Source: Neoarius graeffei (taxonomy: Eukaryota > Chordata > Actinopteri > Siluriformes > Ariidae). Taken from it: a stretch of DNA of 64,000 nucleotides. This document shows, one piece after another, positions 1 through 64,000 of the stretch (within the stretch, counting starts at the first letter, position 1; each line of letters begins with the position of its first letter). The position numbers were made by a program, and so were the translations under genes. The DNA is taken from the NCBI RefSeq assembly GCF_027579695.1, contig NC_083571.1, forward strand, positions 44,957,890-45,021,889, in the 5' to 3' direction. The notes under the pieces were generated by a model. It saw only the letters and a list, made by a program, of their open reading frames with translations, was not told the origin of the DNA and made no database searches.

Positions 1-479
1 AGTTTCCCTTACTGCATCTGCAACTTTCATTGTCCTGGATCAAGATTAAGTACAAGGCGAAGATTTCATTAGAACAAAACTTCTTAGAAAATGGTAAGGA
101 ATAACTGAAGATTAAAAGAATCAAATTTAGACTTAAGTCTAAAATTTCTTCGTGATCCAATATATGTAGTCGGAAAAAAGACGTTCTGAGATTTGATGTT
201 GTTCAGTGTGGTAGACTCGGTCTAGACTCTTACCTTCTCACCAAGCTTGATTTGGATTCTGATTTTCCTGCTCTAAACCCTCGACATGTTATCCACCTCT
301 TTAAATCACCAATTTCACTGTCTTCCATGACAGAGCATGGCAAAAATCGCTCCTCTCACATCGCTCTCACGTAAAATGAATCTGACATCCACTATATCGC
401 TCAACTACCGACCCTGGCTATCCCCTACAATACATTGCAGTAAACAAGTGATGACGTAGTTATGCTTGGGGGCTATTAA
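1..479. mobile_element. Right part of THAP-bearing repeat, unit 1 (cut by window start)
   Basis: The sequence equals 33386-33864 of unit 2. It contains the right arm of a fold-back repeat (about 129-160) and the right subterminal inverted repeat of the THAP element (about 410-479, including gcagtaaacaagtgatgac). The left half is outside the window. Confidence 0.6.
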
Positions 480-1388
480 AAGTTTGTCTGTGAGAAATTG
501 CAATGACGCGAGAAAAGCTGAGAGCAGTTGAAGGATACGGAGAAAAACAAACAAACTTATAAATAGTTGATTTAAGACGTGAAAAATAAAACCTACCCGT
601 AGGGCATTCATGAAACTATTTGTAATTAAACTACTGTGGTCTTGGGGAGTTTCAACTCGTTTAATTGATTTTTTTTTTCTTACAATGTTTGAACTGATAA
701 TATAACTGTATGGAGAAAATAAACACAGACTGTTTAGCAGCTAGTATTTTTCAGTTTATTGAGAAAAGTAAATGTATATGTTTATTATATTAACAGAAAA
801 AAATTTTCTGAGTTTAATTTAATTTCAGGATGGACAGAATAGTTTTGTGACGTGTTGTACAGGTCGGGTTTCTGTTCCTGTTGGAGGTTTTCACTTGTGT
901 GGAGATTCTTCAGTGAGTGTGATGGCATGTGCGCGGACACAAGACACAAGATGGCGAGCAAACAACACGAACTGCATTTCTAAAGACCGCTATTCACCCT
1001 CATCTGGCCAATAAGAGGATCTGGTGCACACAGTGGGACTGTGGAGATGTTTGAACCAAGTTTCTCACTGTCAGAATGGCAGGAGTATTGGATCTTCTGA
1101 ACTGAACTTGACATAAATGGAGCTGGATTGAAGTGTTACATGTTTTACATTGTACTTTTTTTCCCATAATTGTCCAATATGGTAACTGGAAGTATAGTGA
1201 TGTTTCAGTTTAATTTGATTTTGAAACTGTTCAAAGAAAGATAATGAAGAAAAGCATTAACTCAAGGAAAATAGTTGCACCAAAATAAGAAAAACCTGAT
1301 AAATTAGATATTTGTTCATAGATCAGTCTAAAGTAATAAACCATAACTTAAACAAACCATCTGACTTAGATGGATTACCTAAACTAAA
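480..1388. other. Non-coding stretch, no identified gene
   Basis: No convincing gene was found. A segment from about 831 follows a ttaatttcag acceptor-like site and stays open on the plus strand for about 60 codons (DGQNSFVTCCTGRV...), so it could be a leftover exon of the THAP element. There is no matching donor or homology I recognise. Confidence 0.4.

Positions 1389-1447
<59 letters not shown>
1389..1447. repeat. (CT)n microsatellite, unit 1
   Basis: A run of CT dinucleotides with one TT interruption. It is about 20 bases longer than the matching run in unit 2 and is the first place where the offset between the units changes. Confidence 0.95.
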
Positions 1448-1450
<3 letters not shown>

Positions 1451-2399
1451 TAGAGCCAAGGGAAAAGTGAATTTTATTTACTTTATACTTTTTTTTTTTA
1501 CCTGCAGGGTAATATACGGTATGTATTGAGTTCTTCATTAAACTGCTAGTTTTTGTGTTCAAAGTAACTGGTGTCTGGTCTAATTTTGTATTTCTACTCC
1601 ACTCCATTAGACCCTATTACCGGTCCAGCAGCTTAAATTGTTCTTGTGTGTAACTGTGAATAAGAATTATTAATAATCTTTTTTTGGCACTATTTTAGTA
1701 CTGTGTTTCATTATGTCCTTTGTATACCACTTTCACTCAACACCTGTTGTTTTTAAATGTGCTTTCTAAATAAATCTGACTTCACTTAGTGTTAAATGGA
1801 CACTAGTGCTACATAATACTCTAGAAGTACATAGGTACAAAGCCAAATTTACATAGCCATAGTAATAATGATGATGATAATGTTGAAAACCAAGAAAGAA
1901 ACATCAAATCAATCTCTTACCAGTGCTGCGTTTCTTTCTGATCTTCATGCATCCTTGTTCAGTGGCAAAATGACAGCTCCAACCAGGTATATCAGATATA
2001 TCAGATAAAAGTGTGGGTGGTGGCATGTGAGCTTGTTTCCGGGCATCTCTTGAAACTCACTGCTAATACGGAGCAGCTCGCTGTGTTCTGGTATGAGGAA
2101 GGAAATTTTCATTGTATTTTAAGCTCATGAGAATTAATTCATGTTTTGTAACTGCCCCACCTAAGAACTGCAGCTATGAAGAAAGTTGGAGGAAGTTGTG
2201 TTGATTAAATTTGTGTATTACTCACTCTGATCTGTTTTCTGATGAATTACTTAGGCTGGTCTCATTTTAGATAGCAGTTAGTGCCACACATGATTTATTT
2301 TTATTTTTTTTACAAAATAAGCTGTCTTTGTATCTCTGATTAAAGGAATCTGTGATTTTTATGATAACAAACGCATGATGGTGTGCTGCAGACCGATAG
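1448..2399. other. Non-coding stretch, no identified gene
   Basis: AT-rich sequence without a recognisable gene. A minus-strand exon-like segment (about 1921-2090) ends at a gtaagag donor and could encode MPPPTLLSDISDI..., but no partner exons were found. Confidence 0.35.
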
Positions 2400-2680
2400 T
2401 TAAAGGTCCCATGGCATGAAATTTTCACTTTCTGAGGTTTTTTAACGTTAAAATGAGTTCCTCTGACCTTCTTAAGTCACCCCAGTGGCTAGAAATTTCA
2501 TAATGTGTAAACCAAACTATGCCCAACATTTGAGAATGGTGCATCAAAACGGCGCGTTGATAAACTCTTCCCTTTACTACGTCAGCAAGGGAGATGATCC
2601 CCACACCCCCCCCTCTGGATTCCCACCCACTGTATGAATTGCCCGCCCAGTTGTAGTGAGGAGACCATAGAGGACACAAC

Positions 2681-2992
2681 ATGGCGTCACCTAAGCGAGC
2701 GAAACATGGAAATTGCGCTGTACATGGATGTGACAACACAGAAAAGAGTCTGTTTTTACTGCCGACGGGAGAGCCCCTGAAGACGCAGTGGCTTAATTTT
2801 ATTTACTTCAATAACACGCCGTCGAGTCTACCTAAGATGGTGTATGTTTGTCGGAAGCATTTTCCTGAGGAATGTTTCCACAACTTGGGACAGTACAGGG
2901 CAGGTTTTGCACATCAACTGTCACTGAAGCCTGGGTCCGTACCAAGCATCCCTGCCGCATCAGCAACAAACACCGAACAAGTAAGTGTATAA
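2681..2992 (+). CDS. THAP-type zinc finger exon in TTAA element, unit 1
   Basis: The reading frame starts at an ATG (MASPKRAKHG) and shows the THAP pattern: Cys-x4-Cys (CAVHGC), a conserved Trp (QWLNF), Cys-x2-His (VCRKHF) and a downstream EECF. THAP domains bind DNA and occur in transposases and host regulators. The frame ends near EQVSV, but gtaagtg at 2980-2986 is a good splice donor, so this is probably a first coding exon whose later exons are deleted. It is intact in both units. Confidence 0.6.
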   Translation: MASPKRAKHGNCAVHGCDNTEKSLFLLPTGEPLKTQWLNFIYFNNTPSSLPKMVYVCRKHFPEECFHNLGQYRAGFAHQLSLKPGSVPSIPAASATNTEQVSV

Positions 2993-3003
2993 CTGTTAAG
3001 TCG

Positions 3004-3305
3004 TTTTGCCGTGTTTTAAAATCGGTGCGTTAGCCTTGCAATGGCTACATTAGCTGTGCAGCTAACCGCTTCCTGCAGTTAGCCAGGTACTTTGCGCTAC
3101 AAAACCAAAAAGCATGCAGCATGCTCTGTTAAACTGAGTTTAGTCTGGAAATTGACTGTAACTTATGAGCTTATGTTTTGCCGTGTTTTAAAATCGGTGC
3201 CATGTTAGCCTTGCAATGACTACATTAGCTGTGCAGCTAACCGCTTCCTGCAGTTAGCCAGGTACTCTGCGCTACAAAACCAAAAAGCATGCAGCATGCT
3301 CTGTT
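3004..3305. repeat. Tandem direct repeat inside TTAA element, unit 1
   Basis: About 128 bases (gttttgccgtgttttaaaat through gcatgctctgtta) at 3004-3132 recur at 3175-3305 with few changes, separated by a short spacer. Confidence 0.85.
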
Positions 3306-3858
3306 ATAATAGCCAATCAAAAAAGTTTTTACAAAGACACCCACATTCTTTTTTTAAGTCACTCGTTCATTTTATTTGTTTGTTTGTTCAGTAAAAACCC
3401 AAACATTTGTTGAATTTATTTTATTTCCTCGCGTCACACCTTAATGACATCAGCGCGCGGTATTTTTCCCTTCGCGGTTTGTTCCTTCTCTCTCGCCATA
3501 GTAAGACACCCACATCCGCTTGTTCTGACCCACTGGAGGTAGCGTCACAGTGCTGTTAACCAATCAGAGGTAACACGTTTACATGTCATGAATATTAATT
3601 ATAAGACCCGCCCCCACCCTCTACCCTTCCCCGCCTCCATGCTTCTCATTAGCAAAATGACACACTGGGAAAAGCGCTGAAATGGGGCTTTCTACCAGGA
3701 GGCTATATCTACGTGCCGAGGGTTCATTTCGAGAAAGGCTGCGGATATAACATCCGGAAACCTCCACGAGCCTGTTTAAAGCATCAACAAACCACCATGC
3801 CATGGGACCTTTAAAAACATTCATCTAAACTTCCAAACCCATTCACTGTCACTAAGTA

Positions 3859-5467
3859 TACAACCCCGATTCCAAAAAAGGTGGGACAAAGTACAAATTG
3901 TAAATAAAAACGGAATGCAATAATTTACAAATCTCAAAAACTGATATTGTATTCACAGTAGAACATAGACAACATATCAAATGTCGAAAGTGAGACATTT
4001 TGAAATTTCATGCCAAATATTGGCTCATTTGAAATTTCATGACAGCAACACATCTCAAAAAAGTTGGGACAGGGGCAATAAGAGGCTGGAAAAGTTAAAG
4101 GTACAAAAAAGGAACAGCTGGAGGACCAAATTGCAACTCATTAGGTCAATTGGCAATCGGTCATTAACATGACTGGGTATAAAAAGAGCATCTTGGAGTG
4201 GCAGCGGCTCTCAGAAGTAAAGATGGGAAGAGGATCACCAATCCCCCTAATTCTGCGCCGACAAATAGTGGAGCAATATCAGAAAGGAGTTCGACAGTAT
4301 AAAATTGCAAAGAGTTTGAACATATCATCATCTACAGTGCATAATATCATCAAAAGATTCAGAGAATCTGGAAGAATCTCTGTGCGTAAAGGTCAAGGCC
4401 GGAAAACTATACTGGGTGCCCATGATCTTCGGGCCCTTAGACAGCACTGCATCACATACAGGCATGCTTCTGTATTGGAAATCACAAAATGGGCTCAGGA
4501 ATATTTCCAGAGAACATTATCTGTGAACACAATTCACCGTGCCATCCGCCGTTGCCAGCTAAAACTCTATAGTTCAAAGGAGAAGCCGTATCTAAACATG
4601 GTCCAGAAGCACAGACGTCTTCTCTGGGCCAAGGCTCATTTAAAATGGACTGTGGCAAAGTGGAAAACTGTTCTGTGGTCAGACGAATCAAAATTTGAAG
4701 TTCTTTATGGAAATCAGGGACGCTGTGTCATTCGGACTAAACAGGAGAAGGACGACCCAAGTTGTTATCGGCGCTCAGTTCAGAAGCCTGCATCTCTGAT
4801 GGTATGGGCTTGCATTAGTGCGTGTGGCATGGGCAGCTTACACATCTGGAAAGACACCATCAATGCTGAAAGGTATATCCAGGTTCTAGAGCAACATATG
4901 CTCCCATCCAGACAACGTCTCTTTCAGGGAAGACCTTGCATTTTCCAACATGACAATGCCAAACCACATACTGCATTAATTACAGCATCATGGCTGCATA
5001 GAAGAAGGGTCCGGGTACTGAACTGGCCAGTCTGCAGTCCAGATCTTTCACCCATAGAAAACATTTGGCGCATCATCAAACGGAAGATACGACAAAAAAG
5101 ACCTAAGACAGTTGAATAAGTACAGTCCTACATTAGACAAGAATGGGTTCACGTTCCTATCCCTAAACTTGAGCAACTTGTCTCCTCAGTCCCCAGACGT
5201 TTAGAGACTGTTGTAAAGAGAAAAGGGGATGTCTCACAGTGGTAAACATGGCCTTGTCCCAACTTTTTTGAGATGTGTTGTTGTCATGAAATTTAAAATC
5301 ACCTAATTTTTCTCTTTAAATGATACATTTTCTCAGTTTAAACATTTGATATGTCATCTATGTTCTATTCTGAATAAAATATGGAATTTTGAAACTTCCA
5401 CATCATTGCATTCCGTTTTTATTTACAATTTGTACTTTGTCCCAACTTTTTTGGAATCATGGTTGTA
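3859..5467 (+). mobile_element. Nearly intact Tc1-type transposon, unit 1
   Basis: The element has terminal inverted repeats of about 60 bp. The left end begins TACAACCCCGATTCCAAAAA; the right end, read in reverse, begins TACAACCATGATTCC. Both continue with the same GGGACAAAGTACAAATTGTA block. TA lies at both ends, as expected for Tc1/mariner. The transposase frame fills the interior. Confidence 0.9.
4169..5119 (+). pseudogene. Tc1-type transposase with one premature stop, unit 1
   Basis: The frame encodes 316 residues. The N-terminus has the paired helix-turn-helix DNA-binding region ([19 protein letters not shown], then [12 protein letters not shown]). The DDE catalytic triad is complete: Asp172 (WSDESKF), Asp262 (HDNAKPHT) and Glu297 (SPIENIW), 34 residues between the last two as in Tc1 enzymes. 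A TAA at 5117-5119 stops the frame. The same frame then stays open to 5246 and looks like the usual C-terminal tail, so one nonsense change has cut off about 42 residues. It could still be translated. Confidence 0.88.
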
Positions 5468-5488
5468 ACAGTGGGCAGTGCCATCATT

Positions 5489-5736
5489 ACCTCCGCCAAG
5501 GAGGTTATGTTTTCGGTAGCGTTTGTTTGCTTGTTTGTTTGTTGGTTGGTTGGTTTGTCTGTTAGCAACATTACGGAAAAAGTTATGAACGGATTGCTCT
5601 GAAATTTTTTCCAGAGGTGTGACTGGGCACAAGTAACAATCCATTAAATTTTGGTGGTGATCTGGATCACCTTCTGGATCCTGGAATTTTTTAAAGGATT
5701 CTTGGCGGAGGTCTGCGCTCTCTGAGTGCTTTTCTA
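5489..5736. repeat. Dispersed repeat with CCTCCGCC ends, unit 1
   Basis: It starts acctccgccaaggaggttat and ends cttggcggaggtctgcgctc, with a GTTT/GGTT-rich interior and the phrase ccattaaattttggtg. This is a common interspersed repeat of fish and some invertebrate genomes; I cannot assign it firmly to a class. Confidence 0.65.
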
Positions 5737-5888
5737 GATGATTTCTGTGAAGCATTTCAGAACCACTGACACCTCAAACAATGAACTTGTAATAGCTGTC
5801 ATAAGTTGATTCAACTGAATTCAATTCATCATGAATGGGGGACCCAATACTAACTGATAGCAAAATGCAAAAATTGCTTGTATGATCC

Positions 5889-6198
5889 TGTAATGTTCCC
5901 TATGTGTGGGTGGAGCACAGAGGACGGCAGGACAGAGATCAGGGGTAAGTAGCGGCTTTATTGCCAAACTTTTCAGTCTAACAATATAATACACAGAGAG
6001 AGACACACACACACTAGCGTCTTGTTCAGGGATGCTCCCCTCCGCTGTCACTCTCCCTCCTTAAATAGGGCGCAGTCACTGGGAAGACACACACAAACAC
6101 AGGTTAATTGCCATCAGGTGTAGTGATTCTGCCACTTACCTTCCCCGACTCCGCCCTCCTGTCACAGACCGGCGCTTGACCACGCCCCCACTGCCACA
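5889..6198 (-). repeat. 3' LTR of Gmr1-like element, unit 1
   Basis: This is a 310-bp LTR that, on the minus strand, starts TGTGGCAGTGG and ends GGAACATTACA (TG...CA). It contains a TATA-like CTATTTAAGG and an AATAAA polyadenylation signal (in ggcaataaagccgc). A purine-rich tract (ggcggtgggggta) precedes it, as expected of the plus-strand primer site. Confidence 0.8.
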
Positions 6199-6864
6199 TA
6201 CCCCCACCGCCCGACTCAGGCCGGGCGGCCGTCCGGCCTGCAGCCGACTCCCCCCCCCCCCCCCCCCTTGGCGGGAGAGGAAGTCCACCACGACCATCTG
6301 CGCCCCCGGCCTGTGGACCACCTTGAAATTGAAGGGTTGGAGTGCCAGATACCAACAGGTGATCCGCGCGTTGGCATCCTTCATGCGGTGGAGCCACTGG
6401 AGGGGCGCGTGGTCCGAACAGAGGGTGAAAGGGCGCCCCAGCAGGTAGTAACGGAGGGCGAGGACCGCCCACTTGATCGCCAGACACTCTTTTTCAATCG
6501 TGCTGTAGTGCCCCTCATGCACTGACAGCTTCCTGCTAATGTACAGGACGGGGCGGTCCTCCCCCTCCACCTCCTGGGACAAAACCGCCCCCAGCCCTCT
6601 GTCCGACGCGTCGGTCTGCAACACAAAGGGGAGAGAAAAGTCAGGGGAGTGTAAAAGTGGCCCCCCACACAGTGCAGCCTTTACCTCAGAAAAAGCCCGC
6701 TGGCATTGCTCCGTCCACTGGACTGGACCTGGTGCCCCCTTTTTAGTGAGGTCAGTCAGCAAGCTGGTGACGTCCGAATAATTAGGTATAAACCTACGGT
6801 AATAGCTAGCCAGCCCCAGGAACTGTCTCACCCCCTTTTTGGTCTTGGGCCTCGGGCAGGCCAC
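6136..6864 (-). pseudogene. RNase H domain, unit 1
   Basis: The domain begins with the RT connection (VRQFLGLASYYRRFIPNYS) and shows the RNase H signatures LQTDASDRGLGAVLSQ, TIEKECLAIKWAV and LCSDHAPLQWL. A low-complexity Gly stretch follows VDFLSRQ, made by a C run at about 6250. The frame ends just inside the 3' LTR. Confidence 0.88.
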
Positions 6865-6885
6865 AATCGCTGCGGTCTTATTAAT

Positions 6886-7374
6886 TTAGGGACGCACCTG
6901 CCCGTTGCCCAAGTGGAAACCCAGATACCGTACTTCCACCCACCCAATCGCACACTTCTTTGGGTTGGCTGTGAGCCCCGCTCGTCTCAGCGACCTAAGG
7001 ACGGCCCTCAGGTGTTCAAGGTGCCTCTGCCAGTCATTACTATAGATGATAATATCATCCAGATAGGTGGCCGCATAAGTGGCATGAGGGCGGAGGACTC
7101 TGTCCATCAGCCAGTGAAACGTAGCGGGCACCCCAAACAGCCCAAAAGGAAGGGTGACAAATTGGTGTAAACCAAACGGTGTGGAAAAGGCCGTTTTCTC
7201 TCGGGATAGTGGGGTCAAGGGTATCTGCCAATATCCCTTCGTCAAATCCAGCGTCGAATAAAAGCGAGCAGTGCCGAGTCGATCGAGCAACTCGTCAATA
7301 CGAGGCATCGGGTACGCATCGAATTTAGACACCGCATTGACTTTTCTGTAGTCCACACAGAACCGGACCGTCAC
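6886..7374 (-). pseudogene. Reverse transcriptase domain, unit 1
   Basis: The domain shows FCVDYRKVNAV, the first catalytic Asp in TLDLTKGYWQIPL (residue 43) and the catalytic YLDD at residues 104-107. It ends at a TAA. The RNase H domain follows in the same frame seven codons further on, so a single stop separates the two. Confidence 0.9.
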
Positions 7375-7754
7375 TGTGGGACTCCTCGACGATGCCCATT
7401 TCGAGCATGGTCTCCAATTCTTCCTGAACCACCTTTTTTTTTGTGTTTGGGTAACCTGTAAGGGTGGCTACGCACTACTACCCCCGGGGGTGTCTCTATG
7501 TGGTGCTCTATGAGGTTGGTGCGACCGGGCAGGGGCGAGAACACATCTGAAAACTCGGCCTGCAACTGGGCGACCTCCGTGAGTTGGGTTGGGGAGAGGT
7601 GGTCTCCACAGGGGACCGGAGAGGTACGCGATGCCAATGTTCCCTTTTGCACCTCCGGCCCCAGCTCCGCCTTCTCTGGAACCACCGACACCAACGCCAC
7701 GGGGACCTCCTCGTTCCAGAGTTTGAGTAGGTTGAGGTGGTAAATCTGTAGCAC
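7371..7754 (-). pseudogene. Linker leading to reverse transcriptase, unit 1
   Basis: The frame includes LQAEFSDVFSPLPGRTNLI and HHIETPPGVVVRSHPYRLP, the typical lead-in to a Ty3-type reverse transcriptase. It loses frame in a run of T (A on the coding strand) near 7430. After that the reading frame of the RT proper is different. Confidence 0.8.
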
Positions 7755-7769
7755 CCCGCCCCTATCCGT

Positions 7770-10139
7770 TCACCTCACCTCATAGTCAACGTCCCCGACT
7801 CGCCATGTGACCTCAAAGGGCCCTTGCCACTTGGCGACTAATTTGGAGCTCGATGTGGGCAACAGTACGAGTACTTTCTCTCCCGGTGCGAACTCCCTAA
7901 GGCACGTACCCTTGTCGTACAGGCGGGCTTGCCGTTCTTGGGCCTGCCGCAAATTCTCCTGAGTTAAGTGCGTGAGCGTGTGGAGTTTTGCGTGCAGGTC
8001 AATAACGTATTGGATCTCGTTTTTACTTGGTGAAGGTCCCTCCTCCCAGTTTTCCCACAGCACATCTAGGATGCCGCGCGGCTTACGCCCGTATAACAAT
8101 TTGAATGGGGAGAACCCCGTGGAGGCTTGGGGGACCTCTCGCACTGCAAAGAGCAAGGGTTCGAGCCATCTATCCCAATTACGTACGTCCTCACTTATGA
8201 ATTTTTTAATTATGTTCTTGAGGGTGCGGTTGAACCGTTCAACTAAACCGTCCGTTTGTGGGTGATACACGCTGGTGCGGATCGGCTTAATACCCAATAA
8301 CCCATACAGTTCGTTCAGTGTACGTGACATAAACGAGGTGCCTTGGTCAGTCAGAATCTCTTTCGGGATTCCAACTCGGGAGATAACGCGGAAGAGTGCC
8401 TCCACAATACTGCGTGCTGAGATATTGCGAAGAGGCACTGCTTCCGGATATCGCGTTGCATAGTCCACTAGAACTAATATAAAGCGGTACCCTCGTGTTG
8501 ACCAATCTAATGGCCCGACAAGATCCATCCCAATTCTTTCGAACGGGGTCTCGATTAACGGCAGAGGGCGCAAAGGCGCTTTTGGAATGGCCGCTGGATT
8601 TACTAACTGGCATTCGCGGCACGCCGTACACCACCTACGGACATCGCCGCGAATCCCTGGCCAATAGAACCGGGCCTTTATTCGGGCTAGTGTTTTGTCC
8701 TGCCCTAAGTGTCCAGCCATGGGATTAAAGTGAGCCGCCTGGAATACCAATTCCCGGTGGCTCTTCGGAATTAAAAGCTGCATGACTCGCTCTTTAGTTT
8801 GAGTGTCCTGCGTCACTCGGTATAACCTATCCTTCATAATCGCGAAGTAAGGGAAGGATGGGGTGGCGTTCAGCTGGAGCGTTTGACCATCGATTACTCT
8901 CACTTGGTCAAACGCATGTCGCAGAGTCTCGTCTCGCGATTGTTCTAATGAGAAATCCGCGAGGGATTCCCCAATAGAGAGAGGAGGAGCCGGCGGCTCC
9001 TCACTCTGACGCAGAGATGACGTAGATGGCTCTGTGACAGCTGCTCCCACCAAAGCGACCCCGGGACCTCCCCCTGTCAAATGGCAGGACCCACTCTTTA
9101 CTAAGCGTGTCATTAACCCCCGAAATCCCGGCCAATCAGTCCCCAGAATCAAAGAGTGGGTAAGGCGAGGATTAACCGCTGCCTTCACTATAAATTTTTC
9201 CCCTCTGAAGAAAATGTGGACCGACACTAAAGGGTAGCTGTGAACATCCCCGTGCACACACAACACCTTCACCCCCTGTGCTCCCCCCAATGCCTCATTT
9301 TGCACCAGGCTTTGGCGAATTGAGGTCTGATTACAACCCGAATCCACCAACACCTGATATGTAGTCCCTTGGATACTCACCGGTATGCGATACGCTCCGG
9401 CCCGATCGAGGGCGGCCTCTGGTGCGTCGGGGATCCGAACCACCGCGCCCACTTCCATTGCTGTGCACTGTTGTTGAAGGTGGCCTGGCTCCCTGCAGCG
9501 CCAGCAAACCGGCCCAGGCTTTCCCTCTGCACCGGTGTTCTGGGGCTCACTCACCTGGGGGGGGGGGAGACAGACACAGAAGGGAGAAATGGGAGGGCAC
9601 CACGGGTGCGGTGGGCCGGCTGGGGTGGAGCCGTCCCCCGTCTCTGCGGTGGGGGAATGGGGCGAGGACGGGACACAGAAGGAGAGGGAGAGAGAGAGAG
9701 AAGAGGAGAGAAGGGTCGGCGTCGTCTGCTGTCCTGCCGCCGGAACAGCCGCCAAATGATCCTCCGCCAGCTCAACTGCCTGATCCAGCGACGCCGGGCG
9801 GTGGCACTGGACCCACTCCGCGGTTCCTGCTGGTAAGTGGGCGATGAATTGTTCCAGCACCACCTCGTCGATGATCCCCTCGGCGTCACGGTCATTGGCC
9901 CTCAACCACCACCAGCAGGCGTCCTGGAGCTGCTGGCCAAACGCGAACAGCCGGCCGACTTCCTCCAATCGCAGAGCACAGAAGCGCTGGCGCTGTTGCT
10001 CCGACGTGCGCCCCACGCGCTGGAGGACAGCCCGCCGGAGGTCAGCGTAGGCCAGCCGGCAGTCGGTGGGGAGCTGTAGCGCGGCCAGCTGTGCATCTTC
10101 CGTTAGGAGGGGGAGGAGGCGCGCCGCGCGCTGCTCCAT
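7770..10139 (-). pseudogene. gag C-terminus, protease and integrase frame, unit 1
   Basis: This is one 789-residue open frame. Residues 1-140 are the helical gag domain. A CCHC knuckle lies at 212-225 (CWRCREPGHLQQQC). The aspartic protease has DSG at 266-268 and LILGTDW at 330-336. The integrase zinc finger has His470 and His477 with Cys504 and Cys507. The integrase core has Asp539 (GMDLVGP), Asp598 (LTDQG) and Glu634 (DGLVERF), 35 residues apart for the last two. It is uninterrupted here, whereas unit 2 is frameshifted at a poly-G run. Confidence 0.9.
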
Positions 10140-10349
10140 CGGCCACCCCGAGGCTTCCGCGGAGCACAGAAGCGCTGGCGCTGTTGCTCCGACGTGCGCC
10201 CCACGCGCTGGAGGACAGCCCGCCGGAGGTCAGCGTAGGCCAGCCGGCAGTCGGTGGGGAGCTGTAGCGCGGCCAGCTGTGCCTCTTCCGTTAGGAGGGG
10301 GAGGAGGCGCGCCGCGCGCTGCTCCATCGGCCACCCCGAGGCTTCCGCG
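9974..10349. repeat. 188-bp tandem duplication within gag, unit 1
   Basis: Bases 9974-10161 are repeated at 10162-10349 with very few changes (for example gcatc versus gcctc). Because 188 is not a multiple of three, it shifts the gag reading frame. It is present in both units, so it is older than the large duplication. Confidence 0.93.
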
Positions 10350-10642
10350 ACCTGTTCAAATAACGTGATGAACGCCTCAGGGTCATCCTGCGGGCCCATC
10401 TTGGTGACGGTGAGGGGAGACAGGCCCGCGGCCGGAGCACTGGTGGACCCCGCCGACGCGAGGAGGTGCCGGAACGCCTCGCGGTCTTCCTGCTGGGCCA
10501 GCACCAGGGCTTCGAAGCGCAGCTCTTGTTCCTTCCGGAGTGTGACGAACGCCTGGTGCTGGCTTTGCTGGGCCGTGGCGAGGGCGTGGACCAGGTCGGC
10601 AAATGGGGAGGATTTCATGGGGCTGCTTGGTTGGTGCTCCAC
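10103..10642 (-). pseudogene. gag N-terminal part of Gmr1-like element, unit 1
   Basis: The frame starts at an ATG (MEHQPSSPMK) and encodes a coiled, Gln-rich start followed by a helical capsid-like region (DDPEAFITLFEQVAEASGW, then YADLRRAVLQRVG). This region resembles the SCAN domain, which is known to descend from gag of Gmr1-like elements. The frame is lost at the junction of a 188-bp tandem duplication near 10161. Confidence 0.82.
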
Positions 10643-10667
10643 TCTGGATTCCAGGTTTCAGCACCAC

Positions 10668-10728
10668 TGTAATGTTCCCTACGTGTGGGTGGAGCACAGA
10701 GGACGGCAGGACAGAGATCAGGGGTAAG
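10668..10728 (-). repeat. Truncated 5' LTR of Gmr1-like element, unit 1
   Basis: Only the last 61 bases of the LTR remain. They match the 3' LTR except for one change (tacgtg versus tatgtg). The rest is replaced by the inverted repeat that starts at 10729. Just inside the LTR, the minus strand reads TGGTGCTGAAACCTGG, a likely tRNA primer-binding site; the tRNA was not identified. Confidence 0.8.
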
Positions 10729-11242
10729 GCTTCCTCAGTTCTGTCTGACTAATGGGGAGTATCCAGTATTTATCCTCTCATGGATCATCATAGAATCTGA
10801 ATCAGAATTCTGATGGCTGCATTGTAGGTGGCTGATAAAAGATGTCTTAGACACCCACCTCTGTTCAGTGATGGTTGTTCCAGATTGACAAAAATGACTT
10901 CAAGAAAGTCCAGTTGCTCTCTTCTACCAACCACAGATTACCATGTACCTGGATGACTGAGATTCTTCACAGATATGTTTCTACGCACTTTGGGATGAGA
11001 TCCCTTCGACTGGTGCGGGAGTATGAGAGGACTTCCAGAAAACTGGCAGACATCTTAGCCAGAGAGGATCGTTCATTTTTGTCAACCTGGAACGACCATC
11101 ACTGAACAGAGGTGGGTGTCTAAGACATCTTTTATCAGCCACCTACAATGCAGCCATCAGCATTCGGATTCGGATTCTATGACGATCCATGAGAGGATGA
11201 ATACTTGATACTCCCTATTAGTCAGACAGAACTGAGGAAGCC
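10729..11242. repeat. Large inverted repeat (161-bp arms), unit 1
   Basis: The left arm (10729-10889) is matched in reverse by the right arm (11081-11242), with a spacer of about 190 bp. A piece of the spacer (agtccagttgctctcttcta) recurs directly at about 11283-11316. It starts exactly where the 5' LTR of the Gmr1-like element is cut off. The family was not recognised. Confidence 0.8.
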
Positions 11243-11471
11243 TTTCGGATGAGAGGTGAAACGTTTTCAAGAATCTTCAAGCAAGTCCAGTTGCTCTCTT
11301 CTACCAACCACAGATTTGCAAGTGCACAAAATCAACCTGAATAGAATAATAACATTAATAATATATGAACCAACAAATTGTGTAGTATAGTGTATTTCAC
11401 GTCAATAAATTGCTGCATTGTCTTGTGATACTGATACCAATAATGAAATATGCATCGCAGTTACGAATACA

Positions 11472-12022
11472 TACACTCACTGGCCACTTTATTAGGTACA
11501 CACAAACACCTGCTATTTTATGCAGTTCTCAAATCAGCCAATCCCTTGACAGCAGCACAATGCATAAACTCATGCAGATACAAATCAAGAGCTTCAGTTA
11601 ATGTTCACTTCAAACATGTGAATGGGAAAACTTGTGATCTCTGTGACTTTCACTGTGGCATGGCTGTTGGTGCCAGATGGACTGGTCTGAGTGTTTCAGA
11701 AACTGCTGATCTCCTGGCGTTTTCACACACAACAGTCTGTAGAGTTTACACAGAATGGTGCGAAAAACTAAAATCATTGAATGAGTGGCAGTTCTGTGGG
11801 TGGAAATGTCTTGTTTATAAGACAGCTCAGAGGAAAATGGCCAGATTGGTTTGAGCTGCAAGGAAGGATAGAGCAACTCATAGCAACTCATTACAACCGT
11901 GGTGAGCAGAAAAGCATCTCAGCATGCAACAGCAGAAGACCACATTGGGTTCTACTCCTGCAGTCAAGAACAGGAATCTTAGAATCAAGAACAAGTTCCT
12001 ATTAAAGTGGCCACTGAATGTA
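11472..12022 (+). mobile_element. Decayed TIR transposon with helix-turn-helix remnant, unit 1
   Basis: The ends are inverted: TACACTCACTGGCCACTTTA at the left and taaagtggccactgaatgta at the right. TA is outermost. Inside, a broken plus-strand frame keeps GLSVSETADLLAFSHTTVC, a helix-turn-helix like that of Tc1-type transposases. The catalytic domain is missing. Confidence 0.8.
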
Positions 12023-12517
12023 TTTATTCCTTTCTTTGACACCGCATGCCATGTGACAAAAACAACACCATGACATTCTAGTGCAGATTGGGGGGAGGGG
12101 GGCTAATCCAGGAAAATGGGAAAGGCGGGGCATCAACCCAGTAAGGCCGGGGTTCTGGGAGCCGCCAGAGGCCCCTGGAAGCTCTGCAGTTTTTAAATGC
12201 CCAAAGATGCAGTTTGAGCCATCAGAGACATGTTGTAAATGAAATCTCTTAAAGCAAATTACCATGTCAAAAATACATTTTAAAAGTAGGAACTTTCAAA
12301 ACCATTTTATTAGTCACTGAAAATGATATTGTCAGAGTTGCAGGTATATGCGTAGAACATAATTACAACTGATATATGGTAATATTTATGAAAGTTGCAT
12401 TGTCATATAATGCATTACTACATGAGACACTACAGTGTCACTGACCACAAAACACCTTATATCAATAAATTATTACTATTTTAGCAACTGCAATCTGAGC
12501 TCCTGCTCAGGACATTC
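12023..12517. other. Non-coding stretch, nothing recognised
   Basis: No gene, RNA or clear repeat was seen. It has a G-rich piece at 12090-12130. Confidence 0.4.
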
Positions 12518-12852
12518 AGGCCCTGTCCACACGGCAACGGATTCAGGTGAATCTGATAAAATTGTTTATAGTTTCGGCCTGGTGTCCACATGGCACCGGC
12601 GTTTTGGGTGCCCCAAAACAAAATCTTTTGAGAACGGGTTCCAGAGTGAAAAAATCTGGCAACGGAGCCGTTGCGAAGTCGTCTGGATGAGTAGAACGGA
12701 TTTGTTTAGGATGACGTCACAACCACATGTGCTTCACGCCGGGTAGAAGTGTAACGAACTCGATGCGAGTTGTCAACAAATCCTATAACTTGGTTCATGA
12801 AACGCGCTTACAAAATATTTTCACTGTGAATATTTATTGTGTAATGGTGCAA

Positions 12853-12897
<45 letters not shown>

Positions 12898-13461
12898 GTG
12901 AGAGAATAGCCCTTAGGGCAGAGTCAATCCCGCCAGCAAAAATAGGGAAAAAAAAGGAGCGATCTCACCTCTTCAGATGTTGGTTTAAGTCCGACAATAC
13001 ATTCCTCAAAAAGGGCGTAGAAGAACAAAGTAATCCATCAATGTGTAGCATTCAATTTATTCTGGACCATTAAAGAATTCTGGAGGATATCAGAATGTTG
13101 GCGTACCAGCTTCCATCTACCCCCATTCATTCCTCTTTCTGCGTCTCCATTCAAAAAACAAGCACGTGATTTAAAGGGACTATATCCATAGGATAGGAAG
13201 TGAGAAAGTGTGTGCGTGTGACAGTGACAGGGATAGTCACTGTGCGCATGCGCAGTTATGGGCATGCGTCTACTTCTATTGTTCTGGTGTCTCCGATGGG
13301 ACCGTCTTACAGCGCACATAGAGGTGTGGCATGTGTATTGCATCGTTTTCGGCAAGCGTTGCATTGCCATATGAACCTGATATTTTACTGATCCATTGCC
13401 CATGTGGACGCGATATTTAAAAAAAAAAAATCTCGTTGCCGTTGTCGTGTGGATGTAGCCT
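12518..13461. mobile_element. Non-autonomous TIR element, unit 1
   Basis: The left end reads ccctgtccacacggcaacgg. The right end in reverse reads ggctacatccacacgacaac. These imperfect inverted ends, typical of short fish DNA transposons, enclose a GA microsatellite (12855-12900) and no coding region. Confidence 0.55.
12855..12900. repeat. (GA)n microsatellite, unit 1
   Basis: A GA dinucleotide run, longer here than in unit 2. Confidence 0.9.
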
Positions 13462-14609
13462 CAGTGTGCATATAAGACAGTGAATATTCCCAGGTAAACT
13501 GAGGGAATGTAAGTGGCCACTTAAGACAGAGCTTAATACCGAGATACCTATAAACAAAGACTGCAAAATTTGCATGTCTATAATACAAACTCAGTAACTG
13601 CAGTCTGAGCTCCTGAGTCTAATAGACTGAGATAACTATACAATGACTGTGTGAGTTGCATGTGAACAAGTCCTATAATAAGTCTTAGTTCCCAAGACTC
13701 AGGGGGTTTCAAGCAGATTTTCTTCAGAGCCATTGCAAAAATCAACATCTCTTACAGACCTATACAATCACTGTACAGGCTCACCCCAAACGGCACGTGT
13801 CCCATGTACATACACAGGGTATAGTGAGTACAGGGATACCCTATTAATGAATACAAGCTGTAGCCGGACAGCATACACGTGTGTGTACGCAGTAAGCCTG
13901 CTGCACCATTTTATCATTTTGGCTTGTGAACCTGCATGTTAACGATACCATAAACATAAAAAGGATGGTGCACACCCTTTACATGTAATCTACAGTGCAG
14001 TCCGGGAATACAGTATGTTATTATGTCGATGCATGAAGTTCCCGCACCCTGTTAAAATCCAACAGGACTTGCCCAGCTTGCTTTTCACTGCATTCATGTC
14101 ACGACTGAAAAAAATAAACTATGTGACCTACTATTAAATATAACTTTATAGCAAACTCTTCAGCTCAATCCCACATAACAGTTTGTTTATTTTTTAACTT
14201 TATTAATTAAATAAAAAACTGCGGGCATGTCTCGGTATCTGCAATACTAAACCAATTTTTGGGGGTTTTTTTTGGCTGTGGGGGCATGTGCCGGATACCC
14301 CCCCCCCCCCAAAATCCTTGTCAGGGGTGCAACCGGTGCTGCCCCCATCCAAAAAAAGGTATCGCTCAGTGTTTCATGTCTGATTCTACTGAGGCATTTG
14401 TTTATATTGCTCCTCTGTTGACTGACTGCCCCTTTGCATTTTGCCTTTAGTCTCTGCATTTATGAGCCTGTTTTTGTTTTGCATGACAACTGCTTGTCTT
14501 TTGATTGCAATTCTGCCTTTGGGCTTTGGATTTGTTTACCAGCCTCTTTTCATTAAAATTTCTCTTTGCAAATTCATCCGACTGTCACCTGCATTTGATA
14601 GTTTGTAAG
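13462..14609. other. Non-coding stretch, nothing recognised
   Basis: No gene was found. It includes a poly-C run near 14300 that varies slightly between the units. Confidence 0.4.
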
Positions 14610-14623
14610 TAATCACACGTTAT

Positions 14624-14985
14624 CTCATCTCATTATCTCTAGCTGCTTTATCCTGTTCTACAGGGTCGCAGGCAAGCTGGAGCCTATCCCAGCTGACTAC
14701 GGGCGAAAGGCAGGGTACACCCTGGACAAGTCGCCAGGTCATCACAGGGCTGACATATAGACACAGACAACCATTCACACCTACAGTCAATTTAGAGTCA
14801 CCAGTTAACCTAACCTGCATGTCTTTGGACTGTGGGGGAAACCGGAGCACCCGGAGGAAACCCACGCGGACACGGGGAGAACATGCAAACTCCACACAGA
14901 AAGGCCCTCGCTGGCCACGGGGCTCGAACCCGGACCTTCTTGCTGTGAGGCGACAGCGCTAACCACTAGAACCACCATGCCGCCC
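14624..14985 (-). mobile_element. DANA-like tRNA-derived SINE, unit 1
   Basis: On the minus strand it starts GGCGGCATGGTGGTTCTAGT and has an A box (GTGGTTAGCGC), a B box (GGTTCGAGCCC) and a body with the conserved phrase gtgtggagtttgcatgttct, as in zebrafish DANA. A 14-bp target-site duplication (taatcacacgttat) flanks it at 14610-14623 and 14986-14999. Confidence 0.9.
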
Positions 14986-15349
14986 TAATCACACGTTATT
15001 TTTTAAGCAAATTAAAAATAAGTGCTGGATAAAACCCCATTTGTCTTATGTAAATAAACATACAAATTTCATTGTCTGATGGTCAAGTGTTTATGAGATA
15101 TGTTGCCTTGCACGTATGGTTGGGTTTCCTGTGGTGGTGCACATTCATTGTTCATGTACGTGTCAAAAATCAGGTCGATACATTACCATATTCTCTCAAG
15201 TGTGGACCTCTGCTATAAATTGTGGGACCTTGTGGACCCTGGTGTGTGTTTGAATGTCCAATCAATTCAAACTGCAACAGGTAGATTCCAATTGGGTTCT
15301 AGACACATCTCAAGGATAATAAGAAGACAGAGTCATCTATATCCCCCGC

Positions 15350-15995
15350 CCTATATACCAACTATATACCAAGTTTCAAGATATAATTTGTCACATTTTT
15401 CAAGTTCTGCTGCAGGAAACCAACCCTACCTCTTTACACTGACCTCACTAGCCCATGGCATAAACCCAGCGGACCTTTGGTCCAGGTGAGCTAAAAATTA
15501 AAATTTCTAACATTTCTTAGTATGAAAAGGCACATATACATTACTTAATCAACACATATACCAACTTTCAAGACCATACCACTAATAGTTTTCAAGTTCT
15601 GCTCCGGAAGCAAAGCCTACCCCAAGACTAACCTGAAAGACTAAGTCTGAAATTGTTTCCAAGGAAACATGAAAAATTAAAATTTCTCAAATTTCTTGGT
15701 ACGAAAAGGCACATCTACATCACCTTGTTAACATGTATACCAAGTTTCAAATCCGTATCATGAATAGTTTTGGATGTATGCTCCAGAAACAAACATTGCT
15801 CTTAGAAACTAAGTCAAAATCTAATTTTTATGTAAAAATTTGAAAAATACTTTTTTTCAAAAATCCAAAATAGCAAAAGGCGCCAGTTCACATGTTGCTT
15901 GATATGTATGCAAAGTTTCATGAAGATATCTTCAGTAGTTTTAAAGATATGGCCCAGAAACAAAAACGTGACTGGACGGACAGACACTGTTTCTA
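15350..15995. repeat. Four degenerate modules of about 180 bp, unit 1
   Basis: The phrase taccaagtttcaaga...agttttcaagttctgctcc recurs with decay at about 15365, 15556, 15735 and 15905. The spacing is about 190, 180 and 170 bases. The last module leads into gactggacggacagacac. Confidence 0.65.
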
Positions 15996-16181
15996 TATCT
16001 CCTGCGAAACTTTGTTTGGGCAGGGGATAATTAAAGCAACCAGGATGCACTCGAACACCATTTGGAATGCCACCGCAAAGGGTCTAATACTTTTGTGAGA
16101 TTTCATTTGTTGACTTTTTTAATTAAACTTATTGTGACACATGTCGTCTTTTTTGCTTGCTTCTTTGCTTGCAGAATTACC

Positions 16182-16206
16182 GGGGGGGGGGGGGGGGGGG
16201 GGGGGG
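16182..16206. repeat. Poly-G run, unit 1
   Basis: About 25 consecutive G. The matching place in unit 2 is a shorter run interrupted by CGGGA. Such runs are hard to sequence, so length here is unsure. Confidence 0.9.
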
Positions 16207-16477
16207 TTTGTTTGGTTTGTTTGTTTGTTTGTTTTTGTTTTGTTTTTTTTTGCTAATTTCCCTGTTGCTGTCACAGTCTGTTTCACGATTAAACTGATGG
16301 GCATATATAAACCCCTTTTCCAGAAAAGTTGGGATATTTTCCAAAATGCAATAAAACAAAAAATGTGAGTTCTTAATTCATGTGAAACTGTATTTAATTA
16401 ACAGAAGTACAAAGACAAGATTTTCAATATTTTTACTTATCAAAGTAACTGGAATTCATAAATAGAAATGAAGTTAG

Positions 16478-16729
16478 AATTTGATGTTAAAAGTTAATGT
16501 TTTGGAATGGCCAAGTCAAAGTCCTGACCTTAATCCAATCGAAATGTTGTGGAAGGACCTGAAGCGAGCAGTTCATGTGAGGAAACCCACCAACATCCCA
16601 GAGTTGAAGCTGTTCTGTATGGAGGAATGGGCTAAAATTCCTCCAAGCCAGTGTGCAGGACTGATAAACAGTTACCACAAACGTTTAGTTGCAGTTATTG
16701 CTGCACAAGGGGGTCACACCAGATACTGA
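16478..16729 (+). pseudogene. C-terminal fragment of a second Tc1-type transposase, unit 1
   Basis: The frame encodes VLEWPSQSPDLNPIEMLWKD, holding the final catalytic Glu, then the C-terminal helices to a natural stop (GGHTRY). The first two Asp and the DNA-binding domain are absent. It belongs to a different Tc1 family from the element at 3859-5467. Confidence 0.85.
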
Positions 16730-16924
16730 AAGCAAAGCTTCACATACTTTTGCCACTCACAGATATGTAATATTGGATCATTTTCCTCAATAAATAAATG
16801 ACCAAGTATAATATTTTTGTCTCATAACTATATTATATATAATATTATATATCTATAATATTTTTGTCTATAACTGGGTTCTCTTTATCTACTTTTAGGA
16901 CTTGTGTGAAAATCTGATGATGTT

Positions 16925-17885
16925 TTCAGATTTCAGATTTATTTTATTTCACACACACCATTATTTAACTTTCAGTTGCATGTAATGAAAAAAAATTTAA
17001 CAGCATAGACAAAGGGTCCCCAAGTGAAGCTAAGAATAAGCTTATAAGCTGGGGCCCATGGTACAATAATTAATAGGTATTACAGCAAAGAAAAATAGTC
17101 AGGCATACAATATGCAAAACAGTTATGACAACCTGCATTTACAGTACTCATCACCATACGACATATCTAGGTCCATAAGACATTTGGCACAATTATGAAA
17201 TACAAAACCATCCACATACACCCACAACCACACCCACACACACCCACAACATACACACACAGGCACACAGATACACATTCACATGCACACACACAGACAC
17301 TCAACCCAGCTAACCATGGAAGAGGAAATTTTAGCTATAGGTTTGTAATAGATGACTAAGAAGATGTTTTTTGAAGTTGGAGATAGATGGCATCACCTTC
17401 AAAGCTTCATCAATTTTGTTCCAAATCTGTGGCCCCCTACAAGCAACACTCATACTGGTGCGTACACACCTGCGATATTTGCCTAGAATGAGTGTTTTGT
17501 GTCGCGTGTGATGGGAATGCTGGGGGCTAGAGATGGGGATGAGACTGCATAATTTGAGGTTTCTTTTGTTAACAACTTGAAACATGAGACAAGCATTATG
17601 AAATTCGTTTAGTTCAGTTAGTCCTAATAACTTAAAGTGGCAGAAGAGAGGGAGAGATGGAGAGTTTAACTCAGACCAAGACAGGGCCCTAATGACTTTC
17701 TTTTGTAAGGATTGAAGTTTTTTGAGATGGCTAGAGAAGGTGTTGCCCCATATAACATTGCAGTAGTTAAGATGAGGTTCAAATAAAGTTTTATATAAAG
17801 TAAAAAGAGCCGACTGAGGAAGAAGTCCCATTTTTAGTTTAAAGTGTGTCCGTGTGTCGGTGTGAGAGGTCGGCTCACGGTGCAT
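16925..17885 (-). mobile_element. 3' end of a non-LTR retrotransposon (LINE), unit 1
   Basis: A minus-strand frame (17331-17885) encodes the C-terminal part of a LINE polyprotein, after the catalytic RT domain: LFTLYKTLFEPHLNYCNVIW, LQSLQKKVIRAL and SVACRGPQIWNKID. It ends at a stop and is followed by an AT-rich 3' region. The element is 5' truncated, as is normal for LINEs. Confidence 0.8.
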
Positions 17886-18387
17886 ATTTGGCAGTCGCTA
17901 CCGGTGGGCTGGGTGTTTGCATGCTTGTGTGTATGGTGTGTGTATGTGTGCGGTGTGTAAGTTGTGGGTCATTTGGGTTAGTGTTGAAGGGTAACAATTT
18001 TTGGTTTTGGCCACTTTGTGTTTTCGTTGCTTCACTGGTTTGTTTAAATTTATTTTCCTTTTTCTTTGTGTGACCATTGGCATGCAGTGTAACCACAGTC
18101 AGTGATTTGTGCATTTTTGTATTGTTTTCTTGTCTGCTGAACTGTTTGAAACATTAAGATCTGTCCATTCTGATTGTTGTTGCCCTCAAGGTGTGTAGCC
18201 CAAGGACTGAATGTGTGTGTGTTTTATTTATATTTTTTACTGAAAAAAAATAAATTGTTTATTTTAATACTCCAGTCTCTCTCTCTCCTTCATTGTTCCC
18301 TTCATTGGGATCCCCTGCTTGTGGGTTTGGTTAATATTCAGATTTAATAGTAAACTGTACTGGTTGGTACTCCCCCTGGGGGTTACA

Positions 18388-18826
18388 GTTGGGACAAAGT
18401 ACAAATTGTAAATAAAAATGGAATGCAATAATTTACAAATTTCAAACTGATATTGTATTCGGAATAGAACATAGACAACATATCAAATGTCGAAAGTGAG
18501 ACATTTTGAAATTTCATGCCAAATATTGGCTCATCTGAAATTTCATGACAGCAACACATCTCAAAAAAGTTGGGACAGGGGCAATAAGAGGCTGGAAAAG
18601 TTAAAGGTACAAAAAAGGAACAGCTGGAGGACCAAATTGCAACTCATTAGGTCAATTGGTAATAGGTCATTAACATGACTGGGTATAAAAAGAGCATCTT
18701 GGAGTGGCAGCAGCTCTCAGAAGTAAAGATGGGAAGAGGATCACCAATCCCCCTAATTCTGCGCCGACAAATAGTGGAGCAATATCAGAAAGGAGTTCGA
18801 CAGTGTAAAATTGCAAAGAGTTTGGC
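18388..18826 (+). mobile_element. 5' fragment of the Tc1-type element, unit 1
   Basis: It matches the first 430 bases of the element at 3859-5467: part of the left inverted repeat, the untranslated leader and the start of the transposase ([16 protein letters not shown]...KIAKSL). It stops abruptly inside the DNA-binding domain. A few changes show it is an older insertion. Confidence 0.9.
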
Positions 18827-19891
18827 TACTTTTAAATGTGCTCAAATGTTAAAAAAATAACAAATAAACAAGCTGATGAAATTAAGTAATGTTTTATGTG
18901 AGAAGTAACTTTTATTACTTATCTAAAACTATTAAAATTTGATTTTAGTTATAAAGCAACTATGTTGTTTTTCCAGAAAACATCATTTTCTAAGTTTGTG
19001 ATATTTACCAGTAGACAGAATTGGATTTGCTGCCTAGCCAATTATGTCAGAAAACTGCTCCTCTTGGCATTAGAAACAAGAGAAAAAAGAGGATAATCTA
19101 GTTAAATATGCTTTTTCCATGACTTCTAAGGAGACAAATACAATGCCTCATTTTATTGGAGTCCTTATTGATTTCAGCATATTGAAACATTTTTAATGGA
19201 GGTAGGACCCAGGATGCCAATCCTCAAGTTCCACACTGCAGTTTGGAGGCTTATCCATATTCCGAAGCACACTTATGGCTATAGAGTTAACTACATTGTG
19301 TAGCATAAGAATATCACTGCTGATGAGGAATTGGCTGATTCTTGAATTTTTCTACTTTGACGAACTTGCTTGGATGCGAAACTGAGCTGAATGGATGCTA
19401 AAATGAGCCCATTTGATTGACATATAGCATATAGTCATTGGTTGAATGAAAGAACAAGAGACGATTGTGATTAAGTATGTTGATGGTCTCAGTAAATGTA
19501 GAGTATTTATTTTCTTGGAAAATAATTAAATAAGAGTACAGGTATTCAATTTCAAAATCACTCAAGTAAAGAATAAATACTATAAAAATAATTCTCACAT
19601 ATCATTAAAAAAAATACAGTTACTCGACTATTGTCTACTCCTGGTCTTTGGCAAGTTACATTTCATTTCACCTTTGTGCACATGTAACTTTAATATCTAA
19701 CACAGCAGCACAAAGACAAGACTCAGGTACATCTTGAAATAGAAATTAAATATATACTGCACATAGATTACGTATAACTTCATTTCTCATTGGTGGCTCA
19801 CTGGATGGAGAAACTGCACAATTTCAATTAAAAGACAACTAAAAGCTATGAAAAGAAATTAATCAGATGCTAGTATGTCACTGACAGTTTG

Positions 19892-19892
<1 letters not shown>
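18827..19892. other. Intergenic sequence downstream of chs1, unit 1
   Basis: AT-rich sequence without a recognisable gene or repeat family. Confidence 0.4.
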
Positions 19893-19976
<84 letters not shown>

Positions 19977-19977
19977 T
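19893..19977. repeat. Palindromic (AAT)n-(ATT)n microsatellite, unit 1
   Basis: Ten or so AAT units turn directly into about eighteen ATT units, so the run can fold on itself. It lies 350 bases beyond the last clear chs1 exon and is longer than in unit 2. Confidence 0.92.
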
Positions 19978-20322
19978 TACAAATAACTGTAAACAATGTT
20001 AAACAAATAGGCCTAACAGCACAGTGGTAACAACTCTTTCAGTCCTAATAAGCAGGTATTGTATCGTCTAAGGATTGAGTTTCACCAGGTTTGTGTATCG
20101 TTGCAAAGTTTCCCATCACAGGTCAGCTTTTAGATCATCCACTTGTAGGCTTTTAATCAATTCCGATTTTTCTCCTAAAGAAAATTCTGAGGAGAAAATG
20201 AACCTTGAAGTTATTAAATGTGTCTGTCATCATGGTTAACACACTAATTAATTCCAAGGCATTAGTAATACTGGCAATAACAATGAAGAAGAAACATAAA
20301 GCAAAACAAAAAAAACCCTCAC

Positions 20323-20425
20323 ATTTTCTTCAGTGATTTCAGCAATCACAGTGCTATTCCTCGCCTTCCTGTTAACCACAGCCTCGGTCCCAGTGTAAGC
20401 AATGAAGTGAATTAAAGTCTGGACT
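20323..20425 (-). CDS. chs1: chs1 unit 1, visible exon 18: C-terminal region
   Basis: This exon is 103 bp with acceptor ctttag. It encodes RVQTLIHFIAYTGTEAVV and ends ITEEN at a gtgagg donor. If the next acceptor is the ctcctcag at 20187-20194, the protein ends three codons later at a TAG at 20175-20177. Read-through into the intron instead would add about 27 residues. The exact C-terminus is therefore open. Confidence 0.7.
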
Positions 20426-23400
20426 CTAAAGGAAAAAAACAAAAACACCCACATACATATATAAGTCAAATAGTAATAATTCAGTGCGGTTTTAAATGTC
20501 ATACAACACAAGATCCATATTTTATGTACCTGTGCCACAGCATAGCGAGAAACTGGACAACAAGGAGGCTGGCAAAACTGAGGAGGAACATCAGTCCAAT
20601 AGGATCAATAAAAATTTTCTCATTAGGGTCAACAGTTCCATTGGGATACATCTTTGGGATGGGGATGTTCACTGGGCTGCCAATGACTTGCAGGAAGAAA
20701 GTAGCCACAATCCACAGGAGATTGCAGATGAAAAACACGAAAGCTGCCTAAAAATGTAAAGAAGATAATCAGACCACCTCACGATGTTATGTCATTACTC
20801 AAATGTTCCTAAGTAGAGTGATCTCTGCTAAACATTTGCTAACAGTTAGTTATACAATATACCATATACCTTTTAAGAGTGACATTGACAATGCAACTTC
20901 AGCGACTTATCATTTATTTTTTGTTAATTTGAATTCATTTCATTGTGAAATGTCTGAGAACGATGTGAAAAATAAACAAAAACTGCATTATGATGCCCAT
21001 GCCATAAAGATGAGCTTAAGGAATGATCATAATCACAATAGAATATACAAATACGAACATGTCCCCCCTACTAACAAACCTTGTCGCGTAGGTCTTTCAG
21101 GTCTTCTTTGATTGCTTCCTCCTTTTTTTTATCACTCACTAATGGTTTTAGGTATTTCTCAATAAGGTCCTTCCAGAAATATTCTTCTTCCTAATGCAAC
21201 AGAAAAGTTCATTATGTTACAAGCTGCATACTTGATTTTGATTGTTCTGTGAGCAGTTACTACTTTCCAGTCTTTACACAATGAACGGCCAAAATAAGAA
21301 ACAGTCTTGAGTAGATCAGGGATTCAGGTGACATGAATGTGTGGCCTCACAAATGCAAATTCCTAAAAATGCACACGTACCAAGTTATATTATATGGACG
21401 CAAGTGTTTTATTGGGAAACACACCACTCATACAAGCTACATCCAGGACATGGAGAACCAAAACCATGACATAAATCTCTATATGTCTTTTGTGAGGATA
21501 TCGATGAACTGTTTTGATTAATTTGGGGAATTTTTGTTTGTGAATGTGTCTATGTAATAAAAAGAACATCACATGCTGGCTTGAAGATATAAAGTTTATC
21601 TTCTCATGTTGAAAAACTCACATTTTGCATACAGAATATATTGTGGATCTGAGTGGCATATTTTCCAATATTCAGTTCAGTTCAGTGCCTTGCTCAAGGG
21701 CACGTGAGCCATTCGGGGAATCAAACTGGCAGCCTTTTGGTCCCAAAGCTGCTTTTCTAACTATTAGGCCATGGCTTCCGATGGCTTCCCATGCTCATTA
21801 ATGAATGTTCATTGGGGAAAAAAGTTATACTCACCGCATTAAGTTTCTCCTGGTTAAGGGGAAGTTCACCAGAGCTTTCTGTCAACTGTTCAATGAAAAC
21901 TATCAAAGAAATCTTTATTAATCATCTGTGGTACTGTGGGATATACTGTATATAAATATATACTGTAGTAAGAGTAGAAAAAAATCTATACTCACAGGTC
22001 TCATTTAAAGGTAATTGTCTAGGGGGGAAAAAACAAGATTGCTTTAATTCAGTGAACGTCATGTCCTTCAGGTGGGTTAAATAATAAAGGATACCTACAA
22101 TAGTTTAATAGCTAAATTAGTTTAAACAATCATCAAAATGTTAATATATTAGTTTATATATCTTACACTTCTTTAGGTTGGGTGGGCACTTTGTTTACAA
22201 CATTCAAAGGTATGGCTTGAGGCGCATTCTCTGGCACTGTACACATCACTTTTTCTTCTTTGTTCACTTGAATCTCCAGATTGTAGCCACATATTTTGAA
22301 CAGCTTCTGGCACTTGACATTCTTTTGGAGGTTCTGCTCAGGTCCACCGGACTGGTTGGCAGATTCGCGTGTGCCCCATGACACGTTGTTCATGTTGACT
22401 ATGGAGTAAATAGACAGCAGCAGGTAGCCACTGGGGATGCAGATGAAGTAAAGGAAGCCATAGATGATAAGATGGAACTCGTGAGGGTGAAGAAGAGCCG
22501 TGCCGACGTACATGATGATTAAGCCAATGAAGAACAAGCCGCTCGGAGTAAAAAATGTTTCCTCCATTACCATGTCCGCTGAAAACCCATACAGATAAGG
22601 ACTTAATTTTTTTTTTATCACAATTTAGTGTTCTCTATTATTTCAGTACAACATTTATTGGATGTGGAGAAATGCTAAAATATTTTATCAAACAAGCTCA
22701 GCCATCTTTGTTATCAAATTAGCCTAACATAGTTATTTCAAAGGAGAGAGGCAACAAGAAATAAGCAGTATAAGAGCACAATAAAATGAAATACTAAAGA
22801 TGGAGATAAGTTAAAGGACAGACCAAACATGTTAATACATAGTAATGTGTATTATTAAAGGTACCAGTTAAAGGTGCCAAGGGATTCTTAGACAGAATGT
22901 TAGTAAAAGTGCAAATTTTATAAAAGAAAACTTCACTTACCTATAATGGTAAAGATGGTTGCTGTCATCAGAAAAGCATAGATTATGCTCATGATGGCAG
23001 CAATGGTGATTTGTAAGTTTGATTTTTCTTGCCCAAGATAATAGCAGAGAAACAGGTAGATTACAGGAGGAATAACTGCTATCGCAAGTGCAGCGTTAGC
23101 ATCTATTTTGAGGACGGTTTTAAGGCTTCCTGTTGAAAAGACAGGTGATTTTTACACAAGAAATAGCTGCAAACTACATGTGAATTATTCTTTAAAAAAA
23201 AAAGACAAAGACACATACATACATATACACAATGCACTACGGATAATCATCTTCTTTGCTATATTGTTCTATTATTAGCAGAAAACTACCCAAGGACTTA
23301 GGCCACTATTTCACCTATGGTTCACAGTTTCATCCAATATACTTATAGCTTTCATCAAGCAAAAACAGTGAGATTTAAAAATCAATTAATGGGCAAACTG

Positions 23401-26400
23401 ATGAGTCTTTAGTAGTGTTTCACATGCAAAGACAATTGGCCTGAATTGAAATCATGAAATAGTTCTAAGCATCTAAAAACTGTCACCTGCAATCATGAGG
23501 CAGACCGTAGCTGGACCCAAGATCGAAGCAGCCATGGTGATAGTCTGGTAGAGAATGTACGGTCGTGATATGGACTTGTTCAACCTTGCTGTGATACTGC
23601 CAGTGGAAAGAAGGTCCAGAGTGTTGGCCATGGTGGATGGGCCCCAGCGCCGCCGTTGGTTGTAAAACTCCTTGAACTCCTGTGGAGCATTGGTGTACGA
23701 GTCAGAGGCAGCGTTGTACTCCACTCGCCATCCTTGCTGCAGGAGTAGTGTGCACAGCCAGCGGTCCTCACCTGCATACACAGAGCCAGAACACACAAGA
23801 TGCATCAGAGCACATGTGAATATACATTAAATATATAGGTATTAAATCAAAGTCCTTCCCACACCATTCAATGGCAGTGCCCATCTCCGTTTTGTAGCCC
23901 TCGGCCTCTCGCCTATTTTACATAACTAGAGTTACAGTAGGGGGCTAGTTGTCTGGTAACCGCGAGAGTTTGACTCTCCACTCACATCTGTATTGGAGCA
24001 TGCCTTGCCAGATGGCAGTAGGCACCATTTTTATGATGGTCTTTGGCATGACCCGACCGTGAGTAGAGATCGAGAGGCAGACACGCTAACCACTAGGCCG
24101 CTCGCCAGTCTAAAGGTATTAAGAGTATGTACTGTATATATCCTTTGGCTTTGTTTCACTCACCCTGGTCATACTGTAGATAGTGGGAAGCCTCAGTCGC
24201 TTTTGTGGTATATCTTTTCATGACGTTGTCACTCATGAGTGCCTCTGCACGCATCAGGCTGAAACAGCCTGGACTGCACAACACAGATCCAAACACATGC
24301 TCAGCTGTCTTCTGGAGCCAATGACCCACAGCGTACTCAAATTTCTGATACCATACCATCGGGCCTGCAACACACACAGTGTAAAGGTACTATTTTCATC
24401 ATCATAGAGAGCACCCACATAAGGTGTCAAATCTTTTCATTATTAATTTTTGGTCTCTTTATGACTATCGTGACCATTTTTAACCAGGACAGAAAAACTG
24501 GCTGTGTTTTCTGGGGAGGAAGGACGATGTTTACACTCTTTCCCGTCAATCAGAGTGAAACTATCTACAGTAATTGCTATGCTCAGTGACCTCATGTATA
24601 CAAAAGGGGGGCAGATAGCTTCATTTGTTTCAGAGTTGTTGTCTTCACCCTCCCCGTTTAGTAGCTGTTGCATGATAGGCGACAGCTAGCTAGTGGGTGG
24701 GAATTGGCAACCCACCAAATTGGGAGAAAATTTTTTTTTTTTTTTTTTTAAAAGAAAAGAAATAGTCTACAACTGAATTTTGGAAAAATTGTGCAAAAAA
24801 AAAAAGCCTACTGTGTGCAGCAAAGTGATGCCTGGGTAATAAAATACTGATAGATTTCTACAGTGGTCCTTAAATGAAAAAAAATTTTAACAAATAACAA
24901 TTAACAAACAGCAATATAGAAACCAAGAGAGGCTGGCTGCAGACTCGAGCTCTACACTAGACCAGAAACACGTGACCTCGATGCTCAGAATAATGAGAAA
25001 GTAGCTGGCTCGAAGGCTTTTTTTTTTAAATCAACTTAAAATGAATAAGCAATAGGAAATACAGAAACCATGTGACCTCTAGTCTAGACAGGAAACATGT
25101 GACCTTGGGTTAAGGTTAGGGTTAGGATTAACCCTAGGGTTAGGAGGTCACGTGTTTCCAGTCTAGAGTGGCGCTCCAGTCTGTAGAATGACCCTTCTAA
25201 AAAAAAAAAGAAAAGAAAAAACCCCCAGCAAATTCAGAAACACATGAATATTAATGAAAACAGAAAGGATGCTTCCTTCTTGAACATCACATGTTCATTG
25301 CCAATTCTCCACAGCAGTCTGAGAAACTGAGGAAGATGGAGAGCTGAAACTATATGGATCCAACATAACTTTACTCTGCTTTTTTTTGCCTTTACTTTTG
25401 TACTTCAATTAAATCTATTATTAATCACCTGTGCCGGTGGGATGAATCCTGCCACAAGCAGCTCCCACTTCGGGGTACAACTTGAGCCGATCCACTAAAA
25501 GCATGACAGCTGAAGGCTGGAAATCTGTGTCTCCATCTAGAGCCAGAAGGTATGTGTTCGCTTTGGCTTTCTGGAGGAGAAAGAAAATTCTAGGTGATGA
25601 AATCCTACATTATGAAACTGTTATGCAGCTCTTTTTGGGTAATCACACTTACCTTTAGTTGCTCTTCAATACTTGGCAAATGCACATCCTTTTGCTTGTA
25701 CATCTCGAAGTATTTCTTGTTCAGTTTCCAGCCGAGCAGGTAGTACATGTACATGATCTTTGGTGGAAAGAAACAGACTCGGTGTTTAAAATGAGACCTT
25801 GGAAGTAGATAAACTTTAAGCATACCGACAGTACATATTGTTTTAGTTGTTGAGAGTGTACACGCATAAGGTTAGCCCTGATAGTGCCTTTGAGTCCAAT
25901 CTAATACATCTAACGATGAGGTGTGATCGCATGTAAAGTTTGTTTGGACAGGGTTATAATTTGGGTTCTACAACTGGATCAAAATATCAGACAGCAGATC
26001 CTAGTATTATTCCTACTTTCAAAGTTTTATCATTTTCACCGTGATGAATATTGATAAATATTTTATTTTTACAGTTCAAAAACAGGTTGAATATTTTGTT
26101 TTGTTATACCTTTTTTCGCTCTTAGCTTATATAAAATAAGAAGACACATAGTTTGTGTTTGAATTTTTAAAATTGGCTACTCACATATCACAATTTTTTG
26201 TCATCATCATCTACACCAGTGAATTATTTTTCAGTGAAAATTTTATATAGTCAGACCAGTATAGTATTTAACCACAGTGTTGTAGTTGAGTCACTAAACC
26301 TCAAGTCCAAGTCCAATCTTAAGTCCAAGTCATTAAAAAAAATTTTGAATCAAGTCTGAGAACAAGACTCGGGCCGCAGCATTTGATGGCAGCCGTTTTA

Positions 26401-29070
26401 GCACCATTAACATTAGTTTGTTCCTAAACGTGACGTACAAACAAGTGAATGCGCGTTCTCTTTGTCAGTGAGTGCGACGCATTCTGTCAGAGATGGTTGG
26501 GAGACGGATGGAAGTGCAGAAGGTGTGTTTATTAATACAAGTGAAGAGGGTAAACAATCCAGAACGGCAGGCAAAATCGTAAAACAATGAAATGGGCAAT
26601 AGATCAAGCGAGGGACAAACAGGCTATCATAGACTCGGCAGAATCAAAGACGAAAAACAGGAAATCAGGGCCCAGAAAACCAGACAAGGAAATAAGGCTT
26701 GGTAACGTGTCAGCAAAGCAACTCAATACTTCGCAAAGTAATGCTGTGTTCACACTTATACCGGTACGAAAGTGGTATAACTGTATCGATACAAAGTATC
26801 CCGGTACAGTTTAGTGCATCTGTCCACACTAGCGAGAAATGTTTGCGGTTTTCTTTCACGGTAGTTGAAATGCGCGTGCGCGAAATGTTTCCGTGGTTAC
26901 CGAGTAACTTCCTTCCGAGAATATGGCGGATGAAACAACGTGTGTGTGCTTTTTGTTGTCAATGTACAGTCTGTATTTCTGGTGGTCATTTATTCAGCCG
27001 AATTGTATAAAACGCGCAAGGCAGTTGAGAAAGAAACAAAGAAAACGAATCTCCCTTTCTCCCCCCTCACTTTCTCCCTCTTCCCTTCTCTTCCCCTCAC
27101 TTTCTCCCTCTTTCCTTCTCTTCCCCTCCCTTTCTCTCCCTTTTCCCCTCTTCCTCCTTTCTTCCTCCCTCTTTCCCCCTTTCTCCCCCCTTTCTTTGCT
27201 CCATGTAGCTCCACGGTCGTTTTGAGCCATTTTGATGTTTTATTTACAGCTGGAAAGCACGTGCATATTGTATTGTATTGTATGAATAACCTGGAAGACG
27301 TAGGAATGGTTCATTGCGCATGCGCATTATATTTGTATTGATACAGAGCCGCTTCATCTGTCCACACTACAGCGAAGCGCTACAGTACTGATACTGTACC
27401 GGTACGAAACCCATACATTTGTGGGTTTCGTACTGATAGTTATACCGCTACAGTACCGGTATAGTTGCTAGTGTGGACAGGTGTTGCGGTACGAAAGTAG
27501 TTTCATATCGGTATAAAATCCCTAGTGTGGACAGGGTATAAGTGTGCTTTCACAGTCTTTATATAGGTGCGCTGATTGCGCCTTAATCCTGTGCAGGTGA
27601 GAGTTGTTTACGGCACGCACACCTGAGAGTCTATCTGATGCACAGGTGCGACACTCTTGCACGAAATATCTAGTGCCAAATTATTATGGCATGTTGCAAA
27701 AAATAAAGAAAAAAATCAGAGTCCTCGTCTCCAATTTATGAGTCCGAGTCCAAGTCCGAGTCATCAGTGCTAGAGTCCAAGTTAAGTCGCGAGTCTTTAA
27801 AATTAGGGCATGAGTCAGACTCGAGTACTACAAGCCTGTTTAACCCACTGTTGGAACCCCCAGTATGCTATGATTCTTTAGAATAACAGTTGTGGAGAAA
27901 AAGTTTAGGCATCACCTCACCTGAGACCATCTCTTTTTGTGGCGGATCTGTTGTTTGTCTTTGAAGTGAACAAACAGTGTGTTGCCATGGGGAAGTGTGT
28001 ACTGCAGACGGCAGCCATATGGTGTCTGGAAGATTTTCTGGGCAGGAAGAGGCTTTCTCTCCCGAAATGCGCTTTTGCTATCCTCGGTGAATATGCTGTA
28101 TATAATCAGAACACACACACAGACATTTCTCATTCACATTTCTAGGTAAATAATATATTTTTAGTATTTTAGTACAGATTTTTTCAGCCATTATGGTATT
28201 GTTTGCACAATTACTTACAGGTAAACTTCTTTGATGACTTCCACCAGGGTCTCAGCATACTCGTTGACACGCCGATTGTTGTTTTTAGTCAGGAAAGCAT
28301 CATCGAAATAAATGTGTGACTCAAAAACAACATCGTTAAACCGGTTTTTCTTTGGTCGGAACTTGTCCAGCCTGAAGGGAAGAGACGAAGACATTAATTT
28401 AAGGTTGATCAATGAAGGTCTCAAGTAGAAGATTCTTTTTACTATCAGAATACCTGAACATCGAGATGATCATCTTCAACATTTCATCTCTAGTCTCATG
28501 CCACATGGTTGCACAGAGGTAGATAGTCATCTTCTCTGTTTCCCTATTGGTGAGAATGGAAGAATGTTAATTCCAGAAGTTACTGTACATCAAAATGCAT
28601 TGTCCTTCAATAAGCGCATGCACACACACACACACTTAACTACCTGTTACATCTTGGAAGGGGCACAATATCAAACTTGATGTTCAAGAGCATGGACTGG
28701 TCAATGAATGCTGCTTCATAAAGGTTGCGAACAAACAGGTCCTTTGTCCTGGCAATGCGTTGTGTGTTCAGGAACCAGATGTAGAGTGTACAGAGCACCA
28801 GACCAATCCACCAGCTGATCAAAGACGATCCAAGCAGACCAAAATTCAGTGAAGACCCCTCGTCTGGTATGTGTTCACACAAGTCACGAGTTAAATCAGT
28901 CAGCATGTGTTTCATGACACTGAGCGCTGGGCTTTTTATGGCGTCAAAGGTGGTACAGTACTCAGCAAATGTGGTTTTCTTCTGAGCCTAAAAAGTGCAA
29001 AAAACAAGGGCAAAAAATGTTGTAAAAACAAAATAAAAAATAGGTATATATTGTGATTAAACTGTAATAA

Positions 29071-29143
<73 letters not shown>

Positions 29144-31699
29144 CTAAGAAATCCATGCAGTATTGCTGTGACAGAATTCTAGCAAACAACCAAAAAAAAA
29201 CATTTTTTGGGCAATAACCTGCTGCTATTCTACCAAAAGTTTCACCAAAACCGTTTTAAAATAAGCTACATAAGGAGGCAGCTCTACATATCTGAGGATA
29301 AAACTGCCAGTATGAAGAAAGAATATGCTTTTATTGCTAGTTTACTAGGTACATATGCATCCGTCATGCAGTGATCAAGTCTTTGCTTGTGTGTCTTTGT
29401 GAGATGGATATAAGTGAACCTAAACATAGTAGAACAAGAGTGACACATATAAGATGCTGCCTGCATGTTTTCCCAGGCAGCCACATACACGTATGCAATA
29501 ATTATGATATATGTTCATTATTATTATTACCTGAAGAAAGGGAATCCAGATAGCCAGGACGAAGGCACCCAATGTGGCTGGAGATGTGAAGATCATAGGA
29601 GCGACGAAGCTGCGACGCACAGCATGCATTTTGCATGCAGCTACGGCCACGTAGCGACACACAGCTGAAGCTAGAACCTGAAGAGCGAAGAGGCTCAAGA
29701 CGACAGTTTCGGTGTTATCGGTGACTGACAGCACTGATGACCAGTCCTGGCCTGAGAGCTTCACATAAGCACCAAGGACAGTGAAGGTCACAATAATTCG
29801 CACCAAGCTAGCCACAATGTTCACGAAGTTGTGAGACCTTTTGATGTCCCGGACCGTGTTCTGGAAGAAGACGATGCGGAAAAGCAAGGCATAATTCTCC
29901 CACCAGTTCATCGAGACCAGGAAAGTGCCTCCTATGGCTAAACCCACGAAAAGTGCCATGTTTTGCTTTCCATTTTGCTGTTTGAGGTAGTTCACAGCAA
30001 AGAGGCAAAAACCTGCAAGAAGGAAAAAGACAGCGGCGACCGAAGTTGCAGTAAATCGCTTCCTTCCGTGCGCAATTGCATTTCCCACCACCTGCAGTAT
30101 GGCTGATAATATGGCAATGCCATTCAGAAGCATCACATTGGTCAGGATGTCAAATCGGGGCATAGCGACCAGGGTAAGGATGGAAGATCCGACAGCCACC
30201 AAAGTTTCCACTGAAATGATCTGTACACAGATAAAGGAGTTTGAGTCAAATTAAGTGCAGGGTAAGACATAATCCATGGCAATGCATTACAGGCTCTGCC
30301 GATAAATGTTCAAACAATCTTCATGATACTCAAGACTTGGTAATTAATAAGCATCAACCAACAGCAGATTCAAGAAACAAATATCTTGTTCTACTTTCAG
30401 TTTATCTACGTTTAATACAAAAACTACAAAACTTTTCTGACTAATCAGAACTGTGTGATTATACCCGATGATTTGCAGCAGGATGTCCCTGGCGACACAA
30501 ACCACTTGAAACAGTGCTGCACATTTTCTTATTACCTCACCTGCGACAGAGTCAGCGGAGCCAGTTATTGTAATCAGTGCGGTTTGTTTGTTTGTGTGTC
30601 TGTCTGTTAACAATCTAGCGTCTAGACGGTTGCACCGATTGACTTCAGATTTTCAGGGTAGGTGGGCAATAATCCATAGATTACCTGATTAAATTTTGGG
30701 AGTGATCGGGTCAGGGTCACCGGTAAGGTCAAAATAGGTTTTTTTTGAATAACTTTCTTCAAATTCATCATTTTGACTTCAAGCCAACACCAAAACGTGC
30801 ATCTTTCAATTCTGCTTCCAACCATATGCTGCATGATGGGGTAGCTTGGACATAGTGTAACCTGTCTATCACCCAAGGTCAGCTGGCATACGTGATATAA
30901 GATAATGGATGGAAATCACACCTTATCTGCAGCCAAATAGTTTTACTGAAATAATCTATACTGCTTATCCATCAGAGTCGTGGAGGAAACTGGAGCTAAT
31001 CCTAGCTGACTTTGAAGGAGAGGTGGGGTTCATCCTGGGCAGCTCGCCTATCTGTCACAGGACTCTTTTACATTTTATTTCTGATTAAATTGGTTCTTCG
31101 GAAACCCTCTGGAGGAGGATTCTACATAAAACCTTCAAGTTTAGGGTTCCCTTAGAGGAAAAAAATTAAAGCACCTCAGGGTGCTAAGTTTAAAGTTTTT
31201 CCTAGAAGTATACAAGCATACAGCACAAGTGTACATATTTGGATTATGGACAGCACTTACCCATAGCAAAGTCTGCGTCGATGGGGTTTTTGAATCTTTA
31301 AAAGTAATTTTCCAGATGCTTTTGATCAGCAGCAAAACATTTGGAGCGATTAGAAGGCACCCAATGAAGAGGAGAGCGTAAACTTTGGTTTCAATCGTGG
31401 TTGATTTTTCATTGCAGAGGCTGATCAATAGCAACAGAGATGCCTGTAATGTAGATTAAAACAAAGAATAATAAATAAATATTTATCATGTACAAATGCC
31501 TCAAAATGTATGGCTACAAACAAGAAAATAGATTTTCTTCTTTCTGTTAAGGCTTACTTTGCTCAAGAAGGCTAGCCCAAACACCAAGAGTCCCATAAAA
31601 GTGCATGTGATGATTTGGATGAAGGTCAGACACTTGCGAGGTTTTTGCTCATCTTCAATAATAGGTGATTCTCCAGCAGCGTCCCAGGCCTCTTTGGGC
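20323..31699 (-). CDS. chs1: Chitin synthase gene, unit 1 (18 exons chained, 5' end missing)
   Basis: This is a family-2 glycosyltransferase that polymerises UDP-N-acetylglucosamine into chitin at a membrane; the gene is known in fishes. Eighteen exons with GT-AG borders and matching phases join to about 1210 codons. In order the protein has N-terminal membrane segments (exons 1-3), the CATMWHETRDEM block (exon 5), KDKQQIRHKKRWSQ (exon 7), the DGDTDFQPSA donor-site motif (exon 9), GPMVWYQKFEYAVGHWLQK (exon 10), EDRW and the catalytic QRRRW signature (exon 11), further membrane segments, SWGTRE (exon 13), a charged linker (exon 16) and two late membrane segments (exon 17). The first exon visible starts in phase 2, so at least one upstream coding exon is missing. 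All key catalytic residues are present and no exon has a frameshift or stop. Introns carry a SINE and nested TIR elements. No promoter could be assigned. Confidence 0.93.
20530..20747 (-). CDS. chs1: chs1 unit 1, visible exon 17: last membrane pair
   Basis: This is a 218-bp exon with acceptor ttttag and donor gtacat. It starts AAFVFFICNLLW, has a short extracellular loop with a possible N-glycosylation site (NGT), and ends in a second helix (LMFLLSFASLLVVQFLAM) and LWH. Confidence 0.92.
21080..21190 (-). CDS. chs1: chs1 unit 1, visible exon 16: charged linker
   Basis: This is a 111-bp exon, phase 0 at both ends, with acceptor attag and donor gtttgt. It encodes EEEYFWKDLIEKYLKPL, then a Lys/Glu-rich helix ending DLRDK. 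This EExFW...LIxKYLxPL...LRDK pattern is the conserved linker, predicted helical, before the last membrane cluster of animal chitin synthases. Confidence 0.9.
21676..21786. repeat. SINE-like relic in chs1 intron, unit 1
   Basis: The segment has the phrases gtgccttgctcaagggcac and ctaactattaggccatggct, which are usual in old fish tRNA-derived SINE remains. It is short and decayed. Confidence 0.45.
21835..21899 (-). CDS. chs1: chs1 unit 1, visible exon 15
   Basis: This is a 65-bp exon with acceptor gatag and donor gtgagt. It encodes FIEQLTESSGELPLNQEKLNA. The stronger-looking acceptor further inside would give a stop codon, so the outer one was chosen. Part of the acidic linker. Confidence 0.7.
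21996..22018 (-). CDS. chs1: chs1 unit 1, visible exon 14: 23-nt micro-exon
   Basis: This tiny exon is bounded by a ctag acceptor and a gtgagt donor. It encodes about VQLPLNET and keeps the phase between exon 13 (phase 2 out) and exon 15. It was found by phase matching and identical conservation in unit 2, so it is less sure than its neighbours. Confidence 0.65.
22167..22578 (-). CDS. chs1: chs1 unit 1, visible exon 13: SWGTRE motif
   Basis: This is a 412-bp exon with acceptor tttcag and donor gtaaga. It encodes two membrane segments, then IVNMNNVSWGTRES. The SWGTRE motif is diagnostic of animal and fungal chitin synthases. A less conserved cytosolic tail follows. One Val (MYVGT) is Ile in unit 2. 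Confidence 0.95.
22941..23129 (-). CDS. chs1: chs1 unit 1, visible exon 12: membrane segments
   Basis: This is a 189-bp exon with acceptor caacag and donor gtaagt, phase 1 at both ends. It encodes two or three hydrophobic helices (LAIAVIPPVIYLFLCYYL and ITIAAIMSIIYAFLM) that form the translocation channel after the catalytic domain. Confidence 0.9.
23487..23771 (-). CDS. chs1: chs1 unit 1, visible exon 11: EDRW and QRRRW catalytic motifs
   Basis: This is a 285-bp exon with acceptor atgcag and donor gtgaca. It encodes GEDRWLCTLLLQQGW and FYNQRRRWGPSTMANTLDLL. In processive family-2 enzymes the Asp of EDRW is the catalytic base and QRRRW binds the growing chain. It ends with a membrane helix. 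The same exon in unit 2 has only a silent change. Confidence 0.97.
23847..24113 (-). mobile_element. tRNA-derived SINE in chs1 intron, unit 1
   Basis: On the minus strand the head reads GGCGAGCGGCCTAGTGGTTA, an A-box-bearing tRNA-like start, followed by gcgtgtctgcctctcgatct. A 9-bp direct repeat (aggtattaa) flanks it at 23838-23846 and 24114-24122. Confidence 0.75.
24164..24364 (-). CDS. chs1: chs1 unit 1, visible exon 10: acceptor-site block
   Basis: This is a 201-bp exon with acceptor ttgcag and donor gtgagt. It encodes GPMVWYQKFEYAVGHWLQK and CSPGCFSLMRAEAL, two of the most conserved blocks of chitin synthases, and ends YDQG leading into the EDR of exon 11. Confidence 0.95.
25105..25145. 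repeat. Telomere-like repeats in inverted setting, unit 1
   Basis: Several GGTTAGG units (ggttagggttagg) change to the complementary strand (aaccctagggttagg). They sit between inverted copies of a short sequence with ctagtctagacaggaaacat, so the whole forms a hairpin-like element. Confidence 0.7.
25429..25570 (-). CDS. chs1: chs1 unit 1, visible exon 9: donor-binding DGD motif
   Basis: This is a 142-bp exon. It encodes YLLALDGDTDFQPSAVMLLV and VGAACGRIHPTGT. The DGDTDFQPSA motif is the metal and UDP-sugar binding signature of chitin synthases. It ends in phase 1. Confidence 0.95.
25653..25757 (-). CDS. chs1: chs1 unit 1, visible exon 8
   Basis: This is a 105-bp exon (35 codons), phase 0 at both ends. 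It encodes MYMYYLLGW followed by a charged linker ending EEQLK. A long intron of about 2.2 kb, filled by nested transposable elements, separates it from exon 7. Confidence 0.9.
26280..27833. mobile_element. Nested TIR elements in chs1 intron 7, unit 1
   Basis: The outer element begins TTGTAGTTGAGTC and ends gactcgagtactacaa. Inside lies an LTR-like or spacer segment, and inside that a second element (26745-27553) with inverted ends around cacacttataccgg. The second one contains paired ggtacgaa and ccggta phrases and a pyrimidine tract (27044-27201). No transposase domain is intact. Confidence 0.6.
27044..27201. repeat. Pyrimidine-rich tract, unit 1
   Basis: About 155 bases of C/T (ccctcactttctccctcttc and similar) arranged as short imperfect repeats. 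The unit 2 tract is longer. Confidence 0.85.
27921..28095 (-). CDS. chs1: chs1 unit 1, visible exon 7: RHKKRWSQ block
   Basis: This is a 175-bp exon with acceptor atacag and donor gtgagg. It encodes PYGCRLQYTLP and KDKQQIRHKKRWSQ, a block typical of animal chitin synthases just before the membrane-proximal YYLLG stretch. It ends in phase 0. Confidence 0.92.
28219..28371 (-). CDS. chs1: chs1 unit 1, visible exon 6
   Basis: This is a 153-bp exon with acceptor ttcag and donor gtaagt. It encodes a cytosolic part of the catalytic domain, including FESHIYFDDAF and a basic NNNRRVNEY stretch. Phases match exons 5 and 7. Confidence 0.9.
28454..28543 (-). CDS. chs1: chs1 unit 1, visible exon 5: CATMWHE block
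   Basis: This is a 90-bp exon with acceptor caatag and donor gtattc. It encodes CATMWHETRDEMLKMI, the first strongly conserved block of the family-2 domain in animal chitin synthases, close to the nucleotide-binding start of the fold. Confidence 0.92.
28644..28987 (-). CDS. chs1: chs1 unit 1, visible exon 4: entry to catalytic domain
   Basis: This exon is 344 bp, phase 0 in and phase 2 out, with acceptor ttttag and donor gtagtt. It runs from AQKKTTFAEYC to PLPRCN. It contains one membrane helix (WWIGLVLCTLYIWFL) and the stretch leading to the cytosolic glycosyltransferase domain. An Arg in this copy (DLTRDL) is His in unit 2. Confidence 0.9.
29072..29142. repeat. (TG)n(AG)n compound microsatellite, unit 1
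   Basis: About 28 TG units followed by about seven AG units, in the intron between chs1 exons 3 and 4. The AG part is clearly longer in unit 2. Confidence 0.95.
29531..30220 (-). CDS. chs1: chs1 unit 1, visible exon 3: large multi-pass exon
   Basis: This exon is 690 bp (230 codons), phase 0 at both ends, with acceptor gtacag and donor gtaata. It starts IISVETLVAV and ends WIPFLQ. It encodes about six hydrophobic helices plus the WWENYALLFR segment, which corresponds to the WWENY block conserved in animal chitin synthases. It is the longest exon and differs from unit 2 at three amino acids. Confidence 0.92.
30535..30885. repeat. Dispersed repeat in chs1 intron, unit 1
   Basis: It starts tacctcacctgcgacag, has a ggtttgtttgtttgtgtgtc stretch and the phrases cagattttcagggtaggtgg and aaattttgggagtgatc. 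This layout resembles the CCTCCGCC-type repeat but the sequence differs. Class unknown. Confidence 0.45.
31261..31443 (-). CDS. chs1: chs1 unit 1, visible exon 2: membrane segments
   Basis: This exon is 183 bp, phase 0 at both ends, with acceptor ttacag and donor gtaagtg. It encodes 61 residues with two hydrophobic stretches (ASLLLLISLC and ALLFIGCLLIAPNVLLLI) and ends LLW. It continues the N-terminal membrane domain. Confidence 0.88.
31558..31699 (-). CDS. chs1: chs1 unit 1, visible exon 1: first membrane segment
   Basis: This exon is 142 bp, with acceptor ttgcag and donor gtaagcc. It starts with the third base of a codon and ends in phase 0. It encodes a charged start (PKEAWD...) followed by a membrane helix (IQIITCTFMGLLVFGLAFL). 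The start PKEAWD resembles the WDVF region that precedes the first membrane cluster of animal chitin synthases. The exon upstream was not found in 31700-33385. Confidence 0.85.
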
Positions 31700-31887
31700 C
31701 TGCAACACATCAAAATATTAAATGTTGTGTTTTAAGATGTATTTTATTTGTTTCATTATGAAGAGGTGCATAATGGGTATTGGCAGATCCAGTTGGAACC
31801 TTTGTGAGAGATTGTATGCATTATTATAAAAATTATAGCCCACATTAAAATATCATATATATATATATATATATATTAAAAAAAAAC

Positions 31888-31982
31888 AGTTATTCCATGA
31901 AATCGAGTCGTACATGAGCTGATAGCTGACGAGGTGCATAGGCTATAAGCCATGTACGACAATATTGAGTGGAATAACTGTT
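31888..31982. repeat. Hairpin-forming repeat
   Basis: The arms cagttattccat...gtcgtacatg and catgtacgac...tggaataactg are inverted. It lies directly beside the next TIR element. Confidence 0.7.
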
Positions 31983-31984
31983 TT

Positions 31985-32150
31985 ATTCTATCCACAGTCA
32001 CTGGATTTTGAGAAACAGAGCATTTTTATTTTAAATTTTTTTCAAAATCGATAAATAGAAACTTTATACAAAATGTCCAACAAAATCATTTCCGCTTAGA
32101 ATGTAAACAAACTGGCAAAATGATAGTAGCAATTTGTGAAAAATGCTATA

Positions 32151-32191
<41 letters not shown>

Positions 32192-32416
32192 TCTTGAAAA
32201 ATAAAGATATGTTCTTACCATCATATTTTGTTGCTTTTTTTGTATTTTTTGGGGTTTTGTTTTTGAGTAGAGTTTTTATTTTGTCCTCGGTTGGTTCAGC
32301 AATACACACTCCGCCATTTTGCTTTTCTCTACTCATGGTATATGAGCTGATATCCGAGTAGTAGAGTAGCCAATCAGAGTATGCAATTGGTCATATCCAG
32401 TGAATGTGGATAGAAT
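31985..32416 (-). mobile_element. TIR element with a short tyrosine-recombinase-like start
   Basis: The inverted ends are attctatccacagtcactgg (left) and ccagtgaatgtggatagaat (right). The minus strand has a frame from an ATG at 32336: MSREKQNGGVCIAEPTEDKI and then KNTKKATKYDGK, before an AAT microsatellite breaks it. The pattern resembles the N-terminus of KIAA1958/Crypton-type proteins common in fish; this is inference. Confidence 0.45.
32148..32191. repeat. (AAT)n microsatellite
   Basis: About fourteen AAT units inside the TIR element at 31985-32416. Confidence 0.92.
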
Positions 32417-32427
32417 ATATATATATT

Positions 32428-32498
<71 letters not shown>
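32408..32498. repeat. (AT)n microsatellite
   Basis: A long run of AT dinucleotides with one short interruption, directly next to the TIR element. Confidence 0.92.
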
Positions 32499-32724
32499 TT
32501 TAAAATGCATAAATAACGTTCATTAGTTAAAATGCACACATTTAATAAGAGTCAGTTAAAAACAGCTTGACAATAATTTAATGGGAGCAATGACCCTAAC
32601 CCATAACTATGTCATTGCTTGTTTACTGCAGTGCATTATGGGTGATACCCAGGGTCAGCTCCGCCGTATTGTTTACTTTTGCCCTTGAGAAACACTGCAT
32701 TGTTCTGGCTAACCGGTTTTAACC

Positions 32725-33153
32725 ATGCCTAAAGTGAATTGCTGTATGCCTTACTGCGTCTCCACAACAAAGAGAACACCTACTCATAATTTGAGCTTTT
32801 ATCAGCTGCAGGTCGAGAAGAAGAGAAGAAAGAAATGGATAAGTTCAATCAGCAGTGTAAACCTTTGAACTGAATTGAAATGGACAAGTGTTTGTAGCTT
32901 ACATTTCTCTGGTGGGAAAGAGACGTACTTAAACTGTGGCCCAGCAATATTTCCACGGTCTGCTGAACGGCCTTCGGTTATAGAAGATTATAACAATCGA
33001 CACCGTTCATCGTCTGAAACTAGCGATATTCAAAAGCCTGTCAAACAAAGAAGCATTCTTTGGCTTTTGTCTCTCAATGTGCCAAAGCACTCTGCAGCCG
33101 TACGAGCCTGTCGGACCGATAAACCTCCCAAACCACGAAGGGTTCTCTTTGGG
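32725..33153 (+). pseudogene. THAP-domain pseudogene
   Basis: A frame from the ATG at 32725 reads MPKVNCCMPYC, then SFYQLQ and KKWISS. A TGA at 32866-32868 interrupts it. The same frame then continues with VCSLHFSGGKE and IFPRS. The Cys-x4-Cys, Trp and Cys-x2-His pattern is that of THAP zinc fingers. A gtatgta donor-like site follows at 33154. Probably the DNA-binding exon of a dead transposon. Confidence 0.65.
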
Positions 33154-33331
33154 GTATGTATAATGTTCAGTGTACCTCACTTGCACCATTTATTGAAGAA
33201 AATGCATTTATACTGAACACGACATGGCAAATCAGCCGGTTTCCAAAGGGGTTTGTTTTGTAATGTTTCCTGATTTCAAGTTTTATTTAACTAACCACGC
33301 ACTTATAAATGTTTCGATGCTGTTCATCTAG

Positions 33332-33545
33332 GCCCGGGATCACGAAGCAATCTGAGACTTAAGTTAACAGTTGATTTTCCATAATAGTTTCCCTTACTGC
33401 ATCTGCAACTTTCATTGTCCTGGATCAAGATTAAGTACAAGGCGAAGATTTCATTAGAACAAAACTTCTTAGAAAATGGTAAGGAATAACTGAAGATTAA
33501 AAGAATCAAATTTAGACTTAAGTCTAAAATTTCTTCGTGATCCAA
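33332..33545. repeat. Fold-back repeat at unit junction
   Basis: gggatcacgaagcaatctga at the left is matched in reverse by the segment ending atttcttcgtgatcc at the right; both have the inner acttaagt. The right arm recurs at about 129-160. Confidence 0.7.
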
Positions 33546-33864
33546 TATATGTAGTCGGAAAAAAGACGTTCTGAGATTTGATGTTGTTCAGTGTGGTAGA
33601 CTCGGTCTAGACTCTTACCTTCTCACCAAGCTTGATTTGGATTCTGATTTTCCTGCTCTAAACCCTCGACATGTTATCCACCTCTTTAAATCACCAATTT
33701 CACTGTCTTCCATGACAGAGCATGGCAAAAATCGCTCCTCTCACATCGCTCTCACGTAAAATGAATCTGACATCCACTATATCGCTCAACTACCGACCCT
33801 GGCTATCCCCTACAATACATTGCAGTAAACAAGTGATGACATAGTTATGCTTGGGGGCTATTAA

Positions 33865-34770
33865 AAGTTTGTCTGTGAGAAATTGCAATGACGCGAGAAA
33901 AGCTGAGAGCAGTTGAAGGATACGGAGAAAAACAAACAAACTTATAAATAGTTGATTTAAGACGTGAAGAATAAAACCTACCCGTAGGGCATTCATGAAA
34001 CTATTTGTAATTAAACTACTGTGGTCTTGGGGAGTTTCAACTCGTTTAATTGATTTTTTTTTTCTTACAATGTTTGAACTGATAATATAACTGTATGGAG
34101 AAAATAAACACAGACTGTTTAGCAGCTAGTATTTTTCAGTTTATTGAGAAAAGTAAATGTATATGTTTATTATATTAACAGAAAAAAATTTTCTGAGTTT
34201 AATTTAATTTCAGGATGGACAGAATAGTTTTGTGACCTGTTGTACAGGTCGGGTTTCTGTTCCTGTTGGAGGTTTTCACTTGTGTGGAGATTCTTCAGTG
34301 AGTGTGATGGCATGTGCGCGGACACAAGACACAAGATGGCGAGCAAACAACACGAACTGCATTTCTAAAGCCCGCTATTCACCCTCATCTGGCCAATAAG
34401 AGGATCTGGTGCACACAGTGGGACTGTGGAGATGTTTGAACCAAGTTTCTCACTGTCAGAATGGCAGGAGTATTGGATCTTCTGAACTGAACTTGACATA
34501 AATGGAGCTGGATTGAAGTGTTACATGTTTTACATTGTACTTTTTTTCCCATAATTGTCCAATATGGTAACTGGAAGTATAGTGATGTTTCAGTTTAATT
34601 TGATTTTGAAACTGTTCAAAGAAAGATAATGAAGAAAAGCATTAACTCAAGGAAAATAGTTGCACCAAAATAAGAAAAACCTGATAAATTAGATATTTGT
34701 TCATAGATCAGTCTAAAGTAATAAACCATAACTTAAACAAACCATCTGACTTAGATGGATTACCTAAACT

Positions 34771-34815
<45 letters not shown>

Positions 34816-35764
34816 TAGAGCCAAGGGAAAAGTGAATTTTATTTACTTTATACTTTTTTTTTTTACCTGCAGGGTAATATACGGTATGTATTGAGTTCTT
34901 CATTAAACTGCTAGTTTTTGTGTTCAAAGTAACTGGTGTCTGGTCTAATTTTGTATTTCTACTCCACTCCATTAGACCCTATTACCGGTCCAGCAGCTTA
35001 AATTGTTCTTGTGTGTAACTGTGAATAAGAATTATTAATAATCTTTTTTTGGCACTATTTTAGTACTGTGTTTCATTATGTCCTTTGTATACCACTTTCA
35101 CTCAACACCTGTTGTTTTTAAATGTGCTTTCTAAATAAATCTGACTTCACTTAGTGTTAAATGGACACTAGTGCTACATAATACTCTAGAAGTACATAGG
35201 TACAAAGCCAAATTTACATAGCCATAGTAATAATGATGATGATAATGTTGAAAACCAAGAAAGAAACATCAAATCAATCTCTTACCAGTGCTGCGTTTCT
35301 TTCTGATCTTCATGCATCCTTGTTCAGTGGCAAAATGACAGCTCCAACCAGGTATATCAGATATATCAGATAAAAGTGTGGGTGGTGGCATGTGAGCTTG
35401 TTTCCGGGCATCTCTTGAAACTCACTGCTAATACGGAGCAGCTCGCTGTGTTCTGGTATGAGGAAGGAAATTTTCATTGTATTTTAAGCTCATGAGAATT
35501 AATTCATGTTTTGTAACTGCCCCACCTAAGAACTGCAGCTATGAAGAAAGTTGGAGGAAGTTGTGTTGATTAAATTTGTGTATTACTCACTCTGATCTGT
35601 TTTCTGATGAATTACTTAGGCTGGTCTCATTTTAGATAGCAGTTAGTGCCACACATGATTTATTTTTATTTTTTTTACAAAATAAGCTGTCTTTGTATCT
35701 CTGATTAAAGGAATCTGTGATTTTTATGATAACAAACGCATGATGGTGTGCTGCAGACCGATAG
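33865..35764. other. Non-coding stretch, unit 2
   Basis: Counterpart of 480-2399. It has the same acceptor-like and donor-like segments and no convincing gene. Confidence 0.4.
34774..34812. repeat. (CT)n microsatellite, unit 2
   Basis: Counterpart of 1389-1447, shorter by about 20 bases and without the TT interruption. Confidence 0.95.
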
Positions 35765-36045
35765 TTAAAGGTCCCATGGCATGAAATTTTCACTTTCTGA
35801 GGTTTTTTAACGTTAAAATGAGTTCCTCTGACCTTCTTAAGTCACCCCAGTGGCTAGAAATTTCATAATGTGTAAACCAAACTATGCCCAACATTTGAGA
35901 ATGGTGCATCAAAACGGCGCGTTGATAAACTCTTCCCTTTACTACGTCAGCAAGGGAGATGATCCCCACACCCCCCCCTCTGGATTCCCACCCACTGTAT
36001 GAATTGCCCGCCCAGTTGTAGTGAGGAGACCATAGAGGACACAAC

Positions 36046-36357
36046 ATGGCGTCACCTAAGCGAGCGAAACATGGAAATTGCGCTGTACATGGATGTGACA
36101 ACACAGAAAAGAGTCTGTTTTTACTGCCGACGGGAGAGCCCCTGAAGACGCAGTGGCTTAATTTTATTTACTTCAATAATACACCGTCGAGTCTACCTAA
36201 GATGGTGTATGTTTGTCGGAAGCATTTTCCTGAGGAATGTTTCCACAACTTGGGACAGTACAGGGCAGGTTTTGCACATCAACTGTCACTGAAGCCTGGG
36301 TCCGTACCAAGCATCCCTGCCGCATCAGCAACAAACACCGAACAAGTAAGTGTATAA
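36046..36357 (+). CDS. THAP-type zinc finger exon, unit 2
   Basis: It encodes the same 103 residues as 2681-2992; only silent changes were seen (Asn and Thr codons before PSSLPK). The splice-donor-like gtaagtg at the end is retained. Confidence 0.6.
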   Translation: MASPKRAKHGNCAVHGCDNTEKSLFLLPTGEPLKTQWLNFIYFNNTPSSLPKMVYVCRKHFPEECFHNLGQYRAGFAHQLSLKPGSVPSIPAASATNTEQVSV

Positions 36358-36368
36358 CTGTTAAGTCG

Positions 36369-36670
36369 TTTTGCCGTGTTTTAAAATCGGTGCGTTAGCC
36401 TTGCAATGGCTACATTAGCTGTGCAGCTAACCGCTTCCTGCAGTTAGCCAGGTACTTTGCGCTACAAAACCAAAAAGCATGCAGCATGCTCTGTTAAACT
36501 GAGTTTAGTCTGGAAATTGACTGTAACTTATGAGCTTATGTTTTGCCGTGTTTTAAAATCGGTGCCATGTTAGCCTTGCAATGACTACATTAGCTGTGCA
36601 GCTAACCGCTTCCTGCAGTTAGCCAGGTACTCTGCGCTACAAAACCAAAAAGCATGCAGCATGCTCTGTT
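36369..36670. repeat. Tandem direct repeat inside TTAA element, unit 2
   Basis: Counterpart of 3004-3305. Confidence 0.85.
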
Positions 36671-37191
36671 ATAATAGCCAATCAAAAAAGTTTTTACAAA
36701 GACACCCACATTCTTTTTTTAAGTCACTCGTTCATTTTATTTGTTTGTTTGTTCAGTAAAAACCCAAACATTTGTTGAATTTATTTTATTTCCTCGCGTC
36801 ACACCTTAATGACATCAGCGCGCGGTATTTTTCCCTTCGCGGTTTGTTCCTTCTCTCTCGCCATAGTAAGACACCCACATCCGCTTATTCTGACCCACTG
36901 GAGGTAGCGTCACAGTGCTGTTAACCAATCAGAGGTAACACGTTTACATGTCATGAATATTAATTATAAGACCCGCCCCCACCCTCTACCCTTCCCCGCC
37001 TCCATGCTTCTCATTAGCAAAATGACACACTGGGAAAAGCGCTGAAATGGGGCTTTCTACCAGGAGGCTATATCTACGTGCCGAGGGTTCATTTCGAGAA
37101 AGGCTGCGGATATAACATCCGGAAACCTCCACGAGCCTGTTTAAAGCATCAACAAACCACCATGCCATGGGACCTTTAAAAACATTCATCT

Positions 37192-37380
37192 CGGGGGCGT
37201 CGTGGCTCAGGTGGTTAAGGCGCCATACCATGAATGCGGGCGACCCGGGTTCGATTCCGGCCCGAGGTCATTTCCCGATCCCTTCCCGTCTCTCTCTCCC
37301 GCTCATTTCCTGTCTCTACACTGTCCTATCCAATAAAGGTGCAAAAAGCCCAAAAAAATATCTTTAAAAAAAAAAAAAAA
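37192..37380 (+). mobile_element. tRNA-derived SINE present only in unit 2
   Basis: The head is tRNA-like, with an A box (tggctcaggtgg, 37203-37214) and a B box (ggttcgattcc, 37248-37258). The body ends caataaaggtgcaaaaagcc and a poly-A tail. A 14-bp target-site duplication (aaaaacattcatct) lies at 37178-37191 and 37381-37394. Unit 1 has the empty site near 3813-3826. The 203-bp gain equals the offset change from 33365 to 33568 exactly. Confidence 0.95.
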
Positions 37381-37426
37381 AAAAACATTCATCTAAACTT
37401 CCAAACCCATTCACTGTCACTAAGTA

Positions 37427-39035
37427 TACAACCCCGATTCCAAAAAAGGTGGGACAAAGTACAAATTGTAAATAAAAACGGAATGCAATAATTTACAAAT
37501 CTCAAAAACTGATATTGTATTCACAATAGAACATAGACAACATATCAAATGTCGAAAGTGAGACATTTTGAAATTTCATGCCAAATATTGGCTCATTTGA
37601 AATTTCATGACAGCAACACATCTCAAAAAAGTTGGGACAGGGGCAATAAGAGGCTGGAAAAATTAAAGGTACAAAAAAGGAACAGCTGGAGGACCAAATT
37701 GCAACTCATTAGGTCAATTGGCAATCGGTCATTAACATGACTGGGTATAAAAAGAGCATCTTGGAGTGGCAGCGGCTCTCAGAAGTAAAGATGGGAAGAG
37801 GATCACCAATCCCCCTAATTCTGCGCCGACAAATAGTGGAGCAATATCAGAAAGGAGTTCGACAGTATAAAATTGCAAAGAGTTTGAACATATCATCATC
37901 TACAGTGCATAATATCATCAAAAGATTCAGAGAATCTGGAAGAATCTCTGTGCGTAAAGGTCAAGGCCGGAAAACTATACTGGGTGCCCATGATCTTCGG
38001 GCCCTTAGACAGCACTGCATCACATACAGGCATGCTTCTGTATTGGAAATCACAAAATGGGCTCAGGAATATTTCCAGAGAACATTATCTGTGAACACAA
38101 TTCACCGTGCCATCCGCCGTTGCCAGCTAAAACTCTATAGTTCAAAGGAGAAGCCGTATCTAAACATGGTCCAGAAGCACAGACGTCTTCTCTGGGCCAA
38201 GGCTCATTTAAAATGGACTGTGGCAAAGTGGAAAACTGTTCTGTGGTCAGACGAATCAAAATTTGAAGTTCTTTATGGAAATCAGGGACGCTGTGTCATT
38301 CGGACTAAACAGGAGAAGGACGACCCAAGTTGTTATCGGCGCTCAGTTCAGAAGCCTGCATCTCTGATGGTATGGGCTTGCATTAGTGCGTGTGGCATGG
38401 GCAGCTTACACATCTGGAAAGACACCATCAATGCTGAAAGGTATATCCAGGTTCTAGAGCAACATATGCTCCCATCCAGACAACGTCTCTTTCAGGGAAG
38501 ACCTTGCATTTTCCAACATGACAATGCCAAACCACATACTGCATTAATTACAGCATCATGGCTGCATAGAAGAAGGGTCCGGGTACTGAACTGGCCAGTC
38601 TGCAGTCCAGATCTTTCACCCATAGAAAACATTTGGCGCATCATCAAACGGAAGATACGACAAAAAAGACCTAAGACAGTTGAATAAGTACAGTCCTACA
38701 TTAGACAAGAATGGGTTCACGTTCCTATCCCTAAACTTGAGCAACTTGTCTCCTCAGTCCCCAGACGTTTAGAGACTGTTGTAAAGAGAAAAGGGGATGT
38801 CTCACAGTGGTAAACATGGCCTTGTCCCAACTTTTTTGAGATGTGTTGTTGTCATGAAATTTAAAATCACCTAATTTTTCTCTTTAAATGATACATTTTC
38901 TCAGTTTAAACATTTGATATGTCATCTATGTTCTATTCTGAATAAAATATGGAATTTTGAAACTTCCACATCATTGCATTCCGTTTTTATTTACAATTTG
39001 TACTTTGTCCCAACTTTTTTGGAATCAGGGTTGTA
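37427..39035 (+). mobile_element. Nearly intact Tc1-type transposon, unit 2
   Basis: Counterpart of 3859-5467, with the same inverted repeats and TA borders. One change in the right end (ggaatcaggg versus ggaatcatgg) makes it match the left end better. Confidence 0.9.
37737..38687 (+). pseudogene. Tc1-type transposase with the same premature stop, unit 2
   Basis: The 316-residue product is identical to that of unit 1, with Asp172, Asp262 and Glu297 present and the same TAA after KTVE. The shared stop shows that the mutation is older than the duplication. Confidence 0.88.
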
Positions 39036-39056
39036 ACAGTGGGCAGTGCCATCATT

Positions 39057-39304
39057 ACCTCCGCCAAGGAGGTTATGTTTTCGGTAGCGTTTGTTTGCTT
39101 GTTTGTTTGTTGGTTGGTTGGTTTGTCTGTTAGCAACATTACGGAAAAAGTTATGAACGGATTGCTCTGAAATTTTTTCCAGAGGTGTGACTGGGCACAA
39201 GTAACAATCCATTAAATTTTGGTGGTGATCTGGATCACCTTCTGGATCCTGGAATTTTTTAAAGGATTCTTGGCGGAGGTCTGCGCTCTCTGAGTGCTTT
39301 TCTA
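39057..39304. repeat. Dispersed repeat with CCTCCGCC ends, unit 2
   Basis: Counterpart of 5489-5736. Confidence 0.65.
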
Positions 39305-39456
39305 GATGATTTCTGTGAAGCATTTCAGAACCACTGACACCTCAAACAATGAACTTGTAATAGCTGTCATAAGTTGATTCAACTGAATTCAATTCATCAT
39401 GAATGGGGGACCCAATACTAACTGATAGCAAAATGCAAAAATTGCTTGTATGATCC

Positions 39457-39766
39457 TGTAATGTTCCCTATGTGTGGGTGGAGCACAGAGGACGGCAGGA
39501 CAGAGATCAGGGGTAAGTAGCGGCTTTATTGCCAAACTTTTCAGTCTAACAATATAATACACAGAGAGAGACACACACACACTAGCGTCTTGTTCAGGGA
39601 TGCTCCCCTCCGCTGTCACTCTCCCTCCTTAAATAGGGCGCAGTCACTGGGAAGACACACACAAACACAGGTTAATTGCCATCAGGTGTAGTGATTCTGC
39701 CACTTACCTTCCCCGACTCCGCCCTCCTGTCACAGACCGGCGCTTGACCACGCCCCCACTGCCACA
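39457..39766 (-). repeat. 3' LTR of Gmr1-like element, unit 2
   Basis: Counterpart of 5889-6198, with the same TG...CA ends. Confidence 0.8.
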
Positions 39767-40432
39767 TACCCCCACCGCCCGACTCAGGCCGGGCGGCCGT
39801 CCGGCCTGCAGCCGACTCCCCCCCCCCCCCCCCCCTTGGCGGGAGAGGAAGTCCACCACGACCATCTGCGCCCCCGGCCTGTGGACCACCTTGAAATTGA
39901 AGGGTTGGAGTGCCAGATACCAACAGGTGATCCGCGCGTTGGCATCCTTCATGCGGTGGAGCCACTGGAGGGGCGCGTGGTCCGAACAGAGGGTGAAAGG
40001 GCGCCCCAGCAGGTAGTAACGGAGGGCGAGGACCGCCCACTTGATCGCCAGACACTCTTTTTCAATCGTGCTGTAGTGCCCCTCATGCACTGACAGCTTC
40101 CTGCTAATGTACAGGACGGGGCGGTCCTCCCCCTCCACCTCCTGGGACAAAACCGCCCCCAGCCCTCTGTCCGACGCGTCGGTCTGCAACACAAAGGGGA
40201 GAGAAAAGTCAGGGGAGTGTAAAAGTGGCCCCCCACACAGTGCAGCCTTTACCTCAGAAAAAGCCCGCTGGCATTGCTCCGTCCACTGGACTGGACCTGG
40301 TGCCCCCTTTTTAGTGAGGTCAGTCAGCAAGCTGGTGACGTCCGAATAATTAGGTATAAACCTACGGTAATAGCTAGCCAGCCCCAGGAACTGTCTCACC
40401 CCCTTTTTGGTCTTGGGCCTCGGGCAGGCCAC
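39704..40432 (-). pseudogene. RNase H domain, unit 2
   Basis: The product is the same as that of 6136-6864. Confidence 0.88.
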
Positions 40433-40453
40433 AATCGCTGCGGTCTTATTAAT

Positions 40454-40942
40454 TTAGGGACGCACCTGCCCGTTGCCCAAGTGGAAACCCAGATACCGTA
40501 CTTCCACCCACCCAATCGCACACTTCTTTGGGTTGGCTGTGAGCCCCGCTCGTCTCAGCGACCTAAGGACGGCCCTCAGGTGTTCAAGGTGCCTCTGCCA
40601 GTCATTACTATAGATGATAATATCATCCAGATAGGTGGCCGCATAAGTGGCATGAGGGCGGAGGACTCTGTCCATCAGCCAGTGAAACGTAGCGGGCACC
40701 CCAAACAGCCCAAAAGGAAGGGTGACAAATTGGTGTAAACCAAACGGTGTGGAAAAGGCCGTTTTCTCTCGGGATAGTGGGGTCAAGGGTATCTGCCAAT
40801 ATCCCTTCGTCAAATCCAGCGTCGAATAAAAGCGAGCAGTGCCGAGTCGATCGAGCAACTCGTCAATACGAGGCATCGGGTACGCATCGAATTTAGACAC
40901 CGCATTGACTTTTCTGTAGTCCACACAGAACCGGACCGTCAC
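40454..40942 (-). pseudogene. Reverse transcriptase domain, unit 2
   Basis: The product is the same as that of 6886-7374, with YLDD intact and the same terminal stop before RNase H. Confidence 0.9.
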
Positions 40943-41322
40943 TGTGGGACTCCTCGACGATGCCCATTTCGAGCATGGTCTCCAATTCTTCCTGAACCAC
41001 CTTTTTTTTTGTGTTTGGGTAACCTGTAAGGGTGGCTACGCACTACTACCCCCGGGGGTGTCTCTATGTGGTGCTCTATGAGGTTGGTGCGACCGGGCAG
41101 GGGCGAGAACACATCTGAAAACTCGGCCTGCAACTGGGCGACCTCCGTGAGTTGGGTTGGGGAGAGGTGGTCTCCACAGGGGACCGGAGAGGTACGCGAT
41201 GCCAATGTTCCCTTTTGCACCTCCGGCCCCAGCTCCGCCTTCTCTGGAACCACCGACACCAACGCCACGGGGACCTCCTCGTTCCAGAGTTTGAGTAGGT
41301 TGAGGTGGTAAATCTGTAGCAC
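40939..41322 (-). pseudogene. Linker leading to reverse transcriptase, unit 2
   Basis: The product is the same as that of 7371-7754, with the same loss of frame in the T run. Confidence 0.8.
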
Positions 41323-41337
41323 CCCGCCCCTATCCGT

Positions 41338-43170
41338 TCACCTCACCTCATAGTCAACGTCCCCGACTCGCCATGTGACCTCAAAGGGCCCTTGCCACTT
41401 GGCGACTAATTTGGAGCTCGATGTGGGCAACAGTACGAGTACTTTCTCTCCCGGTGCGAACTCCCTAAGGCACGTACCCTTGTCGTACAGGCGGGCTTGC
41501 CGTTCTTGGGCCTGCCGCAAATTCTCCTGAGTTAAGTGCGTGAGCGTGTGGAGTTTTGCGTGCAGGTCAATAACGTATTGGATCTCGTTTTTACTTGGTG
41601 AAGGTCCCTCCTCCCAGTTTTCCCACAGCACATCTAGGATGCCGCGCGGCTTACGCCCGTATAACAATTTGAATGGGGAGAACCCCGTGGAGGCTTGGGG
41701 GACCTCTCGCACTGCAAAGAGCAAGGGTTCGAGCCATCTATCCCAATTACGTACGTCCTCACTTATGAATTTTTTAATTATGTTCTTGAGGGTGCGGTTG
41801 AACCGTTCAACTAAACCGTCCGTTTGTGGGTGATACACGCTGGTGCGGATCGGCTTAATACCCAATAACCCATACAGTTCGTTCAGTGTACGTGACATAA
41901 ACGAGGTGCCTTGGTCAGTCAGAATCTCTTTCGGGATTCCAACTCGGGAGATAACGCGGAAGAGTGCCTCCACAATACTGCGTGCTGAGATATTGCGAAG
42001 AGGCACTGCTTCCGGATATCGCGTTGCATAGTCCACTAGAACTAATATAAAGCGGTACCCTCGTGTTGACCAATCTAATGGCCCGACAAGATCCATCCCA
42101 ATTCTTTCGAACGGGGTCTCGATTAACGGCAGAGGGCGCAAAGGCGCTTTTGGAATGGCCGCTGGATTTACTAACTGGCATTCGCGGCACGCCGTACACC
42201 ACCTACGGACATCGCCGCGAATCCCTGGCCAATAGAACCGGGCCTTTATTCGGGCTAGTGTTTTGTCCTGCCCTAAGTGTCCAGCCATGGGATTAAAGTG
42301 AGCCGCCTGGAATACCAATTCCCGGTGGCTCTTCGGAATTAAAAGCTGCATGACTCGCTCTTTAGTTTGAGTGTCCTGCGTCACTCGGTATAACCTATCC
42401 TTCATAATCGCGAAGTAAGGGAAGGATGGGGTGGCGTTCAGCTGGAGCGTTTGACCATCGATTACTCTCACTTGGTCAAACGCATGTCGCAGAGTCTCGT
42501 CTCGCGATTGTTCTAATGAGAAATCCGCGAGGGATTCCCCAATAGAGAGAGGAGGAGCCGGCGGCTCCTCACTCTGACGCAGAGATGACGTAGATGGCTC
42601 TGTGACAGCTGCTCCCACCAAAGCGACCCCGGGACCTCCCCCTGTCAAATGGCAGGACCCACTCTTTACTAAGCGTGTCATTAACCCCCGAAATCCCGGC
42701 CAATCAGTCCCCAGAATCAAAGAGTGGGTAAGGCGAGGATTAACCGCTGCCTTCACTATAAATTTTTCCCCTCTGAAGAAAATGTGGACCAACACTAAAG
42801 GGTAGCTGTGAACATCCCCGTGCACACACAACACCTTCACCCCCTGTGCTCCCCCCAATGCCTCATTTTGCACCAGGCTTTGGCGAATTGAGGTCTGATT
42901 ACAACCCGAATCCACCAACACCTGATATGTAGTCCCTTGGATACTCACCGGTATGCGATACGCTCCGGCCCGATCGAGGGCGGCCTCTGGTGCGTCGGGG
43001 ATCCGAACCACCGCGCCCACTTCCATTGCTGTGCACTGTTGTTGAAGGTGGCCTGGCTCCCTGCAGCGCCAGCAAACCGGCCCAGGCTTTCCCTCTGCAC
43101 CGGTGTTCTGGGGCTCACTCACCTGAGGGGGGGGAGACAGACACAGAAGGGAGAAACGGGAGGGCACCAC
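41338..43170 (-). pseudogene. CCHC knuckle, protease and integrase frame, unit 2
   Basis: This frame encodes the CCHC knuckle, DSG protease and DDE integrase as in unit 1, with one amino-acid change (VLVHIF for VSVHIF). It is cut off from the gag part by a 1-base loss and a G-to-A change in the G run near 43125-43135, so the long frame of unit 1 is split in two here. Confidence 0.88.
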
Positions 43171-43706
43171 GGGTGCGGTGGGCCGGCTGGGGTGGAGCCG
43201 TCCCCCGTCTCTGCGGTGGGGGAATGGGGCGAGGACGGGACACAGAAGGAGAGGGAGAGAGAGAGAGAAGAGGAGAGAAGGGTCGGCGTCGTCTGCTGTC
43301 CTGCCGCCGGAACAGCCGCCAAATGATCCTCCGCCAGCTCAACTGCCTGATCCAGCGACGCCGGGCGGTGGCACTGGACCCACTCCGCGGTTCCTGCTGG
43401 TAAGTGGGCGATGAATTGTTCCAGCACCACCTCGTCGATGATCCCCTCGGCGTCACGGTCATTGGCCCTCAACCACCACCAGCAGGCGTCCTGGAGCTGC
43501 TGGCCAAACGCGAACAGCCGGCCGACTTCCTCCAATCGCAGAGCACAGAAGCGCTGGCGCTGTTGCTCCGACGTGCGCCCCACGCGCTGGAGGACAGCCC
43601 GCCGGAGGTCAGCGTAGGCCAGCCGGCAGTCGGTGGGGAGCTGTAGCGCGGCCAGCTGTGCATCTTCCGTTAGGAGGGGGAGGAGGCGCGCCGCGCGCTG
43701 CTCCAT
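43119..43706 (-). pseudogene. gag C-terminal part, unit 2
   Basis: It encodes the helical gag region (YADLRRAVLQRVG to AEDHLAA) and a Ser/Pro-rich tail, ending where the frame is lost at the poly-G change. Confidence 0.8.
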
Positions 43707-43916
43707 CGGCCACCCCGAGGCTTCCGCGGAGCACAGAAGCGCTGGCGCTGTTGCTCCGACGTGCGCCCCACGCGCTGGAGGACAGCCCGCCGGAGGTCAG
43801 CGTAGGCCAGCCGGCAGTCGGTGGGGAGCTGTAGCGCGGCCAGCTGTGCCTCTTCCGTTAGGAGGGGGAGGAGGCGCGCCGCGCGCTGCTCCATCGGCCA
43901 CCCCGAGGCTTCCGCG
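43541..43916. repeat. 188-bp tandem duplication within gag, unit 2
   Basis: Counterpart of 9974-10349. Confidence 0.93.
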
Positions 43917-44209
43917 ACCTGTTCAAATAACGTGATGAACGCCTCAGGGTCATCCTGCGGGCCCATCTTGGTGACGGTGAGGGGAGACAGGCCCGCGGCC
44001 GGAGCACTGGTGGACCCCGCCGACGCGAGGAGGTGCCGGAACGCCTCGCGGTCTTCCTGCTGGGCCAGCACCAGGGCTTCGAAGCGCAGCTCTTGTTCCT
44101 TCCGGAGTGTGACGAACGCCTGGTGCTGGCTTTGCTGGGCCGTGGCGAGGGCGTGGACCAGGTCGGCAAATGGGGAGGATTTCATGGGGCTGCTTGGTTG
44201 GTGCTCCAC
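43670..44209 (-). pseudogene. gag N-terminal part, unit 2
   Basis: The product is the same as that of 10103-10642. Confidence 0.82.
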
Positions 44210-44234
44210 TCTGGATTCCAGGTTTCAGCACCAC

Positions 44235-44295
44235 TGTAATGTTCCCTACGTGTGGGTGGAGCACAGAGGACGGCAGGACAGAGATCAGGGGTAAG
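44235..44295 (-). repeat. Truncated 5' LTR, unit 2
   Basis: Counterpart of 10668-10728, truncated at the same base. Confidence 0.8.
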
Positions 44296-44809
44296 GCTTC
44301 CTCAGTTCTGTCTGACTAATGGGGAGTATCCAGTATTTATCCTCTCATGGATCATCATAGAATCTGAATCAGAATTCTGATGGCTGCATTGTAGGTGGCT
44401 GATAAAAGATGTCTTAGACACCCACCTCTGTTCAGTGATGGTTGTTCCAGATTGACAAAAATGACTTCAAGAAAGTCCAGTTGCTCTCTTCTACCAACCA
44501 CAGATTACCATGTACCTGGATGACTGAGATTCTTCACAGATATGTTTCTACGCACTTTGGGATGAGATCCCTTCGACTGGTGCGGGAGTATGAGAGGACT
44601 TCCAGAAAACTGGCAGACATCTTAGCCAGAGAGGATCGTTCATTTTTGTCAACCTGGAACGACCATCACTGAACAGAGGTGGGTGTCTAAGACATCTTTT
44701 ATCAGCCACCTACAATGCAGCCATCAGCATTCGGATTCGGATTCTATGACGATCCATGAGAGGATGAATACTTGATACTCCCTATTAGTCAGACAGAACT
44801 GAGGAAGCC
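44296..44809. repeat. Large inverted repeat, unit 2
   Basis: Counterpart of 10729-11242, with arms at 44296-44456 and 44648-44809. Confidence 0.8.
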
Positions 44810-45038
44810 TTTCGGATGAGAGGTGAAACGTTTTCAAGAATCTTCAAGCAAGTCCAGTTGCTCTCTTCTACCAACCACAGATTTGCAAGTGCACAAAATC
44901 AACCTGAATAGAATAATAACATTAATAATATATGAACCAACAAATTGTGTAGTATAGTGTATTTCACGTCAATAAATTGCTGCATTGTCTTGTGATACTG
45001 ATACCAATAATGAAATATGCATCGCAGTTACGAATACA

Positions 45039-45589
45039 TACACTCACTGGCCACTTTATTAGGTACACACAAACACCTGCTATTTTATGCAGTTCTCAAA
45101 TCAGCCAATCCCTTGACAGCAGCACAATGCATAAACTCATGCAGATACAAATCAAGAGCTTCAGTTAATGTTCACTTCAAACATGTGAATGGGAAAACTT
45201 GTGATCTCTGTGACTTTCACTGTGGCATGGCTGTTGGTGCCAGATGGACTGGTCTGAGTGTTTCAGAAACTGCTGATCTCCTGGCGTTTTCACACACAAC
45301 AGTCTGTAGAGTTTACACAGAATGGTGCGAAAAACTAAAATCATTGAATGAGTGGCAGTTCTGTGGGTGGAAATGTCTTGTTTATAAGACAGCTCAGAGG
45401 AAAATGGCCAGATTGGTTTGAGCTGCAAGGAAGGATAGAGCAACTCATAGCAACTCATTACAACCGTGGTGAGCAGAAAAGCATCTCAGCATGCAACAGC
45501 AGAAGACCACATTGGGTTCTACTCCTGCAGTCAAGAACAGGAATCTTAGAATCAAGAACAAGTTCCTATTAAAGTGGCCACTGAATGTA
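45039..45589 (+). mobile_element. Decayed TIR transposon with helix-turn-helix remnant, unit 2
   Basis: Counterpart of 11472-12022. Confidence 0.8.
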
Positions 45590-46084
45590 TTTATTCCTTT
45601 CTTTGACACCGCATGCCATGTGACAAAAACAACACCATGACATTCTAGTGCAGATTGGGGGGAGGGGGGCTAATCCAGGAAAATGGGAAAGGCGGGGCAT
45701 CAACCCAGTAAGGCCGGGGTTCTGGGAGCCGCCAGAGGCCCCTGGAAGCTCTGCAGTTTTTAAATGCCCAAAGATGCAGTTTGAGCCATCAGAGACATGT
45801 TGTAAATGAAATCTCTTAAAGCAAATTACCATGTCAAAAATACATTTTAAAAGTAGGAACTTTCAAAACCATTTTATTAGTCACTGAAAATGATATTGTC
45901 AGAGTTGCAGGTATATGCGTAGAACATAATTACAACTGATATATGGTAATATTTATGAAAGTTGCATTGTCATATAATGCATTACTACATGAGACACTAC
46001 AGTGTCACTGACCACAAAACACCTTATATCAATAAATTATTACTATTTTAGCAACTGCAATCTGAGCTCCTGCTCAGGACATTC

Positions 46085-46419
46085 AGGCCCTGTCCACACG
46101 GCAACGGATTCAGGTGAATCTGATAAAATTGTTTATAGTTTCGGCCTGGTGTCCACATGGCACCGGCGTTTTGGGTGCCCCAAAACAAAATCTTTTGAGA
46201 ACGGGTTCCAGAGTGAAAAAATCTGGCAACGGAGCCGTTGCGAAGTCGTCTGGATGAGTAGAACGGATTTGTTTAGGATGACGTCACAACCACATGTGCT
46301 TCACGCCGGGTAGAAGTGTAACGAACTCGATGCGAGTTGTCAACAAATCCTATAACTTGGTTCATGAAACGCGCTTACAAAATATTTTCACTGTGAATAT
46401 TTATTGTGTAATGGTGCAA

Positions 46420-46458
<39 letters not shown>

Positions 46459-47022
46459 GTGAGAGAATAGCCCTTAGGGCAGAGTCAATCCCGCCAGCAA
46501 AAATAGGGAAAAAAAAGGAGCGATCTCACCTCTTCAGATGTTGGTTTAAGTCCGACAATACATTCCTCAAAAAGGGCGTAGAAGAACAAAGTAATCCATC
46601 AATGTGTAGCATTCAATTTATTCTGGACCATTAAAGAATTCTGGAGGATATCAGAATGTTGGCGTACCAGCTTCCATCTACCCCCATTCATTCCTCTTTC
46701 TGCGTCTCCATTCAAAAAACAAGCACGTGATTTAAAGGGACTATATCCATAGGATAGGAAGTGAGAAAGTGTGTGCGTGTGACAGTGACAGGGATAGTCA
46801 CTGTGCGCATGCGCAGTTATGGGCATGCGTCTACTTCTATTGTTCTGGTGTCTCCGATGGGACCGTCTTACAGCGCACATAGAGGTGTGGCATGTGTATT
46901 GCATCGTTTTCGGCAAGCGTTGCATTGCCATATGAACCTGATATTTTACTGATCCATTGCCCATGTGGACGCGATATTTAAAAAAAAAAAATCTCGTTGC
47001 CGTTGTCGTGTGGATGTAGCCT
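46085..47022. mobile_element. Non-autonomous TIR element, unit 2
   Basis: Counterpart of 12518-13461, with a shorter GA microsatellite at about 46422-46463. Confidence 0.55.
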
Positions 47023-48169
47023 CAGTGTGCATATAAGACAGTGAATATTCCCAGGTAAACTGAGGGAATGTAAGTGGCCACTTAAGACAGAGCTTAATAC
47101 CGAGATACCTATAAACAAAGACTGCAAAATTTGCATGTCTATAATACAAACTCAGTAACTGCAGTCTGAGCTCCTGAGTCTAATAGACTGAGATAACTAT
47201 ACAATGACTGTGTGAGTTGCATGTGAACAAGTCCTATAATAAGTCTTAGTTCCCAAGACTCAGGGGGTTTCAAGCAGATTTTCTTCAGAGCCATTGCAAA
47301 AATCAACATCTCTTACAGACCTATACAATCACTGTACAGGCTCACCCCAAACGGCACGTGTCCCATGTACATACACAGGGTATAGTGAGTACAGGGATAC
47401 CCTATTAATGAATACAAGCTGTAGCCGGACAGCATACACGTGTGTGTACGCAGTAAGCCTGCTGCACCATTTTATCATTTTGGCTTGTGAACCTGCATGT
47501 TAACGATACCATAAACATAAAAAGGATGGTGCACACCCTTTACATGTAATCTACAGTGCAGTCCGGGAATACAGTATGTTATTATGTCGATGCATGAAGT
47601 TCCCGCACCCTGTTAAAATCCAACAGGACTTGCCCAGCTTGCTTTTCACTGCATTCATGTCACGACTGAAAAAAATAAACTATGTGACCTACTATTAAAT
47701 ATAACTTTATAGCAAACTCTTCAGCTCAATCCCACATAACAGTTTGTTTATTTTTTAACTTTATTAATTAAATAAAAAACTGCGGGCATGTCTCGGTATC
47801 TGCAATACTAAACCAATTTTTGGGTTTTTTTTTTGGCTGTGGGGGCATGTGCCGGATACCCCCCCCCCCCAAAATCCTTGTCAGGGGTGCAACCGGTGCT
47901 GCCCCCATCCAAAAAAAGGTATCGCTCAGTGTTTCATGTCTGATTCTACTGAGGCATTTGTTTATATTGCTCCTCTGTTGACTGACTGCCCCTTTGCATT
48001 TTGCCTTTTGTCTCTGCATTTATGAGCCTGTTTTTGTTTTGCATGACAACTGCTTGTCTTTTGATTGCAATTCTGCCTTTGGGCTTTGGATTTGTTTACC
48101 AGCCTCTTTTCATTAAAATTTCTCTTTGCAAATTCATCCGACTGTCACCTGCATTTGATAGTTTGTAAG
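47023..48169. other. Non-coding stretch, unit 2
   Basis: Counterpart of 13462-14609; nothing recognised. Confidence 0.4.
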
Positions 48170-48183
48170 TAATCACACGTTAT

Positions 48184-48545
48184 CTCATCTCATTATCTCT
48201 AGCTGCTTTATCCTGTTCTACAGGGTCGCAGGCAAGCTGGAGCCTATCCCAGCTGACTATGGGCGAAAGGCAGGGTACACCCTGGACAAGTCGCCAGGTC
48301 ATCACAGGGCTGACATATAGACACAGACAACCATTCACACCTACAGTCAATTTAGAGTCACCAGTTAACCTAACCTGCATGTCTTTGGACTGTGGGGGAA
48401 ACCGGAGCACCCGGAGGAAACCCACGCGGACACGGGGAGAACATGCAAACTCCACACAGAAAGGCCCTCGCTGGCCACGGGGCTCGAAACCGGACCTTCT
48501 TGCTGTGAGGCGACAGCGCTAACCACTAGAACCACCATGCCGCCC
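48184..48545 (-). mobile_element. DANA-like SINE, unit 2
   Basis: Counterpart of 14624-14985, with the same target-site duplications. One B-box base differs (ggctcgaaac versus ggctcgaacc). Confidence 0.9.
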
Positions 48546-48909
48546 TAATCACACGTTATTTTTTAAGCAAATTAAAAATAAGTGCTGGATAAAACCCCAT
48601 TTGTCTTATGTAAATAAACATACAAATTTCATTGTCTGATGGTCAAGTGTTTATGAGATATGTTGCCTTGCACGTATGGTTGGGTTTCCTGTGGTGGTGC
48701 ACATTCATTGTTCATGTACGTGTCAAAAATCAGGTCGATACATTACCATATTCTCTCAAGTGTGGACCTCTGCTATAAATTGTGGGACCTTGTGGACCCT
48801 GGTGTGTGTTTGAATGTCCAATCAATTCAAACTGCAACAGGTAGATTCCAATTGGGTTCTAGACACATCTCAAGGATAATAAGAAGACAGAGTCATCTAT
48901 ATCCCCCGC

Positions 48910-49555
48910 CCTATATACCAACTATATACCAAGTTTCAAGATATAATTTGTCACATTTTTCAAGTTCTGCTGCAGGAAACCAACCCTACCTCTTTACACT
49001 GACCTCACTAGCCCATGGCATAAACCCAGCGGACCTTTGGTCCAGGTGAGCTAAAAATTAAAATTTCTAACATTTCTTAGTATGAAAAGGCACATATACA
49101 TTACTTAATCAACACATATACCAACTTTCAAGACCATACCACTAATAGTTTTCAAGTTCTGCTCCGGAAGCAAAGCCTACCCCAAGACTAACCTGAAAGA
49201 CTAAGTCTGAAATTGTTTCCAAGGAAACATGAAAAATTAAAATTTCTCAAATTTCTTGGTACGAAAAGGCACATCTACATCACCTTGTTAACATGTATAC
49301 CAAGTTTCAAATCCGTATCATGAATAGTTTTGGATGTATGCTCCAGAAACAAACATTGCTCTTAGAAACTAAGTCAAAATCTAATTTTTATGTAAAAATT
49401 TGAAAAATACTTTTTTTCAAAAATCCAAAATAGCAAAAGGCGCCAGTTCACATGTTGCTTGATATGTATGCAAAGTTTCATGAAGATATCTTCAGTAGTT
49501 TTAAAGATATGGCCCAGAAACAAAAACGTGACTGGACGGACAGACACTGTTTCTA
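48910..49555. repeat. Four degenerate modules of about 180 bp, unit 2
   Basis: Counterpart of 15350-15995. Confidence 0.65.
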
Positions 49556-49741
49556 TATCTCCTGCGAAACTTTGTTTGGGCAGGGGATAATTAAAGCAAC
49601 CAGGATGCACTCGAACACCATTTGGAATGCCACCGCAAAGGGTCTAATACTTTTGTGAGATTTCATTTGTTGACTTTTTTAATTAAACTTATTGTGACAC
49701 ATGTCGTCTTTTTTGCTTGCTTCTTTGCTTGCAGAATTACC

Positions 49742-49770
49742 GGGGGGGGGGGGGGGGGGGCGGGAGGGGG
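49742..49770. repeat. Interrupted poly-G run, unit 2
   Basis: About 19 G, then cgggaggggg; the unit 1 counterpart is uninterrupted. Confidence 0.9.
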
Positions 49771-50041
49771 TTTGTTTGGTTTGTTTGTTTGTTTGTTTTT
49801 GTTTTGTTTTTTTTTGCTAATTTCCCTGTTGCTGTCACAGTCTGTTTCACGATTAAACTGATGGGCATATATAAACCCCTTTTCCAGAAAAGTTGGGATA
49901 TTTTCCAAAATGCAATAAAACAAAAAATGTGAGTTCTTAATTCATGTGAAACTGTATTTAATTAACAGAAGTACAAAGACAAGATTTTCAATATTTTTAC
50001 TTATCAAAGTAACTGGAATTCATAAATAGAAATGAAGTTAG

Positions 50042-50293
50042 AATTTGATGTTAAAAGTTAATGTTTTGGAATGGCCAAGTCAAAGTCCTGACCTTAATCC
50101 AATCGAAATGTTGTGGAAGGACCTGAAGCGAGCAGTTCATGTGAGGAAACCCACCAACATCCCAGAGTTGAAGCTGTTCTGTATGGAGGAATGGGCTAAA
50201 ATTCCTCCAAGCCAGTGTGCAGGACTGATAAACAGTTACCACAAACGTTTAGTTGCAGTTATTGCTGCACAAGGGGGTCACACCAGATACTGA
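50042..50293 (+). pseudogene. C-terminal fragment of a second Tc1-type transposase, unit 2
   Basis: The product is the same as that of 16478-16729. Confidence 0.85.
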
Positions 50294-50488
50294 AAGCAAA
50301 GCTTCACATACTTTTGCCACTCACAGATATGTAATATTGGATCATTTTCCTCAATAAATAAATGACCAAGTATAATATTTTTGTCTCATAACTATATTAT
50401 ATATAATATTATATATCTATAATATTTTTGTCTATAACTGGGTTCTCTTTATCTACTTTTAGGACTTGTGTGAAAATCTGATGATGTT

Positions 50489-51449
50489 TTCAGATTTCAG
50501 ATTTATTTTATTTCACACACACCATTATTTAACTTTCAATTGCATGTAATGAAAAAAAATTTAACAGCATAGACAAAGGGTCCCCAAGTGAAGCTAAGAA
50601 TAAGCTTATAAGCTGGGGCCCATGGTACAATAATTAATAGGTATTACAGCAAAGAAAAATAGTCAGGCATACAATATGCAAAACAGTTATGACAACCTGC
50701 ATTTACAGTACTCATCACCATACGACATATCTAGGTCCATAAGACATTTGGCACAATTATGAAATACAAAACCATCCACATACACCCACAACCACACCCA
50801 CACACACCCACAACATACACACACAGGCACACAGATACACATTCACATGCACACACACAGACACTCAACCCAGCTAACCATGGAAGAGGAAATTTTAGCT
50901 ATAGGTTTGTAATAGATGACTAAGAAGATGTTTTTTGAAGTTGGAGATAGATGGCATCACCTTCAAAGCTTCATCAATTTTGTTCCAAATCTGTGGCCCC
51001 CTACAAGCAACACTCATACTGGTGCGTACACACCTGCGATATTTGCCTAGAATGAGTGTTTTGTGTCGCGTGTGATGGGAATGCTGGGGGCTAGAGATGG
51101 GGATGAGACTGCATAATTTGAGGTTTCTTTTGTTAACAACTTGAAACATGAGACAAGCATTATGAAATTCGTTTAGTTCAGTTAGTCCTAATAACTTAAA
51201 GTGGCAGAAGAGAGGGAGAGATGGAGAGTTTAACTCAGACCAAGACAGGGCCCTAATGACTTTCTTTTGTAAGGATTGAAGTTTTTTGAGATGGCTAGAG
51301 AAGGTGTTGCCCCATATAACATTGCAGTAGTTAAGATGAGGTTCAAATAAAGTTTTATATAAAGTAAAAAGAGCCGACTGAGGAAGAAGTCCCATTTTTA
51401 GTTTAAAGTGTGTCCGTGTGTCGGTGTGAGAGGTCGGCTCACGGTGCAT
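50489..51449 (-). mobile_element. 3' end of a LINE, unit 2
   Basis: Counterpart of 16925-17885; the 184-residue frame at 50895-51449 has the same product. Confidence 0.8.
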
Positions 51450-51951
51450 ATTTGGCAGTCGCTACCGGTGGGCTGGGTGTTTGCATGCTTGTGTGTATGG
51501 TGTGTGTATGTGTGCGGTGTGTAAGTTGTGGGTCATTTGGGTTAGTGTTGAAGGGTAACAATTTTTGGTTTTGGCCACTTTGTGTTTTCGTTGCTTCACT
51601 GGTTTGTTTAAATTTATTTTCCTTTTTCTTTGTGTGACCATTGGCATGCAGTGTAACCACAGTCAGTGATTTGTGCATTTTTGTATTGTTTTCTTGTCTG
51701 CTGAACTGTTTGAAACATTAAGATCTGTCCATTCTGATTGTTGTTGCCCTCAAGGTGTGTAGCCCAAGGACTGAATGTGTGTGTGTTTTATTTATATTTT
51801 TTACTGAAAAAAAATAAATTGTTTATTTTAATACTCCAGTCTCTCTCTCTCCTTCATTGTTCCCTTCATTGGGATCCCCTGCTTGTGGGTTTGGTTAATA
51901 TTCAGATTTAATAGTAAACTGTACTGGTTGGTACTCCCCCTGGGGGTTACA

Positions 51952-52390
51952 GTTGGGACAAAGTACAAATTGTAAATAAAAATGGAATGCAATAATTTAC
52001 AAATTTCAAACTGATATTGTATTCGGAATAGAACATAGACAACATATCAAATGTCGAAAGTGAGACATTTTGAAATTTCATGCCAAATATTGGCTCATCT
52101 GAAATTTCATGACAGCAACACATCTCAAAAAAGTTGGGACAGGGGCAATAAGAGGCTGGAAAAGTTAAAGGTACAAAAAAGGAACAGCTGGAGGACCAAA
52201 TTGCAACTCATTAGGTCAATTGGTAATAGGTCATTAACATGACTGGGTATAAAAAGAGCATCTTGGAGTGGCAGCAGCTCTCAGAAGTAAAGATGGGAAG
52301 AGGATCACCAATCCCCCTAATTCTGCGCCGACAAATAGTGGAGCAATATCAGAAAGGAGTTCGACAGTGTAAAATTGCAAAGAGTTTGGC
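51952..52390 (+). mobile_element. 5' fragment of the Tc1-type element, unit 2
   Basis: Counterpart of 18388-18826. Confidence 0.9.
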
Positions 52391-53455
52391 TACTTTTAAA
52401 TGTGCTCAAATGTTAAAAAAATAACAAATAAACAAGCTGATGAAATTAAGTAATGTTTTATGTGAGAAGTAACTTTTATTACTTATCTAAAACTATTAAA
52501 ATTTGATTTTAGTTATAAAGCAACTATGTTGTTTTTCCAGAAAACATCATTTTCTAAGTTTGTGATATTTACCAGTAGACAGAATTGGATTTGCTGCCTA
52601 GCCAATTATGTCAGAAAACTGCTCCTCTTGGCATTAGAAACAAGAGAAAAAAGAGGATAATCTAGTTAAATATGCTTTTTCCATGACTTCTAAGGAGACA
52701 AATACAATGCCTCATTTTATTGGAGTCCTTATTGATTTCAGCATATTGAAACATTTTTAATGGAGGTAGGACCCAGGATGCCAATCCTCAAGTTCCACAC
52801 TGCAGTTTGGAGGCTTATCCATATTCCGAAGCACACTTATGGCTATAGAGTTAACTACATTGTGTAGCATAAGAATATCACTGCTGATGAGGAATTGGCT
52901 GATTCTTGAATTTTTCTACTTTGACGAACTTGCTTGGATGCGAAACTGAGCTGAATGGATGCTAAAATGAGCCCATTTGATTGACATATAGCATATAGTC
53001 ATTGGTTGAATGAAAGAACAAGAGACGATTGTGATTAAGTATGTTGATGGTCTCAGTAAATGTAGAGTATTTATTTTCTTGGAAAATAATTAAATAAGAG
53101 TACAGGTATTCAATTTCAAAATCACTCAAGTAAAGAATAAATACTATAAAAATAATTCTCACATATCATTAAAAAAAATACAGTTACTCAACTATTGTCT
53201 ACTCCTGGTCTTTGGCAAGTTACATTTCATTTCACCTTTGTGCACATGTAACTTTAATATCTAACACAGCAGCACAAAGACAAGACTCAGGTACATCTTG
53301 AAATAGAAATTAAATATATACTGCACATAGATTACGTATAACTTCATTTCTCATTGGTGGCTCACTGGATGGAGAAACTGCACAATTTCAATTAAAAGAC
53401 AACTAAAAGCTATGAAAAGAAATTAATCAGATGCTAGTATGTCACTGACAGTTTG

Positions 53456-53456
<1 letters not shown>
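52391..53456. other. Intergenic sequence downstream of chs1, unit 2
   Basis: Counterpart of 18827-19892; nothing recognised. Confidence 0.4.
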
Positions 53457-53531
<75 letters not shown>

Positions 53532-53532
53532 T
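53457..53532. repeat. Palindromic (AAT)n-(ATT)n microsatellite, unit 2
   Basis: Counterpart of 19893-19977, shorter by a few units. Confidence 0.92.
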
Positions 53533-53877
53533 TACAAATAACTGTAAACAATGTTAAACAAATAGGCCTAACAGCACAGTGGTAACAACTCTTTCAGTCC
53601 TAATAAGCAGGTATTGTATCGTCTAAGGATTGAGTTTCACCAGGTTTGTGTATCGTTGCAAAGTTTCCCATCACAGGTCAGCTTTTAGATCATCCACTTG
53701 TAGGCTTTTAATCAATTCCGATTTTTCTCCTAAAGAAAATTCTGAGGAGAAAATGAACCTTGAAGTTATTAAATGTGTCTGTCATCATGGTTAACACACT
53801 AATTAATTCCAAGGCATTAGTAATACTGGCAATAACAATGAAGAAGAAACATAAAGCAAAACAAAAAAAACCCTCAC

Positions 53878-53980
53878 ATTTTCTTCAGTGATTTCAGCAA
53901 TCACAGAGCTATTCCTCGCCTTCCTGTTAACCACAGCCTCGGTCCCAGTGTAAGCAATGAAGTGAATTAAAGTCTGGACT
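53878..53980 (-). CDS. chs1: chs1 unit 2, exon 18: C-terminal region
   Basis: This 103-bp exon is the counterpart of 20323-20425, with Ser for Thr in NSSVIAE. The same uncertainty about the final exon applies. Confidence 0.7.
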
Positions 53981-56900
53981 CTAAAGGAAAAAAACAAAAA
54001 CACCCACATACATATATAAGTCAAATAGTAATAATTCAGTGCGGTTTTAAATGTCATACAACACAAGATCCATATTTTATGTACCTGTGCCACAGCATAG
54101 CGAGAAACTGGACAACAAGGAGGCTGGCAAAACTGAGGAGGAACATCAGTCCAATAGGATCAATAAAAATTTTCTCATTAGGGTCAACAGTTCCATTGGG
54201 ATACATCTTTGGGATGGGGATGTTCACTGGGCTGCCAATGACTTGCAGGAAGAAAGTAGCCACAATCCACAGGAGATTGCAGATGAAAAACACGAAAGCT
54301 GCCTAAAAATGTAAAGAAGATAATCAGACCACCTCACGATGTTATGTCATTACTCAAATGTTCCTAAGTAGAGTGATCTCTGCTAAACATTTGCTAACAG
54401 TTAGTTATACAATATACCATATACCTTTTAAGAGTGACATTGACAATGCAACTTCAGCGACTTATCATTTATTTTTTGTTAATTTGAATTCATTTCATTG
54501 TGAAATGTCTGAGAACGATGTGAAAAATAAACAAAAACTGCATTATGATGCCCATGCCATAAAGATGAGCTTAAGGAATGATCATAATCACAATAGAATA
54601 TACAAATACGAACATGTCCCCCCTACTAACAAACCTTGTCGCGTAGGTCTTTCAGGTCTTCTTTGATTGCTTCCTCCTTTTTTTTATCACTCACTAATGG
54701 TTTTAGGTATTTCTCAATAAGGTCCTTCCAGAAATATTCTTCTTCCTAATGCAACAGAAAAGTTCATTATGTTACAAGCTGCATACTTGATTTTGATTGT
54801 TCTGTGAGCAGTTACTACTTTCCAGTCTTTACACAATGAACGGCCAAAATAAGAAACAGTCTTGAGTAGATCAGGGATTCAGGTGACATGAATGTGTGGC
54901 CTCACAAATGCAAATTCCTAAAAATGCACACGTACCAAGTTATATTATATGGACGCAAGTGTTTTATTGGGAAACACACCACTCATACAAGCTACATCCA
55001 GGACATGGAGAACCAAAACCATGACATAAATCTCTATATGTCTTTTGTGAGGATATCGATGAACTGTTTTGATTAATTTGGGGAATTTTTGTTTGTGAAT
55101 GTGTCTATGTAATAAAAAGAACATCACATGCTGGCTTGAAGATATAAAGTTTATCTTCTCATGTTGAAAAACTCACATTTTGCATACAGAATATATTGTG
55201 GATCTGAGTGGCATATTTTCCAATATTCAGTTCAGTTCAGTGCCTTGCTCAAGGGCACGTGAGCCATTCGGGGAATCAAACTGGCAGCCTTTTGGTCCCA
55301 AAGCTGCTTTTCTAACTATTAGGCCATGGCTTCCGATGGCTTCCCATGCTCATTAATGAATGTTCATTGGGGAAAAAAGTTATACTCACCGCATTAAGTT
55401 TCTCCTGGTTAAGGGGAAGTTCACCAGAGCTTTCTGTCAACTGTTCAATGAAAACTATCAAAGAAATCTTTATTAATCATCTGTGGTACTGTGGGATATA
55501 CTGTATATAAATATATACTGTAGTAAGAGTAGAAAAAAATCTATACTCACAGGTCTCATTTAAAGGTAATTGTCTAGGGGGGAAAAAACAAGATTGCTTT
55601 AATTCAGTGAACGTCATGTCCTTCAGGTGGGTTAAATAATAAAGGATACCTACAATAGTTTAATAGCTAAATTAGTTTAAACAATCATCAAAATGTTAAT
55701 ATATTAGTTTATATATCTTACACTTCTTTAGGTTGGGTGGGCACTTTGTTTACAACATTCAAAGGTATGGCTTGAGGCGCATTCTCTGGCACTGTACACA
55801 TCACTTTTTCTTCTTTGTTCACTTGAATCTCCAGATTGTAGCCACATATTTTGAACAGCTTCTGGCACTTGACATTCTTTTGGAGGTTCTGCTCAGGTCC
55901 ACCGGACTGGTTGGCAGATTCGCGTGTGCCCCATGACACGTTGTTCATGTTGACTATGGAGTAAATAGACAGCAGCAGGTAGCCACTGGGGATGCAGATG
56001 AAGTAAAGGAAGCCATAGATGATAAGATGGAACTCGTGAGGGTGAAGAAGAGCCGTGCCGATGTACATGATGATTAAGCCAATGAAGAACAAGCCGCTCG
56101 GAGTAAAAAATGTTTCCTCCATTACCATGTCCGCTGAAAACCCATACAGATAAGGACTTAATTTTTTTTTTTATCACAATTTAGTGTTCTCTATTATTTC
56201 AGTACAACATTTATTGGATGTGGAGAAATGCTAAAATATTTTATCAAACAAGCTCAGCCATCTTTGTTATCAAATTAGCCTAACATAGTTATTTCAAAGG
56301 AGAGAGGCAACAAGAAATAAGCAGTATAAGAGCACAATAAAATGAAATACTAAAGATGGAGATAAGTTAAAGGACAGACCAAACATGTTAATACATAGTA
56401 ATGTGTATTATTAAAGGTACCAGTTAAAGGTGCCAAGGGATTCTTAGACAGAACGTTAGTAAAAGTGCAAATTTTATAAAAGAAAACTTCACTTACCTAT
56501 AATGGTAAAGATGGTTGCTGTCATCAGAAAAGCATAGATTATGCTCATGATGGCAGCAATGGTGATTTGTAAGTTTGATTTTTCTTGCCCAAGATAATAG
56601 CAGAGAAACAGGTAGATTACAGGAGGAATAACTGCTATCGCAAGTGCAGCGTTAGCATCTATTTTGAGGACGGTTTTAAGGCTTCCTGTTGAAAAGACAG
56701 GTGATTTTTACACAAGAAATAGCTGCAAACTACATGTGAATTATTCTTTAAAAAAAAAAGACAAAGACACATACATACATATACACAATGCACTACGGAT
56801 AATCATCTTCTTTGCTATATTGTTCTATTATTAGCAGAAAACTACCCAAGGACTTAGGCCACTATTTCACCTATGGTTCACAGTTTCATCCAATATACTT

Positions 56901-59900
56901 ATAGCTTTCATCAAGCAAAAACAGTGAGATTTAAAAATCAATTAATGGGCAAACTGATGAGTCTTTAGTAGTGTTTCACATGCAAAGACAATTGGCCTGA
57001 ATTGAAATCATGAAATAGTTCTAAGCATCTAAAAACTGTCACCTGCAATCATGAGGCAGACCGTAGCTGGACCCAAGATCGAAGCAGCCATGGTGATAGT
57101 CTGGTAGAGAATGTACGGTCGTGATATGGACTTGTTCAACCTTGCTGTGATACTGCCAGTGGAAAGAAGGTCCAGAGTGTTGGCCATGGTGGATGGGCCC
57201 CAGCGCCGCCGTTGGTTGTAAAACTCCTTGAACTCCTGTGGAGCATTGGTGTACGAGTCAGAGGCAGCGTTGTACTCCACTCGCCATCCTTGCTGCAGGA
57301 GTAGCGTGCACAGCCAGCGGTCCTCACCTGCATACACAGAGCCAGAACACACAAGATGCATCAGAGCACATGTGAATATACATTAAATATATAGGTATTA
57401 AATCAAAGTCCTTCCCACACCATTCAATGGCAGTGCCCATCTCCGTTTTGTAGCCCTCGGCCTCTCGCCTATTTTACATAACTAGAGTTACAGTAGGGGG
57501 CTAGTTGTCTGGTAACCGCGAGAGTTTGACTCTCCACTCACATCTGTATTGGAGCATGCCTTGCCAGATGGCAGTAGGCACCATTTTTATGATGGTCTTT
57601 GGCATGACCCGACCGTGAGTAGAGATCGAGAGGCAGACACGCTAACCACTAGGCCGCTCGCCAGTCTAAAGGTATTAAGAGTATGTACTGTATATATCCT
57701 TTGGCTTTGTTTCACTCACCCTGGTCATACTGTAGATAGTGGGAAGCCTCAGTCGCTTTTGTGGTATATCTTTTCATGACGTTGTCACTCATGAGTGCCT
57801 CTGCACGCATCAGGCTGAAACAGCCTGGACTGCACAACACAGATCCAAACACATGCTCAGCTGTCTTCTGGAGCCAATGACCCACAGCGTACTCAAATTT
57901 CTGATACCATACCATCGGGCCTGCAACACACACAGTGTAAAGGTACTATTTTCATCATCATAGAGAGCACCCACATAAGGTGTCAAATCTTTTCATTATT
58001 AATTTTTGGTCTCTTTATGACTATCGTGACCATTTTTAACCAGGACAGCAAAACTGGCTGTGTTTTCTGGGGAGGAAGGACGATGTTTACACTCTTTCCC
58101 GTCAATCAGAGTGAAACTATCTACAGTAATTGCTATGCTCAGTGACCTCATGTATACAAAAGGGGGGCAGATAGCTTCATTTGTTTCAGAGTTGTTGTCT
58201 TCACCCTCCCCGTTTAGTAGCTGTTGCATGATAGGCGACAGCTAGCTAGTGGGTGGGAATTGGCAACCCACCAAATTGGGAGAAAATTTTTTTTTTTTTT
58301 TTTTTAAAAAGAAAAGAAATAGTCTACAACTGAATTTTGGAAAAATTGTGCAAAAAAAAAAAGCCTACTGTGTGCAGCAAAGTGATGCCTGGGTAATAAA
58401 ATACTGATAGATTTCTACAGTGGTCCTTAAATGAAAAAAAATTTTAACAAATAACAATTAACAAACAGCAATATAGAAACCAAGAGAGGCTGGCTGCAGA
58501 CTCGAGCTCTACACTAGACCAGAAACACGTGACCTCGATGCTCAGAATAATGAGAAAGTAGCTGGCTCGAAGGCTTTTTTTTTTAAATCAACTTAAAATG
58601 AATAAGCAATAGGAAATACAGAAACCATGTGACCTCTAGTCTAGACAGGAAACATGTGACCTTGGGTTAAGGTTAGGGTTAGGATTAACCCTAGGGTTAG
58701 GAGGTCACGTGTTTCCAGTCTAGAGTGGCGCTCCAGTCTGTAGAATGACCCTTCTAAAAAAAAAAAGAAAAGAAAAAACCCCCAGCAAATTCAGAAACAC
58801 ATGAATATTAATGAAAACAGAAAGGATGCTTCCTTCTTGAACATCACATGTTCATTGCCAATTCTCCACAGCAGTCTGAGAAACTGAGGAAGATGGAGAG
58901 CTGAAACTATATGGATCCAACATAACTTTACTATGCTTTTTTTTGCCTTTACTTTTGTACTTCAATTAAATCTATTATTAATCACCTGTGCCGGTGGGAT
59001 GAATCCTGCCACAAGCAGCTCCCACTTCGGGGTACAACTTGAGCCGATCCACTAAAAGCATGACAGCTGAAGGCTGGAAATCTGTGTCTCCATCTAGAGC
59101 CAGAAGGTATGTGTTCGCTTTGGCTTTCTGGAGGAGAAAGAAAATTCTAGGTGATGAAATCCTACATTATGAAACTGTTATGCAGCTCTTTTTGGGTAAT
59201 CACACTTACCTTTAGTTGCTCTTCAATACTTGGCAAATGCACATCCTTTTGCTTGTACATCTCGAAGTATTTCTTGTTCAGTTTCCAGCCGAGCAGGTAG
59301 TACATGTACATGATCTTTGGTGGAAAGAAACAGACTCGGTGTTTAAAATGAGACCTTGGAAGTAGATAAACTTTAAGCATACCGACAGTACATATTGTTT
59401 TAGTTGTTGAGAGTGTACACGCATAAGGTTAGCCCTGATAGTGCCTTTGAGTCCAATCTAATACATCTAACGATGAGGTGTGATCGCATGTAAAGTTTGT
59501 TTGGACAGGGTTATAATTTGGGTTCTACAACTGGATCAAAATATCAGACAGCAGATCCTAGTATTATTCCTACTTTCAAAGTTTTATCATTTTCACCGTG
59601 ATGAATATTGATTGCAAATATTTTATTTTTACAGTTCAAAAACAGGTTGAATATTTTGTTTTGTTATACCTTTTTTCGCTCTTAGCTTATATAAAATAAG
59701 AAGACACATAGTTTGTGTTTGAATTTTTAAAATTGGCTACTCACATATCACAATTTTTTGTCATCATCATCTACACCAGTGAATTATTTTTCAGTGAAAA
59801 TTTTATATAGTCAGACCAGTATAGTATTTAACCACAGTGTTGTAGTTGAGTCACTAAACCTCGAGTCCAAGTCCAATCTTAAGTCCAAGTCATTAAAAAA

Positions 59901-62644
59901 ATTTTTGAATCAAGTCTGAGAACAAGACTCGGGCCGCAGCATTTGATGGCGGCCGTTTTAGCACCATTAACATTAGTTTGTTCCTAAACGTGACGTACAA
60001 ACAAGTGAATGCGCGTTCTCTTTGTCAGTGAGTGCGACGCATTCTGTCAGAGATGGTTGGGAGACGGATGGAAGTGCAGAAGGTGTGTTTATTAATACAA
60101 GTGAAGAGGGTAAACAATCCAGAACGGCAGGCAAAATCGTAAAACAATGAAATGGGCAATAGATCAAGCGAGGGACAAACAGGCTATCATAGACTCGGCA
60201 GAATCAAAGACGAAAAACAGGAAATCAGGGCCCAGGAAACCAGACAAGGAAATAAGGCTTGGTAACGTGTCAGCAAAGCAACTCAATACTTCGCAAAGTA
60301 ATGCTGTGTTCACACTTATACCGGTACGAAAGTGGTATAACTGTATCGATACAAAGTATCCCGGTACAGTTTAGTGCATCTGTCCACACTAGTGAGAAAT
60401 GTTTGCGGTTTTCTTTCACGGTAGTTGAAATGCGCGTGCGCGAAATGTTTCCGTGGTTACCGAGTAACTTCCTTCCGAGAATATGGCGGATGAAACAACG
60501 TGTGTGTGCTTTTTGTTGTCAATGTACAGTCTGTATTTCTGGTGGTCATTTATTCAGCCGAATCGTATAAAATGCGCGAGGCAGTTGAGAAAGAAACAAA
60601 GAAAACGAATCTCCCTTTCTCCCCCCTCACTTTCTCCCTCTTCCCTTCTCTTCCCCTCACTTTCTCCCTCTTTCCTTCTCTTCCCCTCCCTTTCTCTCCC
60701 TTTTCCCCTCTTCCTCCTTTCTTCCTCCCTCTTTCCCCCCCCCTCCCCCTCTCCCTTTCTCCCCCCTTTCTTTGCTCCATGTAGCTCCACGGTCGTTTTG
60801 AGCCATTTTGATGTTTTATTTACAGCTGGAAAGCACGTGCGTATTGTATTGTATTGTATGAATAACCTGGAAGACGTAGGAATGGTTCATTGCGCATGCG
60901 CATTATATTTGTATTGATACAGAGCCGCTTCATCTGTCCACACTACAGCGAAGCGCTACAGTACTGATACTGTACCGGTACGAAACCCATACATTTGTGG
61001 GTTTCGTACTGATAGTTATACCGCTACAGTACCGGTATAGTTGCTAGTGTGGACAGGTGTTGCGGTACGAAAGTAGTTTCATATCGGTATAAAATCCCTA
61101 GTGTGGACAGGGTATAAGTGTGCTTTCACAGTCTTTATATAGGTGCGCTGATTGCGCCTTAATCCTGTGCAGGTGAGAGTTGTTTACGGCACGCACACCT
61201 GAGAGTCTATCTGATGCACAGGTGCGACACTCTTGCACGAAATATCTAGTGCCAAATTATTATGGCATGTTGCAAAAAATAAAGAAAAAAATCAGAGTCC
61301 TCGTCTCCAATTTATGAGTCCGAGTCCAAGTCCGAGTCATCAGTGCTAGAGTCCAAGTTAAGTCGCGAGTCTTTAAAATTAGGGCATGAGTCAGACTCGA
61401 GTACTACAAGCCTGTTTAACCCACTGTTGGAACCCCCAGTATGCTATGATTCTTTAGAATAACAGTTGTGGAGAAAAAGTTTAGGCATCACCTCACCTGA
61501 GACCATCTCTTTTTGTGGCGGATCTGTTGTTTGTCTTTGAAGTGAACAAACAGTGTGTTGCCATGGGGAAGTGTGTACTGCAGACGGCAGCCATATGGTG
61601 TCTGGAAGATTTTCTGGGCAGGAAGAGGCTTTCTCTCCCGAAATGCGCTTTTGCTATCCTCGGTGAATATGCTGTATATAATCAGAACACACACACAGAC
61701 ATTTCTCATTCACATTTCTAGGTAAATAATATATTTTTAGTATTTTAGTACAGATTTTTTCAGCCATTATGGTATTGTTTGCACAATTACTTACAGGTAA
61801 ACTTCTTTGATGACTTCCACCAGGGTCTCAGCATACTCATTGACACGCCGATTGTTGTTTTTAGTCAGGAAAGCATCATCGAAATAAATGTGTGACTCAA
61901 AAACAACATCGTTAAACCGGTTTTTCTTTGGTCGGAACTTGTCCAGCCTGAAGGGAAGAGACGAAGACATTAATTTAAGGTTGATCAATGAAGGTCTCAA
62001 GTAGAAGATTCTTTTTACTATCAGAATACCTGAACATCGAGATGATCATCTTCAACATTTCATCTCTAGTCTCATGCCACATGGTTGCACAGAGGTAGAT
62101 AGTCATCTTCTCTGTTTCCCTATTGGTGAGAATGGAAGAATGTTAATTCCAGAAGTTACTGTACATCAAAATGCATTGTCCTTCAATAAGCGCATGCACA
62201 CACACACACACTTAACTACCTGTTACATCTTGGAAGGGGCACAATATCAAACTTGATGTTCAAGAGCATGGACTGGTCAATGAATGCTGCTTCATAAAGG
62301 TTGCGAACAAACAGGTCCTTTGTCCTGGCAATGCGTTGTGTGTTCAGGAACCAGATGTAGAGTGTACAGAGCACCAGACCAATCCACCAGCTGATCAAAG
62401 ACGATCCAAGCAGACCAAAATTCAGTGAAGACCCCTCGTCTGGTATGTGTTCACACAAGTCATGAGTTAAATCAGTCAGCATGTGTTTCATGACGCTGAG
62501 CGCTGGGCTTTTTATGGCGTCAAAGGTGGTACAGTACTCAGCAAATGTGGTTTTCTTCTGAGCCTAAAAAGTGCAAAAAACAAGGGCAAAAAATGTTGTA
62601 AAAACAAAATAAAAAATAGGTATATATTGTGATTAAACTGTAAT

Positions 62645-62741
<97 letters not shown>

Positions 62742-63821
62742 GACTAAGAAATCCATGCAGTATTGCTGTGACAGAATTCTAGCAAACAACCAAAAAAAAA
62801 ACATTTTTTGGGCAATAACCTGCTGCTATTCTACCAAAAGTTTCACCAAAACTGTTTTAAAATAAGCTACATAAGGAGGCAGCTCTACATATCTGAGGAT
62901 AAAACTGCCAGTATGAAGAAAGAATATGCTTTTATTGCTAGTTTACTAGGTACATATGCATCCGTCATGCAGTGATCAAGTCTTTGCTTGTGTGTCTTTG
63001 TGAGATGGATATAAGTGAACCTAAACATAGTAGAACAAGAGTGACACATATAAGATGCTGCCTGCATGTTTTCCCAGGCAGCCACATACACGTATGCAAT
63101 AATTATGATATATGTTCATTATTATTATTACCTGAAGAAAGGGAATCCAGATAGCCAGGACGAAGGCACCCAATGTGGCTGGAGATGTGAAGATCATAGG
63201 AGTGACGAAGCTGCGACGCACAGCATGCATTTTGCATGCAGCTACGGCCACGTAGCGACACACAGCTGAAGCTAGAACCTGAAGAGCGAAGAGGCTCAAG
63301 ACGACAGTTTTGGTGTTATCGGTGACTGACAGCACTGATGACCAGTCCTGGCCTGAGAGCTTCACATAAGCACCAAGGACAGTGAAGGTCACAATAATTC
63401 GCACCAAGCTAGCCACAATGTTCACGAAGTTGTGAGACCTTTTGATGTCCCGGACCGTGTTCTGGAAGAAGACGATGCGGAAAAGCAAGGCATAATTCTC
63501 CCACCAGTTCATCGAGACCAGGAAAGTGCCTCCTATGGCTAAACCCACGAAAAGTGCCATGTTTTGCTTTCCATTTTGCTGTTTGAGGTAGTTCACAGCA
63601 AAGAGGCAAAAACCTGCAAGAAGGAAAAAGACAGCGGCGACCGAAGTTGCAGTAAATCGCTTCCTTCCGTGCGCAATTGCATTTCCCACCACCTGCAGTA
63701 TGGCTGATAATATGGCAATGCCATTCAGAAGCATCACATTGGTCAGGATGTCAAATCGGGGCATAGCGACCAGGATAAGGATGGAAGATCCGACAGCCAC
63801 CAAAGTTTCCACTGAAATGAT
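53878..63821 (-). CDS. chs1: Chitin synthase gene, unit 2 (16 exons chained, 5' end beyond window)
   Basis: This is the second copy, in the same orientation, with every splice site of visible exons 3-18 intact and no stop or frameshift. Exons 1-2 lie past the window end. Compared with unit 1 it has six amino-acid changes: Thr to Ser (exon 18, NSTV), Val to Ile (exon 13), Arg to His (exon 4), and Thr to Ile, Glu to Lys and Ala to Thr (exon 3). Three silent changes were also found. None touches the DGD, EDRW, QRRRW or SWGTRE motifs, so both copies could make active enzyme. If the duplication is real this is a paralogue; if not, it is the other allele. Confidence 0.92.
54085..54302 (-). CDS. chs1: chs1 unit 2, exon 17: last membrane pair
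   Basis: This 218-bp exon is identical to 20530-20747. Confidence 0.92.
54635..54745 (-). CDS. chs1: chs1 unit 2, exon 16: charged linker
   Basis: This 111-bp exon is identical to 21080-21190. Confidence 0.9.
55390..55454 (-). CDS. chs1: chs1 unit 2, exon 15
   Basis: This 65-bp exon is identical to 21835-21899. Confidence 0.7.
55551..55573 (-). CDS. chs1: chs1 unit 2, exon 14: 23-nt micro-exon
   Basis: Identical to 21996-22018, with the same splice signals and phase. Confidence 0.65.
55722..56133 (-). CDS. chs1: chs1 unit 2, exon 13: SWGTRE motif
   Basis: This 412-bp exon is the counterpart of 22167-22578. It has Ile in MYIGT where unit 1 has Val; SWGTRE is intact. Confidence 0.95.
56497..56685 (-). 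CDS. chs1: chs1 unit 2, exon 12
   Basis: This 189-bp exon is identical to 22941-23129 and encodes membrane helices. Confidence 0.9.
57043..57327 (-). CDS. chs1: chs1 unit 2, exon 11: EDRW and QRRRW
   Basis: This 285-bp exon is the counterpart of 23487-23771. Both catalytic motifs are intact. One silent change lies in the Thr codon of LCTLL. Confidence 0.97.
57403..57669 (-). mobile_element. tRNA-derived SINE in chs1 intron, unit 2
   Basis: Counterpart of 23847-24113. Confidence 0.75.
57720..57920 (-). CDS. chs1: chs1 unit 2, exon 10
   Basis: This 201-bp exon is identical to 24164-24364, with the VWYQKFEYAVGHWLQK block intact. Confidence 0.95.
58661..58702. repeat. Telomere-like repeats in inverted setting, unit 2
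   Basis: Counterpart of 25105-25145. Confidence 0.7.
58986..59127 (-). CDS. chs1: chs1 unit 2, exon 9: DGD motif
   Basis: This 142-bp exon is identical to 25429-25570 and retains DGDTDFQPSA. Confidence 0.95.
59210..59314 (-). CDS. chs1: chs1 unit 2, exon 8
   Basis: This 105-bp exon is identical to 25653-25757 and encodes MYMYYLLGW and its linker. Confidence 0.9.
59840..61409. mobile_element. Nested TIR elements in chs1 intron 7, unit 2
   Basis: Counterpart of 26280-27833. The inner element is at about 60305-61129, and its pyrimidine tract (60604-60777) carries about 16 extra bases. Confidence 0.6.
61497..61671 (-). CDS. chs1: chs1 unit 2, exon 7: RHKKRWSQ block
   Basis: This 175-bp exon is identical to 27921-28095, with the same splice sites. 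Confidence 0.92.
61795..61947 (-). CDS. chs1: chs1 unit 2, exon 6
   Basis: This 153-bp exon is the counterpart of 28219-28371, with one silent change in the Asn codon of VNEY. Confidence 0.9.
62030..62119 (-). CDS. chs1: chs1 unit 2, exon 5: CATMWHE block
   Basis: This 90-bp exon is identical in sequence to 28454-28543 and encodes CATMWHETRDEM. Confidence 0.92.
62220..62563 (-). CDS. chs1: chs1 unit 2, exon 4
   Basis: This 344-bp exon is the counterpart of 28644-28987. It has DLTHDL where unit 1 has DLTRDL, plus one silent change in the codon before VMKHM. Confidence 0.9.
62650..62743. repeat. (TG)n(AG)n compound microsatellite, unit 2
   Basis: Counterpart of 29072-29142. The AG part is more than twice as long and includes a CAG interruption. 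Confidence 0.95.
63132..63821 (-). CDS. chs1: chs1 unit 2, exon 3: large multi-pass exon
   Basis: This 690-bp exon is the counterpart of 29531-30220, with the same gtacag acceptor and gtaata donor. It has three amino-acid differences from unit 1: Thr to Ile (SSILIL), Glu to Lys (DNTKTV) and Ala to Thr (SFVTPM). All three need a C-to-T or G-to-A type change. Confidence 0.92.
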
Positions 63822-64000
63822 CTGTACACAGATAAAGGAGTTTGAGTCAAATTAAGTGCAGGGTAAGACATAATCCATGGCAATGCATTACAGGCTCTGC
63901 CGATAAATGTTCAAACAATCTTCATGATACTCAAGACTTGGTAATTAATAAGCATCAACCAACAGCAGATTCAAGAAACAAATAACTTGTTCTACTTTCA

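What the first reader, a model, noticed from the sequence alone, without database searches (positions are those of the whole stretch)
20323..63821. Two chitin synthase genes in tandem in a vertebrate genome
The gene on the minus strand carries the full set of chitin synthase signatures (DGDTDFQPSA, EDRW, QRRRW, SWGTRE). Chitin synthase in fishes is established knowledge, but most vertebrates are taught to lack chitin and copy number is little explored. Here the gene occurs twice, head to tail, with all visible catalytic exons intact in both copies. A doubled gene could raise dosage for gut or epithelial chitin.
Basis: partly seen in the sequence, partly recalled or inferred. Interest (0 to 1): 0.8.

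Follow-up and report, generated by a model that had tools for sequence, protein, structure and literature searches.

The report
Three near-identical fish chitin synthase genes
A fish-like genome carries not two but three young, almost identical, apparently intact copies of a chitin-making gene in a row, beside two older relatives: an ordinary kind of gene duplication in an unusual gene for a backboned animal.

Summary
The gene is a chitin synthase: Pfam Chitin_synth_2 at 106.6 bits; in the PDB, chitin synthase 1 scores 47.5 bits and hyaluronan synthase 21.1. The window's 2.34-Gb genome has RAG1, so it is a jawed vertebrate. A third near-identical unit lies outside the window. The array is U0-junction-U1-junction-U2, about 99 kb, unit about 33 kb, pairwise divergence 0.28-0.38%. 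Each copy has 16 modelled coding exons and no stops. Genome searches find five chitin synthase genes: three in the array, an older same-strand neighbour about 31 kb away, one on C6. Both junctions share one composite break; no other place among the candidates scored has it. U1 is a mosaic, U2-like on its left and U0-like on its right, with one switch inside the gene. That is the polarity of an unequal crossover turning two copies into three. If one diploid individual was assembled, three distinct sequences cannot all be alleles of a single-copy locus; the third could still be an assembly product. Expression, dosage and the 5' exon are untested. New member of a known kind.

The parts
1..17825 (.). 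Right part of tandem unit U0 (its chitin synthase gene lies left of the window, exons at window coordinates about -13069 to -1695, i.e. about C3:44944820-44956194)
   Evidence: Self-comparison with 60 kb flanks; exon mapping
17826..18386 (.). Junction 1 filler: about 560 bp piece of an interspersed repeat, joined to a broken LINE on the left and a Tc1-like fragment on the right
   Evidence: filler alone has 41 genome matches incl. the two junctions, 40 of 61 candidates scored; 2 of 41 matches span the whole LINE-filler-Tc1 query, 40 of 1362 candidates scored
18387..51389 (.). Tandem unit U1 (18387-19016 is the Tc1-like left edge; 19017-51389 was used for the three-way alignment)
20323..31698 (-). 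Chitin synthase copy in U1, 16 modelled coding exons: 31698-31558, 31443-31261, 30220-29531, 28987-28644, 28543-28454, 28371-28219, 28095-27921, 25757-25653, 25570-25429, 24364-24164, 23771-23487, 23129-22941, 22578-22250, 21190-21080, 20747-20530, 20425-20323
   Evidence: Exon homology to two paralogs; splice model, no stops
28717..30167 (.). Interval of the best single switch from U2-like (left) to U0-like (right) in U1, inside the gene
   Evidence: 17 of 119 informative sites misfit; opposite polarity at best 55; 0 of 20,000 shuffles as good
37178..37380 (.). 203-bp insertion present only in U1, of SINE-like appearance (name recalled from its look, no call)
51390..51950 (.). Junction 2 filler; 51264-52664 is identical to 17700-19100
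51951..64000 (.). Left part of tandem unit U2 (continues to about 84593 outside the window)
53878..63821 (-). Chitin synthase copy in U2, exons 16 to 3; exons 2 and 1 lie outside the window at 64865-65047 and 65162-65302
   Evidence: all 16 exons full length, no stops

Best explanation
A young tandem array of a metazoan-type chitin synthase gene in a fish-like genome. A 33-kb block in which I recognised one host gene was first duplicated head to tail through a non-homologous break (LINE, truncated repeat, Tc1-like fragment). An unequal crossover inside the gene then turned two copies into three, leaving a hybrid middle copy (5' side U0-like, 3' side U2-like). Shown, in the assembly: gene identity, three distinct units, shared junctions, open exons, a mosaic with the right polarity. 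Inferred: that the assembled copy number equals the real one; that each copy makes a membrane glycosyltransferase that polymerises UDP-GlcNAc into chitin and extrudes it; that extra copies raise output in gut or other epithelia (least certain, about 0.25).
For: Chitin_synth_2 1.7e-30 over the joined exons; PDB best hits are chitin synthases, hyaluronan synthase 26 bits lower. Three units, pairwise 98/32020, 120/31852, 89/31944 substitutions; odd copy out U0 64, U1 33, U2 55 of 152 variable columns. Two junctions identical over 1401 bases and the only end-to-end matches found, 2 of 41 (40 of 1362 candidates scored). The right flank keeps the LINE frame open across the point where the junction breaks it. 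U1 fits a single-crossover hybrid, 17 misfits of 119 against at best 55 for the opposite polarity, 0 of 20,000 shuffles as good. U1 has 33 private substitutions and a private 203-bp insert, so it is not merely a replay of U0 and U2. No N from 60 kb left to 60 kb right of the window. No stops in three copies of 1153 codons; the 15 introns, GT-AG by construction in the U1 model, keep GT-AG in U0 and U2.
Against: No reads, depth or RNA could be examined. The mosaic geometry is also what an assembly graph looped once too often would give, and U1's private differences could come from the other haplotype. The exon with the start codon was not found. The last splice and the C-terminal tail are uncertain: read by eye, the array's exon-16 donor is in a different phase from the C6 paralog, giving a short altered tail. 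Constraint among copies is weak: 13 nonsynonymous to 9 synonymous sites, one-sided p = 0.04 without transition bias; nonsynonymous rate not clearly below introns, p = 0.17.
Confidence: 0.7

Rival explanations
1. Assembly artefact: the individual has one or two real copies, and the remaining unit(s) come from the second haplotype or from an assembly-graph loop through the identical stretches.
For: Divergence of about 0.1% over much of the unit is in the range of ordinary heterozygosity (range recalled); the U1 hybrid is also what a looped path would make. No reads were available.
Against: Three distinct sequences, each with private substitutions (64, 33, 55), cannot all be alleles of a single-copy locus if one diploid individual was assembled. 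Both junctions share one composite break, seen at no other place among the candidates scored, and the right flank keeps the LINE unbroken. U1 has its own 203-bp insert.
Confidence: 0.22
2. Neutral segmental duplication: the array is real, but the added chitin synthase copies are redundant passengers of a transposon-rich block and have no dosage effect. (Compatible with the array history of the best explanation.)
For: Several frames in the block are of mobile elements; coding variation is not depleted against introns, 22 of 3459 versus 59 of 7864.
Against: All three copies remain open with intact modelled splice sites and carry at least 19 kb of sequence upstream of exon 1 inside the unit. At this youth an absence of stops is weak evidence either way.
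Confidence: 0.45
3. The gene is another family-2 glycosyltransferase such as hyaluronan synthase.
For: Hyaluronan synthases do align weakly (21.1 bits). The best NCBIfam match is NodC, a bacterial chitooligosaccharide synthase, far below its cut-off (59.1 against 550 bits).
Against: Chitin synthases score higher (47.5 bits; Chitin_synth_2 106.6 bits). A separate gene at C6:50986052 matches hyaluronan synthase 1 at 350 bits.
Confidence: 0.01

Closest known systems
Teleost chitin synthase genes, subclades I and II (PMC10234404, section 13 read)
   Same: EDR, QRRRW, QKFEY and the CATMWHxT motif said there to be present in subclade II only are all in the array gene.
   Different: That work explains teleost copies by whole-genome duplications and reports one gene in gar; here three copies are a recent tandem array, plus an older tandem neighbour. 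The neighbour and the C6 gene also carry CATMWHET, so the motif alone does not place them.
Tandem chitin synthases in the snail Lottia gigantea (PMC3942024, passages seen)
   Same: Tandem repetition of animal chitin synthase genes.
   Different: Those are attributed to duplications in early mollusc evolution and perhaps later in snails; here the copies differ by 0.3-0.4%.
Om-CHS1 of tilapia gut epithelium (PMC6109156, passages seen)
   Same: A fish chitin synthase; suggests a gut barrier role by analogy.
   Different: No expression data here; no sequence comparison with Om-CHS1 was made.

Membership tests
Animal (type 2) chitin synthase, GT2 | Chitin synthase catalytic domain | tested here: met
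   PF03142 106.6 bits on the joined exons, cut-off 27. Control: single-exon scores of this model are near the cut-off and it also rings in 4 of 14 named control genomes, so the weight rests on the joined protein
Animal (type 2) chitin synthase, GT2 | EDR, QRRRW, QKFEY and CATMWHxT motifs | tested here: met
   Present in the U1 model; CATMWH, EDRW and QRRRW counted in U0, U1 and U2
Animal (type 2) chitin synthase, GT2 | WGTRE motif C-terminal of the catalytic core (role of the motif recalled) | tested here: met
   Residue 967 in U0, U1 and U2
Animal (type 2) chitin synthase, GT2 | N-terminal membrane region of chitin synthases | tested here: inconclusive
   Exon 3 frame matches PF23000, 26 bits, cut-off 23.5; not listed at E<0.001 for the joined protein
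Animal (type 2) chitin synthase, GT2 | Chitin made from UDP-GlcNAc | not testable with these tools
   Needs enzyme assay
Hyaluronan synthase | Best match to hyaluronan synthases | tested here: not met
   21.1 bits versus 47.5 for chitin synthase 1
Teleost chitin synthase subclade II | Position in a tree with named fish genes | not testable with these tools
   No named fish protein was at hand; the CATMWHxT motif is met
Genuine tandem array | Shared junction between units, specific to the array | tested here: met
   Identical over 1401 bases; 2 of 41 matches span the query, 40 of 1362 candidates scored
Genuine tandem array | More distinct sequences than two alleles | tested here: met
   Three units with private sites; assumes one diploid individual
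Genuine tandem array | Read depth and spanning reads | not testable with these tools
   No reads held

The most novel reading that the evidence does not exclude
A vertebrate lineage is currently amplifying chitin synthase: a crossover inside the gene made a hybrid third copy, the array may still vary in copy number among individuals, and selection for more epithelial chitin keeps the copies open.
Probability: 0.2. Interest if true: 0.6.

Novelty: new member of a known kind. Interest (0 to 1): 0.38.

Why it matters
The role of chitin in fishes is still unsettled. A recent array with copy-specific changes offers a natural dosage experiment: individuals that differ in array length could be compared for gut chitin, and the 22 variable coding sites let RNA reads be assigned to copies. 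It also suggests that a fish chitin synthase set can grow by tandem duplication and not only by genome duplication. If the array proves an assembly product, it is a useful warning.

Tried and rejected
Hyaluronan synthase as identity: rejected. A false duplication of a single-copy locus: rejected for all three units together, by three distinct sequences, if one diploid individual was assembled; not rejected for one extra unit. Duplication by recombination between matching repeats at both ends: not supported, since the left break is in a Tc1-like element, the right break in a LINE, and an unrelated repeat lies between. Loss of the 3' end in U1 and U2 because the unit stops short: considered; exon 16 and a candidate last exon (down to 20119) lie inside the unit, whose left edge is 18387. 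Search for the first exon with the start codon by homology upstream of exon 1: in the filtered listing only mobile-element matches or weak ones. Search for a conserved C-terminal tail among paralogs: 1180 matches, mostly mobile-element in the filtered listing. Rooting of the paralogs: no outgroup at hand. Structure prediction was not tried, because the joined protein is not in the DNA letter for letter. One search gave no rows through a wrong option and one search stopped on a frame error; both were redone. The first joined D3 model mis-set its exons 8-9; one search reads that pair open when corrected, but the whole D3 model was not rebuilt, so the D3 identities are approximate. The absence of N holds for the 120 kb of flank only: a run of 2500 N lies at window coordinate 141501-144000 in L031, 57 kb right of the array.
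Full report
What is in the window. The window holds one full tandem unit with parts of two others: 1-30399 matches 33386-64000 with 46 substitutions in 30,362 aligned columns and 13 gaps. The assembly is held: the window is C3:44957890-45021889 of a 2.34-Gb genome in 38 contigs. RAG1 is present at 1250.9 bits on C2, in two pieces with 743 bases between; the same model rings in 0 of 14 named control genomes. A RAG1 split by an intron is, from recall, a teleost trait.

The gene. Exons were found by matching frames of the window to two paralogs in the same genome and joined with a splice model that allows GT-AG introns only. The model has 16 coding exons and 1153 codons. It starts after an acceptor site, so an upstream exon with the start codon is missing, and homology searches did not find it. 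Its last splice is uncertain: read by eye, the exon-16 donor phase differs from the C6 paralog, so the array copies may end in a short altered cytosolic tail. The joined protein matches Chitin_synth_2 at 106.6 bits, and all six PDB sequences matched at E up to 0.001 are chitin synthases. In a direct ranking of the catalytic part, chitin synthase 1 scores 47.5 bits and hyaluronan synthase 1 scores 21.1. The genome has a separate gene at C6:50986052, part of which matches hyaluronan synthase 1 at 350 bits.

How many genes. A search of the whole genome with the EDRW-QRRRW exon gives five places from 11 candidates, none with stops: three on C3 at 99-100% identity, one on C3 at 78%, one on C6 at 81%. 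The Pfam family finds two exons of each of the same five genes and, as the eleventh of 11 matches, the hyaluronan-synthase-like gene; the exon scores are near the cut-off, and the model also rings in 4 of 14 control genomes, so this count leans on agreement. The 78% gene (here D3) runs from window coordinate about -44353 to -72099 on the same strand, about 31 kb from U0's gene. C3 thus has four chitin synthase genes in one orientation over about 137 kb. Over the models the array gene is 59% identical to C6 and 50% to D3; C6 and D3 are 50% identical (the D3 values are approximate). The joined C6 model has no stops. The D3 model has none before its end, with exons 8-9 mis-set at first and open when corrected.

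The array. Over 60 kb of flank on each side there is no N; the only N run in the stretch fetched later is 2500 bases at 141501-144000, well outside the array. The units are U0 (-14317 to 17825), U1 (19017 to 51389) and U2 (52581 to 84593). Pairwise substitutions are 98 of 32,020, 120 of 31,852 and 89 of 31,944. Of 152 variable columns without gaps, U0 is alone in 64, U2 in 55, U1 in 33. Between units sits a junction: a LINE broken at 17825, about 560 bases of another repeat, and a Tc1-like element from 18387 lacking its first 21 or so bases. The two junctions are identical over 1401 bases. The right flank of the array keeps the LINE reading frame open across the break point, and the left flank keeps the Tc1-like start. 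The filler has 39 further matches among 41, some only in part, with 40 of 61 candidates scored. The whole LINE-filler-Tc1 query is matched end to end only at the two junctions, 2 of 41 matches, with 40 of 1362 candidates scored; a full-length match elsewhere would be expected to rank among those scored, but this is not proof of absence.

How the array arose. The variable sites are strongly clustered: 87 of 151 neighbouring pairs have the same odd copy out, against a mean of 53 and a maximum of 78 in 20,000 shuffles. In 19.0-26.0 kb U1 and U2 differ by 0.10% while U0 is 0.62-0.67% away; in 30-36 kb U0 and U1 differ by 0.18% while U2 is 0.67-0.77% away; beyond 36 kb all three differ by 0.11-0.13%. 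One switch in U1 at 28.7-30.2 kb, a stretch that takes in most of exon 3 and part of exon 4, leaves 17 of 119 informative sites unexplained; the opposite polarity leaves at best 55. An unequal crossover between the right copy of one chromatid and the left copy of another makes exactly such a middle copy, left part from the right-hand unit and right part from the left-hand unit. I read this as two copies becoming three. An assembly path looped once too often would have the same geometry. Against that stand U1's 33 private substitutions and its private 203-bp insert, though a second haplotype could supply those. If one diploid individual was assembled, three distinct sequences cannot all be alleles of a single-copy locus, so I hold at least two tandem copies as very likely and three as likely. 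If each copy gained roughly 0.05-0.1% private changes since then (from the counts), an assumed rate near 5e-9 per site and year (recalled) would put the event on the order of 0.1-0.2 million years ago; later gene conversion would make this too young.

Are the copies functional? All 16 exons are full length without stops in all three (U0's exon 16 was re-cut because of a one-base gap in its flank), and the 15 introns keep GT-AG in U0 and U2. U1 and U2 differ by six amino-acid and three silent changes, U0 and U1 by 10 and 8, U0 and U2 by 10 and 7. Of 22 variable coding sites 13 are nonsynonymous; the deficit is slight (one-sided p = 0.04 without transition bias), and the nonsynonymous rate is not clearly below that of introns (p = 0.17). 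The catalytic core of U1 and U2 is identical over 379 residues. These copies are too young for strong inference.

Comparison with what is known. [quoted passage not shown] PMC6109156 (passages seen) reports a chitin synthase expressed in tilapia gut epithelium. CATMWHxT is said in PMC10234404 to occur in subclade II only; CATMWH is present in all five genes here, so either this genome lacks subclade I or the motif does not sort these genes. PMC3942024 (passages seen) reports tandem chitin synthases in Lottia, and PMC13071475 (passages seen) lists chitin synthase activity among terms of expanded families in carnivorous Characiformes. My searches for a published tandem array of fish chitin synthases showed none in the parts seen: listings, the first 25 of 363 papers, the first 12 of 26, and the papers named above. 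The library lacks most subscription journals. The finding is a new member of a known kind: a recent tandem amplification of a known gene.

Noticed in passing
about 5997-10657 and 39565-44224, minus strand: A Ty3/Gypsy-like retrotransposon with SCAN, protease, integrase and (by eye) reverse transcriptase frames sits in each unit; U2's copy lacks 188 bases in a two-copy 188-base tandem repeat that U0 and U1 have. A related copy, about 91% identical, lies in the left flank.
   Followed up: partly
4145-5116 and 37713-38684, plus strand: A 324-codon open Tc1-like transposase frame (DDE_3, HTH), without a substitution between the two window units.
   Followed up: no
2660-2989 and 36025-36354, plus strand: A 110-codon frame with a THAP domain, possibly the start of a THAP-bearing transposase or a captured gene.
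   Followed up: no
G000:C6:48664569-48664641 and near 48671025: Two exon-16-like segments lie about 6.5 kb apart downstream of the C6 gene, perhaps alternative last exons or a partial duplication; exon 16 is about 15.5 kb from exon 15.
   Followed up: no
17827-18387: About 560 bases of an interspersed repeat; two other copies read in full (C1, C13) share further sequence on the LINE side but part from each other at the Tc1-side end.
   Followed up: partly
L031, window coordinate 141501-144000: A run of 2500 N ends the stretch fetched right of the array; it may be an assembly gap or a withheld stretch.
   Followed up: no
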